Below are positions 1 to 64,000 of a stretch of 64,000 nt of DNA, in pieces. The position numbers and the translations under genes are program-made. Position 1 is the stretch's first letter, and each line of letters begins with the position of its first letter. The stretch comes from Saccharopolyspora phatthalungensis (GTDB lineage: Bacteria; Actinomycetota; Actinomycetes; Mycobacteriales; Pseudonocardiaceae), in contig NZ_JACHIW010000002.1 in NCBI RefSeq assembly GCF_014203395.1, positions 1,426,001-1,490,000 of the forward strand. The letters run 5' to 3'. The notes beneath the pieces are model-generated. The model was not told the origin of the DNA and ran no database searches. It saw only the letters and a program-made list of their open reading frames with translations.

Positions 1-393
1 CTGGAGCGACTGCGGTCGGTGTGGCCGCAGTACGAAGCTCGCCAGCGGTCGGCCAACCCGAGCGGCGCAGCGGATTCGCCGGAGGACCCGAGGCAGCTCT
101 GGGCCGAGGCGAACGAGGCGTTCCACTCCGTCATCCTGGAGGCCTCCGGCAATCGCCAGCTGGGGATCGCCATCGCCGACATCGGCCGCCGCTTGCCCCG
201 GAACTCGGCCTACTCGGCTTACGCCGGTAACTCCCGGCTGCTTCGGCAGAACCACGAGCAGCACAAGGCCATCGTCGAGGCCATCGCGAACGGCGACGTC
301 CGGCGCGCGGGGACGGCGATGAGACGGCACATCCGGTCCTCGGCGGAGGCGATGGCGCGCTGGATCGAGGACCGGCAGGACACCTCGGCTTGA
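1..393 (+). CDS. GntR-family regulator, C-terminal FCD domain (5' end outside window)
   Basis: The frame is open from the first base, so the N-terminal winged helix lies outside the window. About 130 residues remain. They show the FCD ligand-binding pattern: N-x-x-FH (NEAFHSVILEASGN), then H-x-x-I-x-x-AI-x-x-GD (HKAIVEAIANGDVRRAG) and a final RRHI. In FadR/FCD regulators the Asp/His positions bind a metal and a small organic acid. The nearby gamma-glutamyltransferase and acid-catabolism genes are plausible targets, but this is inference. The gene converges with the DUF1275 gene. Confidence 0.85.
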   Translation: MERLRSVWPQYEARQRSANPSGAADSPEDPRQLWAEANEAFHSVILEASGNRQLGIAIADIGRRLPRNSAYSAYAGNSRLLRQNHEQHKAIVEAIANGDVRRAGTAMRRHIRSSAEAMARWIEDRQDTSA

Positions 394-420
394 GCGAGGC
401 TGCCCCGACGGCAGCAAGCC
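387..420 (+). terminator. Hairpin between convergent genes
   Basis: An inverted repeat has inner arms GCTGCC (399-404) and GGCAGC (410-415) and outer arms GGCTT/AAGCC. It starts at the stop codon of the GntR-type gene and precedes the 3' end of the DUF1275 gene. There is no T-run, as is common for actinobacterial terminators. Confidence 0.4.
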
Positions 421-430
421 GCTGACCGGT

Positions 431-1192
431 TCACTCCGAGGATTGCCCGCGATGTTTCCTAGCCGGTCTCGCACTGGTTTTGCCGGACCGGTGGGTCACG
501 CTCCGGATCCAGGGGGTGACGGCCACCAGCAGCGTCAGGATCGCGGGGAGTGCCACGCCTGCCCATACCGCGAAGTGGACGAGCACCGCGCCGAGCGAGG
601 CGCCCGCTCCAATGAGGACGATCGCGCTCGCCCGGCGGAACCAGGGCTGCCGGGCGCGCCGCGCGATCCAGGAATCCGCGGCCAGACCGGTTATCGTCGA
701 CGTCACCACGACGGTCGTGACGTCCTTGACGCCGATGTGCCGGGCGACCGAGGCTTGGAGGCCCATCCCGGCCGCGAGGAGCGCCGTCAGGACGAATGCC
801 GGAGCGGTGTGCGGCGTCACGGGAGACACCGCGAGCCCGGTGGCGGCGGCGAAGGCCAGTCCCACAACGGTGAGCAGCCACGCGCTTCGCGGTGTCCACC
901 CGGCACTGACGCCGCGCATCGACCGGCCACCCACCGTCGCGCCGGCCATGAAGGCGGCCAGTGCGAGGACTGGGCCGGCCACCGGAAGGCGTGCGGCGCC
1001 GGCGATGCCCATGCCAAGGATCACCACGTTCCCTGTCATGTTGCCGGTGAAGACCTTGTCGAGGGCGAGGTAGCCGACCGCGTCAGCGACTCCCGTCGAG
1101 AAGGTGAGGACCAGTGTCGCGGCCACGGGGAACCGGTGTCCGGGCCTCGAACGTGGCCGGGTGGCTCGCGAGCTCGGGGGGAGAGCGTTCAT
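431..1192 (-). CDS. DUF1275 (YoaK-like) integral membrane protein
   Basis: This 253-residue protein has about six hydrophobic segments. The N-terminal signature FSTGVADAVGYLALDKVF followed by TGNMTGN is the hallmark of the DUF1275/YoaK family. A basic cytoplasmic N-terminus (SSRATRPRSRPGHR) precedes the first segment. The transported substrate is unknown for the family. The ATG overlaps the stop of the upstream gamma-glutamyltransferase gene by four bases (ATGA at 1189-1192), so the two are probably co-transcribed and translationally coupled. Confidence 0.85.
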   Translation of the reverse strand: MNALPPSSRATRPRSRPGHRFPVAATLVLTFSTGVADAVGYLALDKVFTGNMTGNVVILGMGIAGAARLPVAGPVLALAAFMAGATVGGRSMRGVSAGWTPRSAWLLTVVGLAFAAATGLAVSPVTPHTAPAFVLTALLAAGMGLQASVARHIGVKDVTTVVVTSTITGLAADSWIARRARQPWFRRASAIVLIGAGASLGAVLVHFAVWAGVALPAILTLLVAVTPWIRSVTHRSGKTSARPARKHRGQSSE

Positions 1193-3006
1193 CGGCCCGC
1201 CGCATAGCCCTGGGCCCCGCGGGCGTTGGCCGCTGCGGAGAGAAATCCCGTCGCCGGGTCGCGTGTCACCGTGGAGAGACGCCCCAGGCTCCAGTCCGAT
1301 GAGACGGTGACCCGGTGCCCTCGGCGGAGGAGTTCTTCGATGACCTCGCTACCCAGACGCCGCTCGACAACCGCTCCGCCGGGAGTCCATACGCGCGGCC
1401 AGAAGCTGCTGATCGCCGAGACGGTGTGGAAGGCCGGCGCGTCGATGGCCTGCTGGGGCGTGTACCTGCCGACGAGCGTCCTGAGCAGGTAGAGCAGTTG
1501 CCACTGGTCTTGTTGATCTCCGCCGGGGGTTCCCAGTGCGGCTAACGCTTGCCCGTCCCGCAGCAGCAGGGTGGGGCTGAGAGTGGTGCGCGGGCGCCGC
1601 CCGGGACGCAATCCCGATGGGCTCTCGGGGTCCAGCCAGGTCATCTGAAGCCGGGTGCCCAGGCAGAAGCCGAGTGCCGGCACGGTCGGTGAGGACTGCA
1701 GCCAGCCTCCCGACGGGGTGGCCGAGACCATGTTGCCCCAGCGGTCGACCACGTCGAGATGGGAGGTGTCGCCGCGGGTGTCGCCGGTCGGGAACACGGT
1801 GGGCTCGCCCACGCCGGCCTGCTGCCCGGGGGACTCCGCGACGAGCAGCGGCGGCACCCGTGGCTCAAGGCCCGGTGCCCGGCCCGGCCGGTAGTCGTGC
1901 GACGCGGTCTCTCCGATGGCGGCCGCACGCTCCCGCGCATAGTCAGGGGACAGCAGCGAGGTCAGGCTCCGCGGTTCGCGCCCGGCCTCGCCGTAGTAGC
2001 AGTCACGATCGGCCAGCGCCAGCTTCAAGGCTTCCAGGATGGTGTGCGCCCCGAGCGCGGTGGACGGATCCAGCCGGCGCTCGTCGACGGTGTCAAGAAT
2101 CGCCAGCGTCTGGAGCAGCACGGGGCCCTGCGCCCAGAAACCGGGCTTGGCGACGGTGATGCCGCGAAACTCCAGACGCATCGGAGCTTCGTAGGCCGGG
2201 CGGAACTCTTCGAAGTCTCTGACGGCGATCACGCCGGCATGGTCGGTGCCCGAGGAGTGCCAGTGGGCCGTGGCGGCGAACTCGGCGATGGCCGATGCGA
2301 CGAACCCGGATCTCCATGCCTCGGCCGCCTTGCCGATGCGCTCGCCCCGAGACGAACCGCCGCCGGCCGCGCAGGCGAGGAGCCGACGAAGCGTTTGAGC
2401 GTAGGCCTTGTTCGTGATCACCTGCCCTGGTTCCGGCGCGGCCCCGCCCCTGAGCCATTGCGCGGCCGAGGTGGGCCAGCGGGTGATGAACTGCTCGGCC
2501 ATCGTCGCGATGACATTGCAGAGCCCACGCCCGGCCGCGTGGCCCGTTTCGGCGTAGTGAATCGCATAGGCCAGCACATCCGCCAGCTCCCAGGTCCCGT
2601 GCTCGGCGAGCAGATCGAGCCACGACGCCACCGCACCGGGAACAGCCGCGGCCAGCGCTCCCGCGCCAGGCACCTCGGTCAGTCCCTCCCGCCGGAAGTG
2701 CTCGATCGTCGCGCCCCGAGGAGCCGGGCCCTGGCCGTTGACCACCTGAACGCCCCCCGAGGCCGGAGCGATGATCGCCACCAGGTCACCGCCCGGACCG
2801 TTCAGGTGGGGCTCGACCACGTGCAGCACGAACGCGGCCGCGACGGCGGCGTCGAAGGCGTTCCCGCCACGCTCCAGGACCGATTGAGCCGCTCCGGTCG
2901 CCAGCCAGTGGGTCGACGCGGTCATGCCGAAGGACCCGGTCAGCGTCGGTCGCGTGGTGTCCGCGGGCGGTGCGGTAGACGTCCGGGCAAGCGGGTCATG
3001 AGCCAT
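1189..3006 (-). CDS. Gamma-glutamyltransferase (glutathione hydrolase family)
   Basis: About 605 residues. The N-terminal half has the Ntn-hydrolase opening GGNAFDAAVAAAFVLHVVEPHLNG followed by GPGGD. The predicted autocleavage site and nucleophile is the Thr of DTSHLDVVDRWGNMVSAT, and a late GTPGGD motif also fits the family. The enzyme removes or transfers gamma-glutamyl groups, and cyclisation of the product gives 5-oxoproline. I chose the ATG at 3006 because residues after it (MAHDPLART) lead into the family domain; an upstream in-frame GTG at 3066 lies inside the operator-like repeat at 3060-3071. No signal peptide is visible. An inverted repeat CATAC-N5-GTATG (3004-3018) overlaps the start codon. 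Confidence 0.9.
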   Translation of the reverse strand: MAHDPLARTSTAPPADTTRPTLTGSFGMTASTHWLATGAAQSVLERGGNAFDAAVAAAFVLHVVEPHLNGPGGDLVAIIAPASGGVQVVNGQGPAPRGATIEHFRREGLTEVPGAGALAAAVPGAVASWLDLLAEHGTWELADVLAYAIHYAETGHAAGRGLCNVIATMAEQFITRWPTSAAQWLRGGAAPEPGQVITNKAYAQTLRRLLACAAGGGSSRGERIGKAAEAWRSGFVASAIAEFAATAHWHSSGTDHAGVIAVRDFEEFRPAYEAPMRLEFRGITVAKPGFWAQGPVLLQTLAILDTVDERRLDPSTALGAHTILEALKLALADRDCYYGEAGREPRSLTSLLSPDYARERAAAIGETASHDYRPGRAPGLEPRVPPLLVAESPGQQAGVGEPTVFPTGDTRGDTSHLDVVDRWGNMVSATPSGGWLQSSPTVPALGFCLGTRLQMTWLDPESPSGLRPGRRPRTTLSPTLLLRDGQALAALGTPGGDQQDQWQLLYLLRTLVGRYTPQQAIDAPAFHTVSAISSFWPRVWTPGGAVVERRLGSEVIEELLRRGHRVTVSSDWSLGRLSTVTRDPATGFLSAAANARGAQGYAAGR

Positions 3007-3059
3007 ACAAACAGTATGCAAACCTTTAGTATTGGATGCAATAAAGCCGAAGTCAGTCG

Positions 3060-3071
3060 GGACCATAGTCC
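3060..3071. promoter_or_regulatory. Candidate operator GGACCATAGTCC (copy 1)
   Basis: A palindrome GGAC-CATA-GTCC lies 54 bases upstream of the gamma-glutamyltransferase start. The same 13 bases (GGGACCATAGTCC) recur at 11672-11684, between the LysR gene and pxpA. Sharing between two gamma-glutamyl/pyroglutamate transcription units suggests a common regulator, possibly the LysR protein at 10628-11572. Confidence 0.5.
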
Positions 3072-3120
3072 TCCGAGGGCCCCAAACGGCGCCCCAGTGC
3101 TGCGTATTTGGCCAGACTCG

Positions 3121-3333
3121 CTAGACCTCCCGTCGCAAATCCGACTCCGACCGCCCCGCCACACCGACCGCCTCCGGCAGGGTTGTCCACAAGTTCAGGC
3201 AAAATCGGGAAATCCCCCTCCGGGCCAGAATCCATCCACCCCGTACTACCCAGCACCGGATCCCAGTGGCGACGTCGTTGTCCTTGGCCGCGTAGTGCAA
3301 CGGGGCACGGCCCATGCGGTCCAGGTCAGTCAC
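3121..3333 (-). pseudogene. Ankyrin-repeat immunity-type protein, truncated remnant
   Basis: A GTG start preceded by AGGAG opens with MTDLDRMGRAPLHYAAKDND, the start of an ankyrin repeat (GRAPLHYAA). After about 22 residues the ankyrin pattern is lost, so the gene appears broken by deletion or frameshift. Small ankyrin proteins of this kind often sit directly after toxin C-terminal modules in actinomycetes, and here the ORF starts three bases after the preceding toxin-like tail. Role as a dead immunity gene is inference. Confidence 0.55.
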
Positions 3334-3336
3334 CAG

Positions 3337-3612
3337 TCACTCCTCGCGCATCACGGATGCCACCTGTCGGCGGGCATAGCCGTTCTGCTCAGCTTCGATC
3401 TTGTACCGTCACCACTCCTCACCCGGACCGTGCCCGAAGTTGAACTCCCCTGGGTTGATCAGGACCGGGCTCTCCCATCCGGGTAGGTCGCCGTCAGGTT
3501 CGCGGTCGGCTTCCAAGTAAAAATCACGATCTTGTGGCATTGCTGCTCCATCGGGAAGCACGATGGCGCCATGTGCATTCTTGATGCGCCTTCTTTTCGC
3601 GGCGTGGTCGAC
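3337..3612 (-). pseudogene. Remnant of a polymorphic-toxin-like C-terminus with in-frame stop
   Basis: On the minus strand the frame is open from just after a TAG (3613-3615) to a TGA at 3337-3339, apart from one TGA at 3409-3411. Around that stop it reads FGHGPGEEW-stop-RYKIEAEQNGYARR, which would be continuous if the TGA were TGG. An earlier part reads KRRRIKNAHGAIVLPDG. It has no proper gene start and directly precedes the ankyrin remnant, the layout of a toxin tail plus immunity pair left by recombination. The toxin family is not recognised. Confidence 0.45.
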
Positions 3613-3654
3613 CTATGTTTCGACTGCGGTTCCAGAATTCTGCGAGAGGCGATC

Positions 3655-4683
3655 GTGGTTTATCAAGTCGTTGTCACGAGAGGTTATGCCGAGCCCGACG
3701 GGAGCACCGTTTTTGGTGACATCGGGCTGTCCCGGCTGACCGATGCCGGTTTGGCTTGGCGGGTGTTGGACGATGCGGTCGAGGAGTTGCGGGCCGATCA
3801 ACTCCAGGACGCCGACGCCGTACTTGTTCTGGGGCCAGAGCGAGTTTCGGCCGACTCGATACCGGCATCCGGGAGGCTCCGGCACGTGGCACGGTTCGGT
3901 GCCGGCTTTGACGCCATTGACCTCGATGCGTGCACTCGACGCGGTGTAGCGGTGACCAACACGCCCGACGCGGTCCGGCTGCCGGTGGCGGATTCCGCGA
4001 TCGCGCTGCTGTATGCCTTGGCGCACAACCTGGTCGTCAAGGACAAGCTGGTGCGGGAGGGCCGGTGGGCAGAGCGCCCGGCTTGGCGAGGTTCAGGCTT
4101 GGCCGGCGCGACGGTAGGGATCGTCGGATTGGGCGGCGTCGGGATGGAGACCGCGCGCCGGGCGCGCACGCTGGGGCTGCGCGTGCTGGGTTACAACCGG
4201 ACCGACCGGGGTAGCGCGGCGGCCGAGATCGGCATCGAATCGCGCTCGCTCGATGACGTGCTGAGGTTGAGCGACTACGTCATCGTCGCCGTCGCCGCCA
4301 CCCCCCAGACGAAGCATCTCATCGGCGAACCGGAACTATCGCTGATGAAACCGACCGCCCGGCTGATCAACATCGCTCGTGGTGCGGTGGTCGACGAGAA
4401 CGCACTCGTCGCCCGGTTATCGGACGGGCGGCTGGCCGGCGCCGGACTCGACGTGTTCGCCGAAGAGCCGTTGCGGACGGACAGCCCACTGATCAATTTG
4501 GACAACGTCATCCTCGCGCCGCATTCCCTGTGCTGGACGGACCAGTTCACCGCCTCGGTTTCGGCAAGCGTGATGGCCGCGCTCATCGCGGTCAGCCGTG
4601 GGCAACGGCCACGAGACGTAGTCAACACATCATTACCGCCGGCTGTTCGGTCTGGTCGAGACGACAACAGGGACACGATATGA
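3655..4683 (+). CDS. D-isomer-specific 2-hydroxyacid dehydrogenase
   Basis: 342 residues of the NAD-dependent family that reduces 2-keto acids or oxidises D-2-hydroxyacids. The Rossmann motif VGIVGLGGVGMETARRA, the catalytic Arg in LINIARGAVVDENAL, the Glu in FAEEPL and the His in LAPHSLCWT are all present. The GTG at 3655 is preceded by GAGAGG; an upstream in-frame ATG would add 41 residues unlike the family, overlapping the toxin remnant. It starts a long + strand operon and its TGA overlaps the next ATG (4680). The substrate is likely a sugar acid or phosphoglycerate-like acid, by context only. Confidence 0.87.
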   Translation: MVYQVVVTRGYAEPDGSTVFGDIGLSRLTDAGLAWRVLDDAVEELRADQLQDADAVLVLGPERVSADSIPASGRLRHVARFGAGFDAIDLDACTRRGVAVTNTPDAVRLPVADSAIALLYALAHNLVVKDKLVREGRWAERPAWRGSGLAGATVGIVGLGGVGMETARRARTLGLRVLGYNRTDRGSAAAEIGIESRSLDDVLRLSDYVIVAVAATPQTKHLIGEPELSLMKPTARLINIARGAVVDENALVARLSDGRLAGAGLDVFAEEPLRTDSPLINLDNVILAPHSLCWTDQFTASVSASVMAALIAVSRGQRPRDVVNTSLPPAVRSGRDDNRDTI

Positions 4684-5450
4684 GAGACAACGCCGACCTC
4701 CGCAGTGGTACGGCGGTCATCACTGGAGCCGCGTCGAAGCGAGGAATAGGGCGCGCGCTCGCGGGGCGGCTGGCGGCGTCGGGTTGGCGTCTTGGCCTTC
4801 TCGACATCGACCTGGAGGTCGAAAAGGTCGCCGCCGCATTGGGTGCCGAACACGATGTCGCCGCAATGGGTGCGGTCGCCGACATTGCCGACCCGGAGTC
4901 CGTGGACGCGGCCGTATCCGGTTTCGAGGCCGAGTTGCCACCGATCACCGCCATCGTGAACATCGCGGGCATCAGCGCACCGACATCGCTTCTCGACGCC
5001 GACTTCGCCACCTGGGAACGCGTTATGCGAATCAACGCCACCGGCACGTTCGTCACGTGCAAGCGCATCGTGCCCGGTCTGGTCGAGCGTGGCTACGGCA
5101 GGGTGGTGAATCTGGGGTCGACCGCAATGCAGAACGGCGGCGGGACTTACAGCAAGTCCACCTACGCGGCTTCCAAGGCAGCGATCGAGGGATTCAGCCG
5201 CGCACTCGCACTGGAGGTGGCACCCAGTGGCGTGACCGTCAACGTGGTAGCACCGGCCACGATCGACACCGACATCATGGGCGGCCGGATCACCGACGAA
5301 CGCAAACCCGCATTCCTGGCGCAACTTCCAGTCGGCCGACTCGGCACGACACGCGAGGTCGCCGCCCTCATCGAATTCCTCATCGGCGAAGAGGCCGGCT
5401 ACATCACCGGTGCAACGTACAACATCAACGGAGGTCTTCGCATTGGCTGA
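4680..5450 (+). CDS. Short-chain dehydrogenase/reductase (SDR), copy 1
   Basis: 256 residues. Visible are the cofactor motif TGAASKRGIG, the NIAG motif, the catalytic Ser in VNLGSTAMQNGG and YAASK (Tyr/Lys). It is a clear paralogue of the SDR at 6470-7258: both contain DIMGG-x-(I/L)-(T/S)-DERK and end in a near-identical NINGG/DVNGG tail. The ATG overlaps the stop of the hydroxyacid dehydrogenase, and the 3' end overlaps the isomerase-like gene by 8 bases. It probably oxidises a hydroxyl of a sugar or sugar acid. Confidence 0.88.
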   Translation: MRDNADLRSGTAVITGAASKRGIGRALAGRLAASGWRLGLLDIDLEVEKVAAALGAEHDVAAMGAVADIADPESVDAAVSGFEAELPPITAIVNIAGISAPTSLLDADFATWERVMRINATGTFVTCKRIVPGLVERGYGRVVNLGSTAMQNGGGTYSKSTYAASKAAIEGFSRALALEVAPSGVTVNVVAPATIDTDIMGGRITDERKPAFLAQLPVGRLGTTREVAALIEFLIGEEAGYITGATYNINGGLRIG

Positions 5451-6450
5451 GTCCCCGAGAACCCGCACGCCGACGACCGTGCACACCGAGCGCCCGTCGT
5501 TGGCATGCCCGTCCGACCTCCGCACTCCCCATGCTCCCGACGACTGGCCAATCGCCGCCGCCATGCTCCAGTTTCCCGCGTATGCGGCGGACGAAACGCC
5601 CGTGGACGAGCTGAAACCCGCCGAGTGGCGTCGTCTTCTGCAGCCTGTCGTCGACGCCGGGTTCACCCACCTTGAGCTTTCCACAGCCTGGCTGCGTCTC
5701 GGCGATCTCGACGACGCGCGTCTAGCGGACCTGCGCGATGTCCTGGACGACGCCGGCCTCGCGGTTCCGGGAGTGGGTGTCGTGCGGCAGAGCGTGATCC
5801 ATCCGGACCGGGGGGAACGCAACCTCGCCTTCACACACAGAACCATCGACGCGGCCGCCTTCCTAGGCGCCGACATCGTCTGTCTCGGGCTCCACGATGC
5901 GCTGACACCGCAACAACAGCAGGCACTGTGGTTCTGGACAGTGCCGCCGGACACCGCACCCCCCGACCCGGAAGTGCGGGAGCTGGCGGTGCGGCGGTTC
6001 CGGGAACTCGGCGATCACGCCGCCGCAGCAGGCGTGGCGATCTCCCTCGAACTGTACGAGAACACCTACCTGGGCAGTGCCGACGACGCGATCAGATTCC
6101 TCGACGACATCGGCCATGACGCCGTCGGACTCAACCCCGACATTGGGAACCTGATCCGCCAGCAACGGCCGGTCGACACCTGGGAATACCTGGTTTCGGT
6201 CACCGCTGCGCGCGCCAACTACTGGCATATCAAGAACTACGCGAGACTCGAAGACCCCGCCACCGGGACGGTTCTCACCCATCCGACGTCTCTCGAACTC
6301 GGGATCGTGAACTACCGAGACGCCGTACGCTACGCGATCGCCAACGGCTTCTCCGGTGCGTTCGTGGTCGAACACTACGGCGGCGACGGGCTCAGTGTGG
6401 GCGCCACGAACGCCGCATACCTTCGGCGCATCCTCCCCCATGCCAACTGA
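5443..6450 (+). CDS. Sugar phosphate isomerase/epimerase-like TIM-barrel protein
   Basis: 335 residues of the xylose-isomerase-like (AP endonuclease 2) superfamily. Metal-binding-type residues appear in the expected order: FTHLELSTAW, then ISLELYENTYLGSADDAIRFLDDI, then VGLNPDIGNLI, then YWHIKNYA and FVVEHYGGDG. The best start is TTG at 5443, with GGAGG nine bases upstream; this overlaps the previous gene by 8 bases. It lies between two paralogous SDRs, so an oxidation-isomerisation-reduction sequence on one sugar (acid) is plausible. Confidence 0.8.
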   Translation: MAESPRTRTPTTVHTERPSLACPSDLRTPHAPDDWPIAAAMLQFPAYAADETPVDELKPAEWRRLLQPVVDAGFTHLELSTAWLRLGDLDDARLADLRDVLDDAGLAVPGVGVVRQSVIHPDRGERNLAFTHRTIDAAAFLGADIVCLGLHDALTPQQQQALWFWTVPPDTAPPDPEVRELAVRRFRELGDHAAAAGVAISLELYENTYLGSADDAIRFLDDIGHDAVGLNPDIGNLIRQQRPVDTWEYLVSVTAARANYWHIKNYARLEDPATGTVLTHPTSLELGIVNYRDAVRYAIANGFSGAFVVEHYGGDGLSVGATNAAYLRRILPHAN

Positions 6451-6469
6451 TCGCACGCCAGGAGAATCG

Positions 6470-7258
6470 TTGACACCGCCGCATCAGCCCGCCGCTGATT
6501 TCCCCCGTGAACGCACCGCGATCGTTACTGGAGCCGCCTCGGCGCGCGGGATCGGCCAGGCAATCGCTCATCGGCTGGCGGCCGAGGGCTGGTCAATCGC
6601 CATTCTGGACCTTGACGAAGACGCGAGCCAGGAGGTCGCTGCCCGAATCCAGGACACGCACGGAGTGGCCTGTCTGGGTGTTGGAGTAGACATCAGCGAC
6701 CGGAACGCGGTCCTTAGCGCCGTGGAAAACGTGAGCCGATCGTTGCCGCAACTGGTAGGGCTCGTCAACAACGCCGGGGTGAGCTCGCCTGTTCCCTTCC
6801 TCGAAGTCACCGAGGACGAATGGCGCCGCGTGATCGCGGTCAACCTGCACGGAACCTTCCACGTCACGCAGGCGGCGGCGAAGATCATGGCCGCGAAGGG
6901 AATCGGTCGCATCGTGAACATCTCGTCGACCTCTGCCGAGCGTGGCGGGGGCGTCTACGGGCTCGCCGCGTATTCGGCGTCGAAGGCGGCATTACTCGGA
7001 TTCGCCCGCACACTCGCGCGAGAACTCGGACCGTATGGCGTCACGGCGAACTCGGTCGCGCCCGGCTCCATCGACACCGACATCATGGGCGGACCGCTGT
7101 CCGACGAACGGAAAGCGGTACTGCTACGAGAACTCCCGGTGGGGCGGATCGGCACGGTGCGCGATGTCGCTGCGGTCGTTTCTTTCCTGCTGAGCGAGGA
7201 CGCGGGTTACCTCACCGGCGTGACCTACGACGTCAACGGCGGATCCCACATCGCATGA
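6470..7258 (+). CDS. Short-chain dehydrogenase/reductase (SDR), copy 2
   Basis: 262 residues. TGAASARGIG (cofactor), NNAGVSS, the catalytic Ser in IVNISSTSAERGG and YSASKAA are present. It is paralogous to the SDR at 4680-5450. The TTG at 6470 has AGGAG five bases upstream; an in-frame ATG at 6440 overlapping the previous stop is the alternative. The 3' end overlaps a possible ATG of the next SDR. Confidence 0.87.
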   Translation: MTPPHQPAADFPRERTAIVTGAASARGIGQAIAHRLAAEGWSIAILDLDEDASQEVAARIQDTHGVACLGVGVDISDRNAVLSAVENVSRSLPQLVGLVNNAGVSSPVPFLEVTEDEWRRVIAVNLHGTFHVTQAAAKIMAAKGIGRIVNISSTSAERGGGVYGLAAYSASKAALLGFARTLARELGPYGVTANSVAPGSIDTDIMGGPLSDERKAVLLRELPVGRIGTVRDVAAVVSFLLSEDAGYLTGVTYDVNGGSHIA

Positions 7259-7284
7259 CACACGACGAGAAAGGCAGCACTTCA

Positions 7285-8022
7285 ATGAGTGCACCGTTCA
7301 CCGCCGATCTGACCGGCAGGACGGCGCTGATCACCGGAGCCAGCTCAGGAATAGGCCATGCGATCGCCGACCTCTACCTGCGCAATGGTGCGACGGTGGT
7401 GGGCGTACACCGCCGAGCCGTCACCGGGCACGCTAGTGGGTATGTGCCGGTCATCGCGGATCTCGGTGAGCCGGCGCAGGTTCGGGCCGCTGCGGAAGAA
7501 GTGCTTCGACAGCATCGGGTCGACATCCTGGTCAACAATGCGGGGCTCAACATCCGCCACCCCTTCGAGGATTTTCCCGGCGAGGATTGGGATCGGGTGC
7601 AGCAACTCAACATCCGGGCAGTCATGGAACTGACCCAGTTGATCGGTCGGCCCATGCTCGAACGCGGGGCGGGCGTGGTCATCAACCTGGCTTCGATGCT
7701 GTCGTTCACCGGTGGGTTCACGGCCTCCGCGTACGCCGCATCGAAGGGTGCGATCGCGCAGTTGACGAAGTCAGTGGCCAACGAGTGGGCACCGAAAGGC
7801 GTCCGCGTCAACGCGATCGCGCCGGGCTTCATCGCCACCGAAATGAACGTCGCGCTCGTCGCCGACAAGACCCGCAACCGTCAGATACTCGAACGCATTC
7901 CCGCTGGGAGATGGGGTACCGCTCAGGACATCGCGGGCGCGGCGCTCTTCCTGGCGTCCGACGCTGCGCGATTCGTCCATGGAACCGTGCTGCCCGTCGA
8001 CGGTGGTTACCTCGCGCGCTGA
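7285..8022 (+). CDS. Short-chain dehydrogenase/reductase (2-deoxy-D-gluconate/gluconate dehydrogenase-like)
   Basis: 245 residues with TGASSGIGHAIADLYLRNGA, NNAGLNIRHPFEDF, the Ser in VINLASMLSF and the YAASKGA catalytic Tyr/Lys. The pattern after the cofactor site resembles KduD/gluconate 5-dehydrogenase SDRs, supporting action on a keto-sugar acid. The ATG at 7285 follows GAGAAAGG; an in-frame ATG at 7255 would overlap the previous stop and add ten residues. It differs from the two SDRs upstream and is probably not a recent duplicate. Confidence 0.85.
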   Translation: MSAPFTADLTGRTALITGASSGIGHAIADLYLRNGATVVGVHRRAVTGHASGYVPVIADLGEPAQVRAAAEEVLRQHRVDILVNNAGLNIRHPFEDFPGEDWDRVQQLNIRAVMELTQLIGRPMLERGAGVVINLASMLSFTGGFTASAYAASKGAIAQLTKSVANEWAPKGVRVNAIAPGFIATEMNVALVADKTRNRQILERIPAGRWGTAQDIAGAALFLASDAARFVHGTVLPVDGGYLAR

Positions 8023-8052
8023 ATGCGCCACAAGGGAAAGGAGGCCGTTGCC

Positions 8053-9093
8053 GTGAAAGCCGTCGTTGTCCACGGGCCGGGCGACCTGCGTGTGGAAACA
8101 CTTCATGATCTCCGGGTAGCGCCGGACCGTGTGGTGGTCCGCGTCGTGTATGGCGGGATCTGCGGATCGGACCTGCACTACGCGGCGGATGGTCGCAATG
8201 GGCCGTACCGCATCACGGAACCTCTGGTGCTCGGTCACGAGGTGGTCGGTGTCGTTTCCCAGATCGGCCATGACGTGGCGAATGCCCCGGCCGTGGGCAC
8301 GCGTGTCGCGATCCATCCTGCGACGCCGACCGCTCCCCCGGGCGCCGCACGCGGCACCGGTCTGCATTTGCATCCCGGCGGCACCTATCTGGGCAGCGCG
8401 TCGACTCGACCGCATACGCAGGGCGGGTTCGTCGAGCTTCTCGAAGTGTCACCGGGCCAGCTCCGGCTGTTGCCGGACGAACTGCCGTTGCGCCGTGCCG
8501 TCCTCGCGGAACCGCTGGCAGTCGCTCTGCACGGAGTTGCCCGGCTGGAAGCACGGCCGCTGGGTGCGCGGGTACTGGTCAGCGGCGCCGGCCCGATCGG
8601 TGCCCTTGCCATCGCCGCACTCCGGCACGCGGGCTCCGCCGAGATCGTCGCCGCGGATCTCCAGGGATTCCCGCTGAAGGTCGCCGCCGCCGTCGGTGCC
8701 GACTCGACCCGGAACCTGTCCGACGGCGACACGGTTGAAGAGTCGTCGTTCGATATCGTGGTCGAGGCGGCCGGAGCGGTGGGCTCGCTGGTAACCGCGC
8801 TGGATGCGGTGCGTCCCGGCGGTGCCGTCCTCCAGCTCGGGATGCTCCCGCGCGGACCGATACCGGTTCCCGTTTCGGCGATCATCGCCAAGGAGGTCAC
8901 GCTCTACGGCTCGCAGCGTTTCGACATCGAACTCGATGCCGCGATCGCCTTGCTCGCCGGGGATCCATCGCTCGAAGCGGTACTCAGTCATGAGTTCGAC
9001 ATCGACTCGGCCGCCGAGGCATTCGCCTGTGCGGCGGAGTCGGCAAGGTCGTCAAAGACGGTGCTGCGGATGTCCGCGGATCCGGAGTCCTGA
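8053..9093 (+). CDS. Zinc-type medium-chain dehydrogenase (L-idonate 5-dehydrogenase-like)
   Basis: 346 residues. Catalytic-zinc ligands are visible as YGGICGSDLHY (Cys) and LGHEVVG (His/Glu). The Rossmann region VLVSGAGPIGALAIAAL follows. Oddly, the loop that normally carries four cysteines for a structural zinc reads HPATPTAPPGAARGTGLHLHPG, with no cysteine. GTG at 8053 has GGAGG nine bases upstream; an ATG at 8023 is possible but lies before the ribosome site. Context fits oxidation of a sugar acid such as idonate or gulonate. Confidence 0.83.
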   Translation: MKAVVVHGPGDLRVETLHDLRVAPDRVVVRVVYGGICGSDLHYAADGRNGPYRITEPLVLGHEVVGVVSQIGHDVANAPAVGTRVAIHPATPTAPPGAARGTGLHLHPGGTYLGSASTRPHTQGGFVELLEVSPGQLRLLPDELPLRRAVLAEPLAVALHGVARLEARPLGARVLVSGAGPIGALAIAALRHAGSAEIVAADLQGFPLKVAAAVGADSTRNLSDGDTVEESSFDIVVEAAGAVGSLVTALDAVRPGGAVLQLGMLPRGPIPVPVSAIIAKEVTLYGSQRFDIELDAAIALLAGDPSLEAVLSHEFDIDSAAEAFACAAESARSSKTVLRMSADPES

Positions 9094-9120
9094 ACAAGAC
9101 ACCAAGGAACAGGGAGTGTC

Positions 9121-9798
9121 ATGATTCACGTGCGCACGAAATTCGACCGGCCGGCTGCGGAAATCATCGCGGCGCTCGGCCAGTTCTCCGCCGCGACGAT
9201 CCACGAAGCACAGGGCCGCAAGGGCGCCCTGTCGCATCGCCTGAAACCTGTCGATTCTCGCATGGCGTTCTGCGGCCCGGCCTTCACCGTCGAAGCCCAG
9301 GCCGGCGACAACATCATGGTGCAGGTCGCGATCTCCTACGCCCAGCCCGGAGACGTCGTGATCGTCGCCGGGGCGGAGTTTGAGCAGGCGGGTTCCTTCG
9401 GCGACGTGCTGGCCACCGCGTGCAAGAGCAAGGGACTGGCGGCATTCGTCACTGATTCCGGGGTGCGCGACAGCGCGGACCTGAAAAAGCTCGGTTTTCC
9501 CGTCTTCTCCGGTTCGGTCTGTATCGAGGGAACGGTCAAGGAGACCCTGGGACCCGTGAATTACCCGATTTCCATCGGCGGGCAGATCGTCCGGCCCGGC
9601 GACATCCTGCGCGGGGACGCCGACGGTGTCGTCGTGGTCGATCCGCTGGAGGCCGAGGACGTCATTCGGCTGTGCCAGCGGCGCGAGGATCACGAGGCGG
9701 AGATCCGCGCCCAGCACCGTCGTGGCGGCAAGTCCCTGATCGAGGTGCACGGGCTCGTCGACAAGCTGAAGGCCAAGGGACTGGTCGTCGAGGAGTGA
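9121..9798 (+). CDS. RraA-family aldolase/decarboxylase
   Basis: 225 residues of the RraA / 4-hydroxy-4-methyl-2-oxoglutarate aldolase family. Family motifs include ATIHEAQGRKG, AFCGPAFTVEA, GDVVIVAG, FGDVLATACK, TDSGVRD (catalytic Arg/Asp region) and PGDILRGDADGVVVV. Enzymes of this family cleave 4-hydroxy-2-oxo acids to pyruvate or decarboxylate oxaloacetate using a divalent metal. ATG has GGGAG upstream. It could split the keto acid made by the preceding dehydrogenases. Confidence 0.87.
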   Translation: MIHVRTKFDRPAAEIIAALGQFSAATIHEAQGRKGALSHRLKPVDSRMAFCGPAFTVEAQAGDNIMVQVAISYAQPGDVVIVAGAEFEQAGSFGDVLATACKSKGLAAFVTDSGVRDSADLKKLGFPVFSGSVCIEGTVKETLGPVNYPISIGGQIVRPGDILRGDADGVVVVDPLEAEDVIRLCQRREDHEAEIRAQHRRGGKSLIEVHGLVDKLKAKGLVVEE

Positions 9799-10676
9799 GC
9801 ACATTTACCGTCGGCGTGATCGGCCTCGGCCCGATGGGCGCGCCGATCGCCTCGCATATCGCCCGCGCCGGGTTCCCGCTTCAGGTCTGGAACCGTACCC
9901 GCACGAAGGGCGCCGCGGTGGGCGGCAAAGCCGTCGAACGGCCCGGAGACCTTCGTGCGGAGATCGTCCTTTCGGCGCTGCCGGATGTCGACCAGTTCGA
10001 CGAGATCGCACCCGAATCCGTGGCGAGCCGTTGGGCCGCCCGCGGCACCACGCACGTGGTCGTGCTCAGCACCACCTCGCGGGAGAAGATCCGCGGATTG
10101 TCCGAACGTCTCGGCCAGGTTGGTATCGCCGTGGTCGACGCGCCCATGAGTGGCGGTGATGCCGGAGCCCGGGCAGGCACGCTGAGTCTCATGGTCGGCG
10201 CGAGCCCGAGATCGTTCGTCAAGGTGGAGGCCGTGTTGCGCTCGTTCGCCGCCACCGTCGAGCACATGGGACCGGTCGGGACCGGAACCGTGTCGAAGCT
10301 GTGTAACCAGGTTGTCGTCGCCGGGACGCTCGTCGCCGTGGCCGAGGCCCTTGATTTGGCCCGTCGAGCCGGAATCTCCCGTTCGCAGCTGATCCGGGTA
10401 CTTCAGGGAGGTCTCGCCGCGAACGCGGTGCTCGACGCCAAGGCCACGAAGATCTTGCAGCGGGAGTACAGCCTCGGCGGGAGCGCAGCAAACCAGCTCA
10501 AGGATCTTCGGTACGCGACTGCGCTGGCCGACGAACTCGGTGCGGGCTTGACGCAGGCCCGGCACACAGGTGCCTTGTTCGAGGAACTGGTCGACCGTGG
10601 ACTCGGCGACGAAGATCATGCGGTCGTCTACGAAATCGTTTCATCGGCCGTGCGCAACCGACCGCCGTCCGGTTGA
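9795..10676 (+). CDS. 3-hydroxyisobutyrate dehydrogenase-like beta-hydroxyacid dehydrogenase
   Basis: 293 residues. The N-terminal GVIGLGPMGAPIASHIARAG cofactor motif, the substrate motif DAPMSGGDAGARAGTLSLMVG and the catalytic Lys in GTVSKLCNQ are those of the 3-hydroxyisobutyrate/tartronate-semialdehyde reductase family. GTG at 9795 overlaps the RraA stop (GTGA). The last 49 bases overlap the 3' end of the convergent LysR gene. In context it may reduce a semialdehyde from the aldolase step. Confidence 0.85.
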   Translation: MSTFTVGVIGLGPMGAPIASHIARAGFPLQVWNRTRTKGAAVGGKAVERPGDLRAEIVLSALPDVDQFDEIAPESVASRWAARGTTHVVVLSTTSREKIRGLSERLGQVGIAVVDAPMSGGDAGARAGTLSLMVGASPRSFVKVEAVLRSFAATVEHMGPVGTGTVSKLCNQVVVAGTLVAVAEALDLARRAGISRSQLIRVLQGGLAANAVLDAKATKILQREYSLGGSAANQLKDLRYATALADELGAGLTQARHTGALFEELVDRGLGDEDHAVVYEIVSSAVRNRPPSG

Positions 10677-11572
10677 ACGTCGGTCATGAGCCCCCGCAGC
10701 ACGTCGGCCACCAGTTTGGCCGCGTCCGACAGAGGTTGGACCTCCGAGGTGCACAGTGACATTCCGGTGCGCATGCGGGCGTCGGCAAAGCGGTAGGCGC
10801 GGACCTCTTCGGGGGCGAAGTAGGTCCGTGCCGCCGACAACGGAAGTACCGTGGCCCCGAGGCCGCCCACCACGGCGTCGCGCAGCACCATGCTCGGTTC
10901 GATCTCGGCCACGACCGAGTAATGCAGGCCCGCGGCGTGAAAAGCGGCATCGGTGATCCGCCGTACGGTGTGGACCTCGCTCGGCAGAATAAAGTCCAAT
11001 CGGGACGCGTCCTTGAGCGTGACGCCGTCGCCGCAGACCGCCATGGGCCGGGTCTTCGTGCTGGTGATCAGATGAAAATCTTCCTCCAGGACTTTTTCGA
11101 CTACGACACCCTTGACATAGCCGGGGTCGTAAATCAGCGCCATGTCCACCTGGCCGAGCAGGAGAGCCTGGCTCATTACCACGGTCAGGTTCTGGATCAG
11201 CTGCAGTTGGGTGTTCGGGTACCGTTCACGCACGATCCGCAACAGCGGTACCGCCAGGCTGGACGCCATGCTGTAGGAGGCCAGGCCGACGGTCACCAAA
11301 CCGGCCGGAGAATCGGTGCGGTCACACAGATCGATCCGCGCGGCCTTTTCCAGACGCAGGATTCCCTGCGCGTAGCGGTAGAGAGATCGCCCGGAATCGG
11401 TGGCCTCCACGCCGCGCCCGGTGCGTTCCAGCAGTCGCGTCTTGAAATCCGCCTCCAGCGCCGAGATGTGCTGGCTCAACGCGGGCTGCGTGATGTGCAG
11501 CGACTCCGCGGCCCTGGTGATGTTGCCGGTGTCGACCACCCTGACGAAGTAGCCGAGCCTGCGGGTGTCCAT
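10628..11572 (-). CDS. LysR-family transcriptional regulator
   Basis: 314 residues. The N-terminal winged helix reads YFVRVVDTGNITRAAESLHITQPALSQHISALE, typical of LysR. The remainder is a periplasmic-binding-like effector domain. ATG follows AGGAAGAG. It is divergent from pxpA with 189 bases between starts, the classical LysR arrangement, so it likely controls pxpABC and perhaps the gamma-glutamyltransferase, which shares an inverted repeat. The 3' end overlaps the convergent dehydrogenase gene. Confidence 0.9.
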   Translation of the reverse strand: MDTRRLGYFVRVVDTGNITRAAESLHITQPALSQHISALEADFKTRLLERTGRGVEATDSGRSLYRYAQGILRLEKAARIDLCDRTDSPAGLVTVGLASYSMASSLAVPLLRIVRERYPNTQLQLIQNLTVVMSQALLLGQVDMALIYDPGYVKGVVVEKVLEEDFHLITSTKTRPMAVCGDGVTLKDASRLDFILPSEVHTVRRITDAAFHAAGLHYSVVAEIEPSMVLRDAVVGGLGATVLPLSAARTYFAPEEVRAYRFADARMRTGMSLCTSEVQPLSDAAKLVADVLRGLMTDVQPDGGRLRTADETIS

Positions 11573-11672
11573 AGCGCTCTTCCTGGCCGCGGTCTCATCG
11601 GGAACGGTGATGAAGGTATGGGTCTTCCTGATATGGCTTCATTCCGCGCCGCACCGAACCTAATGTCTGTGG

Positions 11673-11684
11673 GGACCATAGTCC
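11673..11684. promoter_or_regulatory. Candidate operator GGACCATAGTCC (copy 2)
   Basis: This is the same inverted repeat as at 3060-3071, placed between the divergent LysR gene (start 11572) and pxpA (start 11762). The position suits a LysR or other regulator site. The identity of thirteen bases at two functionally linked leaders is unlikely to be chance. Confidence 0.55.
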
Positions 11685-11761
11685 AACAGCGGGCCCGGTT
11701 GCACGAGCGCCGGACACGGTGCGCAACGGGCCCCCGGCCCCGGTGGGAAAGGATCCAGGCT

Positions 11762-12541
11762 GTGCCAACCGTTGATCTCGTGGCCGACCTCGGAGAGAGT
11801 TTCGGCGCCTACACAATGGGCAACGACGCCCAGTTGCTGGACCTACTGACCTCGGCCAACGTGGCATGCGGATTCCACGCGGGCGATCCTCGTGTCATGG
11901 ACGCGACCGTGCGGGCCTGCGTCGAGCGTGGTGTCAGTATCGGCGCACACCCGAGTTTTCCCGACCTGGTGGGCTTCGGACGCCGAGCGATGGACCTGAC
12001 CGAGAACGAAGTTCGCACCGACGTGCTGTACCAGCTCGGCGCGCTGTCGGCGTTCACCCGGGCACATGGCGTCCGCATCACTCACCTGGCACCGCACGGT
12101 CGGCTCGGCAACCTCGTGGTGACCAGGCATGACTACGCCCGGGCCATCGCCGACGCGGTGCAGGCATTCGATCCCACCCTCGTGATCCTGTCGCAGGAAG
12201 GCGAGATGGCAGCGGTCGCGCGGGAACGCGGCCTACGGATGGCCATGGTCGGTGTCGTCGACCGGGCCTACGAAGATGACGGCACGCTGGTGCCGAGGTC
12301 CGAGCCGGATGCGGTGCTGACCGATCCGGACGAAGTCACCCGCCGGACGGTCCGGATGGTCACCGAAGGAGTCATCGCCAGCCGGAACGGGCGGGATGTG
12401 CCGATCAAAGCGGACTGCGTCCAGTTGCACGGCGATGGCCCCGCGGCACTCCAGCTCGCTGCCCGGATCCGCGGCGAGTTGCAGACCGCCGGGGTCCGGT
12501 TGGCGCCACTGGACAAGATTCTGGATGTCCCGGCGGCATGA
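11762..12541 (+). CDS. pxpA: 5-oxoprolinase subunit A (LamB/YcsF family)
   Basis: 259 residues. DLVADLGESFGAYTMGND, NVACGFHAGDP, GAHPSFPDLVGFGRR and DCVQLHGD are diagnostic of LamB/YcsF (PxpA). With PxpB and PxpC it hydrolyses 5-oxoproline to glutamate using ATP. GTG at 11762 follows AAAGGA. The usual HKPHG block reads HLAPHGRLGN here, with Leu-Ala in place of Lys before the PHG, which deserves a check. ATGA overlap with pxpB. Confidence 0.9.
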   Translation: MPTVDLVADLGESFGAYTMGNDAQLLDLLTSANVACGFHAGDPRVMDATVRACVERGVSIGAHPSFPDLVGFGRRAMDLTENEVRTDVLYQLGALSAFTRAHGVRITHLAPHGRLGNLVVTRHDYARAIADAVQAFDPTLVILSQEGEMAAVARERGLRMAMVGVVDRAYEDDGTLVPRSEPDAVLTDPDEVTRRTVRMVTEGVIASRNGRDVPIKADCVQLHGDGPAALQLAARIRGELQTAGVRLAPLDKILDVPAA

Positions 12542-13263
12542 CGGGCATCCAGATACCGGCCAAGATCGACATCTCGCCGTGCGGCGACGCGGCGTTGCGC
12601 GTCACCGTTGACGGCGCCGACACAGACGAGGTGTGGACGACCGTGCACCGGCTGGCGGCACGGCTCAACGGCGGCGGATTACCCGGAACAGTGTCGGCTG
12701 TGCCGACCTACGACGCCGTGCTGGTGGAGTTCGACCCGTACCACACGACGGCCGACGCAGTCGCCTTGCACATCCGTTCCTGGGATAGTGCCACCGACGC
12801 GGCGGAGCGGGTCCGTTCGCGAGTCATCGACGTGCCGGTGCTTTTCGGCGGCGCCGCGGGCCCGGATCTGGAGTGGGTCGCCAGCCTCGTCGACGAGCCG
12901 GTAGCGCGGGTCATCGACATCGTCTGCTCGCGGGAGCACCTTATCCGCTGCCTGGGCGGCCCCGCCGCATCGGCCATGACGGACGGTCCGGATTTCCGGG
13001 TACCGATCCCCCGGCTGGCGATTCCCCGGCTGCGAGTGCCTCCCGGCGCGATCTCGGTCGCCGGCAGCCAGACCGTCATCGGCCCGGTTGCCGCACCCAG
13101 CGGCTGGCGGCAGATCGGCCGCACGCCGTTGACCATCCTGCAAACCGAGGACGACAACGTCGTGCCTTACCGGCCCGGGGACAGGGTGCGGTTCTTCCCG
13201 GTCGATGAGCGCGCCTACGCGGCCCTGCTCGGGACCCCGATGCGCTACCGAGACGATGTCTGA
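12538..13263 (+). CDS. pxpB: 5-oxoprolinase subunit B (KipI-like carboxyltransferase domain 1)
   Basis: 241 residues starting at the ATGA overlap with pxpA. It shows the allophanate hydrolase subunit 1/KipI layout: CGDAALRV near the start, a middle VPVLFGGAAGPDLEWVA and a C-terminal AGSQTVIGPVAAPSGWRQIGRTP with PGDRVRFFPV. The usual GFAFL/GRL.TPR core is replaced by GGPAASAMTDG, so substrate contacts may differ. It forms the carboxyltransferase-like complex with PxpC. Confidence 0.85.
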   Translation: MTGIQIPAKIDISPCGDAALRVTVDGADTDEVWTTVHRLAARLNGGGLPGTVSAVPTYDAVLVEFDPYHTTADAVALHIRSWDSATDAAERVRSRVIDVPVLFGGAAGPDLEWVASLVDEPVARVIDIVCSREHLIRCLGGPAASAMTDGPDFRVPIPRLAIPRLRVPPGAISVAGSQTVIGPVAAPSGWRQIGRTPLTILQTEDDNVVPYRPGDRVRFFPVDERAYAALLGTPMRYRDDV

Positions 13264-14272
13264 TCGGCCGGAACTCTACATCGAGTCCGCGACCGCATGC
13301 GTGGTTACCGATCTCGGCCGCACCGCCGGGCCCGCGCGCGGGCTGGCTGTCAACGGCGCGCTCGACCAGTTCGCCGCCCGCGCTGCGAACGCCCTGGCCG
13401 GCAACGAACCCTCGGATCCGCTCATCGAGGCCACCGGGTTCGATCTCACCATCTGTCCCAGCCACGATGTGCTGATGGCTGTCACGGGGGCACCAGCAAT
13501 GCCCACCGTCGACGGACGACCGCACGCCCCGTGGGCGCCGCTGTCGGTACGGGCCGGGCAAACGGTGCGGATCGGCATCTCCGAAGCCGGCCTACGAGCG
13601 TATGTCGCCGTGCACGGGTCCTTCGACGTGCCCCTGCTGATGGGCAGCTGCGCGCCCGATTCGATGATCGGGTTCGGCACCGCGGTCACGTCCGGAACAT
13701 CCCTTTCCCTGCTCCGGCCCCATCCGCCCTTGATCAACCCGCACTTCGACGCCACCATCTTCCACTTCGGCATTCCCAGCAGCGTGGCTCACGTGCCGAC
13801 CGTGCTAGATGTGATCGACGGACCCGATGCCGGAGAATTCGGTCCCGAGCTCGGGCGGCTATTCGACTCCCCCTACACGGTCACACCGCGGATCAATCAC
13901 GTGGGGCTGCGCCTGTCTGGACCCGTACCGCAGCGTTCGGTGACCGGCGAGGTGTTGTCGAGAGGAGTGCCGGTCGGCGCGATCGAAGCCCCCACCGGCG
14001 ACGAACTGCTCGTCTTGATGCGCGGTCGCGGAATCACCGCGGGATATCCGGTGCTCGCGGTGCTCACCTCGCTCTCCCAGGACATCGCGGCTCAGCTCAG
14101 GCCCGGTCAGCAGATCCGCTTTCGGCGCACGAGCAGGGCCGCGGCCACCGCCGCCTACCTGGAACGGCGCCGATTCCTCGATCGAATCGCGGTCCGCGCA
14201 CGAACCGCGTTCGCCGCACTTTCGAACACCTCGCAGCTGTGTGGCGGGCACTGCAAAAGGAGCAAGCAATGA
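13256..14272 (+). CDS. pxpC: 5-oxoprolinase subunit C (KipA-like carboxyltransferase domain 2)
   Basis: 338 residues of the allophanate hydrolase subunit 2/KipA family: TDLGRTAGPARGLAVNGALDQFAARAANALAGN, then GEAGLRAYVAV-like SEAGLRAYVAVHG, RINHVGLRLSGPVP and LMRGRGITAGYPVLAVL. ATG at 13256 overlaps the pxpB 3' end by 8 bases, as usual in pxp operons. The C-terminal tail beyond position 14,170 is basic and specific to this protein. Confidence 0.88.
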   Translation: MSDRPELYIESATACVVTDLGRTAGPARGLAVNGALDQFAARAANALAGNEPSDPLIEATGFDLTICPSHDVLMAVTGAPAMPTVDGRPHAPWAPLSVRAGQTVRIGISEAGLRAYVAVHGSFDVPLLMGSCAPDSMIGFGTAVTSGTSLSLLRPHPPLINPHFDATIFHFGIPSSVAHVPTVLDVIDGPDAGEFGPELGRLFDSPYTVTPRINHVGLRLSGPVPQRSVTGEVLSRGVPVGAIEAPTGDELLVLMRGRGITAGYPVLAVLTSLSQDIAAQLRPGQQIRFRRTSRAAATAAYLERRRFLDRIAVRARTAFAALSNTSQLCGGHCKRSKQ

Positions 14273-15501
14273 CCTTTTCCGAAGCGCTGCAAACACCCCT
14301 ACTGGCCGAGCGGATGTCGCGCGTAAAAGAATCGCCGAGTTCACGGGTCGCCGACCGCGTACGAGCATTCCAGGCCGCCGGCAGGCCCGTCATTCCCTTG
14401 ACGATCGGCGAACCCGACTTCGATACGCCGGAGCATGTCAAGGACGCCGCGATTCAGGCAATCCACGCGGGCGAGACGAAATACACCTCGGCGGACGGGA
14501 CGCCGGCACTGCGGGAAGCGATCAAGGCCCGACTGCTGCGTAAGACCGGGCAGTCCTACGGCGCCGGCGAGATTTGCGTCGGCGGCGGCGCGAAACAGTT
14601 GATTTTCCTGGCCTTCCTGGCGACCCTCGACGAGGGCGACGAGGTGATCATTCCGGCCCCCTACTGGGTGTCCTACCCGGACATGGTCACGGTGCACGGC
14701 GGCCGCCCGGTGGTGGTCGCCACCACGGCATCGACGGGATACAAACTCACCCCCAGCCTGCTGCGCGAGTCGATCACCGACCGGACCAAGTGGGTCGTCC
14801 TCAACTCGCCCAACAACCCCACCGGCGCGGTTTACAGCGAAGCGGAGCTACGCGGGCTTGCCGACGTCCTCCGCGCGAACCCGCGCGTTTCGGTGCTGTG
14901 CGACGAGATCTATGACGCGATCAACTTCCGGGCGCAGCCGGTGCCGAGCACGGTCACCGCCGCCCCCGACCTGCGGGAGCGCATTTTCCTGGTCAACGGC
15001 GTATCCAAGACTTACGCCATGACCGGCTGGCGGATCGGCTACGGCGCGGGTTCCGCGGCATTGTGCACCGCGATCACCACGCTGCAGTCGCAGAGTTCGT
15101 CGTGCCCGTCGTCGGTGAGCCAGGCGGCGGCCGTCGCCGCACTGGATGGCGACCAAGAGTTCGTCGAGCGTGCAGTACGGATCTACGCCGAGCGTCGCGA
15201 CCTGCTCGTATCCGGGCTCGATGCGATCGAGGGCTTGCGCCCCGTGATTCCGCAGGGCGGCTTCTACGTGTGGACCGACTGCTCCGCACTGGCGGGCACC
15301 GCGACGCCTTCCGGGGCGAGGATCGAATCCGACGCTGATCTCGCCGAGCACATCCTGGAAACCTCCGGGGTCGTGGTCATCACCGGCGACTCCTACGGCT
15401 GCCCCGGACATTTCCGGGCCAGCTTCGCATTGTCCGCCGACACCATTCGGGAAGCCGTCGCCGGACTCGCGCATTCGATATCCCTGCTGCGGCGCGGCTA
15501 A
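14269..15501 (+). CDS. Class I/II pyridoxal-phosphate aminotransferase (aspartate aminotransferase family)
   Basis: 410 residues. The fold-type I pattern is clear: TIGEPDFDTPEHV, YTSADGTPALREAI, PYWVSYPDMV, NSPNNPTGAVY, CDEIYDAI and the cofactor Lys in VNGVSKTYAMTGWRIGY; the late Arg is in HFRASFALS. ATG overlaps the pxpC stop (ATGA). Coupling to 5-oxoprolinase suggests it uses the released glutamate as amino donor or product. Confidence 0.9.
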   Translation: MTFSEALQTPLLAERMSRVKESPSSRVADRVRAFQAAGRPVIPLTIGEPDFDTPEHVKDAAIQAIHAGETKYTSADGTPALREAIKARLLRKTGQSYGAGEICVGGGAKQLIFLAFLATLDEGDEVIIPAPYWVSYPDMVTVHGGRPVVVATTASTGYKLTPSLLRESITDRTKWVVLNSPNNPTGAVYSEAELRGLADVLRANPRVSVLCDEIYDAINFRAQPVPSTVTAAPDLRERIFLVNGVSKTYAMTGWRIGYGAGSAALCTAITTLQSQSSSCPSSVSQAAAVAALDGDQEFVERAVRIYAERRDLLVSGLDAIEGLRPVIPQGGFYVWTDCSALAGTATPSGARIESDADLAEHILETSGVVVITGDSYGCPGHFRASFALSADTIREAVAGLAHSISLLRRG

Positions 15502-15787
15502 AACAACGTCGGCGCATCCCACCCGAATCCCCGCAGGCATAAGTTTTCGTTATGCCGACAGACAAAACAAAACTAGGCATGGCAACCGTGTATAAACGCC
15601 AGTAATATCGCGGAAATAATGATGGGCCACAGTTCCTCATGTCGGTGACCCATCGCAGCGAACAGCGGCACGAAGCGGCCCGGGACAGCCAATTGTCGAG
15701 CCGCGCAGCGAGATGGCCACGATCGCCGGTCAACCGGCACCAACCTTCCAGTGACGACGACGTCACTCCCCGAGAAAGGTAGCCCTC
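15502..15787 (+). other. 286-bp leader before the MFS gene
   Basis: No gene is seen. The first half is A+T-richer than its surroundings, with TATGCC and GGCATG arms (about 15,551-15,580) and TGTATAAACG after them, consistent with a promoter and operator. The last bases carry GAGAAAGG, the ribosome site of the transporter gene. Confidence 0.35.
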
Positions 15788-17101
15788 GTGAACAGCAAGG
15801 TTTCTGACATGACGCTGCGCCCGTCGCCGCCCAGAGCCACCAAAACATCAATTTTCGGTGGCCTCGTCGGCGTCTTCATCGAGCTCTACGACAACGCTGT
15901 CTACGGCTTCGTGGCCGGGACTCTCGCGGTCGTGTTCTTCCCCAGCAACGCGCCCAGCACCAGCGTCCTGCTGACATTCACGGCGTTCGCGATCCCGTTC
16001 TTCTTCCGCCCGCTTGGCGCCGCAATGGCCGGGTCGTGGGGCGACCGCATCGGCCGCAAACGCGTCCTACTGATACTCATCACCCTGATGACTCTCTCCA
16101 CCGGGCTGGTCGGGTTACTCCCCAGCTACGCCTCGGCGGGCATTGCGGCGCCGATCCTGCTGGTGCTGCTACGCGTTGTTCAGGGCTTCGCAATGGGCGG
16201 CGAGCCCGGCAACGGCAACTCGTTCCTGGCCGAGCACGCCGGGGAGGGGCGGCGCGGGCAGGTCGTCAGCTACGCCAACGCCGCCACGTTCATCGCGATG
16301 CTGCTCGGCACTCTCTTCGCCGCCGTGCTCACGGCGGCTCTCAGTACCCCGGACATGGTGTCGTGGGGCTGGCGACTGCCCTTCCTGCTCGCCCTGCCGC
16401 TGGGCGTGGTTGGCCTGATCATCCGGCGATTGGCCGATGAATCGCCGGAGTTCGCCGAAGCCGAGGTGGAGGGCCAGGTGACCCGTAGCCCGCTGCGGGA
16501 GGCGGTTACCTCGCGGGAGACCATCCGCGGGATGGCGATCGCGGTCGTGCTCCCACTGTTCAACAGCTCCGGATACTTCATCCTGTTCATTTACATGCCG
16601 TCGTTCATGAAGAACGAAATGCACTTCACCGCGGTACAGGGTTTGCTCGTCACCGGCATCATGCTGGCGGTCGGCACGGGCGCCGTGCTCTATGCGGGGC
16701 GGCTCTCCGACCGTGTCGGTCGTAAGAAGATGCTCGCGACCTCGGCGTTCGTCATGGTTGTCATCGGCTTCCCGTGCTACTGGCTGTTGACGCATGGATC
16801 TTTCGTCCTGGCAACGATCGGCGCGGTGCTCATGTCGCTGTGCTTCGCCGGCACCAACGGCGTGATGCAGGTGACGCTGGCCGAGCTGTTCCCGACGCGG
16901 GTGCGCACCGTGGCGTACGGATTGGGTTACAACCTCGGCACCGCGATCTTCGGCGGCGCCGCGCCGTTGGTCGTCTCGGCGCTCATCGTCTCGACAGGAA
17001 GTACCTGGGTCCCGGCGTTCTATCTCGTGCTGACCTCTGCCGTCGCTGGCTTCACTGCACTACGTATCCGCGAAACGGCCTTCGAACCGCTCAAGCGCTG
17101 A
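15788..17101 (+). CDS. MFS transporter, metabolite:H+ symporter (MHS) type
   Basis: 437 residues with twelve predicted membrane segments. The MHS features are AGSWGDRIGRKRVL in loop 2-3, QGFAMGGEPGN in segment 4, the central loop, and a second GRLSDRVGRKKML. The family carries carboxylates and betaines such as citrate, alpha-ketoglutarate and proline. GTG at 15788 has GAGAAAGG eight bases upstream. It is the only transporter in the cluster and probably imports the acid degraded by the flanking enzymes. Confidence 0.9.
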   Translation: MNSKVSDMTLRPSPPRATKTSIFGGLVGVFIELYDNAVYGFVAGTLAVVFFPSNAPSTSVLLTFTAFAIPFFFRPLGAAMAGSWGDRIGRKRVLLILITLMTLSTGLVGLLPSYASAGIAAPILLVLLRVVQGFAMGGEPGNGNSFLAEHAGEGRRGQVVSYANAATFIAMLLGTLFAAVLTAALSTPDMVSWGWRLPFLLALPLGVVGLIIRRLADESPEFAEAEVEGQVTRSPLREAVTSRETIRGMAIAVVLPLFNSSGYFILFIYMPSFMKNEMHFTAVQGLLVTGIMLAVGTGAVLYAGRLSDRVGRKKMLATSAFVMVVIGFPCYWLLTHGSFVLATIGAVLMSLCFAGTNGVMQVTLAELFPTRVRTVAYGLGYNLGTAIFGGAAPLVVSALIVSTGSTWVPAFYLVLTSAVAGFTALRIRETAFEPLKR

Positions 17102-17124
17102 TCGTCACACACGAATCCGAAAGG

Positions 17125-18165
17125 ATGGTGGGCCCCGTGGCAAGAACGGCCACGAGCCAGGCCGGAGCCCGGCTGGACCGGCTCCGGGAGCAGATGCACA
17201 AGGCAGGCTTCGCAGCCCTACTGCTGACCTCGACCGGGGGTCGACAGCACGTTCTCGGGTCGCTGCCTGAGCCCATCGGCGAAGCCGCCGTCGTTGTCAC
17301 CGCAGAAGGCGCCGTGGTGGATGCGGTGGACTGCGACCTGCCCACGGCGATTGCCGGCGCCTTGCGGAAGGCCGACGTCGTCGATGGCGCCGTCGGCTAC
17401 GACGTTGACCTGCCGTGGGAGGTGTTCTGCCAAATCAGCAGCGCCGGGCCGAGCCTTCGGCCGGCGGCCGACCTCGTCTTCGCCGAACTAGCGAGCTGCA
17501 CGGACGCCGAAATCGCCAGTTTCGCCGCAGCCGCCGAACTCGCCGCCGTCGGCTACACGGCGGTGATGGACCACCTCCATGTCGGCATGGATGTCCGGGA
17601 GCTGTCAGGCAACGTCGATCGTTCGATCCGCCGAGCTGGTGGTCTGCTCGGCTGGTACCCCCCGGACGGCCCGGCAGCCGGCTCGGATCTGGTAACAGTC
17701 CGGGGTCATGACCCGGCCACCGCCCGGCTCACCGCCGAAACACCGGTCCGCTACGCCCTGCACCCGCTACTCGATGGCGTCGCGGGCTACGCCGCCGCCA
17801 CCGCCTTGCTCAGCAAGGCCGACGGCACACTCCGCGCCGCCAGCGACGCCTGCGCAGCAGCGACATCCTCGCTGCTGACCGCCCTCAAACCAGGCGCTTT
17901 ACTACGCGATGCCTACGACGCATTCGGTAACGAAGTCGGCGCGCACCTGGCAACATGCCGGGTCGTCTCGCTCCGGGGCGGTACGACTCAGGCGCTGCCT
18001 CGCAGCAGTGCGGTGGTCGCGCAGTCCGGCATGGTCCTCGGCATCCGCACCGGAATCGCGGTACCAGGCCGTGGCGCAGTGGAATTCGGCGAGACCGTCG
18101 CTCTCACCGGGTCGGGGGCGGACCTACTGACGGGAACGCCGCTGCGGCTTGTCGAGCTGTACTGA
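17125..18165 (+). CDS. M24 (creatinase/prolidase-like) protein, probable pseudoenzyme
   Basis: 346 residues. The N-terminal RLDRLREQMHKAGFAALLLTS matches the creatinase N-terminal domain, and the C-terminal GMVLGIRTGIAVPGRGAVEFGETVALTGSG follows the M24 ending. The expected metal ligands are not seen: no D-x-G...D-x-x-R pair, no G-H-G-I-G and no HE-x-P; only one late Glu is recognisable. It may have lost metallopeptidase activity or be a divergent hydrolase. ATG at 17125 sits too close to GAAAGG; GTG at 17137 is an equally good start. Confidence 0.65.
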   Translation: MVGPVARTATSQAGARLDRLREQMHKAGFAALLLTSTGGRQHVLGSLPEPIGEAAVVVTAEGAVVDAVDCDLPTAIAGALRKADVVDGAVGYDVDLPWEVFCQISSAGPSLRPAADLVFAELASCTDAEIASFAAAAELAAVGYTAVMDHLHVGMDVRELSGNVDRSIRRAGGLLGWYPPDGPAAGSDLVTVRGHDPATARLTAETPVRYALHPLLDGVAGYAAATALLSKADGTLRAASDACAAATSSLLTALKPGALLRDAYDAFGNEVGAHLATCRVVSLRGGTTQALPRSSAVVAQSGMVLGIRTGIAVPGRGAVEFGETVALTGSGADLLTGTPLRLVELY

Positions 18166-18201
18166 CCACACCTCCACTACGACCGCATGAGGAGAACCGC
18201 C

Positions 18202-19014
18202 ATGAACACGACCCTCCGGTACGGAGCGGACCGGGTGCCCACAGCGGACGTGGGCGGCAGCCGGGCCATGCCGCTACTCGGCTTCGGCACCCATCCGATG
18301 CGCGGAGACCAGGCCACCGAGGCCGTGCAGGCGGCGATCTCCGTCGGCTACCGGCTCGTCGACACCGCCACTCGCTACCGCAACGAGGAAGCCATCGGCG
18401 CGGCGCTGGCCCAGGCCCGCGTCCCCCGCTCCGAGCTGTTCATGACCACCAAAATGCCGCCCGACCAGGTCGGCAGGGAACGGCTGACACTTGAGCAGAG
18501 CCTTACCGCGCTGGGCATCGACTACGTCGATCTCTGGCTGATCCACTGGCCGCCGGGTGGCTATCCTGGCGTCGCCAGCTGGCACGAGTTCATCCGGGCC
18601 CGCGAGGACGGCCTGGTCCGCGCCATCGGGGTCAGCAACTACTCGATCGAGCTGATCGACGCCCTGCACGAAGCGACCGGTGTATATCCAGCCGTGAACC
18701 AGTTGCAGTGGGGGCCGGGCGACTACGACGCGGACTTCGCCGAAGCGATGCGCCGGCGAGGCGTGGTGCTCAGCGCGCACAGCCCGCTGCGCAGCACCGA
18801 CCTCAGCCACCCCGTGCTGGTCGAGGTTGCCCGTCGGCATGATCGTTCGGTGCACGAAATCGTCCTGGCTTGGAACCTTCACCACAAAGTCGCGGTGACG
18901 GTGAAGTCCGCGCACCGCGACCGGATGGTGCAGAACCTGTCAGCCGCCGACGTCACGCTAACCCCGGATGAAGTCGGGAAAATCGATGAACTGTCTGCCA
19001 GCGGAGCAGCGTGA
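18202..19014 (+). CDS. Aldo/keto reductase
   Basis: 270 residues. The tetrad is visible: Asp and Tyr in VDTATRYRNEEAIG, Lys in FMTTKMP and His in LWLIHWPPGG. The late GVSNYS, NQLQWGPGD and VTVKSAHRDRM patterns complete an NADPH-dependent (alpha/beta)8 reductase. ATG at 18202 has GAGGAG at proper distance. It is slightly short at the C-terminus. Substrate unknown; likely a keto sugar or semialdehyde. Confidence 0.88.
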   Translation: MNTTLRYGADRVPTADVGGSRAMPLLGFGTHPMRGDQATEAVQAAISVGYRLVDTATRYRNEEAIGAALAQARVPRSELFMTTKMPPDQVGRERLTLEQSLTALGIDYVDLWLIHWPPGGYPGVASWHEFIRAREDGLVRAIGVSNYSIELIDALHEATGVYPAVNQLQWGPGDYDADFAEAMRRRGVVLSAHSPLRSTDLSHPVLVEVARRHDRSVHEIVLAWNLHHKVAVTVKSAHRDRMVQNLSAADVTLTPDEVGKIDELSASGAA

Positions 19015-19084
19015 CAGCAGAGCAGCGTGACGGCGGACGGACCCGAGCTACCGGGTTGGCGATCTCGCGCGAAAGGAGTGAGTG

Positions 19085-20083
19085 ATGACGCAGCGCGTGC
19101 TCAGCACACGCCGGGACCTTCCGGGCAGCGGCCTGGCTCGCCTCGAGTCCCAGGTGGAAGTTGTCTCCTGGACTGGAACGGGCACGCCGAAACCTGCCGA
19201 ACTGGCCCGAATCGCCGGTGGCGCCAACGGTATCCTCGCCCTGGGCAACGATCGCATCGACGCCGAGCTGCTAGACGCCGCCGGACCATCGTTGCGCGTG
19301 GTCAGCCTCGCGAGCATGGGATTCGACGCGGTCGACCAACAGGCCGCCGCGGACCGAGGCGTCGTGGTCACCCACACGCCGGGGGTGCTGGCCGAGACCA
19401 CCGCCGACCTGGCCTTCGCCCTGATCCTGATGGCACGGCGCCGCCTTGCCTCAGCCCGCGACTGCCTGCACGCGGGCGGCTGGAGCGTGTTCCGCATGGA
19501 CGACTACCTCGGCCTGGACGTGTGCGGCGCGACGCTGGGCCTGCTCGGTTACGGCCAGATCGGACGAGCCGTCGCTCGCCGGGCCGCCGGCTTCGGCATG
19601 CGCGTACTCCACCACGACCCGTTCGCCCCGCAGGACGATCACCTGTCCTGGGCGGTTGACTTCGCAACACTGCTCGCCGAGTCCGACGTCCTCTCGCTGC
19701 ACGTGCCGCTGACCGACTCCACTCGAGGCATCATCGGCGCAGACCAGCTTCGCGCCATGAAGCCGACCGCGACGCTGGTCAATACCTCGCGCGGCGGTGT
19801 CGTCGACGAGGTAGCGCTGTTGGCTGCGCTTCGCGACGGCGTGATCCACTCAGCCGGACTGGACGTCTTCGAACGCGAACCGCGCGGTGCGGACGTAACC
19901 GATCTCGTCGAACAGTCCCGGCTGGTCGCCCTACCGCACGTAGGATCGGCCACCGAGGCGACCCGCGCGGCGATGGTGGACCTTGCCGTCGACAACCTCC
20001 TTGACGTGCTTTTCGGCCGCTCCGCCCGCACCCCGCTCCCGGGCACTGCCGCGAAGCCAGGCGCCGAAGAAGCCGTGCGATGA
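19085..20083 (+). CDS. D-isomer-specific 2-hydroxyacid dehydrogenase (second)
   Basis: 332 residues. LGLLGYGQIGRAVARRA (cofactor), the Arg in LVNTSRGGVVDEVALL, the Glu in FEREPRG and the His in VALPHVGSAT give a complete active site. It resembles the glyoxylate/phosphoglycerate dehydrogenase group and is not a close copy of the enzyme at 3655-4683. ATG has AAAGGAG seven bases upstream. Its stop overlaps the start of a truncated SDR, marking the break of the operon. Confidence 0.9.
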   Translation: MTQRVLSTRRDLPGSGLARLESQVEVVSWTGTGTPKPAELARIAGGANGILALGNDRIDAELLDAAGPSLRVVSLASMGFDAVDQQAAADRGVVVTHTPGVLAETTADLAFALILMARRRLASARDCLHAGGWSVFRMDDYLGLDVCGATLGLLGYGQIGRAVARRAAGFGMRVLHHDPFAPQDDHLSWAVDFATLLAESDVLSLHVPLTDSTRGIIGADQLRAMKPTATLVNTSRGGVVDEVALLAALRDGVIHSAGLDVFEREPRGADVTDLVEQSRLVALPHVGSATEATRAAMVDLAVDNLLDVLFGRSARTPLPGTAAKPGAEEAVR

Positions 20084-20163
20084 CCCACCCCGCCTTCGAC
20101 ATCCGCGACCGCGTCGCCATCATCACCGGTTCCAGCAACGAAATCGGACATGCGCTGGCGCGG
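20080..20163 (+). pseudogene. 5' fragment of an SDR gene
   Basis: ATG overlapping the previous stop gives MTHPAFDIRDRVAIITGSS, then NEIGHALA, the first beta strand and glycine motif of an SDR (one Gly replaced by Asn-Glu). After about 28 codons the match stops. The reading frame runs on to 20448 antisense to the phosphotransferase remnant, so a deletion or insertion junction lies near 20,160-20,220. Confidence 0.7.
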
Positions 20164-20222
20164 GGCCGCGCACTTGTTTCCGGTGTTCTCACCGAAGCGA
20201 AACAGGCGGTGTCCTCGGTTAC

Positions 20223-20698
20223 TCAGTCACCCAGGCCACCGGCGAACGGCATCGTTCGCCATTGCTCGATGGACGGTTTCAGTGCCTCCGCGAGCATGGG
20301 CAACTGTGGTATGAGCGCGAGGCACGCCACTGTCCGGGACATGCCAATGGCGTTGACGACGCGAAGCACATGTCCCATTCGACCGGTCCGAGCGTGGCGA
20401 GCTCGAAGTCGGAGTACAGTTCGCCGTCCGAGGTGGCGACGATATTGAACGCAGGTGCGTCCCCGTGAATCGGCTGGAAGTCGATTCCGGGGCACGCCGC
20501 CTCGAACCCCGCGCGCGAGCGGACAACAGGTTCCAGGATTTCCCATTCCCGCCGCGCGCGGTCGAGATCAGCCGGGTCGATGAGGTACGGGACGCGCTTC
20601 GAGGGCGGCAAGACCCGCTGTGATCATCTTCGGTTCGGCCGACGACAGGAACGGCAGCTCGCCCGGGTAGTCGCGCAGCGGATGGCTCGGCCCTGATG
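20223..20698 (-). pseudogene. Aminoglycoside phosphotransferase-like (APH) gene, frameshifted remnant
   Basis: Pieces of one APH/choline-kinase-like protein lie in three minus-strand frames. First comes a segment with YPGELPFLSSAEPKMITAG; then, shifted near 20,600, VPYLIDPADLDRARREWEILEP with the catalytic HGDAPAFN and metal-binding YSDFELA; then, shifted again near 20,370, VNAIGMSRTVACLALIPQL to a stop at 20223. The N-lobe is missing. At least two frameshifts plus truncation make this a dead gene. Confidence 0.75.
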
Positions 20699-20703
20699 CG
20701 GCA

Positions 20704-21183
20704 TCAGGCTGCGAGGGCGCACACTTCCGCACGCGCTCGGCGGCTTTCGAGCGCGGCGGCCAGGCTGGCTCGGCAGGTTCGGAGGATCTGCCGCGTCGCC
20801 GCCGTGTCGGGGGCCCGGCCGCAACGCGTGCAGACAACGTTGACCGAACCCGAGACCTCGTCCACCGCGACGGAAGCCTCGGCTTCGCAGCGCCGGCACC
20901 AGCGGTGTCCGGTCACGGCAATGACGTGCGTAGGCGAGCTGATGCACTCGTGCACCCATCTGCGATGCACGTGGCAGGAGATGCGGTCTAGCGCCGAGAT
21001 TTCCTCGCGTTCTTCCGCAGCGTCTTCCAGGATGAGCGTGTCCGCTAGGCGGCGATCATGTAAGTCGGCGTAGCGCTCACCGAACTGCAGGAGCTCCGCA
21101 GGTCCGGGTCGGGATGGGCGCAACGAACGACGTGGCTGAGGACGCTCGGCCTCAGTCCGTTCGGGGCTGGTGTGGAGGAGCAC
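20704..21183 (-). CDS. Conserved hypothetical protein with zinc-ribbon-like cysteines
   Basis: 159 residues starting at GTG 21183 with AGGAAGG upstream. A helical, Arg/Glu-rich N-terminus is followed by HRWCRRCEAEASVAV, 7 residues, then NVVCTRCGRAPD. The two CxxC pairs about 20 residues apart suggest a zinc ribbon. The end RASLAAALESRRARAEV is helical. I do not recognise a functional family. It is divergent from the DUF574 gene. Confidence 0.6.
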   Translation of the reverse strand: MLLHTSPERTEAERPQPRRSLRPSRPGPAELLQFGERYADLHDRRLADTLILEDAAEEREEISALDRISCHVHRRWVHECISSPTHVIAVTGHRWCRRCEAEASVAVDEVSGSVNVVCTRCGRAPDTAATRQILRTCRASLAAALESRRARAEVCALAA

Positions 21184-21421
21184 GGGCTCTGCCTTCCTGG
21201 GGGCAGCGTTGTCGGGTACTGACCAGTGTCTTTCGTCCCGGCTACGGACACATTGGTGTCAATACGTAGGGGGCTACCCATTCGCGGTAGGGGCGCAGTC
21301 CGTCTCCTGGCTCGGTTGGAGCGACTTGCCGAGCGCCGGAACGCCGATGAGGCGGCAGGTGGTACGTGGCGGAACGCTAAGGTACCGGGCGCAGTGGCCG
21401 TGGTGAGAATCGGAGTAACGA

Positions 21422-22203
21422 GTGGCTGATATCAACTACAAGGCGCCGCAGTCGCCGCGGATCTGGAACTACTGGCAGGGCGGCAAGGACAACTACGCCG
21501 TCGACCGTGCTGCCGGCGACGAGTGGATCGCTCGCCAGCCCGAGATCGTGCAGATCGCCAAGCAGTCTCGGCAGTTTCTGATCCGGGCGGTGCGCTTTCT
21601 TGCCGCCGAAGCCGGTATCCGCCAGTTCCTCGATATCGGTACGGGCTTGCCAACCCTGCAGAACACCCACGAGGTGGCCCAGGAGGTCGCACCGGAGTCG
21701 AGGATCGTCTACGTCGACAATGACCCGCTGGTGCTGACGCACGCCCGAGCGCTGCTGAGGAACACCACCGACGAGGGCGTCACCAGCTACATCGACGCCG
21801 ACTACCACAACCCCGAGTTGATCGTCTCCGACGCCAAAGCAGCCTGAACTTCACACGGCCGATCGCGGTCATGTTCATGGGCGTGCTTGGGCATGTCGCC
21901 GACTATGCGGAGGCGGTGTCGATCACGCGCCGAGTGCTGGCGGCGGTTCCGTCCGGCAGCTATTTGTTGCTGTGGGAAAACACCGACCTCACCGAGACCG
22001 CCCGCCAGGCCGCCGAGGTGTACGCCAAGAGCGACGCGATCCCGTACCGGCTGTGTTCGGTCGAGCAGGTGGCGGGTTTCTTCAAGGGGCTGGAACTGGT
22101 CGAGCCCGGCCTGACCCCGATCAACCAATGGCGACCCGACGCTGACCAGAACGGCACGAGCGAGCCGCTGGACGCCTATGGCGCGATAGGCCGTAAGCCA
22201 TAG
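21422..22203 (+). pseudogene. SAM-dependent methyltransferase, DUF574 family, single-base frameshift
   Basis: The first part (21422-21847, GTG start) has the DUF574 opening PRIWNYWQGGKDNYAVDR and FLDIGTGLPT, with VYVDNDPLVLTHARALL. It stops at TGA after SDAKAA, but the frame one base over continues at once with LNFTRPIAVMFMGVLGHVADY to 22203. Adding one C at about 21,843 restores a protein of about 260 residues, normal for the family. Either a recent inactivating mutation or a sequence error. Confidence 0.85.
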
Positions 22204-22239
22204 TGGCGTGTGTTGCCTACCGCTGAGCTGACTCTGCGG

Positions 22240-22535
22240 CGCGGACGGCCGCAGCTGAGCGCTTGGCCCGCGACCACGCGCTGATCGACCTGCTCTCCAA
22301 CGCCGAGTCGTCGGACACCGACCTCCGGCCCTGCATCGCCCACGTGACGCAAGTAGGGCAGGACGCGATCGAGCGCTCTCGAATCGACGGCACGCTGGCC
22401 GAGGGTGTCACGGCGACGGACATCGCCTATCACTTCGTCGCCCTGATGTGTGGCATGCAGCTCTCGCTCACGCAGGACCCAGTCGACATCGGGCACCACA
22501 TCGACCTTGCCGTGCGAGGCATGGCCCGCCACTGA
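22240..22535 (+). pseudogene. TetR-type regulator, C-terminal remnant
   Basis: An open stretch with no good start reads RTAAAERLARDHALIDLLSN, then QVGQDAIERSRIDGTL and YHFVALMCGMQLSL. It resembles the ligand-binding half of TetR/AcrR regulators; the DNA-binding helix-turn-helix is absent and a stop precedes the open frame. The assignment rests on pattern only. Confidence 0.45.
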
Positions 22536-22703
22536 CCCGGCGATCACGACATCTCCGTGGACTAGCGAATAAGCGTGCCGCTCCGGTGCGTCATAGCGAC
22601 CACAGTTGAGTATGCATGACGGGACTTCAGACCGTTCTCCACGCCGCCATGTCGGCCAAAAATTCGGACACGAAGCAGCCACAAAACAGTAGGGATAAGT
22701 TCA

Positions 22704-23045
22704 ATGCGGACGTGTATACGAACAATTGCCGGCCTGGTGCTGGCAGCGGCCGTGGCGCTGGGGCTCTCCGGAGCGGCTTCTGCGGCTGCGGTTGACTCGT
22801 TGACCCCCCAGGCAACCCAGTTCGCCGCCTCCGGCGGCGGCGGAAACCACGGAAATCCCGGCGGCGGCGGTAACCACGGCAACCCCGGTGGCGGCGGTAA
22901 CCATGGAAATCCCGGTGGCGGCGGAAACCACGGAAATCCCGGTGGCGCCAGCAACGAGAGCGGCGGCGGTAACGGGACCGACCTCGGCGACAACCCGGTT
23001 GACACTGCGCCCACCGGAGCATCGTTCTGGCAGGATTTCCTGTGA
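22704..23045 (+). CDS. Small secreted Gly/Asn/His repeat protein
   Basis: 113 residues. A Sec-type signal peptide (MRTCIRTIAG, then a hydrophobic stretch to ALGLSGAASA, likely cleavage after ASA) is followed by a short linker and four tandem GGGGNHGNP units (residues 44-79), then an acidic tail ending SFWQDFL. No known domain is recognised. Regular His spacing suggests metal binding or a cell-surface matrix role, which is speculation. The terminal aromatic tail is intact. Confidence 0.65.
   Translation: MRTCIRTIAGLVLAAAVALGLSGAASAAAVDSLTPQATQFAASGGGGNHGNPGGGGNHGNPGGGGNHGNPGGGGNHGNPGGASNESGGGNGTDLGDNPVDTAPTGASFWQDFL
22833..22940 (+). repeat. Four tandem 27-bp repeats inside the secreted-protein gene
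   Basis: Four units encode GGGGNHGNP with mainly synonymous differences (AAC CAC GGA AAT CCC versus AAC CAC GGC AAC CCC). This indicates selection on the peptide rather than a brand-new DNA expansion. Confidence 0.85.
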
Positions 23046-23425
23046 AAATCGGTAGCCACTACTGAGTAGCTGACGCAACCTGTGGTGATCGACAATCACC
23101 GACAAATAGACGCGTAGCGCTTCAAAAATTGGACGAAGTACCGGCTCGCTCCGCTCCACCCGTTGGTCCCGCCTTCAAAGCCGAGTGTGCAGCACGTGCA
23201 GCCGAATTCTCCTCGGAGAACTGCGCAGTGTGATGGAGTATCCGGATTTCCAGGCCAGCCAGGACACGTCCAAGTGAATCTGGCGTGACCGCGCATGCCC
23301 CGGAGCAGCAACGCCGTCGGACCGCCCGCGCCGACGAGGGAATCCTCGATTCGTTGGCGTGCCGCATTGGTCGACGTTCTCGCGACAATGGCTAGTAGCA
23401 AGAACTAGGGGAAGCGAGGGACGCG
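23046..23425. other. 380-bp region without a recognised gene
   Basis: Short ORFs on both strands look like chance reading frames with no recognisable motif or ribosome site. It probably holds the end of the secreted-protein transcript and the promoter of the hydrolase. Confidence 0.4.
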
Positions 23426-24340
23426 GTGCTGCAGCAAGGAGCCATCCCGACCGATGGAGCAGAGCTCTACTTCGAGGCGCGCGGCGAGGGGCCTCCCGTG
23501 CTCCTCATACAGGGCGGCGTAAGCGAGGCCGGCGCAACCGAACAGCTGGCCGACGCATTGGCCCGGCGTTATCAGGTGATCACTTACGACCGGCGCGGCC
23601 TGTCCCGCAGCACCGTCTCGACCGACGTCCCGATCACGATGGCACGTCATGCCGACGATGCGGGAGCCCTGTTGGCCGCGGTCGCGACACAGCCGGCACG
23701 GGTGGTAGGGGTCAGCATCGGTGCGCTGATCGGGCTGCATCTGGTCGTGCAGCACCCCGACCGCGTGGATGTGCTTGTTGCGCATGAACCACCGATGTCC
23801 GCGGTGGTGCCGGACGGCGTCCAGGAAGAGGCACTGGATACCGTTGCCGCGCTTGCACGTAAAGACGTGTGGGCAGCGATCCGGCATATGGTCGCACTGA
23901 CCAATGGCGAGGGCTCTAGGGAAGAAGGAGCCCGGTCGCCGGATCCGATTGGCGACCTCGGCGCGAACCTGCACCGCTTTTTCGGTTACGACTTCCCCGC
24001 AGTACGAAGTTCGACGCTGGACTCCGCCGGCCTCGCCGGAGTGCCGGAATCGACGGCAATCATCCCGACCGGCGGCGCGGAGTCACGCGGACAATGGGAG
24101 TACCGCTGCGCCAGCACACTCGCGCATCAGCTCGGCCGCGAGCTCGTCGAAATGCCCGGCGGGCACAACGGTCTGGTCAGCCACCCGCAAGCAACCGCGG
24201 CCGCGCTGATGCGCCTGTTCTCGGAGCCCACCCACGAGAATTTTCTGTCGGACCTCGTCGTTCGGGGCGTTCTTGAGAATCCTACAAGCGGGTCCCATCG
24301 GTCTGACGGTAAACCTGGACACAGTGAGTCAATCGGCTGA
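23426..24340 (+). CDS. Alpha/beta hydrolase
   Basis: 304 residues. VLLIQGGVSEAG (oxyanion region), ITYDRRGLSRS, the nucleophile elbow GVSIGALIGLH and the catalytic His in MPGGHNGLVSHPQ are visible. About 35 residues at the end (after LFSEPTHE) look like read-through and overlap the 3' end of the convergent WXG-like gene, so the natural stop may have been lost. Substrate unknown. Confidence 0.85.
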   Translation: MLQQGAIPTDGAELYFEARGEGPPVLLIQGGVSEAGATEQLADALARRYQVITYDRRGLSRSTVSTDVPITMARHADDAGALLAAVATQPARVVGVSIGALIGLHLVVQHPDRVDVLVAHEPPMSAVVPDGVQEEALDTVAALARKDVWAAIRHMVALTNGEGSREEGARSPDPIGDLGANLHRFFGYDFPAVRSSTLDSAGLAGVPESTAIIPTGGAESRGQWEYRCASTLAHQLGRELVEMPGGHNGLVSHPQATAAALMRLFSEPTHENFLSDLVVRGVLENPTSGSHRSDGKPGHSESIG

Positions 24341-24554
24341 CGATCTCGCGTCCGTCTTCGGTCAGGTTGACAACTCCTTGGTCCCAGCGAGAACAGAAGT
24401 CGGCCACGGTGTCGGCAAGACGCTCATGCCCGAACGCATCCGAAGGGCAGTCGATGTCGCTGACTCGCATCGTCCGCATCGACTCGATGGTCGTGTTCAC
24501 GCCCTCCGACGCTTGAGTCAAAGCGGTTAAGTCGACGCGAAACCCGTCCGTCAT
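24282..24554 (-). CDS. Small WXG100/EspC-like ESX-associated protein
   Basis: 90 residues, all helical, with no signal peptide: FRVDLTALTQASEGVNTTIESM, then DIDCPSDAFGHERLADTV and FCSRWDQGVVNLTEDGREIVSRL. The AFGHERL and RWDQGV blocks resemble EspC/WXG100-type type VII secretion partners, with W in place of the WXG turn. Its ATG abuts the end of the giant gene: in the frame one base over, the giant gene would end at a TGA overlapping this ATG. Co-transcription and a role as export partner are likely. Confidence 0.65.
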   Translation of the reverse strand: MTDGFRVDLTALTQASEGVNTTIESMRTMRVSDIDCPSDAFGHERLADTVADFCSRWDQGVVNLTEDGREIVSRLTHCVQVYRQTDGTRL

Positions 24555-24563
24555 GCGGGTGAC

Positions 24564-27500
24564 TCATCCGGGCCCTGCACCGCCAGGCACCACAGGCAAA
24601 GACGAAACGCTGGCCGCCATCGCCGCGGCCTCCGCCCACGCACCTGTTTCCGACCGGCCATCGCCGTACAACCGGAACGCGACGCGTTGGGCCATTCGGT
24701 CCCACAAGCCTTGCATGGCCATCGCCGAGAGGGTGTCGCCCTGTCTGGGGCGTGGCCACACGCTTGCGAGGATTGTGCTGGCTCGTGCCTGTAGGTCTGC
24801 CGCCCAGTCGGCCGGCAGTGTGCTCAGCGTTCGTTCGGCTTCGTGGAACTGGTCGGTCCAGCGCTGGTGCACGGTGGCGATCTCGGCTTCGGTGACCTCG
24901 GCGGGCTGGGCTGGGCGGGCGGCACTGGACAGGGCTGCCTGGCGTTGCCTGTCGACCGCCGCGACCGCGGCCGCGACTTCTCCGGCACTGTCATAGGCCG
25001 GCAGCGAACCCCGCACATAGCGCGGGACGGTTTCCAGCGGATCATCCGGGTCACGGACCTGCCCGGGCCGCTGCCAGTTCAGCTCGGGTGTCACGTTGCG
25101 CAACCAGAGCAGCGCGGTCTCGGCGCTGGAAGCGTAGTGGTGGTAGCCGTCGTAGACGTAGACGGGTCGGGGTGGGCCACCGGTTCGGCGTAGTCCTTCG
25201 GCGAGTGCTCTGGCGTACCAGTCCGGAAGTCGTGCACCGATGGAGTCCGCCACGATCACCACGGTGCGGTCGATATGCCCACCGGCGTGCTGGAACTGCG
25301 GGGACTGCTGCATGCGAAGGCCCAGTGCAACAGGATCCGGTGAGTCAAGCACACCAGCCGCGTTGCTGACTGTTATTTGTCCGTTCCGTACCTGTACGAA
25401 GACGTACAGGGGGTCCGGGTCGAACTCGTTCATCGCGCGCCGAAGGGTGGGCCCGTACCAGGTGCGCTCCAGCGAACCCCATCCGGTCCATTGTGGCGGG
25501 AGGTCCCGTCCTGCGGGGAAAGCCACGGCGTTGAATGCCGATTCCTCGCTAACGCCGACGCGCAGCGTGTGGGACACCATGTCTTCCCGCGGTGGGAGAG
25601 GCTGCATTCGGTCGGGTGTCAGCAGTCGCAGGCCGGGTTCCACGAGACGCTCGTCTGCCGAGGTGGTGAGCTGGTATGCCCGGATGTTGTGCTCCGCGAT
25701 GTAGACGGGCCGGTCGGCGTCGGGGGTGCCCAGTAGTCCGGTTATGAAGTCGGTGAAATCCTGCGTCCTTGCGTTGGGGTCGTTCGGTCCTCCTACGGGG
25801 ACGATCACGACCGGTCGCCGCCAGTCCCCCCGGATCGCCTCAAGATATTCCGGGTTTTCCGCCAGTTCAGCGCCCGCACGCGCCGGGGGCAGGTTCCGTC
25901 TCCTGCCGGGGGCGATGAAGTCCTCGTCGTGTCTGCTCGTGAGGATGACAATCGGTTGCTGGGTGCCGCCATACTCCAGCTGCGACAACAGCCGCGAAAT
26001 CCCGAACGAACGAAGCTGGGCAGAAACCTCCTCGTGGCGACTGCCCAGAGCGGAGATGAGCAGCGGCCGCGCCGCATCGGTAGCGCTGGCTGGGTTGGTG
26101 AGCAGTGCCGATTGTGCCGAAGGTGCTTCGATCAGGGCGTAGGGCCGTGGTCCGGTCTCGTGGTTCTGGATCTGGCCCAACGACAGGAAAACGGGCCGCT
26201 GGATGCCGTCGCCGCGCAATCCCTCGGCCAGTGCGCGCGCATCTTGTTCGGTCAGGCCGGAGGGCCACTGGTTGAGCATCACCACGACCGGGCGGGCCGG
26301 ATCGTCGCTGACGGCCTGCTGGAACTCCGCACTCCTGGCCACGCTCGTGCCGAAGTCCGACGGGCCGAGGATTCTTGTCTGTTCGGTCGAGGGGTCCAGC
26401 ACGTGAAAACGTCCGCCCGCCGACCGGGCCATGACGACCAGTGGCCTGCGGTGGCCGGTTTGCGAGGCGAACCAGCGGGTGTCCACTGTGGGCATCAGAA
26501 CTGGTCCTAGCGGGGAGGGATAGGCCAGCACCACCGCGGAGTCGTCGGCGGGCCGACTCGGTCCGGCCCACGGGGACCAGTTCGGCGGTGGCACGAACCT
26601 CAGGAGACCGGCGTCAAGGGGGAGCACGGCCATGTCGTTTTCGCGTCGCAACCGGAAGTCCCGGTCGGTAACCAGGACCGTGCGGCCCGGGTCGGTACCG
26701 CGCACGCCCCAGGCGAAGTCATGCGCGGCGTGCTCACCAAGCCCGGTCTCGGCTCCCACCGCCGCCAACACCACCGGAGCATCCGGATGCCGAGTGATCG
26801 AGGCCTGATACGGCGCGCTGCCCGCTAGCCGGCGGCCGAACTCGAACGCGGACAGGGTGCCCGACGGCGTGACAAACTCGCCGCCCCGCAACCGCGCGAG
26901 CACCACCGTCGTCGAACCCGGCCCGAACCGTTCCGCATCGCCGACCCGGACACCATTCTCCGACCACCGGCTCCACCAGTCCGCATCCACCGAGGTGCCA
27001 CCGGCCGCCAGCACACGACGCCCCGGATCCGCGGACGTCATCTCCCGTACCGGCAGGTAAGAGTCGCTCGGATCGGTGCCGCGCGAACGTCCTTCGAAGG
27101 GGGTGATGTGCCGGATCTCGAAGCGGATGTCGCCGCCGTCATCGCGTTGTACAACGGCGGCAACATAAACCGGCCCGTCGTGGCCATAGTGGCGTAGCCC
27201 GTTTGCGAGTTCCTGAGGGCCTTGCGCTCCCATAACAGGAGTCCAGTCATTCGGCTCCACCGCGAACACGACGACGGGCCTGCTCGGATCCGAGGCGTAT
27301 GCCTCGCGCAATTCTCCAGCCACGATCCGGCCGAGTTCCCTAGGCAACAGGTTGCTGGACGTCCCGGTTTCGGGGTCGACGGAGACGAAGAACGACGGTC
27401 GGCTCGCCAACACGAGGATCGGTGATCCATCACGCACCGGTGCCGGCAGCCCGGCCAGGTCAGGCCCCGACTCGACCCACCGCCGCCAAGCCGCCGCCTG

Positions 27501-30500
27501 ATTGTAGTCGCGCGGAAAGGCCACCGCGTCGATCACGCCCGAACCCGCCGGAACCGTCAGCCACACTCGCGGCGACCACGGGGCCGTGGTGGGGCCGTGA
27601 ATAGGACTCTGCCGTGCGGTCCCGCGAATCTGCCCGCGACTCCGGAAGCTCGGGGGCGCGCCCGAGGGCAACACCAGCCCCGGCGCGTCCCGGCGGGCAC
27701 CGGGCCGAGAACCCGCAGCGACCAGCCCGAGCCCGGCGGGAGCGTGCGAGATATAGCCCTCCGCAAGAAGAACCTGCCGGACACTTTCCCCGCTCGCGGT
27801 GAGTCCCTCGGCGAATCGTCGAGCGAGGACGTCGTGACTCAGGTGGAGTCCGGCGGTGCCGCCCAGAACCACCAGCACAACCGGGCCGTCCGGGTTGGTG
27901 GCGGCGACCCGCTGGTACTGCTCGGTATCGGCCACCCGCTGACCCAGCTCGCCCGCCGTCTCCACCTGCACGCTCGTACCGCGAACCTCATCACCGATCA
28001 GGAACGATCTGTCCGCAGTTCTGGTCAGCCGCCTGGCCTCCACCACGACCATGACCGGCTCCCGGTCACCGGCGACGCCCAGCTCACCCCGCACCTGACC
28101 CAGATCCACCCCGTCACCCCGGAAAGCCCGCCACCACCGCGCCGAGACCTCATCAACCGGATACACCACGGTGTTCTCGACCGAACCCCCCATCGCCACG
28201 GTCACTATCCGGGTGGCCTGCCGCCGCCACTGCGCCCGCACCTCCTCCACCGTCGCCGGCCGCTGCTCACCGGCATGTTCCAACCGCTGTTGCACCCGCC
28301 GCACCACATCGGCCAAGAACGGCACGTCCTGCCGGCGAGCGTCCGTGGTGCCACCCGTCAGCTCCTGCACCACACGATGCACATCCGCGGCAAACACGGC
28401 CGGCCCCCGCATCGCACCGGTGTCCCGGATCCAGTCGGCTACCAGCCGGACATCCCGCACATCCTCGACGACAGGCCGCCCGCCCACCCTCTCGGTCAGC
28501 ATGAGCGCATGAACAAGCCTGCCCCGCAACCGATCCGCACTCCGCGTCCCCGGCTCACCCACGCCATCCCGGTAACGCAGGTCCACCGCGTCAGCCAGCC
28601 TGCGCACATCCTCATCGGACAACACCCGCCCGGCAGCCGCCGCAGGATCCTCACTCGCGGCCCACCATCCCCGCAACATCTCACCGAGCGGCCGCCTGAT
28701 CTCCTCAAGCCGCGCCGCGCCCCATTCGCTGTCTTGGCCGAACCTCGCGCCCAACGCCTCTGCGGTGTGGGGCTCGCCGGCGTCCCGGGCCCGCCGAGCC
28801 TCCGCTCGCGCCTCCGCCCGCTCCCGCAGTCCGGGCTGTATCACGGCGTCCTCGCCCCCGACCTCGGCAAGCAGCCGACGAGCCCGCATGGCGGATACCC
28901 CGAACCTCTGCCCCAACCCGGCTGCGGTGTAGGGCTCACCCGCATCACGAGCCCGCCGCGCCTCCTCCCGCGCCTGCTGCCGTGTCGACTGTTCCTGCTC
29001 CCGCATACGTCGCCGAGCCGGCCCCGGCTGCTCCTGAGCCTGTTGCTGCGAACCGGGCCGGGTCGCAGCATCCTCATACCGGATCTCGGCAAGCTGGGCC
29101 CGACCCCACATGGCGGACCGTCCGAACCTCTGCCCCAAGCCCGCACCGGTGTAGGGCTCGCCCGCGTCGCGAGCCCGCCGCGCCTCCGCTCGCGCCTCCT
29201 CCCGAGCCGCCCGCTGCGCCTCCGCTCGTCCCTGCGGGGAGGTGGCTGGTTGTGTCTGCTGTGCTTGCGGGGTGAGGGGAGGTGTGAGGTTTTCGTTCCT
29301 GATCTCGGAAAGCAGCCTCGCACCCCACATCCGGCCTCGTCCGAACCTCTGTCCCAAGCTCTCAGCGGTGTAGGGCTCGCCCGCGTCAAGGGCCCGCCGC
29401 GCCTCCTCCCGCGCCTCCCTATCGCGTTGCACGAAAGCATCCAACGCTCTGGCCCGCCGCGCCTCCTCCCGCGCCTCCTCCCGCACCTCCCCCGACGCCT
29501 GCTCCCGCGCCCGGTGTGCCTCGGCTCGCGCCTGCTCCCGCGCCCGGTTCGCCTCCGCTCGCGTCTGCTCCCACACCTGCTGCACCTCCGCTTGTTGTTC
29601 TTGTCCCTGCGGGGAGATACCTGGTTGTGTCTGCTGCGCTTGCAGGATGAGGGGCGGCGTAAGGTCTTCGTTCCTTATCTCGGCAAGGCGATCAGCGCCC
29701 CATCTCCGCCTCTGGTCGAACCTTGTTGCCAGTGCGTTGGCGTTGTAGGGCTCGCCGGCCGCCCGAGCGCGGCGGGCTTCTTCTCGTGCTGTTTCTCGTA
29801 GTTGGTGCTCCTGCGGGGAGATACCTGTTCGTGTCTGCTGCTCTTGCGGGGCGAGGTGGGGGGTGAGGCTTTCGTTTCTGATCTCGGCTAGTCGCTCGGC
29901 GCCCCACTGACGATCCCGGCTGAATCGTTCTCCTAGGCCATGAGCGGTGTAGGGCATGCCGCGCGTGAGCGCGTCTCGTGCGGTCGCTCGCGCCTGCTCC
30001 CGCAACGTCTCCTCTTGTTGCTGCTCCGGCATCTCCAATGCACTCGGCCGAGCCTGCGGCGCCTGTTCCTGTTCCTGCTCCGGACCGTGCTGGGGCGCAG
30101 CATCCGCCTGCATCTCCTCGTCGCGTTCTTCGTGGAGCCTGGCGAGGTCAGCATCGCTGTTGTCCGACCACCTGATCACCGGTTCGGGACTGGTTTGGTC
30201 GGTGTAGTGCGGTGGGGTTGAGCCGGTTAGTGCGGCGCGTAGTTCTGGGCCGCGTGTGAGTACTGGTTGTCCGTCGGGGCCGAGCAGTGTCCATTGGCCG
30301 GTTCCGTGGCCATTGGTGAACATCGGCTGCATTCGCCCGTCGGCGGTGGTGATGGTGTCGGTGGCGTGTACCGCACCATCGTGGGTTTGCCATACGGCGC
30401 TGGCGTCGGTTGCCCACACGTAGGAGCGCAGGTTCGTGGCGAATCGTTGTGCGAAGGATGTGTTGCCAGGCCCGGGTTGTTGTCCGGCGCCGCAACCGAA

Positions 30501-33500
30501 TAGTGCTACCGGTAGTCCGGCGACGAAGCGTCTGTCGTGCCATACGCGCTGGGCGGATTCTTCTGGTCCTGCCTCGCCGTCGGGCCATCGCGCATGTCCG
30601 TGTGGGGTGATGTGGATGCCGACTACTTGCACGCCGGGTATGTCCGAGGCCAGTGCTGCTGCCTCCAATGCGACCGCGTCATCTTCGGGTCCGAAGTACA
30701 TCAGCGGTGCTGGGCTGGTCAGCCGTGTCAGCTCTGCTGGCGGTTCTATGGGCAGTGGCCCGGTTCCGTCGGCCCGGTACAACATCCATTGTGGACCGAT
30801 TCCAGTGTCGGTCCGCGCTAGCACGTCGGTGCCTGAGCGCCGTGTCTCGGTGACTGACTCGTCGGGCACGACCATGCGGTCACTGCCCAGCACCACCAAC
30901 AACTGGCCTCGGTCAGCTGATACCTCCGCGAATCCCGGCGATCTCGTCCATGCGGGATAGGTGATCGACTCGTCCGACCCGCGCACCGCCAGCACCACAG
31001 GCAAGGACGGAGCACTGGCCGCCATCGCGGCGGCCTCCGCCCACGCGCCCGTTTCCGACCGGCCATCCCCGTACAACCGGAGCGCGACCCGTTGGGCCAT
31101 CCGGTCCCACAGGTCTTGCATGGCCATTGCCGATGCTGTGTCGCCCTGTCTGGGGCGTGGCCACATGCTTGCGAGGATTGTGCTGGCCCGTGCCTGTAGG
31201 TCGGCCACCCGGTCGGCGGAAAGTGCGCTCAGTGCGCGTTCTGCTTCCTGGAAATGCTCGTTCCAGCGCTGGTGCACTGTGGCGATCTCGGCTTCGGTGG
31301 CCTCCGTGGGCTGGGCAGGGCGGGCGGTGCCGGACAGGGCGATCTCGCGTTGCCTGTCGACTGTCGCGATCGCGGACGCGACTTCTCCGGCGTTGTCGTA
31401 GTTTGGCGGCGAATCCCGCTCGTAGCGCGGGACGGCTTCCAGCGGATCGTCTGGGTCTTGGAGACCTTCAGGCCGCTGCCAGTTGAGCTCGGGTGTCACA
31501 TTCCGCAGCCGGTCCAGCACCGCATCGGTGTGGAAAGCCGCGTGGTGGTAGCCGTCGTAAACGTACACGGGTCGCGGTGGTCCACCGACTCGGCGCAAGC
31601 CTTCCGCGAGTGCTCTGGCGTACCAGTCCGGAATTGGCACGTAATCCTCGGAGTCCGCCACGATCACCACCGTGCGGCCGCTGTGCCCGCCGGCGCGCTG
31701 GAACTGCGGGGAATGCTGCATGCGTGTGCCCAGGCCAACAGGATCCGGTTCTACGAACGCGAGACTGCCGTCGCAGTCTGTTACGACCGCTATTTGTCCG
31801 TTCCGCACTCGCACGAAGACGAACAGCGGGTCCGGATCGAACTCGCTTATCGCACGGTGCAGCATGGGCCCGTACCAGCTGCGCTCCACCGAGCCCCATC
31901 CTGTCCATTGTGGCGGGAGGTCACTTTCCGCGGGGAAAGCCACGGCGTTGGCAGCCGATTCCTGGCCGACGCCGACGCGCAGGGTGTGGGACACCAAGGA
32001 TTCCTGCGGCGCAGGAAGTTGCAACCGGTCGGGCGTCAGCAGCCGCAGGCCGGATTCCACGAGACGCCCGCCGCTTGTCGGAGTGATGAGCCTGTCTGTC
32101 CGGACATTGTTTTCCGCGATGTAGACGGGCCGGTCGGCGTCCGGAGTGCCCAGCAGTCCGGAGAGGAAGCCGGCGAGTTCGTCCGTCCTCGCGTCGGAGT
32201 CGCGCGGCCCCCCTACGGGGACGATCACGACCGGTCGCCGCCAGTCCCCGCGGGTCGCCTCAAGATAGTTCGGGTTTTCCGCGAGATTAGAGCCCAAATC
32301 GGCGTAGTGTGCCAGCGATAAGCGACCGCCTGGCCGGATGAAATGGTCGCCCTGCCTGCTCGCGAGGATGACAATCGGCGGTTGGGCGCCGCGATACCCC
32401 AGCTCCGACAACAGCCGGGACACCCCGAAAGAACGAAGCTGGTGAAAAATCTCCTCGTGGCGACCGCCCAGCGCGGAGATGAGCAGCGGCCGCGGCGCAT
32501 CGGCAGCGCTGGCCGGATGCGTGAGCACTGCCGACTGCGCTGACGGGGCCTCGACCAGGGCGTAGGGCCGCGACCCGGTCTCGTGGTTCTGGAACTGGCC
32601 CATCGACAGGAAAACGGGCCGTTGGATGTCCTCACCCCGCAGCGTCTCGGCCAGCGACCGCGCGTCCTGCTCGGTCAACCCGGAGGGCCACCGGTCGAAC
32701 ACCACCACGACGGGGCGGGCCGGATCGTCGCGGACGGCCTGCCGGAATTCCGCGCTCCTGGCCACAATCGTGCCGAAGTCCGACGGCCCGAGAACCCTTA
32801 TCTTGGTAGTCAAGGGATCCATCACGTGGAAACGTCCCCGCATCGACCGGGCGACCACCACCGCCGGGCTCCGGTGGCCGGCCTCCGCGACAAACCAGTC
32901 CGTGTCGACGACAAACGGGGGCGCCGGTGTCGGGGAGGCCGGATACGTCAGCACCGCTGCGACGTCATCGGCTGCGGGCCGGCTCGACCCGGCCACCGGG
33001 GACCAGTGCTGCGGCGGCACAAGCCTCGGGAAATCCTCGCCGAGATAGAGCTCGGCATTGCTGTCCTCATTGGATTGCAACCGGAAGTCCTGGTCGGTCA
33101 CCAGGATTATGCGATCCGGGTCGTTGCTCCACACGCCGCGAGCGAACTCATGCGCGGCGTGTTCGCTGAGCCCGGTCTCGGCTCCCACGGTCGCCAACAG
33201 GACTTGGGCGTCTGGTAGTGCGGTGATTGAAGTCTGGTACGGGCCGCTGCCCGCTACCTGGCGACCGAATTCGAAGGCCGACAGGGTGCCCGACGGTGTG
33301 ACGAACTCATTATCCCACAACCGCGCGAGCACGGTCGTCGCCGAATTCAACCCGAGCCAATAATGCCCGACCGGCCGGAAACCGAACGACGACCACTGGC
33401 GCCACCAGTCCACATCCGCCGGGGTTCCGCCGGCCGCCAGCAAACGGTGCGAGGGATCGGAGGCCAGTTCTCGCACCGGCATTCCAGCGTCGCGTGGACG

Positions 33501-36500
33501 TTCTCCGGCGAGAGTGACGTCCCCGATCTCATACCGGATGTTGCCGCCGTCGTGGTTTGTCACGGCGTTAGCGACATAAACCGGTCCGTCGTGGCCGTAG
33601 CGGCCTAGCCCGCTGGCGAGTTGCTGGCGCGCATGCTCGCTCAGGGCAAGCCCGCCAATGGGCTGCACCGCGAGCACGATGACGGCCCTGCTGGGATCTG
33701 AGGTCGCTATCTCGCCCACTGCTGCGGCGACTTCGCGGCCGAATGCTCCGGCGCTGAGGGGTTCGACTCGCCTGCGCAGGGTTGTGGGGTTGATGTCGGC
33801 GAAAGTTCCATCCGGATCCGGGCGCGTCAGCACGAGGACCGGTGATTCATCACGCACCTCTGCGGGCAGCCAGTCCAGGTCCGGGCCCGATTCCGCCCAC
33901 CATGTCCAGACGGCCGACTCATCTCTGCTGCGCGGATATGCGATCGCGTCGAGCACGCGTGAACCCGCCCGTATCGCCAGCCGCACTCGCGGCGACCACA
34001 GATCCACCACAGCGGGGATTAAACGTTGCGCCGCACTGTCCCATTCCATCGCGTAAATCCGCCCGCGATGTCCCGCCTCGCCGAAACTTTCGGCCAGCTC
34101 CCCCTGGGCCCCGTCGGGCAGCGTGCGCTGACTCTCCCCGTCGTATACGTGGACGATGATTGAGCGGTCGTCGTATGGTCTGGTGATCCCGTGGTAGCGG
34201 GCGTCCTCGACCGCCCGGCGAGCGAACTCGCGTGGGCTCACGTGCTGTGTTTCCCACGTGTCCCGGTCAGCGAGGATGAATTCGCCTCGCGGTGTGGTAT
34301 GTGCCAGCACGAACATCGGGGCATCAGCGCGAGCAGTCTGCGGTGTCGAATCCGAGTCGTACTGCCGCTGGAGGGCATCCCTGTCGGCGGCGTCAACGGG
34401 ATAGGCGATCGTGTTCTGCGCTCTGGAACCCTGCCGTAGCGTCAGCACGCTGGCTCGCATGCCCGAGCGCAGCACCGGCCCCGGCACGTCCCGCCGGTCA
34501 CCAGGCCGTGGGCCTGCGGCGATCAACCCGAGTCCGGCGGGATCGTGTGCGACATAGCCTTCGGCCAGCAGGACTTGTCGGCTGCCGTCTCCGCCGACGT
34601 TGAGTCCCTCGGCGAATCCCCGGGTGAGTTCGTCGCGGCCGAGGTGCACGCCGAGTGCCGCGTTGCCGCCCGTGACCACCAGGACGACCGGGCCGTGGTG
34701 ATTGTTTGCGGCGACATGCTGGTACTGCTCGGTGCCGGCCACCCACTGACCGAGTTCCCGCGGGGTCTCCAAGTGCGCGGTCGTACCGCGGACCGTATCG
34801 CTGATCAGGAAGGATTTTTCCGCGCCGATCGGGTTCCGCCGTCGGGCTTCGACCACGACGATGAGCGGCTCCTGGCCCGCGATGATCCCCATTTCCCGCC
34901 GGACCTGGTCCAGGTCCACCCGGCCGCCGTGGAAGTCGCGCCACCATCGCGTTGACGCCGTACTGGCGGGGTAGGCCACGGTGTTTTCGGTGTGAGTGCC
35001 CATCCGCAGGGTCACGGCCTGGGTGGCTCCGTGCCGCCAGTGCGTGCGCAGTTCGGACACCGTCGCCCGCCGCTGCTCGCCTCGCTGTTCCAAACCTTGC
35101 TCTACCCGCCGCACAACGCCAGCCAGATAGCGCAGTTCGTGCGGGCGAGCGTTCGTGGTGGTTTCGGTCAGCTCCTGCACGAGGTGGTGCACGTCGGCGG
35201 TCGTGACCGTCGGCCCTGGTATCCGGACGGTGTCCCGGATCAAGTCGGCCACCAGCCGGACATCCCGCACGTCGGCGATACTCGGTTGCCCGCCCAGGTT
35301 CTGGGCCAGCTCAAGGACGTGGACCAGCCTGCCCCGCAACCGGTCCGCACTGCGTGTGCCGGGTCCGCCCACGCCGTCGCGGTACCGCAGTTCCACCGCA
35401 TCGGCCAGCCTGCGCACGTCCTCATCGGACAACCGCCGTCCAGCAGACGACCCATCATCCTCACGCGCGGCCCACCACCCACTCAACAGCTCATCGAGCG
35501 ACTGCCGGATCTCGTCAAGCCGCGCCGCGCCCCATTCGCTGTCCTGGCCGAATTTCGCCCCCAACGCCTCAGGTGTGTAGGGCTCGTCGGCGTCGCGGGC
35601 CCGCCGTGCCTCCGCCCGCGCCTCCGCCCGCGTCTCCCGCTCCCGTACCAACTCCTCCCGCATTTCGGTAAGCCGCGCCGCGCCCCATTGACGGTTCTGT
35701 TGGAATCTCGCACCCAATTCCCTAGCGGTGTAGAGCTCACGCGCCTCATAAGCCCGCCGCGCCTCCGCCCGCGCCTGCGCCTGCTGGGGCTCGTCCCGCA
35801 TTTCGGCAATCCGCGCCGCGCCCCATTCGCTGTCCCGGCCGAACCTCGCCCCCAACGCCTCAGGTGTGTAGGGCTGTCCGGCCTCCTCAGCCTCCCGCGC
35901 CGCCGCCCGCGCCGCCGCCTGCTGCGGCTCGCCCCGCATGTCGGCAAGCCGCGCCGCGCCCCATCCGCGGTCCTGGCCGAACCTGGCCCCCAATGCCTGA
36001 GCGGTCAGGGGTTCGCCGGCGTCCTCGGCCTCCCGCGCCATTTCCTGCGCTAGCCGATTCATCTCCCGCTGCTCCCACTGCTCCCGCTCCTCCCGCTCCT
36101 CCCACATTGCAGCGAACCTCTGTTCCGCCAATTCCTCAGCGGTGTAGTGCTGACCGGCTGCCGCAACCGCCCACTCCAGCGCGAGCTCCCCCTCCCGCGC
36201 CTCCGTCATTTCGGCAATCCGCGCCTCGACCCATCCGCGGTTCCGCCCGAACATCGTCGAGAAGTCATCAAGGTCGAGAGGGTCGCCGGCCTCCTCAGCC
36301 TCCCGCGCCACCCTCCGCGCTTCTTGCTGTAACTCCAGCTCCTCCGTCATATCGTCAAGCTGCTGTTCGCCCCAGTCGCCGTCTAGTACGAACAGCGCCC
36401 CCAACTCCTCAGGGGTAAAGGGCTCGCCTGCCACGTAAGCCCGCCGCGCTATCTCATACGCCTCCTCTTCGGGTTCGGGTTCGGTGTAATCTCCGTCGGA

Positions 36501-39500
36501 GAGGCTGGCGAGGTCGTGATCTCTGTCGTCGAGGCTGGCGAGGTCGGCATTGTCGTTGTCCGACCACACGATCAACGGCTCGGGAGTGTGGTCGGTGTAG
36601 CGCGGTGGGGTCATGCCGGTCAGCGCGGCCCACAGTTCCGGGCCGCGTGTGTCCACTTGCTGCCCGTCGGGGTCCAGCAGTGACCAGTGACCGGTTCCCT
36701 GGCCGTAGGGGAACATCGGCAGCAATCTTCCGTCTTGGGTCACCGCTGTCTCGGTGGCGTGCACCCTGCCGTCCGCAGTCTGCAGCACCTCGGTATCGGC
36801 CGCCCAGGCCCACCCGCCCAGCGCGCGGATGAACCGCTCGGCAAAGGACAACGCGCCCGGGTCGCGCCGCCGGTAAGCGGCACAGCCCAGCAGTGCGATG
36901 GTCGGTCCCAGCACGAAACGCCGATCCCGCTGCACCCGCATGGCGAAGTCTTCCGGCTGGAGAACGCTGCCATCCCCCAGGACCGCATACCCGTCCCCGG
37001 TCACGTGTACGCCCACGATCTGGGTGTCGGGCAGGTCGGGTGCCGACCACGCGGCACGCTCGATCAGGTCGCTGGAATCGCGGGGTCCCCGGAACAGCAA
37101 CGGTTCCAGCCTGGGCCGGCGGGTCAGTTCGGCGGGCGGATCGACCGGCCGGGGCCGATTTCCGCCCGCCCGGTGGAGCAACCAGCTGGGTCCCGCACCG
37201 AGGTCGAGCCGTGCCAGCACGTCCGCCCCGGTGCCGCTCGCCCAGGCAACGGCATCAGCGGATAGGAGCGTCTCGTTGTGTCCGAGCACCAGCAGCGGCC
37301 GAGCGTCTGGCGGGGCGGCGGCGGCTTGATACGGCGACCGGGTCCAGCCGGTGTAGTCGGCACGTTCCTGCGCTCCTTCCACCGGCAGGCTCACCGCCGT
37401 GGTGGGCACCGCATCCGCACCGGCCGACCGCACCACGTCCTGAGTCCCGGGCCCGCTCGTCATCACACGCCACCAGCGCGCCGACGCCACCGCATCCGCC
37501 GAACTCGCCGCAACAGCAGCAGGCACCGCCCTATGTCCCGCAACAGCACCCACCTCCGGCTCGATGGCCACCGCATCATTCGCCGACTCAGCGGCTACCC
37601 GCTGCGCCCTGCCAGTCGCAGCCACATCCGCAGACGGGAAACTCTCCCCCGCCACGCCATCCCCAGCACCCGAGGCATCCCCCGTTGAACCACCGCGCCC
37701 ATCCCCGATCTCCGCAAGCCGCGCCCGACCCCACGTTTCGCTCTTCCCGAACCTCGCTCCCAACGTCGGACCGGAATAGGGCTCACCGGCATCACGAGCC
37801 CGCCGGGCCTCCGCCCGCTGCTTCTCCTGCACGCTCTGCTGGTCCACATCCCTGATCTCCGCAAGCCGCGCCTGGCCCCACGGTTCACTCCTCCCGAACC
37901 TCTCACCCAACGCCAGAGCGGAATAAGGCTCGCCAGCCTCACGAGCTCGCCGCGCCTCCACCCGCGCCGCCTCCCGCTCCCGCTCCCGCTCTCGCACACT
38001 CGGCTGATGCACATCCCTGATCTCCGCGAGCCGGCCCCGACCCCAACTCGCGCTCTTGCCGAACCTGGCCCCCAATGTCGAACCGGAGTAAGGCTCACCG
38101 GCATCACGAGCCCGCCGCGCCTCCACCCGCGCCGCCTCCCGCTCCCGCTCCCGCTCTCGCACACTTGGCTGATGCACATCCCTGATCTCCGCAAGCCGCT
38201 CCCGACCCCAACTCGCGCTCTTGCCGAACCTCGCCCCTAATATCGAACCGGAGTAAGGCTCACCGGCATCACGAGCCCGCCGCGCCTCCACCCGCGCCAA
38301 CTCCCGCTCCCAGTCCGGCACAGGCGACCCGGGCGCACCACCCTCATCCCCGATCTCCGCAAGCCGCTCCTGACCCCACCTTTCACTCTTCCCGAACTTC
38401 GCCCCCAAGGCCGCACCGGAATAGGGCTCGCCTGCATCACGAGCCCGCCGCGCCTCCGCCCGCGCCGCCTCCCGCACCTGATCCTGCTCGTGCGCACTCG
38501 GCCGGGGCACATCCCTGATCTCCGCAAGCCGCTCCCGACCCCACGTATCACTCCTCCCGAACTTCGCCCCCAAGGCCGCACCGGAATAGGGCTCGCCTGC
38601 ATCACGAGCCCGCCGCGCCTCCGCCCGCGCCGCCTCCCGCACCTGATCCTGCTCGTGCGCACTCGGCCGGGGCACATCCCTGATCTCCGCAAGCCGCTCC
38701 CGACCCCACGTATCACTCCTCCCGAACTTCTCACCCAACGCCGCACCGGAATAGGGCTCGCCTGCATCACGAGCCCGCCGCGCCTCCACCCGCGCCGCCT
38801 CCCGCACCTGATCCCGCTCCCAGTCCCGCACAAGCGACCCGGGAGCACCACCCTCGTCCCCGACCTCTGCAAGCCGCTCCCCACCCCAAAATGCGCTCTG
38901 CTCGAACCTCTCACCCAACATCGAACGGGAATAAGACTGACCGGCATCACGAACCCACGGCTGCTCCACCCACGCCTGCTCCCGGGCCCGGTCTCGCACA
39001 CGCGGCCCAGGCGCACCACCCTCATCCCCGACCTCTGCAAGCCGCTCCGGACCCCAAGTTGCGCTCTGCTCGAATCTCTCACCCAACACGGAACCGGCGT
39101 AAATCTCACCGGCATCACCAACCCACCGCTGCTCCACCCACGCCTGCTCCTGCGGCAGCGTCGCATCATCCTTGATTTCCGCAAGCCGCGCACAGCCCCA
39201 CCTATCACTCTTGCCGAACTTCTGCCCTAACACCGCGCCGGAGTAAGGCTCACCGGCATCACGAGCCCGCCGCGCCTCCACCCGCGCCGCCTCCCGCACC
39301 TGCTCCCGCTCTTGCACACCCGGCTGGGGCACATCCCTAATCTCCGCAAGCCGCGCCCAACCCCACCTCTCGCTCTTGCCGAACCTCTCCCCCAACGCCG
39401 CGCCGGAGTAAGGCTCACCGGCATCACGAGACCGACGCGCCTCCACCCGCGCCGCCTCCCGCAGCTGCTCCCGGCCCCGATCCCGCACACGCGGCTGGGG

Positions 39501-42500
39501 AGCACCACCCTCATCCCTGATCTCCGCAAGCCGCGCCCGACCCCACCTTTCACTCTTGCCGAACCTCTGCCCCAACGCCGCGCCGGAGTAAGGCTCACCG
39601 GTATCACGAGCCCGCCGCGCCTCCACCCGCGCCGCCTCCCGCACCTGCTCCCGCTCTTGCACACCCGGCTGGGGCACATCCCTAATCTCCGCAAGCCGCG
39701 CCCGACCCCACCTTTCACTCTTCCCGAACTTCTGCCCCAACACCGCAGCGGAGTAAGGCTCGCCGGCGTCACGAGCCCGCCGCGCTTCCGCCAGCGCCGC
39801 CTCCCGCACCTGCTCCCACTCCGGCTTCTGGTGCGCACCAACCTCATCCCTGATGTCCGCGGGCTGCGCCACGCCCACCTGGCCGCTCTGCCCCCACCTT
39901 TCCCCCAACACCGCACCGGTGGAGGATTCGCCGGCAGCAGGAGCCCGCCATGCCGCCCACCCAGCTGCCTCTCCCGTCTGCTCCGCTCCTCGCTGCCAGT
40001 GCAGTTCCCGGCTCGACTGCTCCGCGTTACCGGCCGCCTGACCGGACCCGGCGGGCCTGTGCGCGGCGCCGTCATCGACCGCATCATCGGAAAGGCCGCG
40101 CTTGCGGCCTCTTGCATCGACCGAACCCCTCGAAACCCCAGCCGCCACAGTCCCCTCACGGTCGGCCGACTCCATCCCGACCGGGACACCCGGTTGCCGG
40201 TCCGGTCCCGCTCCGGCGCGAATGGCCAGCCCCGTTCCCTCGGTAGCGAGTTTGGCCGCAAGATCTCGGGAAAACCGCTTCGCCACGGCAGGGCCGAATT
40301 CAGTCACCCGGGCCGCGACCAGCGCCACCACGTCCTCCAGCGACACACCCGCCCGGCCCCGGGCCAGCCGCACCACGTCCTGGGTGCCCTGCACGATCCG
40401 CATCGCCGCCGGGCGCGGCCCGTCCACCGCCTTCGCCCGCTCGACCTCCCGGAGAAGGTCCGAGACCGTCCAGTCAGCCACACTCGCCGACTCCGGCCGG
40501 TCCGGGGCATGCCCGCTCGTGTCCTGCCCCGAGAAAGCCGTGCCGGTCGCGGTGGCCTCGGCAGCTGGCACCCTCTCGGCCTGCCCGGTTGAACCCGTCT
40601 GTGCCGCGCTTGTCGGGACGGCGGTCGAGGAATCGGCAAAGGCATCCGGTACGTCGCGCCCTTGGCCGGTCTGCACTGGCGCCTCGATCCGTCCCGGACC
40701 GCCCACCGGGCGGGGGCGTGCCCCATCGGCACCGAACCGCATCCACCGCGCATCGCGTTGACCACGCCCCGGCACCAGCGCAACGACATCGCGCCCCAGG
40801 CTCCGCGCCACCTCCGCAGCCTGTGCCGGCGAGACCACCGCACCCGAGTCGGCCCCGTCTCCCGAGGCAAACACCACCGGACCCGTCCCCGCAACCCGGG
40901 CACGCACGAACTCGGCAACTCCACCTGTGGAGACCGCATCCGTCGGCACCGGCACTCGCACCGCATCCGCGGGCAACCCCACCGGCCCCGCACCCGGCAC
41001 ACCGCCACCCGAGGACATCACGCCCGAGGACGGCGGCGATACCGGCGATTGCGGCGCATTCCCCGCAACCGAACCCGTTCCCACCGACACACCGGGAGCG
41101 GTCGCCTCGCCCCGCGCGGGCCCCTGGCCCGGCAATACCACCGCGCCGTCGGCGGCTAAAGCCCCGGCCACAGGAGAAGTCGTCTCCGGCACCATGCCGC
41201 CGGAAGACACACCGGGCGCATCGGGGGAGCCCGTCAAGTTGGTGTCCACCGGTGAGCCTGGCTCGCCCGTCCGCACCCTCTCCACCACGGCATTCTGTCC
41301 GTCCACACCAGACAGACCAGTACCGGCGCGGTCCTCGCGCAACGGCGAACCGACACCCGAATCCCCCACCGTCACACCACCATCGGAGACCACCGGAACA
41401 CCCGAACCGGGCGAACCCGGCCCCGCAACGGGAGGCCCCACCGGCGCACCCGGACTGCCCGCATCAGACGAACCGGTAGAGCCCAGCGGGTCCATATCGT
41501 TCACGTGAGACTGACTGGGCGTGCTATGGCCGTCATACTGCGGCGCATCGGCACGGACATCCCCGGCCGTCACCCCGTCGGCAGAGACCGGCGGGCCGCC
41601 CTGGTTCAACGGCCCCGGAGCCGACCACTCCGAATACCCGACCGAACCACCGTCGCTGTCCACATTAGATTTCCCTGATGCGGCGTGGACGGCGTCGGCT
41701 GGCGGGCTGTAGGCAGGCGGCGGCGTGCCAGTACGGGTGCCGCCCAGCCCAGTCGCATCGCCGGTACCCAGTGCGTCGCTGCGGACCTGGTCATCGCCCG
41801 GAGACGGCCGGTAGGGCGGCGGCGGAGTGCCCGGCCTGCCCTGGCCCGACAACCCATCCGGAGCCGCCGCATCGCCCGCATATCGCGGCACCGGCGAGAT
41901 GAGCTCCGGCGTCTCGCGCACACCGGTCGTGGAGCCCGCACCCACCACACCACCGGTACCCACGCGGCCCGGTCCGCCAGACGGGGCAATCCCAATATCC
42001 GATACCGAGGTCTGCTGAGCCAGGCTGCCCGGCCCCGCGCCCGCAGACGAAGACAGACTTGCCGCATTCTCCCTGGCCACCGCGCCGTTTCCGGCTCCCG
42101 CCGCACCGGAGGAATCACCCGGCGGCGTTTTCCCGGGAGCGGAACTGGCGGACAGAACAGCCGAGGCGACCGCAACACCCGGCCCCACCGAGCCCTTCTC
42201 CAGGTCAGCGGCCACCTTTTCAGAACCCGGCGCCAGCACACCGGAATCCACATCGGACATGCTCTTCGAGAAGCCCGGCTTCTCGCTGAAAGTCTCCGCA
42301 AAACCAGGCTTCTCACCCGCTTGCTCGGCCTGCAACTCCTCAGTCGTACCCGTGCCGGTGTCGGTGCCGGCGGAATCCTTCTCCCCGCCCGTGTCCTCCC
42401 GGGCCCGGCCCGCCGGGATCAGCTCGCCCCGCACCGCCAGGCCCGCCAGATTCCCGATACCCGAACCGATCGCCTCCGACACCCCGGCGGTAAACGAGAA

Positions 42501-43451
42501 CGGATTCCACTGCGCCCCCTGACCACTGATCGCGCCATACCCCGCCTCGCCCAGCATTTCGGTCAGGCCCTCTTCCAGGGACTCGCCCAAGCCGTGACCG
42601 AACCGGGCCACCCACATCGCCCGCACCGACATACCCGTGCAATCGTCCAGGTTCTTGGAGACCACATCGGCGAATTTCGCCATCGACGCCACCGGATACT
42701 GCTCCGCATGCTCCTCAGCCACCTGCCTCGCCGCCGCCGCCAACACCTCAACATCGATCTTGTCACCCAAACCCCGCACCAACACCTTGCTGATCGCATT
42801 ACCCACCACATTGCCCAACGCCGACAACGGCACCGCCAGCAACCCACTAAACGACCCCACCCCCACCGCCATCTCCGACATCGCCGCATCCCACTTCTCC
42901 CGCGTCCCCAACGCAAACTGCAACCCCTGCGCCCCGGCATCCATCACCACCTGCAACCCCACCCCCACCACCTGGCTCATCGCCAAACGCATGAACAACT
43001 GACCCCACCACCGAGTCAGCAACAACCGCATCACCGCAAACCGCGCCGCCAACCACGCCATACTCGCCCCACCAGTAGGCCCCGCCATCGCCACCGCCCA
43101 CGCCACCTCCGCCAACAACAGCAACAACCCACCCACCGTCACAAACTTCAAATACTGCACCTGCACCGCCAGATTCCGCACAAACCCCGCCAACTCCCGC
43201 AAACCCACACCACCCGACTCCAACACCGGACCAAACGCCCCCAACCGCTGCGCGAACCGATCCGCCGCCTTCCCCGAAAACCCACCCCGCACCCGCCCCA
43301 CCACCTCCCCCACCACCGGACCCAACACCTCCACCATCGCCGCACCCGACTCCAACGCCGCCGCCACCGCGAACAACGCATCCTCATCCGCATCCGTCAT
43401 ATCCTCACCGGTCAAAACCTGAAAAAGCCGCCTCACCTCCTCCGGCACCAT
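24564..43451 (-). CDS. Giant WXG100-like, HTH-repeat, protease-like multidomain protein (about 6,295 aa)
   Basis: An uninterrupted frame. Residues 1-390: helical WXG100-like/CpnT-N-type region starting MVPEEVRRLFQVLTGED, with hydrophobic stretches. Residues 390-1165: disordered Gly/Pro/Ser/Thr-rich. Residues 1170-1915: 13-14 HTH-like repeats. Residues 2030-2280: protease-like domain (His about 2149 in GVHVTGDG, Cys about 2190 in LLGCAA). Residues 2330-2650: second repeat array. Residues 2660-4150: helical segment and seven modules of about 130 residues ending in RPVYV-like strands. Residues 4155-6295: a second, diverged copy of protease-like domain (His 4280, Cys 4320), repeat array and modules, ending part-way. 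The ATG at 43451 is favoured because a promoter lies at 43515-43544 and family members begin this way. Probable ESX substrate with autoprocessing; function unknown. It resembles giant 'lonely Cys' proteins of actinomycetes. Confidence 0.8.
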   Translation of the reverse strand: MVPEEVRRLFQVLTGEDMTDADEDALFAVAAALESGAAMVEVLGPVVGEVVGRVRGGFSGKAADRFAQRLGAFGPVLESGGVGLRELAGFVRNLAVQVQYLKFVTVGGLLLLLAEVAWAVAMAGPTGGASMAWLAARFAVMRLLLTRWWGQLFMRLAMSQVVGVGLQVVMDAGAQGLQFALGTREKWDAAMSEMAVGVGSFSGLLAVPLSALGNVVGNAISKVLVRGLGDKIDVEVLAAAARQVAEEHAEQYPVASMAKFADVVSKNLDDCTGMSVRAMWVARFGHGLGESLEEGLTEMLGEAGYGAISGQGAQWNPFSFTAGVSEAIGSGIGNLAGLAVRGELIPAGRAREDTGGEKDSAGTDTGTGTTEELQAEQAGEKPGFAETFSEKPGFSKSMSDVDSGVLAPGSEKVAADLEKGSVGPGVAVASAVLSASSAPGKTPPGDSSGAAGAGNGAVARENAASLSSSAGAGPGSLAQQTSVSDIGIAPSGGPGRVGTGGVVGAGSTTGVRETPELISPVPRYAGDAAAPDGLSGQGRPGTPPPPYRPSPGDDQVRSDALGTGDATGLGGTRTGTPPPAYSPPADAVHAASGKSNVDSDGGSVGYSEWSAPGPLNQGGPPVSADGVTAGDVRADAPQYDGHSTPSQSHVNDMDPLGSTGSSDAGSPGAPVGPPVAGPGSPGSGVPVVSDGGVTVGDSGVGSPLREDRAGTGLSGVDGQNAVVERVRTGEPGSPVDTNLTGSPDAPGVSSGGMVPETTSPVAGALAADGAVVLPGQGPARGEATAPGVSVGTGSVAGNAPQSPVSPPSSGVMSSGGGVPGAGPVGLPADAVRVPVPTDAVSTGGVAEFVRARVAGTGPVVFASGDGADSGAVVSPAQAAEVARSLGRDVVALVPGRGQRDARWMRFGADGARPRPVGGPGRIEAPVQTGQGRDVPDAFADSSTAVPTSAAQTGSTGQAERVPAAEATATGTAFSGQDTSGHAPDRPESASVADWTVSDLLREVERAKAVDGPRPAAMRIVQGTQDVVRLARGRAGVSLEDVVALVAARVTEFGPAVAKRFSRDLAAKLATEGTGLAIRAGAGPDRQPGVPVGMESADREGTVAAGVSRGSVDARGRKRGLSDDAVDDGAAHRPAGSGQAAGNAEQSSRELHWQRGAEQTGEAAGWAAWRAPAAGESSTGAVLGERWGQSGQVGVAQPADIRDEVGAHQKPEWEQVREAALAEARRARDAGEPYSAAVLGQKFGKSERWGRARLAEIRDVPQPGVQEREQVREAARVEARRARDTGEPYSGAALGQRFGKSERWGRARLAEIRDEGGAPQPRVRDRGREQLREAARVEARRSRDAGEPYSGAALGERFGKSERWGWARLAEIRDVPQPGVQEREQVREAARVEARRARDAGEPYSGAVLGQKFGKSDRWGCARLAEIKDDATLPQEQAWVEQRWVGDAGEIYAGSVLGERFEQSATWGPERLAEVGDEGGAPGPRVRDRAREQAWVEQPWVRDAGQSYSRSMLGERFEQSAFWGGERLAEVGDEGGAPGSLVRDWERDQVREAARVEARRARDAGEPYSGAALGEKFGRSDTWGRERLAEIRDVPRPSAHEQDQVREAARAEARRARDAGEPYSGAALGAKFGRSDTWGRERLAEIRDVPRPSAHEQDQVREAARAEARRARDAGEPYSGAALGAKFGKSERWGQERLAEIGDEGGAPGSPVPDWERELARVEARRARDAGEPYSGSILGARFGKSASWGRERLAEIRDVHQPSVREREREREAARVEARRARDAGEPYSGSTLGARFGKSASWGRGRLAEIRDVHQPSVREREREREAARVEARRAREAGEPYSALALGERFGRSEPWGQARLAEIRDVDQQSVQEKQRAEARRARDAGEPYSGPTLGARFGKSETWGRARLAEIGDGRGGSTGDASGAGDGVAGESFPSADVAATGRAQRVAAESANDAVAIEPEVGAVAGHRAVPAAVAASSADAVASARWWRVMTSGPGTQDVVRSAGADAVPTTAVSLPVEGAQERADYTGWTRSPYQAAAAPPDARPLLVLGHNETLLSADAVAWASGTGADVLARLDLGAGPSWLLHRAGGNRPRPVDPPAELTRRPRLEPLLFRGPRDSSDLIERAAWSAPDLPDTQIVGVHVTGDGYAVLGDGSVLQPEDFAMRVQRDRRFVLGPTIALLGCAAYRRRDPGALSFAERFIRALGGWAWAADTEVLQTADGRVHATETAVTQDGRLLPMFPYGQGTGHWSLLDPDGQQVDTRGPELWAALTGMTPPRYTDHTPEPLIVWSDNDNADLASLDDRDHDLASLSDGDYTEPEPEEEAYEIARRAYVAGEPFTPEELGALFVLDGDWGEQQLDDMTEELELQQEARRVAREAEEAGDPLDLDDFSTMFGRNRGWVEARIAEMTEAREGELALEWAVAAAGQHYTAEELAEQRFAAMWEEREEREQWEQREMNRLAQEMAREAEDAGEPLTAQALGARFGQDRGWGAARLADMRGEPQQAAARAAAREAEEAGQPYTPEALGARFGRDSEWGAARIAEMRDEPQQAQARAEARRAYEARELYTARELGARFQQNRQWGAARLTEMREELVRERETRAEARAEARRARDADEPYTPEALGAKFGQDSEWGAARLDEIRQSLDELLSGWWAAREDDGSSAGRRLSDEDVRRLADAVELRYRDGVGGPGTRSADRLRGRLVHVLELAQNLGGQPSIADVRDVRLVADLIRDTVRIPGPTVTTADVHHLVQELTETTTNARPHELRYLAGVVRRVEQGLEQRGEQRRATVSELRTHWRHGATQAVTLRMGTHTENTVAYPASTASTRWWRDFHGGRVDLDQVRREMGIIAGQEPLIVVVEARRRNPIGAEKSFLISDTVRGTTAHLETPRELGQWVAGTEQYQHVAANNHHGPVVLVVTGGNAALGVHLGRDELTRGFAEGLNVGGDGSRQVLLAEGYVAHDPAGLGLIAAGPRPGDRRDVPGPVLRSGMRASVLTLRQGSRAQNTIAYPVDAADRDALQRQYDSDSTPQTARADAPMFVLAHTTPRGEFILADRDTWETQHVSPREFARRAVEDARYHGITRPYDDRSIIVHVYDGESQRTLPDGAQGELAESFGEAGHRGRIYAMEWDSAAQRLIPAVVDLWSPRVRLAIRAGSRVLDAIAYPRSRDESAVWTWWAESGPDLDWLPAEVRDESPVLVLTRPDPDGTFADINPTTLRRRVEPLSAGAFGREVAAAVGEIATSDPSRAVIVLAVQPIGGLALSEHARQQLASGLGRYGHDGPVYVANAVTNHDGGNIRYEIGDVTLAGERPRDAGMPVRELASDPSHRLLAAGGTPADVDWWRQWSSFGFRPVGHYWLGLNSATTVLARLWDNEFVTPSGTLSAFEFGRQVAGSGPYQTSITALPDAQVLLATVGAETGLSEHAAHEFARGVWSNDPDRIILVTDQDFRLQSNEDSNAELYLGEDFPRLVPPQHWSPVAGSSRPAADDVAAVLTYPASPTPAPPFVVDTDWFVAEAGHRSPAVVVARSMRGRFHVMDPLTTKIRVLGPSDFGTIVARSAEFRQAVRDDPARPVVVVFDRWPSGLTEQDARSLAETLRGEDIQRPVFLSMGQFQNHETGSRPYALVEAPSAQSAVLTHPASAADAPRPLLISALGGRHEEIFHQLRSFGVSRLLSELGYRGAQPPIVILASRQGDHFIRPGGRLSLAHYADLGSNLAENPNYLEATRGDWRRPVVIVPVGGPRDSDARTDELAGFLSGLLGTPDADRPVYIAENNVRTDRLITPTSGGRLVESGLRLLTPDRLQLPAPQESLVSHTLRVGVGQESAANAVAFPAESDLPPQWTGWGSVERSWYGPMLHRAISEFDPDPLFVFVRVRNGQIAVVTDCDGSLAFVEPDPVGLGTRMQHSPQFQRAGGHSGRTVVIVADSEDYVPIPDWYARALAEGLRRVGGPPRPVYVYDGYHHAAFHTDAVLDRLRNVTPELNWQRPEGLQDPDDPLEAVPRYERDSPPNYDNAGEVASAIATVDRQREIALSGTARPAQPTEATEAEIATVHQRWNEHFQEAERALSALSADRVADLQARASTILASMWPRPRQGDTASAMAMQDLWDRMAQRVALRLYGDGRSETGAWAEAAAMAASAPSLPVVLAVRGSDESITYPAWTRSPGFAEVSADRGQLLVVLGSDRMVVPDESVTETRRSGTDVLARTDTGIGPQWMLYRADGTGPLPIEPPAELTRLTSPAPLMYFGPEDDAVALEAAALASDIPGVQVVGIHITPHGHARWPDGEAGPEESAQRVWHDRRFVAGLPVALFGCGAGQQPGPGNTSFAQRFATNLRSYVWATDASAVWQTHDGAVHATDTITTADGRMQPMFTNGHGTGQWTLLGPDGQPVLTRGPELRAALTGSTPPHYTDQTSPEPVIRWSDNSDADLARLHEERDEEMQADAAPQHGPEQEQEQAPQARPSALEMPEQQQEETLREQARATARDALTRGMPYTAHGLGERFSRDRQWGAERLAEIRNESLTPHLAPQEQQTRTGISPQEHQLRETAREEARRARAAGEPYNANALATRFDQRRRWGADRLAEIRNEDLTPPLILQAQQTQPGISPQGQEQQAEVQQVWEQTRAEANRAREQARAEAHRAREQASGEVREEAREEARRARALDAFVQRDREAREEARRALDAGEPYTAESLGQRFGRGRMWGARLLSEIRNENLTPPLTPQAQQTQPATSPQGRAEAQRAAREEARAEARRARDAGEPYTGAGLGQRFGRSAMWGRAQLAEIRYEDAATRPGSQQQAQEQPGPARRRMREQEQSTRQQAREEARRARDAGEPYTAAGLGQRFGVSAMRARRLLAEVGGEDAVIQPGLRERAEARAEARRARDAGEPHTAEALGARFGQDSEWGAARLEEIRRPLGEMLRGWWAASEDPAAAAGRVLSDEDVRRLADAVDLRYRDGVGEPGTRSADRLRGRLVHALMLTERVGGRPVVEDVRDVRLVADWIRDTGAMRGPAVFAADVHRVVQELTGGTTDARRQDVPFLADVVRRVQQRLEHAGEQRPATVEEVRAQWRRQATRIVTVAMGGSVENTVVYPVDEVSARWWRAFRGDGVDLGQVRGELGVAGDREPVMVVVEARRLTRTADRSFLIGDEVRGTSVQVETAGELGQRVADTEQYQRVAATNPDGPVVLVVLGGTAGLHLSHDVLARRFAEGLTASGESVRQVLLAEGYISHAPAGLGLVAAGSRPGARRDAPGLVLPSGAPPSFRSRGQIRGTARQSPIHGPTTAPWSPRVWLTVPAGSGVIDAVAFPRDYNQAAAWRRWVESGPDLAGLPAPVRDGSPILVLASRPSFFVSVDPETGTSSNLLPRELGRIVAGELREAYASDPSRPVVVFAVEPNDWTPVMGAQGPQELANGLRHYGHDGPVYVAAVVQRDDGGDIRFEIRHITPFEGRSRGTDPSDSYLPVREMTSADPGRRVLAAGGTSVDADWWSRWSENGVRVGDAERFGPGSTTVVLARLRGGEFVTPSGTLSAFEFGRRLAGSAPYQASITRHPDAPVVLAAVGAETGLGEHAAHDFAWGVRGTDPGRTVLVTDRDFRLRRENDMAVLPLDAGLLRFVPPPNWSPWAGPSRPADDSAVVLAYPSPLGPVLMPTVDTRWFASQTGHRRPLVVMARSAGGRFHVLDPSTEQTRILGPSDFGTSVARSAEFQQAVSDDPARPVVVMLNQWPSGLTEQDARALAEGLRGDGIQRPVFLSLGQIQNHETGPRPYALIEAPSAQSALLTNPASATDAARPLLISALGSRHEEVSAQLRSFGISRLLSQLEYGGTQQPIVILTSRHDEDFIAPGRRRNLPPARAGAELAENPEYLEAIRGDWRRPVVIVPVGGPNDPNARTQDFTDFITGLLGTPDADRPVYIAEHNIRAYQLTTSADERLVEPGLRLLTPDRMQPLPPREDMVSHTLRVGVSEESAFNAVAFPAGRDLPPQWTGWGSLERTWYGPTLRRAMNEFDPDPLYVFVQVRNGQITVSNAAGVLDSPDPVALGLRMQQSPQFQHAGGHIDRTVVIVADSIGARLPDWYARALAEGLRRTGGPPRPVYVYDGYHHYASSAETALLWLRNVTPELNWQRPGQVRDPDDPLETVPRYVRGSLPAYDSAGEVAAAVAAVDRQRQAALSSAARPAQPAEVTEAEIATVHQRWTDQFHEAERTLSTLPADWAADLQARASTILASVWPRPRQGDTLSAMAMQGLWDRMAQRVAFRLYGDGRSETGAWAEAAAMAASVSSLPVVPGGAGPG
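28690..30010 (-). repeat. HTH-like repeat array 3 (6 units)
   Basis: Units such as DAGEPYTAESLGQRFGRG followed by RMWGARLLSEIRN, separated by longer Gln-rich linkers (TPPLTPQAQQTQPATSPQG repeated with changes). The last unit (GARFGQDSEWGAARLEEIR) is nearly identical to the last unit of array 2, confirming that array 3 is the duplicate of array 2 at its 3' end while upstream units have diverged. Confidence 0.75.
35500..36460 (-). repeat. HTH-like repeat array 2 (6-7 units)
   Basis: Units such as DAGEPLTAQALGARFGQD followed by RGWGAARLADMR, and EAGQPYTPEALGARFGRD followed by SEWGAARIAEM. The first three are degenerate (FVLDGDWGEQQLDDM, FGRNRGWVEARIAEM, AEELAEQRFAAMW). The Q-D-x-x-WGAA version differs consistently from array 1 (K-S-x-x-WGRA), so the arrays have evolved separately. 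Confidence 0.75.
37705..39945 (-). repeat. HTH-like repeat array 1 (13-14 units)
   Basis: Units of about 40-55 residues share DAGEPYSGAALGxRFGKS followed by xxWGRxRLAEIRD, joined by charged EREQVREAARVEARRAR linkers. The core resembles a helix-turn-helix: helix, turn at FGKS, recognition helix WGRARLAEI. Residues just after FG(K/R)S vary most (ERWGRA, DTWGRE, ASWGRE, ATWGPE), the positions expected to touch DNA or a partner. The first unit (GESSTGAVLGERWGQS) is degenerate. Confidence 0.8.
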
Positions 43452-43514
43452 CAAGGACACGAAAAGACACCCACTCTGCGCACAGCGGACTACACCAACA
43501 CGATCATTGCGCCG

Positions 43515-43544
43515 ATAGTATGAACCAGCCATACACCGCTGCAA
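43515..43544 (-). promoter_or_regulatory. Candidate promoter of the giant gene
   Basis: On the minus strand TTGCAG (43544-43539) and TACTAT (43520-43515) are separated by 18 bases, a good vegetative-type match in this G+C-rich DNA. A transcript from here would begin around 43,508, leaving the ATG at 43451 as the first sensible start. Confidence 0.45.
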
Positions 43545-43657
43545 ATCGAGATCTTCGCGTGCAACAACTATGCGCGTTTAGCCCTCAAACGACAGAAAAA
43601 GGGGGCTTCCCTATCGCATCCGCACGTGCTATTGCCGCCCAGGAACCTTGGCCGGGA

Positions 43658-43710
43658 TATAGATCACCTCGGACGCGCAACCCACCGCACTGTCCGGGTT
43701 GCCCTGGGGC
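43658..43710. repeat. Interspersed hairpin repeat, copy 1
   Basis: A conserved core contains arms CAACCC (43678-43683) and GGGTTG (43696-43701) around CGCACTGTCC, with a shared left flank (ATCACCTCGG) and right flank (CCTGGGG). Related copies lie at 55199-55251 and 57654-57706. It sits in the gap upstream of the giant gene. Confidence 0.75.
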
Positions 43711-43845
43711 CGTGTTCGTTGCCCTGGCGGCCGTTTCGCGCTAAACTACCCGTCATTCATGGGTGGGGTGTAGCTTTCCCTCGCTCGCTGACGCATCTCT
43801 AGGTTGAGAGCCGGGCGAGCCTGTCGAGGGCTCACGGCGTCTCGG

Positions 43846-44019
43846 TCACCGCGCCACTGTTTGCGGCGTCGTGGACGGCATCTCGCTTGTGCCGTGCCGT
43901 GCCGGGGAGCCGGGCTCGACGGCGGGCCTGAGCCCGTCGCTGTCGGCCTGTTGGAAAAGCTCGCCTGTCCACATGACTCCGGCGGCGATGATTCCGGTGC
44001 GGCGGTGTCTGTCTGCCAT
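43846..44019 (-). CDS. Small hypothetical protein (57 aa)
   Basis: The ATG lies two bases after the stop of the upstream gene, with GGGGAA six bases before it. The product starts MADRHRRTGIIAAGVMWTGE and has a Pro/Ser/Thr-rich tail. No family is recognised. Spacing argues for translation with its neighbour. Confidence 0.4.
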   Translation of the reverse strand: MADRHRRTGIIAAGVMWTGELFQQADSDGLRPAVEPGSPARHGTSEMPSTTPQTVAR

Positions 44020-44021
44020 AC

Positions 44022-44609
44022 CTAGGATTCCCCATTCTTGGTGTTCGCGATCGCGTGGCATTCCTCGCACAACTCCCACCGTTCCGGCGGGTGCTCGTTG
44101 GGTCCCCAACCGATCTGGCCGCAGAACCCGAGCACGATCTTTTTGCCCTCGTAATCTGCTTGCTGCGCATCGGAGTACGCGAGGTGAACGACGCGCTCCC
44201 GCCACGAAGGCGCGAACCGGATCGTTCGTCCCGCCACCGCGCCCCCGAGGTCCTGCGCCGCTGGTTCCGCGGGTACCCGCCGCGCCGAAGGCATACCTTC
44301 GGCCTCCGCACGGCTCATCGACGGCACGTCGCTGGCGAGAACGGCGCTCATGAAGCACGTCATGCACGGAGCGCCGGTGAAACGGCCGACGATTTCCGCG
44401 TCATCCGGGGCGATCCGGTCACCACACACGGCCACCCACACGACCGGATCACCGCTGCTGCTTATTTCGCCGGGCGCGTTCCCGCTGGCGTTCAAGGCCC
44501 AGGTCGTAGTCGAGGCAGCATCGTCGGGCATACGATAGGCATGGACCTGCGGCGGGCCGCCGAGTCCCGCCGTGGCGTCCCGGCGGCGCGCGAGAACGAC
44601 CCTGCTCAT
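44022..44609 (-). CDS. Hypothetical protein with two CxxC motifs
   Basis: About 195 residues. GAPCMTCFMSAVL in the middle and RWELCEECHAIANT at the end supply two CxxC pairs, likely a zinc site. VWVAVCGDR and RERVVHLAYSDAQ are other conserved-looking blocks. ATG 44609 (MSRVVLARRRD) is chosen over a GTG at 44621; both have weak ribosome sites. The family is not recognised; zinc-ribbon regulators next to XRE genes are common in this group. Confidence 0.6.
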   Translation of the reverse strand: MSRVVLARRRDATAGLGGPPQVHAYRMPDDAASTTTWALNASGNAPGEISSSGDPVVWVAVCGDRIAPDDAEIVGRFTGAPCMTCFMSAVLASDVPSMSRAEAEGMPSARRVPAEPAAQDLGGAVAGRTIRFAPSWRERVVHLAYSDAQQADYEGKKIVLGFCGQIGWGPNEHPPERWELCEECHAIANTKNGES

Positions 44610-44819
44610 GCCGTCCACCACCGCTCACCGGTTGGGCAGCCACCCGCCGCAGCGCCTGGCGCGTTCTCCACTCCGGCCGGTGACATGGCGCGCCCGGCCG
44701 CCACCATTCGGGGACAGTAAAGGGATTCCCCGGGTTCAACTGGTCCCGTGCTATGCGGCCGACCGAGTGCGACGAGGCGCGCACTCCGGGCCCATTTCCC
44801 AGGAACCCGGCCGGACCGT

Positions 44820-44912
44820 TCACGGAACATTAGGGGGCCCACCGCATCCGGCCGTCAGCAGACCCAACGACGCCAGCACCACAACCCGCCACAGCGGACT
44901 CGAGATCCTCAT
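44820..44912 (-). CDS. Very short lipoprotein (30 aa), possibly truncated
   Basis: ATG 44912 with AAGGAGG about 11 bases upstream encodes a basic-start hydrophobic signal (MRISSPLWRVVVLASLGLL) and a lipobox LTAGC, then only GGPPNVP before a TGA. It could be an entericidin-like mini-lipoprotein or a lipoprotein gene broken by a frameshift at the stop, since the next frame stays open for a further stretch. Confidence 0.4.
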   Translation of the reverse strand: MRISSPLWRVVVLASLGLLTAGCGGPPNVP

Positions 44913-45880
44913 CAGGTGTCAGCCTCCTTGGGACACAGTTGAACGGGTGGACCGCCGCCACGCCGTTGGGCGGCGGCCCGGTCACGGCCTGACTCCCGGC
45001 GACGACACCAGTCCGGGCCGAGTCCATAGGCTGCGGCGAGCTCAAAGAAGGCCAGTGCTCATGCAGCGCCCGCCGCCAGCGGACATCGCAGCGCTCCCAC
45101 CATCGGCCCACCACTGCTCGCAGACGCCGGATCATGACGGACTCACCAAACATCGGCGTTCTCCGGGCAGGCGGCGATCCACCGCCGCAGCACCGCGCGC
45201 TCTATGCTCAACGCACGAACCTCACCGTGGTCGCCGTCGAGGCCCGCGGACCAGAGTCGAAAAGGGACAGTGCACCGAAGATGTCCGACGGCCCCAAAAC
45301 CGCCAGCAGGTTCTTTCTTCCATCCCGGGTTTTGCGCCCCAGCGTCACCTTGCCGGACTAATGATGTAAAGCCGGTCGCCCTCGGCGAAAACCATGTGTC
45401 CTCGCTGGAACTCCGCCGGTTCCAACGATTGGGCGAGTGCCTGTGGCCGCTGCGGGCTCAACGCCCTGGAATATGCCAGCTCGCGCCAATGTTTCATCCA
45501 CCACTGAAGTCCTTATCCACCCGTTACGTCCACCGCCCGGGCGGCAACGGCGTCCCATTCCGGAGTTAAGTCGTGAACTGGGGTGTGTCCACGCGCCGGT
45601 CCGCTGGCAGGGCGGGGTGAACCAGTGGAGATCGGCCGGAGAGCGTCGTGCTCGGTCCTCCGCAGCGGCGGCGACGTCGGCTGTGCCATGCCGTTCATCG
45701 TTACCATCCGCGCCGAGGTCTCCAATCCCCAACGCTGCTAGCCCCAATGGGGCTTTACAGCGCGGTGGCCGACGCGGCTGACTATGATCGACCGCTGGGG
45801 TGGTGCACGGCAAACTTCGACCGAACGGCCCTAACGCCGTGACCCTGGACGAGCACTCGTCCGTTAATGGAAGGCGAGCC
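44913..45880. other. Region without a convincing gene
   Basis: A minus-strand frame at 44830-45153 (MIRRLRAVVGRWWERCDVRW, then a Pro-rich part) might be a small basic protein but overlaps the lipoprotein start. Other frames look like chance. The right end is the leader of the XRE gene, with the palindrome at 45740-45754. Confidence 0.35.
45740..45754. promoter_or_regulatory. Palindrome AGCCCCAATGGGGCT upstream of the XRE gene
   Basis: Perfect 7-bp arms around one base. A near-identical palindrome (AGCCCCATTGGGGCT) lies at 52977-52991 before a truncated copy of the same gene. TTTACA follows at once here and TTGACA there, as a -35 element would. It is probably the autoregulatory operator of the XRE protein. 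Confidence 0.55.
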
Positions 45881-47344
45881 ATGAATGGTCCGCGACAACG
45901 CTGCCAGTGCTGCGGCACTGTGCTGCGTGTCGGCGTGAATGACGCGTTGTGCGGACCCTGTGCCCGCGCCGCCGGTTTCCGTGAGCCGATCCCGGAGGGC
46001 TTTTACGAGGACGCGGACCTGTGCGCCGCGTTGGAAAGCTATGACTTCGGCGCGGTTTTCACCGCCGTGCGGCGGCAAACCGGGCTCTCGCAACTCCAGC
46101 TCGCCGACCTGCTGGGCTTGTCCCAATCCCGGGTCTCCGCTGTCGAGCGGGGCGAGCGTCGGCTGACCCACGTCAGGACTGCCGCTCGGTTGGCCACGTT
46201 CCTGCGCATCCCGGCCTCGTTGCTCGGATTTCCCACCAGCCATACCGTAACGGGTGACGTCACTGACAAGGAGGTGAGTTGGTTGGAACGCAGAGACTTT
46301 CTCTCCCTGGTTACGGCCGCCACGTTGGGCTCCAGCCTGAATCCCGAACTCGCCCGGCTGGGCTCGCTGCTGCCCGGCCAGGTCGAGCCGGTAACCCGAC
46401 CCCGCATCGGCGCGGCCGACGTCGACGCCATCGAGGCAGTCACCGACGGGTTCCGCCGCTCACACTCCGCCTACGGCGGTGGGCTATGCCGCGCCGCAGC
46501 CCTCACACAACTGCACCAGGTGCGCCAGTTGGAGGACGCCCTCTGCTCGCCGGAGATCCGCACCCGGCTGCTGGTGGCCATCGCCGACCTGGCCAGCACG
46601 GCAGCGTGGCTAGCCTACGACGTCGACGATCACGACGCCGCCCGCCGCCTGTGGACCTACACCCTGGACACCGCCCGCCGCGCCGACGACGACCCCCGCG
46701 CCACCGACCTGGCAGTCCACGTGCTGCTGGACATGGCACACCAAGCGCTGCACCTCGAACGCGCAAGTGAGGCACTGCACCTCGTGCAACTCGCGTCGGC
46801 GACCGCCGCCAACCGCAAACACCCGGTCAGCACCATCACCCAGGGCTACACCTCCGCGATCCTCGGCTGTTGCCGCGCAGCGCTCGGCGAGCCAGAGCCC
46901 ACCCACCGCGCCATCGGACAAGCCCAAGAGACCTACGCCGCCGCCGATCCGGCCACCACACCGCCGTGGACAAAGTTCGTCACCAACGCCGAGATCACCG
47001 GCCAACAGGGCTACTCCCTGTACCTGTTGTCGCTGTCCCGCCCGGAGTTCGCGCCGCAAGCCATCGAGAAACTGACCAGCGCATCAACCGGGTACGGCGC
47101 GGAATATGAGTGCAGCCGCGCCGTGACCCTGCCGCCGCTGGCCTCCGCGCAGTTCCAGGCCGGTGATATCGACGCCGCGGTGGCCACCGGCTACGACGCG
47201 GTGGAGGCGATCACCGGACTGTCCTTCACCCGCGGCTACGCCCGGCTGCGCGTGTTGGACACCGTGGCCGCGCCACACAACGGCAAATCCGAGGTCGCCG
47301 ACCTCCGCGAACACATCCGCACCGCGCTCACCACAACCGCCTAG
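45881..47344 (+). CDS. XRE-family regulator with N-terminal zinc ribbon and TPR-like C-terminus
   Basis: 487 residues. An N-terminal CQCCG-(15)-CGPC zinc ribbon precedes the helix-turn-helix FTAVRRQTGLSQLQLADLLGLSQSRVSAVERGERR. The rest is helical, with tetratricopeptide-like repeats (AWLAYDVDDHDAARRLWTYTLDTAR and similar), as in actinomycete regulators sensing peptides or metabolites. ATG 45881 has GGAAGG upstream. A truncated duplicate of the promoter and first 26 codons is at 52,977-53,164, flanking the lanthipeptide locus. Confidence 0.88.
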   Translation: MNGPRQRCQCCGTVLRVGVNDALCGPCARAAGFREPIPEGFYEDADLCAALESYDFGAVFTAVRRQTGLSQLQLADLLGLSQSRVSAVERGERRLTHVRTAARLATFLRIPASLLGFPTSHTVTGDVTDKEVSWLERRDFLSLVTAATLGSSLNPELARLGSLLPGQVEPVTRPRIGAADVDAIEAVTDGFRRSHSAYGGGLCRAAALTQLHQVRQLEDALCSPEIRTRLLVAIADLASTAAWLAYDVDDHDAARRLWTYTLDTARRADDDPRATDLAVHVLLDMAHQALHLERASEALHLVQLASATAANRKHPVSTITQGYTSAILGCCRAALGEPEPTHRAIGQAQETYAAADPATTPPWTKFVTNAEITGQQGYSLYLLSLSRPEFAPQAIEKLTSASTGYGAEYECSRAVTLPPLASAQFQAGDIDAAVATGYDAVEAITGLSFTRGYARLRVLDTVAAPHNGKSEVADLREHIRTALTTTA

Positions 47345-48115
47345 CAGCCAACGAGCCAACCGCCAGCGCGCGAAGGCCACCTGCCCCGGCCTTGCCAGCA
47401 CCACAGGACTTGTTCGATCGGTTGATCACCGTTAGCGTCGTCGGACGAGGGTTTTGACGTGAGATGAGCGGGAAATAGCTCCTGCTCTCCCGGGTGAAGA
47501 TGATCTCGGCGTGGCCATCGTGGTTGTCTTGCTGCCCAGCCATGTCACGGTCACTTCCGTGGATCTGTAGAGGCGTCGTGGTAAGTTTCTGCGGCTGGGC
47601 AACAAATGGCGGCGAAGGCATCATCTTCGGGGATGCCCGGGGACGCGGTGAAGAACAGACTTCGCGGTGAAGATTTTAGTGCCACAGGCCAAGTTCGGCA
47701 ATGATTTCTGGTGCGGCGAACGGAGCAGTAAGTGCGCCGGGGCTGGTGGGTTCGCGGCGATGAATGAGGCGATGATGTCGTTGTCCTCTGGCGCGGGTTT
47801 TCAACACAGGGAATGCCCAGCAGTTCCAGTCCCTTGTAGATGAACGGTAGGTCGGCAAAGACCTCCTCGTCACCGGTGGCTGGCGACTGGCTTGTAGCCG
47901 GGCATGAGAGTACGTCGTTCCGCGGCGCCTTCCGGGCCGTCGAAGACAACAAGATTTCCGCAGCTTCCTCAAGATACGTGCGCCAGCGCGCACGAGGGCG
48001 AAAAATCCGAACACGAAGATTTACTCCAGTACGACGGATGCTAAGTGAGCCCGACCCGCGAGGGCCGGGCGGGTGCACTCCCGTGCCTGATCCTGCGGAG
48101 CTCCGGCGTGGCCGG
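47345..48115 (-). pseudogene. Degraded minus-strand coding sequence in a gene-poor gap
   Basis: Between about 47,960 and 47,690 (minus) a protein-like segment reads DEEVFADLPFIYKGLELLGI and then, in the next frame, PEDNDIIASFIAANPPAPAHLLL. This suggests one gene broken by a frameshift near 47,800. Neither part has a good start or a recognised family. The rest of the gap shows nothing. Confidence 0.3.
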
Positions 48116-49327
48116 TCAGGACGTGATGATCATGCGGATGTGGTGCTTGTCGATGGTCACTCCGCCGGTGGGCAGGTTCTCGTCCGGCGTGTCGGCGGGG
48201 TAGGCGGTGATGACGGGCTGGGCGACGCGGTCGCGGTCGAAGCGGCGGATCTGCTCGACCAGCCGCTCGGCGAGCCGGGCTGCGGCGGGGCCGTGGCCGG
48301 TGGCGCCGAGTTCGTAGCGGCGTTTGCCGTCCGGGCCGTCTACTGGGCGGGGCTTGGTGAGGTAGGCCAGCGAGTCGCTCTCGACGAGGGCTGGAGTGCG
48401 GTCAGGGAACGCGGGGCGACAGGTCCCGGCGTCAATGGCGGTGGAGTCGGCCGCGATGCGGCAGGTGCCCTGTTCGGTGGCGGTCAGCCACAGCCAGATG
48501 TGGTCGAAGGGCTCGCCTGCGGCCACGGTGGCGCCGGACCAGACGGTGGTCTTGGGTCCGATGAACGCCTCGCACAGCGCGGCCGGGTCGATGTGCTGGT
48601 CGGTGTCCCAGTACAGGGTGACGTTCTCGGCAATCTGGCCGGTGTGCTCGCCGGTAGGCACGATGCCGATCATGGGGATGAACCCACAGAGCTGGCTATT
48701 GGCGGCACGCAGGTGGTCGTCGCGACGGACGAACGCGACGCTGCGGGCCTGGCCGCGCCAGTGCAGCGGGACCACGAGCGTCCCCTCGGGGGCGAGCTGT
48801 TCGAACCACGCGGGGGGCAGATCCCACGGCCCCACCGTGACGATGATCTTGTCGTAGGGGGCCTGGTCCGGGGCGCCGAAGGCGCCGTCGCCGGTGACCA
48901 CCCGCACCCGGTCGTTGCCGGTTTCGGCCAGGGCGTGGCGGGCGTGGTCGGTGACGTCGGGGTGGATGTCGATGGTGGTGACGTTGCCGGTCGGGCCGAC
49001 GAGTTCGGCCAGCAGTGCGGCGTTGTAGCCGGTGCCGGCCCCGATCTCCAGCACGTTTTCGCCGGGCTGCGGGTCGAGCTGGCCGAGCATCATCGCCACG
49101 ACGGTCGGAACGGAGAGGCAACTGGCGGGCCGGCCGTCGCCGGGCTTGATGGTGATCGCCTTGTTGGCGTAGGCGTCCTCCAGGGACGCGGCGGGCACGA
49201 ACCTGTGCCGGGGAACGGCCCGGAACGCGTGCTCGATGCGCTCGGAGTGCAGGTGACCAGCGTCCTTGATGTTGCTGATCATCTGCTCGCGCAGGTCCTC
49301 GGGGCGAGTACTGGTGGCGTTGGTCAT
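48116..49327 (-). CDS. FxLD-system methyltransferase (protein-L-isoaspartate O-methyltransferase-like)
   Basis: 403 residues. The PCMT fold has VLEIGAGTGYNAALLAELVG, VTTIDIHPDVTDHAR, YDKIIVTVGPWDLPPAWFEQL and GTLVVPL. A long C-terminal extension ends DENLPTGGVTIDKHHIRMII. This architecture is the methyltransferase of FxLD lanthipeptide loci. Start ATG 49327 has GGAAGGAAC upstream and overlaps the stop of a LanC remnant (ATGA). It is a paralogue of the frameshifted enzyme at 50996-52200. It may modify an Asp or Asp-derived residue of the precursor. Confidence 0.85.
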   Translation of the reverse strand: MTNATSTRPEDLREQMISNIKDAGHLHSERIEHAFRAVPRHRFVPAASLEDAYANKAITIKPGDGRPASCLSVPTVVAMMLGQLDPQPGENVLEIGAGTGYNAALLAELVGPTGNVTTIDIHPDVTDHARHALAETGNDRVRVVTGDGAFGAPDQAPYDKIIVTVGPWDLPPAWFEQLAPEGTLVVPLHWRGQARSVAFVRRDDHLRAANSQLCGFIPMIGIVPTGEHTGQIAENVTLYWDTDQHIDPAALCEAFIGPKTTVWSGATVAAGEPFDHIWLWLTATEQGTCRIAADSTAIDAGTCRPAFPDRTPALVESDSLAYLTKPRPVDGPDGKRRYELGATGHGPAAARLAERLVEQIRRFDRDRVAQPVITAYPADTPDENLPTGGVTIDKHHIRMIITS

Positions 49328-49514
49328 CCGGTTCCTTCCGTGTGCGTGGTTGTGGATACGAGCGAACTGGTCGGCCCGGCAGTAGGCGAGGTGGCGAGCA
49401 GGCAGGTATCCCATCCGGTGCTAGGCGGCGGGTCCAGGTCGGCGAGCGCGACGCCCGCGCTGCCTTCCAGCATCCCGCGTGCGTGTTCGTGCTCAAGTCC
49501 TGCCGTTCCGTATG
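49324..49514 (-). pseudogene. LanC-like lanthionine cyclase, C-terminal remnant
   Basis: Minus-strand codons before the methyltransferase read PSYGTAGLEHEHARGMLEGS, then AGVALADLDPPPSTGWDTCLL. This is the typical LanC ending (LEG-AGVALALL, then W-D-x-C-LL). Only about 60 codons survive, with no start and no zinc-ligand part. The TGA overlaps the methyltransferase ATG, so the original lanC-methyltransferase coupling is preserved. Confidence 0.7.
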
Positions 49515-49559
49515 AAGGTTTTCGATCAGAGCACCTGTCATCGCGTCCACCTGCCGTTT

Positions 49560-50201
49560 CTAGAAAAGTCCCAGTTGCGGGTCCGGTTCCCCGGTCTTGG
49601 GCTGGCGGGCTGTGGTCTTGATGAGCGCTTCCAGGCTGGGCCAGTGCGCGCCGCCGGTGTCTCGGTCGAGCAGTGTCTGGAACAACGCCGCGGTGGCTTC
49701 GACGTCGGGCATCGCGCGGTGGCGGTGGGCCGGGCGCGGGATCTTGCAGGCCACCAGCAGGTGATCGAGGTTGTAGGTCCCCAGGTACGGCAGGAGCAGT
49801 TTGGCCATCGCGATGGTGTCCACGACCGGCAGGCCCGCCAATCCGGGGCAGGCGTCCCGGTAGTGGTGCAGTAGGCCCGCTTCGGTTGGGGCGTGGTGGG
49901 CGACCAGCACCATCGGCTGGTGCGGCGCCAACGCGGCATCAAGCTCGGCCAGCACTTGCTGTGCCGGTGGTTGATCGGCTACATCGGCGGCCCGGATGCC
50001 CGTGGTGCGGGTATCGAAATCCGTGACCGGCGCGTGCGCCGGCGGTTTGATTAGCGCTTCGAAACGCGCAATCTCGGCCAGTGGGCCTGTTGTGGGGCGG
50101 AGGCTGAGGGTGGCCACTTCGATCGCCGGGGTGGTGGCTTCGAAATCGATGACGGTGAAGGTAGTCACCAGGAATTGTTGATCTTCAGTCAAGTGAGGCA
50201 T
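49560..50201 (-). CDS. DnaQ-like 3'-5' exonuclease (DEDDh family)
   Basis: 213 residues. Exo I is VIDFEATT (Asp, Glu). Exo II is VLVAHHAPTEAGLL, where Glu replaces the usual Asp. Exo III is HRAMPDVEATAAL (His, Asp). The fold matches proofreading-type exonucleases acting on single-stranded ends. ATG 50201 lies inside the last codons of the LanB fragment. The link to lanthipeptide synthesis is positional only; it may be a passenger gene. Confidence 0.82.
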   Translation of the reverse strand: MPHLTEDQQFLVTTFTVIDFEATTPAIEVATLSLRPTTGPLAEIARFEALIKPPAHAPVTDFDTRTTGIRAADVADQPPAQQVLAELDAALAPHQPMVLVAHHAPTEAGLLHHYRDACPGLAGLPVVDTIAMAKLLLPYLGTYNLDHLLVACKIPRPAHRHRAMPDVEATAALFQTLLDRDTGGAHWPSLEALIKTTARQPKTGEPDPQLGLF

Positions 50202-50715
50202 GGACGATCCACGAGCCACCGCGCGCGAACCCCAGGCTGTTCGTCCGCACCTCCACAGTCCGCAGCGTCTCCAGCCGCTGCTCGATACGGCGGACCTGCC
50301 GATCCACACACTCACCATCCGGCCGGAACACCGGCTGATGCCGCCCACCGACCCGCGCCACCGCACGACCACCGACCTCCACCGGTGCGACACCCGCGAA
50401 CAAACCGAACGGCGTGGCCCGACCTGCCCAGCGCAGCAGATACCGCGCCAGCGTCTCCACCAGACGCCGCACCCGCACCTCGTCGTCACCGGCCGGCGGG
50501 CGTGTCGCGATCTGCCGCCGCACCTGGGCCGCCAGCACCGGCGACGCCACCGTCACCGCATCCGCGAACCCGCTTATCCCCCAGACCCGCCGCAACCACT
50601 CCCGCCAGCCGACCACGTCGCTGCCAGCCAGGTCCGGCCAACACGGAAACTCCACGCTCTCGGGCAGCGTCGTGGCCCTGATCAACACCGAGTCCATCGC
50701 CTCATAGGTACGCAT
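50185..50715 (-). pseudogene. Lantibiotic dehydratase (LanB) N-terminal fragment
   Basis: 176 residues from ATG 50715 (GGAGGACC upstream). Lantibiotic dehydratase N-terminal motifs are clear: RTYEAMDSVLIRAT, then LARYLLRWAGRATPFGLFAGVAPVEVG and RTNSLGFARGGSW. Full LanB proteins run to about 800-1,000 residues, so over three-quarters is gone. It ends HASLD-stop, overlapping the exonuclease start, so a deletion joined the two. Glutamylation of Ser/Thr would need the missing parts. Confidence 0.85.
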
Positions 50716-50790
50716 CCCGGTCCTCCGCCCTCCACAACGGGGTGTGGCCCTGCCTCACGACGTGGGAGCCAAGGCCACACCAGAACCGAC

Positions 50791-50928
50791 TCAGCTCCGC
50801 GTCGTGCAGGCGTCGCTGCCGGTGTTTCCACTACCGCAGTTGTCCGAGGTGCACTCTTCAGAGGTCATAGCGGGTGCGTCACCGGAGACGACGAGGCTCA
50901 CATTGAGCTGAAACTCCGAAGCATCCAT
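50791..50928 (-). CDS. FxLD-type lanthipeptide precursor
   Basis: 45 residues. The leader is MDASEFQLNVSLVVSGDAPA; FQLN stands where FxLD is usual. The core is MTSEECTSDNCGSGNTGSD, then ACTTRS, with Cys 26, 31 and 41 and many Ser/Thr able to form lanthionine rings. AAAGGA precedes the ATG. It lies between the frameshifted methyltransferase and the LanB fragment, all on the minus strand. The gene is intact, but its maturation enzymes look broken. Confidence 0.85.
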   Translation of the reverse strand: MDASEFQLNVSLVVSGDAPAMTSEECTSDNCGSGNTGSDACTTRS

Positions 50929-50995
50929 CACAACGTCCTTTCCGAAAAAGATTCCGTTGATTCCGTTGAGAGAAAGCCCTTTCAGAAGGAATGGG

Positions 50996-52200
50996 CTATT
51001 TTTGGGTCCAAGTGAAGATGATTCGGCTGTGTCGTTTGTTCACCACCCGCCCTTCCGGGAGCTCGGCATCGGGCGTGTCGCCCGGGACGACGCAGAGGAC
51101 GGGAGCCGGTCGGCCGGCGCGATCCCACGCTCGGATCTGAGCGGCCATCTCTTCGGCGGCCGCAGCCCCGTCGGCCCCGTGCCCATAGGCGACGTGCTCG
51201 TAGGCGGCTTCGGCGACCTGACGGAGCCTGCCCTGGTAGGCCAGGCTCGTACCGTGCACGAATGCTGGGGTTCCGTAAGCCCATGACGGCTCAACCAGAC
51301 CGCTGTCGATCGCACTCTGCTGCGCGATCAGCGCAGCGAACCCGGGCAGGTGGGACGCCAGCCACAGGTCAAGATCGGGCGATCGCCGCCCCGAGGAGAC
51401 AATCACACCCGACGAGGCTTCGTACCGTTCCTGGGCGAACACGCCCTCGAGGCCCTCATCGACATGCTGGTCGGGTTCGGTGAGCCACAGATTGACGCCG
51501 TCGCCCAGGACGACCGTTCGGCCCTTGCGGGCACCTGCCCCCTGCATCGGCACGAACCCGCACATGAGGTTGCTGTGAGAGAGCAGACGGTCCCCGGATC
51601 GCTGGAGCGCCCAGGACCGGGTCAGCCCAAGGTACGCAAGGGAACCACGAGAGTGCCGTCGTTGGTCAGCTGATCCACCCATGCGGTCGGGATGTCCCAC
51701 GACCCGACCGTCACGATGATCAAGTCATAACGGCGGCCAGACTCGATCTCGAACTCGGCGTCGGCGCACACGACCTTCACGTCCGAGTAGCCCGCCGCAT
51801 CCAGGCACGCCCGTGCTCGGTCGGTGACATCCTCGTCGATGTCGACGGTCGTCACCGACCCGTTCGGACCGGCGATCTCTCGCAACAGTGCCGCGTTGTA
51901 TCCCCCACTGCCGATTTCGAGGATGTGCTGACCATGCGCCTGGTTCAGCATGTCGGCGATGACGTTAGGCGCGGATACCGAGCTGAGGTTCATGTTGTTC
52001 TCGCGCTTGGTGATCACCGCGGTGTCGGCGTAGGCATCCTCGACGGAGACCCCCGGAATAAACAATTCACGAGGCACCTTCCGCAGCGCCCGTTCCACGT
52101 CGGCACGCAACGGAAGGCCCCGCCACTGGTGCTCCTCGACGATCTTGTCCACCATGACATTGCGGAGCTCTTCCGCCGAGGTCGTGGTGTCGGCGTTCAT
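50996..52200 (-). pseudogene. Second FxLD-system methyltransferase, single-base frameshift
   Basis: The first part (52200 to 51622) has HILEIGSGGYNAALLREIAG, VTTVDIDEDVTDRAR, LIIVTVGSWDIPTAWVDQL and GTLVVPLR, then stops. One base over, LGLTRSWALQRSGDRLLSHS continues to the proper ending TPDAELPEGRVVNKRHSRII at 50996. One lost base near 51,633 splits a protein of about 400 residues. The SAM loop reads GSGGYN, one residue shorter than GAGTGYN in the paralogue. Confidence 0.85.
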
Positions 52201-52976
52201 GAAATCGTGCCTCCTGGCTCGCTTCTACAGACCGTCCTCTGGCTCGCACCGGCGATCTCTGCTGTTTCTGCGGGTAACGCCCGTTGATGTCAACCGTGTG
52301 CCCCAGCAACCGCCGTCACCGGTCGCCCATGATGCCCACACGGAGAGTATCTGTCCGGTCGTGCAGCGTGGCGTGGCACCACCTTTCCGGACTCTGGCAG
52401 CCGGATAGTGTGTTGCCACAAAACACCTTTCGTTGTTGTGTGTTCTGCGCACCCCACCGCTACACCAACGCTCACGGTTCGTTGGTGGCCTCAGTAGGAA
52501 ATCCATCGAAGCGGCGTAGCCGCCCGAGACGCCCCGCACTGGTTTGAGCGACTGCGGATCACACCTCGGCCGGGTCGCCCAGCCTGGGCGGGTAAACCCA
52601 TGTCCTGGAACCGTGCGGCTCCGGTTGCGAATCAGCCTGCTGGGCGGCCATCACTTCTTCCTTTCGCGCACTCGTAGAACCCGCACACCATCCAGTACTG
52701 GCTGCATCGGTGGCCGCCGGTGGGGAAGGTCAGCGCCGGGCGCCCGACTGACGGCACGGCGGTGGGAACCCGGCGATCCGACCCGGGTCGGGGGTTGGAG
52801 TCGGACCACCGGGGGCTTACGTGGGCCGCCGCCGTCATCGACAAGTCCGGCTCGCCACACAGCGGGATGGGCCAGCGAAGATCGGCCCAGGCGAGTCCTG
52901 GTCGGTCGTCGATAGTGGCGTGGCCAACTCAATCATCGTCGCGGTCAGCTCCGACCTTCCGATCCCCAGCGGTGCT
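52201..52976. other. Region without a recognised gene
   Basis: Several frames of 60-100 codons lie on both strands with no motif or good ribosome site. A minus-strand start near 52,650 with GGAAG gives only about 30 residues (MAAQQADSQPEP and on). Nothing here can be assigned. Confidence 0.3.
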
Positions 52977-52991
52977 AGCCCCATTGGGGCT
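52977..52991. promoter_or_regulatory. Palindrome AGCCCCATTGGGGCT before the truncated XRE copy
   Basis: It differs by one central base from the palindrome at 45740-45754 and is followed directly by a consensus TTGACA (52991-52996). The similarity with the other leader continues to the start codon at 53084. Confidence 0.55.
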
Positions 52992-53083
52992 TGACAGTGC
53001 CAGGCTCGACACGACCGACTGGTACCAAGCGGGGTTTGCGCTGTGAACCTGCGCGAGCACCCTCCAGTAGCGAACGGCGAGCC

Positions 53084-53164
53084 ATGACTGGTCGGAAACG
53101 ACAACGCTGCCGATTCTGCGGCACCGTATTGGGAACCAGTGCCGTCGAGCCGATGTGCGGCTAG
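53084..53164 (+). pseudogene. Truncated copy of the zinc-ribbon XRE regulator
   Basis: ATG 53084, preceded by the same GGCGAGCC as the gene at 45881, encodes MTGRKRQRCRFCGTVLGTSA, then VEPMCG and TAG. This parallels MNGPRQRCQCCGTVLRVGVN at 45881. Only 26 codons remain and the helix-turn-helix is absent. It is a duplicate whose body was lost. Confidence 0.75.
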
Positions 53165-53409
53165 CGCGCACGCGCGGCGTTCGAGTCCGCAGGCGGAGGA
53201 GACCAGATTCGACGATCCTGCGGAAGATGCGTCGAGTGAGCCAGAAGCGCAGCCCAGCACCTAAACGACCTGTTGATGCCTGTATGCGTCCTGCGAACGC
53301 CCCGTCGGCTGGGACGTCAGCAGCTGGGCGCGCGTCATGGGACTCTCTGCTCATTCCTCCCCCTGGGCCGTTGTGCGTTTCCGAGGATGTCGACGAACAA
53401 CAGACCAAG

Positions 53410-53434
53410 GCAAGAATATTCAGAATATTCTTGC
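53410..53434. promoter_or_regulatory. Perfect A+T-rich palindrome with 12-bp arms
   Basis: Arms GCAAGAATATTC (53410-53421) and GAATATTCTTGC (53423-53434) flank one base. Such an A+T-rich perfect palindrome is conspicuous in this DNA. It lies about 115 bases upstream of the 53548 operon and is a strong candidate operator for its XRE/DUF5753 regulator; a terminator is the alternative. Confidence 0.6.
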
Positions 53435-53547
53435 TAATGTCCACTCATTTGGAGCATAGACCGCGGCGTGGTTCATGGGATGTGATAGATCAGCAGGCAT
53501 AATCCGCATCGCCTTCGGACGCGATGCAGTGACGACAGGAGAGACCG

Positions 53548-53757
53548 ATGAAGTTGGCGTTCCTCGGCACCACGAGCACGGGCGGGCAGTGCCCGAACTT
53601 GTACGAGACCGACCGAGACACCTATGTGATCCAGGGCTACAAGATCACCGATCCCGACGCGCAGGCCACGCTGCACGATCGCGGCATGCCCGAGACCGAA
53701 ACCGCAGTCGAGATCCCCAAGGCACTGCTGGACTTCGCGCCGAGGAACACGGCATGA
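53548..53757 (+). CDS. Small conserved hypothetical protein (69 aa) of a DUF6879-XRE module
   Basis: ATG has AGGAGAG upstream. The product begins MKLAFLGTTSTGGQCPNLYE and continues DTYVIQGYKITDP, with a C-terminal TAVEIPKALLDFAP. No catalytic motif is seen. The stop overlaps the next ATG (ATGA), forming a three-gene unit with a DUF6879 protein and an XRE regulator. Its size and partner suggest a toxin-antitoxin-like or signalling module. Confidence 0.7.
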   Translation: MKLAFLGTTSTGGQCPNLYETDRDTYVIQGYKITDPDAQATLHDRGMPETETAVEIPKALLDFAPRNTA

Positions 53758-54284
53758 GCCGCCTTGTCAGACCTGGCCCCGGGTTCGACGAGCTGTTTTC
53801 CAGCTTCGGCCGCTCAGCATGGCGTTTCGAGACCCAACCTGCCTACCACGTCGACGCCGAGCAGCAGGCGATGCGCCGCTACCTGAACAGCGGCGAGCTC
53901 GATGTCAGCTACCTGACCGGATGGCTCGATGGGGTTCGCGAGGCGACCAGGCAGGGCAAGCGCTACGCCCGCGTCCGAGTGCTGACCGAGCCCCTGACCG
54001 ACTACCTGCGGTTCGAAATGGCTGTCGCGCCATACAACATCGCCGCAGGCGAAGACATCCGCGTGCTCTCCCCAGCCCAGGCCAGCGAACTGGCCCTGCC
54101 GGACTACGACTACTGGTTGTTCGACGACGAATGGCTCGCCATCATGCACTTCGGGCCGTCCGGCCTGCGCAATGCCGAAGTCGTCACCGACCCAGAGACC
54201 GTCGAGCAGCACCGTGCATGGAGGGACACGGCTGCCCGCAACGGGAGATCCTTCGAGGACCACCCTGCCCGGGGCCTAAGCTAG
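53754..54284 (+). CDS. DUF6879 family protein
   Basis: 176 residues: GFDELFSSFGRSAWRFETQPAY, YLTGWLDGVREATRQGKRYARVRVL, DYLRFEMAVAPYNIAAGEDIRVL and YDYWLFDDEWLAIMHF match the widespread actinobacterial DUF6879 pattern. The molecular function is unknown. These proteins are typically encoded beside XRE/DUF5753 regulators, as here. Translation is coupled to the preceding gene. Confidence 0.8.
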   Translation: MSRLVRPGPGFDELFSSFGRSAWRFETQPAYHVDAEQQAMRRYLNSGELDVSYLTGWLDGVREATRQGKRYARVRVLTEPLTDYLRFEMAVAPYNIAAGEDIRVLSPAQASELALPDYDYWLFDDEWLAIMHFGPSGLRNAEVVTDPETVEQHRAWRDTAARNGRSFEDHPARGLS

Positions 54285-54317
54285 ACCCGCACAGAGATCG
54301 TGAACGACTGAGGACGC

Positions 54318-55145
54318 GTGACCGACTTCGACAAACGCCGCCGCGCCTTCGGCGACCGGCTCCGCCAACTCCGTGAGCACACCGGACTGACCGGACATCA
54401 GTTTGCCGCGCGCGCCGGGTGGGGTCAGCCGAAGATCTCGAAGCTGGAGAACGGTCGGCAAACGCCCACCGACTCCGACATCATCACCTGGTGCCAGACC
54501 GCCGGCACCTCTGACGAGGCTCGCGAAGACCTGCGTGACGCTCTGCGAGACCTCAAAGTCCACTACGAATCATGGCGCCGCAGCCACCGCGAAGGGTCCC
54601 GCGCCCGGCAGGAAGAGAGCCGCAGCCTCGAACAATCCGCCGCGCGCATCCGCGCGGTCGACTTCGGCGTCGTACCCGGCCTCCTCCAGATTCCCGACTA
54701 CGCCAGCGAAGTCTTCCGCCTCTACTCCGAACTCAACGGCACCGCAGCCGACATCGACGAAGCCGTCGCCGCCCGGATCCAACGACAAAGCATCCTCTAC
54801 GACACCAGCAAACGCATCGAAATCCTCATCGCCGAGGCAGCCCTACGCTACCCCGTCTGCTCCCCCGAAATCATGCGCTCGCAACTCGACCGGCTCACGT
54901 CCCTAATCGGCATCAACCACATCCGCTTCGGCATACTCCCACTCGACCGGCAACTGCCATACATGCCCATGCACGGATACTGGCTCCTCGACGACCTAGC
55001 ACTCGTGGAAAACATCACCGCCGAAATCCGCATCACCGACGAAGACGAAGTCGCCACCTACCACACACTCACCGACCGACTCTGGAACGTCGCAGCCCAG
55101 GACGACAAAGCCCGGACCATCCTGCACCACCTGACAGCAACATGA
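54318..55145 (+). CDS. XRE regulator with DUF5753 (Scr1-type) domain
   Basis: 275 residues. The N-terminal helix-turn-helix LRQLREHTGLTGHQFAARAGWGQPKISKLENGRQTP is followed by DUF5753: RAVDFGVVPGLLQIPDYASEVF, RIQRQSILYD, EILIAEAALRYPV, IRFGILPLDRQLPYMPMHGYWLLDD. These are antitoxin-like regulators paired with small partner proteins. GTG start 54318, 33 bases after the DUF6879 stop. Hairpin repeat copy 2 follows the stop. Confidence 0.88.
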   Translation: MTDFDKRRRAFGDRLRQLREHTGLTGHQFAARAGWGQPKISKLENGRQTPTDSDIITWCQTAGTSDEAREDLRDALRDLKVHYESWRRSHREGSRARQEESRSLEQSAARIRAVDFGVVPGLLQIPDYASEVFRLYSELNGTAADIDEAVAARIQRQSILYDTSKRIEILIAEAALRYPVCSPEIMRSQLDRLTSLIGINHIRFGILPLDRQLPYMPMHGYWLLDDLALVENITAEIRITDEDEVATYHTLTDRLWNVAAQDDKARTILHHLTAT

Positions 55146-55198
55146 GATGACAAGGTTTATCCCATCGCACAGGGAAAACCGGCCTGTCCTCCGAATCC

Positions 55199-55251
55199 AT
55201 ATACATCACCTCGGGCGCGCAACCCGCCGCACTGTCCGGGTTACGTTGGGG
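55199..55251. repeat. Interspersed hairpin repeat, copy 2
   Basis: Arms AACCC (55221-55225) and GGGTT (55238-55242) surround GCCGCACTGTCC, with the ATCACCTCGGGCGCGC flank seen in copy 1. It lies between convergent genes and contains the stop codon of the LLM oxidoreductase gene, so it could act as a bidirectional terminator. Confidence 0.75.
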
Positions 55252-56305
55252 AGACGCCGTCAGAGACGGTCACGCGTCCTGTGGAAGTTCCGCGAGCGGG
55301 GTGCTGGCAGCTGAACGCTAGCGAGCTGAGCAGGTCGTAGGATCGGCGGCGATCAGCGTGGTTGTAGACCGGGGTGGTCACCATGAGCTCGTCCGCGCCC
55401 GTCGCGTTGAGCACGGAATTCAGCTTGCTGCGCACGGTGGTCGGCGCGCCCACCAGGACGCTTTGGGAGCGCGCGGCGATTTCCTCGCGGTCTGCGGCGG
55501 TGTAGGGGTAGGCGGCTGCGTCTTCCGGGCTGGGCAACAGGATCCGCTTGCCCCGCATGCGGCTGAGCACCTTCAGCCGAGTTGATCCCGCGAGCCATTC
55601 GGCGCGCTCATCGGTGTCTGCGGCGATGACCGACACGCTGATGATAATCTGCGGGGCCGGCGACATCGGGGAAGGCCGGAACGCGTCCTTATACACCTGG
55701 ACTGCCTCCAGACCCTCCGGGTTGAGGTGGTGAGCGAACGCGTAGGGCAAGCCGACCGAGCCCGCCAGCTCGGCGCTGGCTGTGCTTGAGCCGAGAATCC
55801 ATACATGCGGCTGGTTTCCGACGGCGGGTACCGCCGTGGGAGTCTGATCCTCCGGCGGATCGAAGTAGCCCAGCAACTCGTGCAGTCGCTCGGCAAACGG
55901 CATTTCGGTGCGCGCGTGTGCACTGCGGATCGCGGCGACGGCGTCTGGCGGTCCACCGGGGGCGCGGCCGAGTCCGAGATCAATCCTTCCGGGGTGTAGC
56001 GCCTCCAGAGTCCCGAACTGCTCTGCGACCACCAGCGGCGCGTGATTGGGCAACAGAACCCCGCCGGATCCCACGCGCATGCGGTCAGTAGCGGCGGCGA
56101 TCCGCCCCACCAGCACTGCGGGAGCAGAGCTGGCGACGCCGCGCATGCTGTGGTGCTCGGACACCCAGTACCGGTAATAGCCCAGTTCGTCGGCAAACCG
56201 GGCCAGATCGAGGGTGTTGTGCAGGGCCTGCCGAGCCGTCGAGCCCTGCACAATGGGCGAAGTGTCCAGAACGGACAACCGCACGTCAGTCTCCGACGGA
56301 GCCAC
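55241..56305 (-). CDS. LLM-class (luciferase-like) flavin-dependent oxidoreductase
   Basis: 354 residues. LSVLDTSPIVQGSTARQAL, FADELGYYRYWVSEHHSM, VGSGGVLLPNHAPLVVAEQFGTLEALHPGRIDLGLGRAPG and the late VGAPTTVRSKL match the single-component LLM group. These use FMN or F420; the substrate cannot be told from sequence. The stop lies within the hairpin repeat. Confidence 0.88.
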   Translation of the reverse strand: MAPSETDVRLSVLDTSPIVQGSTARQALHNTLDLARFADELGYYRYWVSEHHSMRGVASSAPAVLVGRIAAATDRMRVGSGGVLLPNHAPLVVAEQFGTLEALHPGRIDLGLGRAPGGPPDAVAAIRSAHARTEMPFAERLHELLGYFDPPEDQTPTAVPAVGNQPHVWILGSSTASAELAGSVGLPYAFAHHLNPEGLEAVQVYKDAFRPSPMSPAPQIIISVSVIAADTDERAEWLAGSTRLKVLSRMRGKRILLPSPEDAAAYPYTAADREEIAARSQSVLVGAPTTVRSKLNSVLNATGADELMVTTPVYNHADRRRSYDLLSSLAFSCQHPARGTSTGRVTVSDGVSPT

Positions 56306-56438
56306 CCGCCGCCTCCTTCCCTATCGCGCCGCGCCTCGTCAGCTCGTCACCGAGCCTTATCATCCACCGTGCCCGGCGCGTGGCCAGACCACCGATTCGA
56401 TCTGAATCCGGCGATCAACGCAAGATCCACACCAAAGA

Positions 56439-56486
56439 CCGAAAGAGCCCGCTGAACGAGCTTTCGCACCCAGCGGGCTCTTTCGG
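56439..56486. terminator. Strong hairpin with 16-bp perfect arms
   Basis: CCGAAAGAGCCCGCTG (56439-56454) and its exact complement (56471-56486) flank a 16-base loop. It lies three bases beyond the tRNA 3' fragment and is the natural terminator for a minus-strand tRNA gene, kept with the fragment. Confidence 0.8.
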
Positions 56487-56489
56487 CCG

Positions 56490-56531
56490 TCGGGACGACA
56501 GGATTCGAACCTGCGCCCCTTTGACCCCCAG
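56490..56531 (-). tRNA. 3' half of tRNA-Pro(GGG): truncated tRNA, likely attachment site
   Basis: The minus strand reads CTGGGGGTCAA (anticodon loop and stem, GGG), a variable region, GCAGGTTCGAATCCTG (T arm) and CGTCCCGA (acceptor strand and discriminator). The matching 5' acceptor (CGGGACG) and D arm are not found upstream. A 3' tRNA fragment with its terminator is the usual scar or boundary of an integrated element. No integrase is in the window. Confidence 0.7.
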
Positions 56532-56595
56532 GTGCCCCGATGTCGGCCGTCCTGTTGGCAGGTGCAATCGGTCTGTCGCGCGACGAGGGGATCGG

Positions 56596-57337
56596 TCAGG
56601 TCCGGTCGGGTCGCAGTCGTGTCCGGAGTAGGTGTCCTACACGGTGCAGGACGTCGATTTGGGCGGGGTTGTAGAGGTCGTTGATGGCCGCGCCGATCGT
56701 GTGCGCCGTGAAGTGCGCGCCGCGCGGTGCGTCGGCGCTCACGTCGTGCAGCTCGGGGTATTTGGTGAGGAGGCCGCGGGCGTAAGGAGCCAGTCGCTCG
56801 GCCAGCGCGTGCCGGGTCTGCTCGTCGGCGTCGGCGGGCAAGCGATTGAACTCGGAGGTCGCGGGGTCCGCGTCGTAGTTCCGCAGCATCTTCTTGTGCG
56901 TCGAGTGTCGAGGGACCGAGCACCCGCGTCATGACGAGAATGAAGGCGCGGTCGGCGTTGGAGAAATCCGCATCGGCGGTGGCCACGGCCAGCTCGGGCG
57001 GCAGGTCGGTCGGTGTGGCCTGACGCAGGATCAGGCGGAGTTCGAGGCGCACCCGCTGTAGTCGTTCGATGGTCGCGGCCAGTTCGGCGTCCAGCGTCCG
57101 CATCGCTTCTTCGGGGTGTTCGTCGGCGTCGCCCAAGTCGGCGATCTGGGACAGGGAGAACCCGAGATCGGTCAAGCGCTTGATCCGCAGCAGACGCACC
57201 AGGTGGGCCACGCCATAGCGCTTGTAGCCGTTGGCCCGTCGTTCGGGCTCGACGAGCAGGCCGACGTCGTGGTAATGCCGCACCGCCCGCACGCTCGTGC
57301 CGGCGAGTTCGGCGAGCTGACGAGTGCTCCACGCCAT
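56596..57337 (-). pseudogene. MerR-family regulator, single-base frameshift
   Basis: ATG 57337 begins MAWSTRQLAELAGTSVRAVRHYHDVGLLVEPER, the MerR winged helix, then LRIKRLTDLGFSLSQIADL and a coiled coil. Near 56,890 the frame breaks after STLDAQ; the next frame continues at once with MLRNYDADPATSEFN and ends LHRVGHLLRTRLRPDRT at 56596. Removing one base there restores about 245 residues. Confidence 0.8.
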
Positions 57338-57420
57338 GATTACCGCACGCTCCTCGGGAACCGGGTCCGTCGGCACGGAGGCGCCGACACCGGGGACAGT
57401 CAAAACTGTGCCGCGACGGC

Positions 57421-57627
57421 ATGGTCAAGCGCTTTCGCAGCAACGAGACGCAGTTGAAGACGGACGGCTATGGCGGTCACTCAATGAAGGTCCATGTCCA
57501 CCGCCGTCAGCCCGCGCAAGTGGCAGCCTGGCTGCGCGATGCCGGATTCACGGTCGAGGCTCACATGCTGCTCACCCCGGAGGAGAACGTCCCGCAAGCC
57601 GTTGTTTTTGCGCGCCCCCAATCCTAA
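57421..57627 (+). pseudogene. Methyltransferase C-terminal remnant
   Basis: 68 codons. GGHSMKVHVHRRQPAQVAAW, then LRDAGFTVEAHMLLTPEENVPQAVVFARP, match the ending of class I SAM methyltransferases (last strands, L-x-x-AGF). The SAM-binding part is absent and the first residues are unrelated. It adds to the fragments around the tRNA scar. Confidence 0.55.
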
Positions 57628-57653
57628 CTTCGGTGCGGGCGTAGCGTCCAGGA

Positions 57654-57706
57654 GCTATAGCTCATCTTGGGCGTGCAACCCACCACACTGTCCGGGTTGT
57701 GTTGGG
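57654..57706. repeat. Interspersed hairpin repeat, copy 3
   Basis: Arms CAACCC (57676-57681) and GGGTTG (57694-57699) surround ACCACACTGTCC, with the flank TCATCTTGGGCGTG. It lies between the methyltransferase remnant and the 3' end of the M20 gene, again at a convergent gene junction. Confidence 0.75.
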
Positions 57707-57740
57707 AAAACGCGGTTTCGCGCGAAGACGTCACGCGCCC

Positions 57741-58829
57741 TCAGCACAGTGCGGCGCCGCGCCGCAGCAGTTGGTAGATCGCTTCCGCCGCTTGCTCGAT
57801 CAGCTCCACCGAGCAGCTCTCGTCCACGGTGTGGGCCTGCTCCGGATCACCCGGGCCGAACAGCACGACATCCGGCTCGCCCAGCTTTTCGGCCAGCACG
57901 GACGCGTCCGTGAAGTAGGTGGCGTGCTCCGGCTGCCACCGCGCATCGCCGACAATCTCGACCAGGTTTCGCACGAATGGAGAATCCGGGCCCGTCGCGA
58001 CGCCCGGCAGGTCGAGGATTCGTTCGATCCGAACCTCCGGCCCGGCCAGGGCGGTGATCTCCGCGATCGCTTCCGCCGAACCGAAACCGGCGACAGTGCG
58101 CACGTCGAGGCACATTTCGGCGTGGTCCGGAACCAGGTTGGGCTGCACGCCCGAGCGGAACGTGCCCACGTTGACCGTCGCCGGCCCCTGCGCCGGGCTC
58201 ACCGGCCAGCCGGTGTGCTGGTGGATCCGCACCGCTGCCGCCGCCAGTTCCGCCAGGGCGTTGCGGCCCAGCTCCGGCCGCGAACCGTGCGCGGCGACGC
58301 CACGCACCGCCAGCCGGAGCCACAGAGTTCCCTTGTGTCCCAGCACAACCCGGTTCGCGGTCGGCTCGGCCACCACCAGCACCGGGCTGGGGCGCAAAGC
58401 CGCCCGGTCAATCTGCGCGCCGCCCTCGCAGCCGGTCTCCTCGCCGAAGGTGAACACGAGCTGGGTCCCGACGCCGGACGGGCGGTCCGCGGCGTGCCGG
58501 ATAGCGGCGGTGACGATGCATGCGACGCCGGCTTTCATGTCGCTGCTGCCGCGCCCCAGCAAACGCCCACCTTCGATCTGCCCGCTCAGCGGATCCCACG
58601 ACCAAGAGGATCCGTCGGCTGGGACGGTGTCCAGGTGGCCGGTCAGGGTGATCGGCGTCCCCGTGCCGGAGCGGGCGATGACGTTCGCGCGGCCCGGCAC
58701 GGGTTCGTCGATCTGCACCTCGAAACCGGCGTCGGCCACCAGCGAGGCCACCAGTTCGGCGGCGGGTTTCTCACCACCCGCGCGCGTGTCGAGCCGGACC
58801 AGTTGCTGGGCTAGGTCGACAGTGTCCAC
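57741..58829 (-). CDS. M20-family metallopeptidase (ArgE/DapE-like deacylase)
   Basis: 362 residues. Metal and catalytic residues are in LTGHLDTVPAD (His, Asp), GRGSSDMKAGVA (Asp), GEETGCEGG (catalytic Glu-Glu) and VAEPTANRVVLGHKG. The dimerisation domain begins near GVAAHGSRPELG. GTG 58829 is preceded by GGAGGAG; an upstream extension lacks family similarity. It follows the LacI gene by 20 bases and may deacylate or hydrolyse the imported compound. Confidence 0.87.
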   Translation of the reverse strand: MDTVDLAQQLVRLDTRAGGEKPAAELVASLVADAGFEVQIDEPVPGRANVIARSGTGTPITLTGHLDTVPADGSSWSWDPLSGQIEGGRLLGRGSSDMKAGVACIVTAAIRHAADRPSGVGTQLVFTFGEETGCEGGAQIDRAALRPSPVLVVAEPTANRVVLGHKGTLWLRLAVRGVAAHGSRPELGRNALAELAAAAVRIHQHTGWPVSPAQGPATVNVGTFRSGVQPNLVPDHAEMCLDVRTVAGFGSAEAIAEITALAGPEVRIERILDLPGVATGPDSPFVRNLVEIVGDARWQPEHATYFTDASVLAEKLGEPDVVLFGPGDPEQAHTVDESCSVELIEQAAEAIYQLLRRGAALC

Positions 58830-58849
58830 GTCTCCTCCGCGGTGCTGGG

Positions 58850-59872
58850 TCAATGGCGATCGGGCAGTTCGCGAGTGCTGTGCCGGACGACCAGTTTCGG
58901 GATGAGTGCGATATGCGCCGACGCTTCCGCCGCCTCGGTGCCGCTCGCCGCCGCGAGCAGTCGTACCGCTTCGGACGCGATCTTCTTTCCCGGCTGGTCC
59001 ACTGTGGTCAGTGGCGGCTCGCCTAGCCTGGCGAACTCGATGTTGTCGTAGCCGGTCACCTGGACATCGTCGGGCACCTTGATGGCCCGTGCGCGGCACG
59101 CCCTGGTCACGCCCAGCGCGATCAGGTCGTCGGCGCACACGATCGCGTCCGGCAGCCGTTCCCGACCGGCCAGCCGTTCCAACGCCTGCTCGCCCCAGGC
59201 GATGCTGTACTCGCCGAGCAGCAACCAGTCGTCGCGCACGGTCATCCGCAACGCTTCGGCCTGCTGCTGGAAGCCCGCCAGTCTGCGCTCCGTCGAGGAA
59301 TTCGTCAGCAGCGATCCGACGAATGCCGCGGAGCGCGCCCCCGCCGCGTGCACGTGGTCGAGGACCAGCCGCATGGCGGCGATGTCGTCCACGCCCACCC
59401 AGTCCGTGCTGGTGCCATCGACGTACCGGTCCAGCTGGACCAGCGGTACCGCACGAGCCGCTTCGAGCACGGCGGGGGCGCTGTCGACGCCGTGCGTGGG
59501 GCTAACGATGATCCCGTCGACGTTGCGGGCGACCAGCGACCGGAGCCGCTCGGCCTCGACCGCCGGATCCGAGCGGGCGTCGCAGAGGAACAACTGCTTG
59601 CCCGATCCGCCGAGGGCGTGTTCGACGTTTTCCACCAGCGAGGTGAAGAACGGGTTCGAAATGCTCGGCACGACCATGCCGATGGTGTCGGTGCGGTTGC
59701 TGCGCAGCGCGCGACCGATGGAGTTGACCGAGTATCCGAGCTCGGCGGCGGCACGCTGCACCTTGCGGACCGTCTCGGCGGCGACCGGGCGGGAGCCGGT
59801 CAGCGCGCGCGAAACGGTCGCGGTGGAGACCCCGGCCCGCTCGGCGACATCGGCGATGGTCACCCCATGCAA
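58850..59872 (-). CDS. LacI-family transcriptional regulator
   Basis: About 340 residues. VTIADVAERAGVSTATVSRALTGSRPVAAETVRKVQRAAAELGY is the LacI helix-turn-helix plus hinge, followed by the sugar-binding fold (IGMVVPSISNPFFTSLVENVEHAL, DGIIVSPT, PDAIVCADDLIALGV). TTG 59872 has AGAGAGG eight bases upstream; GTG 59863 is an alternative. The palindrome AAACGTTT overlaps the start, implying autorepression. Divergent from the BtpA-PfkB-ABC operon, which it probably represses. Confidence 0.88.
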   Translation of the reverse strand: MHGVTIADVAERAGVSTATVSRALTGSRPVAAETVRKVQRAAAELGYSVNSIGRALRSNRTDTIGMVVPSISNPFFTSLVENVEHALGGSGKQLFLCDARSDPAVEAERLRSLVARNVDGIIVSPTHGVDSAPAVLEAARAVPLVQLDRYVDGTSTDWVGVDDIAAMRLVLDHVHAAGARSAAFVGSLLTNSSTERRLAGFQQQAEALRMTVRDDWLLLGEYSIAWGEQALERLAGRERLPDAIVCADDLIALGVTRACRARAIKVPDDVQVTGYDNIEFARLGEPPLTTVDQPGKKIASEAVRLLAAASGTEAAEASAHIALIPKLVVRHSTRELPDRH

Positions 59873-59878
59873 ACGTTT
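59871..59878. promoter_or_regulatory. LacI-type operator core AAACGTTT at the regulator start
   Basis: GCAAACGTTTAC has the central CG palindrome typical of LacI-family operators and covers the proposed start codon of the regulator. Confidence 0.5.
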
Positions 59879-59977
59879 ACCTCTCTCTAACCAATCAAGA
59901 ACGCGGGTGTCACGATCCAGAGAAAGTCTCCCTTGACCGCCAACGATTTGAACCCTACCGTACACCAGCATCGTCGA

Positions 59978-59991
59978 TGCAATCGATTACA
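59978..59991. promoter_or_regulatory. LacI-type operator TGCAATCGATTACA
   Basis: Near-perfect palindrome centred on CG, 43 bases before the BtpA-like gene start. It shares the spaced TGnAA-CG-TTnCA layout with the site at the regulator start, so one protein could bind both. Confidence 0.6.
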
Positions 59992-60033
59992 TCCCTGTTG
60001 TTTCCATTCCCGACTTCTCGTACGGAGTGCCCG

Positions 60034-60894
60034 ATGACGTCAACCCCTCCGGGCGTGTTTCCCCCGAAGCCGAACGCCGTGGCGGAGCTGTTCGGCACGA
60101 CCAAGGCCGTGATCGGGGTCGTCCACCTGCCCGCCCTGCCCGGCAGTCCCCACTACGCCGGGCAGCCGCTCGACGAGATCTCGACGTTCGCCGTCGAGGA
60201 GGCACGCGCCTATCTCGACGGCGGCTGCCACGGCGTGATCGTGGAGAACCACTGGGACATCCCGTTCCTCAAGCCCGGCGAACACGGCTACGAGACCGCT
60301 GCGGCGATGGCGGTCGTGACTGCCCGGGTGCGCGAGGCGGCCGAGCGCACCGTGGGCGTGAGCGTCCTGTCCAACGCGGCCGAGTGCTCGATCGCCTCGG
60401 CGTGGTCCGGCGGGGCCGGATTCGTCCGGGTCAATCAGTGGGCCAACGCCTACATCGCCAACGAGGGCTTCATCGAGGGGCAGGCGGCGCGGGCCACCCG
60501 ATATCGCAGCCGGATCGGCGCGAACCCCATCAAGGTCTTCGCCGACGTGCACGTCAAGCACGGGGCGCACGCCATCGTCGCCGATCGCACCCTGGCGGAG
60601 CAGACCGAAGACGCGGAGTTCTTCGACGCCGACGTGCTCATCGCGACCGGGTCGCGCACCGGCGATGCCGCCGCGCTCGACGAAGTGGTGGGCATCAAGG
60701 AGCACACCGGGCTGCCGGTGGTGATCGGTTCCGGCATCACCGCCGCCAACATCGGCGAGCTCCTACCGGCCTGCGACGGCGTGATCGTGGCCTCCTCGCT
60801 GAAGGACAACGGGCGCTGGTGGGGCCGGGTGGCCCCGGCGAAGGTGCGCGAACTGACCGCCGCGGCGCGGAAAGCCGGGGCCGAACTGCCGTGA
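60034..60894 (+). CDS. BtpA/SgcQ family protein
   Basis: 286 residues. AVIGVVHLPALPGSPHYAG, GVIVENHWDIPFLKPGE, FVRVNQWANAYIANEGFIEGQA, KVFADVHVKHGAH and VIGSGITAANIGELLPACDGVIVASSLK match the BtpA TIM-barrel family. Family members are tied to photosystem biogenesis in cyanobacteria or to sugar operons (SgcQ) elsewhere; here the sugar role is supported by the kinase and ABC genes. ATG 60034 follows CGGAG. Its stop overlaps the kinase GTG. Confidence 0.85.
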   Translation: MTSTPPGVFPPKPNAVAELFGTTKAVIGVVHLPALPGSPHYAGQPLDEISTFAVEEARAYLDGGCHGVIVENHWDIPFLKPGEHGYETAAAMAVVTARVREAAERTVGVSVLSNAAECSIASAWSGGAGFVRVNQWANAYIANEGFIEGQAARATRYRSRIGANPIKVFADVHVKHGAHAIVADRTLAEQTEDAEFFDADVLIATGSRTGDAAALDEVVGIKEHTGLPVVIGSGITAANIGELLPACDGVIVASSLKDNGRWWGRVAPAKVRELTAAARKAGAELP

Positions 60895-61793
60895 TCACCT
60901 TCTGCGGATACGCCAACAGCGACCTCACGGTCAGCGTGCCCGCGCTCCCGGCCGCGGGCACCCGCGTGCAAGCCGCCGCCATCGCGCGTGGAGATGGCGG
61001 GATGGCGGCCAACGCGGCCGTGGCCGCGGCGCGGATGGGTGCCGATGCCCGGTTCGCCGGCGTGGTCGGCGACGACCCGTTGAGCGAGTCGTTCCTGGCC
61101 TCGCTCGTCGCCGACGGGGTCGACATCGCCTGGACCGCGCGGACCGGGCAACTCACCACCTCGGTCATCCTGGTCACGCCCGACGGTGAGCGGTCGATCA
61201 TCAGCCAGGACGACGCGATCACCGAGGCGCACCTGACGGAAGTCGTCACCCGCACTGCCGGATGCGAGAACGCGTGGCTCTACCTTGACGGATACCGCTT
61301 CCCGTGGGCCGCGCCGTTGCTACGGGGCGTGCGCACCATCGTCGACCTCGACGGCTGCACCCGAGCCGAGGGTGCGCGGGCAGCGCTCGCCGTCGCCGAC
61401 CACGTCATCGCCGGTCGCGCCCTCGCGCATGAATTGCTGGGCGACGAGACCGAACTGATCCGGCTGGCGGTCCAGACCGGCACCCACCTCCTGATCACCG
61501 ACGGCGCACGCGGCTGGCGGATGCACACACCGGACGGCGCCGACTACGAGGGCGCCGCCCTGCCGGTATCGGCCGCCGACGTGACCGGCGCCGGTGACTG
61601 CTTCGTCGGTGTGTACGCCGCGGAACTCGACCGCGGCGTCGACCCCGCCGAAGCCGCCCGCTTCGCCTCCGCCGCAGCGGGCATATCGTGCACCAAACCC
61701 GGCGCCCGAGCAGGTTTGCCGCGCAGAGCCACCGTCTCCGACTACCTCACCGCACCAGCAAAGCCGACCCCGGCAACAAGGAGAACCCGATGA
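60891..61793 (+). CDS. PfkB-family carbohydrate or nucleoside kinase
   Basis: 300 residues. The Gly-rich GDGGMAANAAVAAARMGADARFAGVVGDD near the start and DVTGAGDCFVGVYAAEL with the catalytic Asp near the end define PfkB (ribokinase) enzymes. GTG at 60891 overlaps the BtpA stop (GTGA) and its stop overlaps the binding-protein ATG. It probably phosphorylates the sugar or nucleoside brought in by the ABC transporter. Confidence 0.88.
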   Translation: MITFCGYANSDLTVSVPALPAAGTRVQAAAIARGDGGMAANAAVAAARMGADARFAGVVGDDPLSESFLASLVADGVDIAWTARTGQLTTSVILVTPDGERSIISQDDAITEAHLTEVVTRTAGCENAWLYLDGYRFPWAAPLLRGVRTIVDLDGCTRAEGARAALAVADHVIAGRALAHELLGDETELIRLAVQTGTHLLITDGARGWRMHTPDGADYEGAALPVSAADVTGAGDCFVGVYAAELDRGVDPAEAARFASAAAGISCTKPGARAGLPRRATVSDYLTAPAKPTPATRRTR

Positions 61794-62800
61794 GACGAAT
61801 GTGTACGGTCCTCGTCTCGCTCGCCCTCGTCATCGCGGTCGGCGGCTGCGATGCAGCGGTGCGGCAGCAACAGGCGGCCGAGCAGCGCGTGGCCGCGCAG
61901 GGCCCGCCGCCACCCGGCCGGATCCCGCAGTCCTGCACCGTCGGCGGTCACGCGCCGAAGATCGGCATCATCCCGATCAACCTTCAGGCGCTGTTTTTCA
62001 ACCAGATCAACACCGGCGCGCAGCGGGTCGCCGACCAGGTCGGGGCGCAGGCCCAGATCGTCAACGGCAACGACGACTCCACGGTCCAGGCCAACGCGAT
62101 CGACGACCTCGTCGCCAACGGCTACAACGCCATCATCGTCGACGCGGTCGACACCGACGGGATCAAGCCGGCGATCCGGCGGGCCAACGCCGCCGGCGTC
62201 CCGGTCGTCGCGGTCGACGCGACGGTCCACGACCCGGCGGTCTCCGCCCAGGTCGGCACGGCCAACTCGGCCGGCGGCAAGCAACTGGCCCAGGCGCTGC
62301 TGGGCATCTCGGGCGGTCAGGGCGAGATCGGCGTCGTCAGCGCGCTCAACAGCACCATCCAGCTGGAACGGCAGAAGGGCTTCACCGACGAGGTCACCGC
62401 GCACGGAATGCGCATCGGCACCGTCGTCGACGGCCGCAACGTTCAGGAGAACGCACAGGCCGCCGCCGAGAACCTGCTGACCGGCAACCCGACCCTTCCC
62501 TACGCCTACGCCACCGGGGAACCGGCCCTGATCGGCCTGGCCGCCGCGGTCAGCAGCCAGGGCCGGACCAACCAGATCAAGGTCGTCGGCTGGGATCTGT
62601 CCGCCCAAGCCATGGACGGCCTGCGAGCGGGCTGGATCAAGGCGGTCGTCCAGCAGAACACCTTCCAGTTCGGCTACGAATCGATGGCCGCGGCGATCGA
62701 CCTGGCCTGCGGCCGCCCGGTGCCGCGCGACATCCCGGTGCCCACCCAGATCGTCACGCCCGACAACGTCGGCCAGTACCTCTACTACATGGAGCGGTGA
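61790..62800 (+). CDS. ABC transporter sugar-binding lipoprotein
   Basis: 336 residues. Signal peptide MRRMCTVLVSLALVIAVGGC with lipobox AVGGC. The mature part has the ribose-binding-type fold: KIGIIPINLQALFFNQINTGAQRVADQ, DLVANGYNAIIVDAVDTDGIKPAIRRANAAGVPVVAVD and a late VVGWDLSAQAMDGLRAGWIKAVVQQNTFQFGY. AAGGAG precedes the ATG. It delivers substrate to the downstream ATPase and permease. Confidence 0.9.
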   Translation: MRRMCTVLVSLALVIAVGGCDAAVRQQQAAEQRVAAQGPPPPGRIPQSCTVGGHAPKIGIIPINLQALFFNQINTGAQRVADQVGAQAQIVNGNDDSTVQANAIDDLVANGYNAIIVDAVDTDGIKPAIRRANAAGVPVVAVDATVHDPAVSAQVGTANSAGGKQLAQALLGISGGQGEIGVVSALNSTIQLERQKGFTDEVTAHGMRIGTVVDGRNVQENAQAAAENLLTGNPTLPYAYATGEPALIGLAAAVSSQGRTNQIKVVGWDLSAQAMDGLRAGWIKAVVQQNTFQFGYESMAAAIDLACGRPVPRDIPVPTQIVTPDNVGQYLYYMER

Positions 62801-63552
62801 TGGCACAGGACACGCTGGTCGCACTCAGCGGCATCACGAAATCGTTCGGCGCGGTGCGCTCACTGCGCGGAGTCGATCTGACCTTGCGAGCCGGGGAAGT
62901 CCTCGGGCTCGTCGGCGACAACGGTGCCGGGAAGTCGACCCTGATGAAGGTGCTCGCCGGAGCACTTCAGCACGACGACGGCGAGATCACCGTGAACGGC
63001 CGCCAGGTCCGGTTCGCCAACCCCGCCGACGCCCGGCGGGAGAAGATCGGCATCGTCTACCAGGATCTCGCGCTGTGCGACACCCTCGACGTCGCGAGCA
63101 ACCTGTTCCTGGGCCGGGAGCCCCGGCGCGGCCCGTTCCTGGACCGGCGCGCGATGCACCGGATGGCGGCCGAAACGCTGTCGAACCTGCACGTGCGGGT
63201 CAAGTCGACCTACCAGGAGATCGGCGAGCTTTCCGGTGGGCAGCGCCAGGCCGTCGCGATCGCCCGCGCGGTGTCGTTCGACCCCGCCGTGCTGATCCTG
63301 GACGAGCCCACGGCCGCCCTCGCCGTCGCCGAGGTCCGCTCCGTGCTGGCCATGATCCGCGACGTCGCAAGCAGGGGCGTCGGCGTCATCCTGATCACCC
63401 ACCGCCTGCAGGACCTGTTCGAGGTCTGCGACCGCATCACCGTCATGTACGAGGGCCGCAGCGTGGAGGACGCGCCGGTGTCCGAGCTCGACGTCGAGCG
63501 ACTCGTGGCCATGATCACCAGATCCGACACCGAGGAGGTGCCGCAAACATGA
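62800..63552 (+). CDS. Sugar ABC transporter ATP-binding protein (single domain)
   Basis: 250 residues. Walker A GDNGAGKST, Q-loop IVYQDLALCD, signature LSGGQRQAVAIARAV, Walker B AVLILDEPTAAL and switch His in ILITHRLQDLFEVCD. Related to one half of RbsA-type proteins, so it must dimerise. In EPTAALAVAE the usual Gly after ALA is Ala-Val. ATG overlaps the binding-protein stop. Confidence 0.9.
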   Translation: MAQDTLVALSGITKSFGAVRSLRGVDLTLRAGEVLGLVGDNGAGKSTLMKVLAGALQHDDGEITVNGRQVRFANPADARREKIGIVYQDLALCDTLDVASNLFLGREPRRGPFLDRRAMHRMAAETLSNLHVRVKSTYQEIGELSGGQRQAVAIARAVSFDPAVLILDEPTAALAVAEVRSVLAMIRDVASRGVGVILITHRLQDLFEVCDRITVMYEGRSVEDAPVSELDVERLVAMITRSDTEEVPQT

Positions 63553-64000
63553 ACGCGCACGCCGATACGGCACCACGAGCAGTCACCGCCGAGACGCCGT
63601 CGTGGTGGGACCGGACGAACAAGGCGACGCTGGCGATGTTCGGCGTCACCGTCGTGCTGTTCCTGGGATTCGGGCTCGCCGCACCCAACTTCGTCACCTT
63701 CGACAACCTGTCGAACCTGGCGACGCAGGTCGCCATCACGCTGATCGTCGCCGTCGCGATGACGTTCGTGATCACGACCGGCCAGATCGACCTCTCCGTC
63801 GGCTCCACCCTCGCCTTCGTCGCCGCCACCACGGCGCAACTGCTGGAAGCTGGCTGGGATTCCTCGATCGTGATCGCGATCGGGCTGGCCGCCGGACTGT
63901 TCTGGGGTGCGGTCAACGGCTGGCTCTCGGCCTACCAGAAGATCCCGCCGTTCATCGTCACGCTGGCCGCCATGTCGGTGATCCGCGGCCTCGCCCAGCT
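63549..64000 (+). CDS. Sugar ABC transporter permease (3' end outside window)
   Basis: ATG 63549 overlaps the ATPase stop. 150 residues are present: a soluble start, hydrophobic segments (TLAMFGVTVVLFLGFGL; LIVAVAMTFVITTGQIDLSVGS, the RbsC-type signature; IVIAIGLAAGLFWGAVNGWL) and IPPFIVTLAAMSVIRGLA at the edge. It forms the channel with the ATPase dimer. Confidence 0.9.
   Translation, partial: MNAHADTAPRAVTAETPSWWDRTNKATLAMFGVTVVLFLGFGLAAPNFVTFDNLSNLATQVAITLIVAVAMTFVITTGQIDLSVGSTLAFVAATTAQLLEAGWDSSIVIAIGLAAGLFWGAVNGWLSAYQKIPPFIVTLAAMSVIRGLAQ

What the first reader, a model, noticed from the sequence alone, without database searches (positions are those of the whole stretch)
24282..43544. 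A roughly 6,300-codon single gene combining a WXG100-like N-terminus, HTH-like repeat arrays and two protease-like domains
The sequence shows one uninterrupted 18.9-kb frame. It has an ESX-type N-terminal helical region, a long disordered linker, about 26 repeated helix-turn-helix-like units, two domains with a His followed about 40 residues later by Cys, and many Rossmann-like modules. An EspC/WXG-like gene follows immediately. Tandem nucleic-acid-binding-type repeats in a putatively secreted, self-processing giant protein is an unusual combination. It could be a polymorphic toxin, a surface matrix protein or a conflict system.
Basis: partly seen in the sequence, partly recalled or inferred. 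Interest (0 to 1): 0.93.

Follow-up and report, generated by a model that had tools for sequence, protein, structure and literature searches.

The report
Giant proteins with diversifying DNA-grip arrays
This 19-kb gene is one of 39 related giant genes in one Saccharopolyspora-group genome, 33 of which together carry more than 600 copies of a small repeat that is predicted to grip DNA and that changes unusually fast at positions that would likely touch DNA, so the family is probably an exported arsenal of varied DNA-recognition proteins.

Summary
One minus-strand frame (24564..43544; likely start 43460 or 43451) encodes about 6,300 aa: WXG100_2 N-terminus over the Pfam cut-off, linker, 26 predicted helix-turn-helix (HTH) units in three arrays, two His/Cys domains, 13 α/β modules. 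New: (1) 39 ORFs of this genome share the N-terminus (62-100% identical), 162,580 aa, 5.7% of the genome; 33 of them hold 623 HTH units. (2) Between close units, replacements pile up at unit positions 28, 29, 32 and 33, on the start of the modelled recognition helix: in 50 disjoint pairs changed codons are 76 nonsynonymous/7 synonymous there, 177/132 elsewhere. (3) The 'Rossmann-like' modules are related to each other and, more weakly, to the His/Cys domains; their model's best PDB match is the MARTX cysteine protease domain, so they look like dead copies of a releasing peptidase. Two ESX loci exist. Best reading: T7SS-exported polymorphic-toxin-type giants refitted with TALE/PRDM9-like diversified DNA-recognition arrays. 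DNA binding, export and cleavage are untested; formal positive selection is not settled; no toxin end was found on this protein; the 'EspC-like' neighbour has no Pfam support.

The parts
24564..43460 (-). the giant gene (g15), start GTG 43460 or ATG 43451; about 6,300 aa
   Evidence: open frame; start placed by paralogues
43032..43448 (-). WXG100_2 (PF25547) N-terminal domain, residues 33-171; the region shared by all 39 giants runs on to about residue 372 (42429)
   Evidence: 34.6 bits > 27; 39 paralogues 62-100% identical over about 340 aa
39975..42407 (-). low-complexity linker, about residues 380-1190
   Evidence: read from the translation
37695..39965 (-). HTH array 1, 14 units, residues 1194-1950 (the first unit is weak, 18.4 bits)
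   Evidence: HMM; AlphaFold2 model of three of these units
36561..37409 (-). His/Cys domain LC1, residues 2046-2328, H2180 and C2221
35496..36461 (-). HTH array 2, 6 units, residues 2362-2683
31530..35021 (-). seven CPD-like modules without the Cys (M1-M7), residues 2842-4005
   Evidence: mutual homology; no Cys at the matching place; fold
30165..31013 (-). His/Cys domain LC2, residues 4178-4460, H4311 and C4351
28686..29993 (-). HTH array 3, 6 units, residues 4518-4953
25125..28223 (-). six CPD-like modules of the second copy (M2 missing), residues 5108-6140; [LC + HTH array + modules] is an internal duplication, 37-65% identical
24282..24554 (-). 90-aa ORF right after the giant gene, same frame; no family found

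Best explanation
The gene is one of 39 giant paralogues in this genome that share a type VII secretion-type N-terminus, 33 of which carry tandem units predicted to be helix-turn-helix; they are likely exported conflict (polymorphic-toxin-type) proteins whose arrays are predicted to bind DNA with ever-changing sequence preference. Proposed working: the WXG100_2 N-terminus leads the protein to one of the two ESX machines (inferred). The linker spans the envelope (inferred). The HTH units, beads about 56 or 60 residues apart, each set a recognition helix into DNA (fold predicted, binding untested). Positions 28, 29, 32 and 33 of the unit are where replacements pile up (shown), so arrays would differ in the DNA they prefer (inferred). 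New arrays arise by gain and loss of whole units through recombination between repeats (suggested by two near-identical records lacking 1 and 4 units; assembly collapse not excluded). The two His/Cys domains would cut the giant into pieces as the MARTX cysteine protease domain does, and the 13 related modules without the Cys would act as inert spacers or decoys (inferred from kinship and fold). The DNA could be that of rival cells, of phages, or extracellular; the data do not choose.
Against: No DNA binding, export or cleavage was tested. Foldseek gives no match below E 1e-3 for either model, and Z stays at or below 5.1 for the units and 6.3 for the module. Judged against the synonymous rate of the same codons, pN/pS at the four positions is only 1.17, because their synonymous rate is raised too. 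Positions 22, 36, 39, 40 and 42 also change fast, and 40 has the most replacements in the 96-pair set. In the diverged arrays of G001/G004, positions 28 and 29 are not unusually variable between orthologous units (33 not covered). This protein has no recognised C-terminal toxin, the one toxin-ended paralogue, g26, has no HTH unit, and the next gene is no recognised immunity protein. Export of a 6,300-13,600-aa ESX cargo would be exceptional (recalled). Six of the 39 giants have no HTH unit.
Confidence: 0.45

Rival explanations
1. The HTH-like units are a structural or protein-binding repeat of an exported surface protein; positions 28/29/32/33 vary because they meet a fast-changing protein partner (immunity protein, receptor, phage), not DNA.
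For: Exported setting; pTM 0.30 shows no fixed array shape; PDB scores are weak; position 32 often holds W, L or Y (107 of 491 units).
Against: The variable positions fall on the first turns of the recognition helix; composition there is mostly K/R/E/Q/S/T/A; net charge is +2.5 per unit; most fold matches shown are nucleic-acid-binding proteins.
Confidence: 0.28
2. An ordinary polymorphic toxin family: N-terminal trafficking domain, repeats as spacer, variable C-terminal toxin. The arrays have no specific ligand and their variation is relaxed constraint plus repeat slippage.
For: A related N-terminus (55% identical) with an end like g26's, by eye, in a 1,092-aa S. spinosa protein; g26 is Scabin-like and has no HTH unit; variable ends; N-terminus in 69 of 249 family genomes; same-codon pN/pS only 1.17.
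Against: The four positions outrun the linker about threefold while W30, G31 and R34 between them are frozen; helix-1 residues such as E4, R6 and R7 are conserved; most ends show no toxin family (8 ends scanned, one toxin family over cut-off).
Confidence: 0.2
3. Sequencing or assembly artefact, or a decaying gene read as one frame.
For: Five contig ends lie inside giants, so arrays are hard to assemble; two records differ by whole units on short contigs.
Against: 39 paralogous open frames, conserved scaffold residues with low pN/pS; a genome of another genus, in one contig, has the same N-terminus and a seven-unit array in one 11,795-aa frame.
Confidence: 0.03

Closest known systems
Polymorphic toxins with WXG trafficking domains and caspase-like releasing peptidases (PMC3482391; passages and section 36 seen)
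   Same: WXG-type N-terminus, low-complexity linker, His/Cys releasing-peptidase-like domain, variable C-terminus, many paralogues per genome; that paper gives 9 copies of another WXG toxin (Ntox38) in S. spinosa
   Different: Tandem HTH arrays with a diversified face, sizes up to 13,644 aa, no recognised toxin or immunity gene at this locus
TAL effectors and PRDM9 zinc-finger arrays (TALE recalled; PRDM9 from abstract openings and recall)
   Same: Tandem units on a fixed scaffold, variation piled on DNA-facing residues, units gained and lost
   Different: Fold is HTH; bacterial; inside T7SS-type giants; DNA binding not shown
MARTX cysteine protease domain (clan CD, C80: class names recalled)
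   Same: Best fold match of the modules; His/Cys pair in the two LC domains
   Different: 13 of the 15 copies here lack the Cys; sequence match of the LC profile to MARTX is not significant (E 0.68)
C-terminal HTH of DUF2637 (PF10935) proteins
   Same: Closest single-copy sequence relatives of the unit; one of the four read (L082) was checked by Pfam
   Different: One unit per protein; the residues at 28/29/32/33 are the same in the four genus proteins read, unlike in the arrays
CRISPR repeat-binding protein (2lvs) and Myb-type repeats
   Same: Tandem HTH units; both in the VIA list
   Different: Two to three units, not a diversified repertoire (recalled)

Membership tests
T7SS (ESX) WXG100_2 cargo | WXG100_2 domain at the N-terminus | tested here: met
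   34.6 bits, cut-off 27
T7SS (ESX) WXG100_2 cargo | ESX core genes in the genome | tested here: met
   EccB x2, EccD x2
T7SS (ESX) WXG100_2 cargo | ESX-dependent export | not testable with these tools
   needs culture
Polymorphic toxin | shared N-terminus with variable C-termini among paralogues | tested here: met
Polymorphic toxin | recognisable C-terminal toxin in this protein | tested here: not met
   no Pfam or NCBIfam family at the C-terminal end; g26 has one
Polymorphic toxin | immunity gene downstream | tested here: inconclusive
   90-aa ORF without a family
Clan CD releasing peptidase (MARTX cysteine protease domain type) | His/Cys pair | tested here: met
   invariant in 12 copies; Cys in 37 of 38 copies with that column, but some G033 copies lack the His at that place
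Clan CD releasing peptidase (MARTX cysteine protease domain type) | fold of the His/Cys domain itself | not tested
   only a module was modelled; LC-module kinship by hhalign 5-80%
HTH DNA-binding domain | three helices with a short turn before the recognition helix | tested here: met
   predicted, mean pLDDT 69
HTH DNA-binding domain | significant match to a curated HTH family | tested here: inconclusive
   Sigma70_r4 in 2 of 61 units, best E 3.5e-4; 17.7 bits, below its cut-off of 24.1, in the long piece
Modular DNA-recognition array (TALE/PRDM9 type) | variation concentrated on DNA-facing residues | tested here: met
   that these residues would face DNA is by analogy (recalled)
Modular DNA-recognition array (TALE/PRDM9 type) | sequence-specific DNA binding | not testable with these tools
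   bench

The most novel reading that the evidence does not exclude
A bacterial, HTH-based counterpart of TALEs and PRDM9: a family of exported giants whose arrays, 623 units in one genome, rewrite their recognition helices and unit number by recombination to keep pace with changing DNA targets in rivals, phages or the shared matrix, and are cut free by built-in peptidases whose dead copies serve as the chassis.
Probability: 0.3. Interest if true: 0.95.

Novelty: new variant of a known kind. Interest (0 to 1): 0.85.

Why it matters
If the arrays bind DNA, this would be a natural bacterial system that diversifies HTH recognition helices on one scaffold, with hundreds of variants in one genome, from which an HTH recognition code might be read. 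It would also put DNA recognition into T7SS-type conflict proteins, and show a genome spending 5.7% of its length on such giants. Even if the ligand is not DNA, the site-specific diversification is a testable arms-race signal.

Tried and rejected
Rossmann fold for the modules: rejected, the best match is the MARTX cysteine protease domain. 'Lonely Cys' as a named family: no paper in the library holds the term, no NCBIfam hit. Known defence protein: PADLOC none. Ntox38 as the repeat: rejected, it is described as all-β; the 'Tox-HTH' toxin listed in the same paper was not compared. PDB by sequence: nothing convincing for the unit or the LC domain. Pfam on the LC copies: nothing convincing. Phages, plasmids and viral contigs: no relative of the array. 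A third LC domain in the 2.5 kb beyond the stop: none. Diversity-generating reverse transcriptase: 14 RVT_1 matches, one near giant g30, not pursued; codons at the four positions are not confined to one base type. Other giants of similar length in 5.8 billion proteins: 6 and 4 hits, all on contigs with this genome's lengths, but the word pre-filter and length limit make that a weak negative. Short array query: 7 hits, four of which match a giant at >93% over all or part of their length. Print: the listings of searches showed no paper on tandem HTH arrays in such proteins (titles and abstract openings only; one search lists one BREX paper, PMC12839542, with 'tandem HTH', not opened); subscription journals and preprints are not held.

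Full report
WHAT IS THERE. Frame 24564..43544 on the minus strand is open for 6,326 codons. The paralogues put the start at GTG 43460 or ATG 43451. Order of parts: WXG100_2 domain (residues 33-171, 34.6 bits against a cut-off of 27); linker; HTH array 1 with 14 units; His/Cys domain LC1; HTH array 2 with 6 units; seven modules; His/Cys domain LC2; HTH array 3 with 6 units; six modules; end. The second half, [LC + HTH array + modules], is an internal duplication: copy 1 and copy 2 are 65% identical over an alignment of 992 columns and 37% over another of 1,852. No third LC lies in the 2.5 kb beyond the stop. NCBIfam (E 0.1) and PADLOC (E 0.01) give no match.

IT IS ONE OF 39. The window lies in an 8.54-Mb genome of six contigs. 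PF25547 matches it 52 times, 50 of them over cut-off. I fetched the 41 matches with open frames above 1,100 codons and left 11 shorter ones. 39 of these 41 begin with nearly the same roughly 340 residues (mean 80% identity, 62-100%); the other two have another architecture, toxin-like by eye. The 39 ORFs run from 1,141 to 13,644 aa and total 162,580 aa, 5.7% of the genome. Five, among them the shortest, run off a contig end. The window's genus is Saccharopolyspora by inference: the only named hits are S. spinosa, and a genome listed as same genus has a contig of exactly that S. spinosa scaffold's length. Two ESX loci are present (EccB; EccD); the start of one giant, g27, lies within 6 kb of the first EccB.

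WHERE THE UNITS VARY. Entropy over the aligned units is highest at positions 18, 28, 29, 32, 33 and 40, and low at L20, F24, W30, G31, R34, L35 and E37. Among 114 close pairs of 491 ungapped units, pN/pS at 28, 29, 32 and 33 is 2.39, 2.76, 2.43 and 1.94, against 0.64 overall and 0 at W30 and R34; 22, 36, 39, 40 and 42 are also above 1 (1.16-1.62). Pairs overlap there, so I repeated it with each unit used once: in 50 pairs the changed codons are 76 nonsynonymous to 7 synonymous at the four positions and 177 to 132 elsewhere, Fisher p 5e-10; with a cut-off of 8, 12, 20 or 25 differences the sign is the same (p 0.02 at 8, with 15 pairs). In the 96 pairs at up to 20 differences, 30 of 91,390 possible sets of four positions have as many replacements; position 40, at the edge of the linker, has the most of any single one. 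Single-base codon changes alone give 48 to 7 against 129 to 127. With linkers included (27 disjoint pairs of whole periods) the replacement rate is 3.05 times the linker's (bootstrap 1.97-4.80). Against that, the same codons also have a raised synonymous count, so their own ratio is 1.17: the acceleration is firm, formal positive selection is not settled. By analogy with LacI and similar repressors (recalled), helix positions 1, 2, 5 and 6 are the base-contacting ones. 430 different four-residue codes occur in 491 units; control sets of four positions give 349 (18/19/22/36) and 160 (9/10/13/23). 11 of 332 adjacent units share a code.

INDEPENDENT CASES. A genome of another genus (G033) has an 11,795-aa giant with the same N-terminus and an array of seven units of this type. 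Among its six near-identical units, replacements lie at 17, 25, 29, 32, 33, 34 and 39; the seventh unit differs more widely. In the window's genus, 12 of 22 genomes, its own included, ring with the unit profile at E 1e-3. In a follow-up of the other 11, six (G001, G004, G007, G008, G018, G020) have at least one unit match in an open frame above 4,500 aa. Five of these were fetched in part and read. Their arrays are a diverged type; between the orthologous giants of G001 and G004, positions 28 and 29 match in 13 of 22 and 8 of 21 units, which is unremarkable, and 33 is not covered. So arrays recur, but the diversified face is shown only in this genome and, on few units, in G033. Family-wide, 16 of 249 genomes match the unit at 1e-7 and 69 of 249 the N-terminus at 1e-10, own genome included in both.

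UNIT GAIN AND LOSS. Two protein records on contigs whose lengths are not among this genome's match giants g30 and g24 letter for letter on both sides of a gap but lack one and four whole units, with the joint inside a conserved stretch of the unit. Their contigs are short (1.9 and 17 kb), so collapse in assembly is possible. 94 of 143 nearest unit pairs lie within one protein.

ENDS. C-termini vary. Of eight ends scanned with Pfam, g26 has a Scabin-like ADP-ribosyltransferase (31.7 bits over 27), g36 an α/β-hydrolase and g35 a DUF5053 match over cut-off; the other five have nothing over cut-off. g26 has no HTH unit. An S. spinosa protein of 1,092 aa joins a related N-terminus (55% identical) to an end like g26's by eye, but Pfam calls neither WXG100_2 nor Scabin-like in it. 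This gene itself has no recognised toxin.

READING. The N-terminus, linker, releasing-peptidase-like domains, variable ends and paralogue number fit the WXG polymorphic toxins described in PMC3482391 (passages and section 36 read). What that description does not have, in the parts I saw, is an array of HTH units changing fast on the recognition helix. The closest logic is that of TALE (recalled) and PRDM9 (abstract openings only). DNA binding, export and cleavage are inferences.

Noticed in passing
window 48116-49414 (-), 49560-50489 (-), 51622-52200 (-): Two PCMT methyltransferase genes with an RNase_T-type exonuclease gene between them, upstream of the giant gene.
   Followed up: no
window 21422-21847 and 21871-22203 (+): One S-adenosyl methyltransferase (PF04672) split over two neighbouring ORFs, profile parts 7-142 and 157-268.
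   Followed up: no
window 53475-55145 (+): DUF6879 gene followed by an HTH_31/DUF5753 regulator.
   Followed up: no
L023, L043, L057, L059, L071: Five contig ends of the genome lie inside giants g01, g14, g25, g27 and g38, so the family may be larger or longer than counted.
   Followed up: partly
G000:C1:4322346-4322843 and G000:C6:298-417: HTH units also occur in two short open frames (392 and 319 aa) outside the 39 giants, the second at a contig end.
   Followed up: no
L127-L134 and G000:C2:1535197-1535841: 14 reverse-transcriptase (RVT_1) matches, several close together; one lies just beside giant g30.
   Followed up: no
L073, L074: g40 and g41: two WXG100_2 proteins of other architecture, toxin-like by eye, not part of the 39.
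   Followed up: no
P0013 against g30; P0009 against g24: Near-identical records from contigs not of this assembly lack one and four HTH units.
   Followed up: partly
L113/L114 and L117/L118: Orthologous giants of two other genus members with about 24-26 diverged HTH-like units each, kept in order between species.
   Followed up: partly
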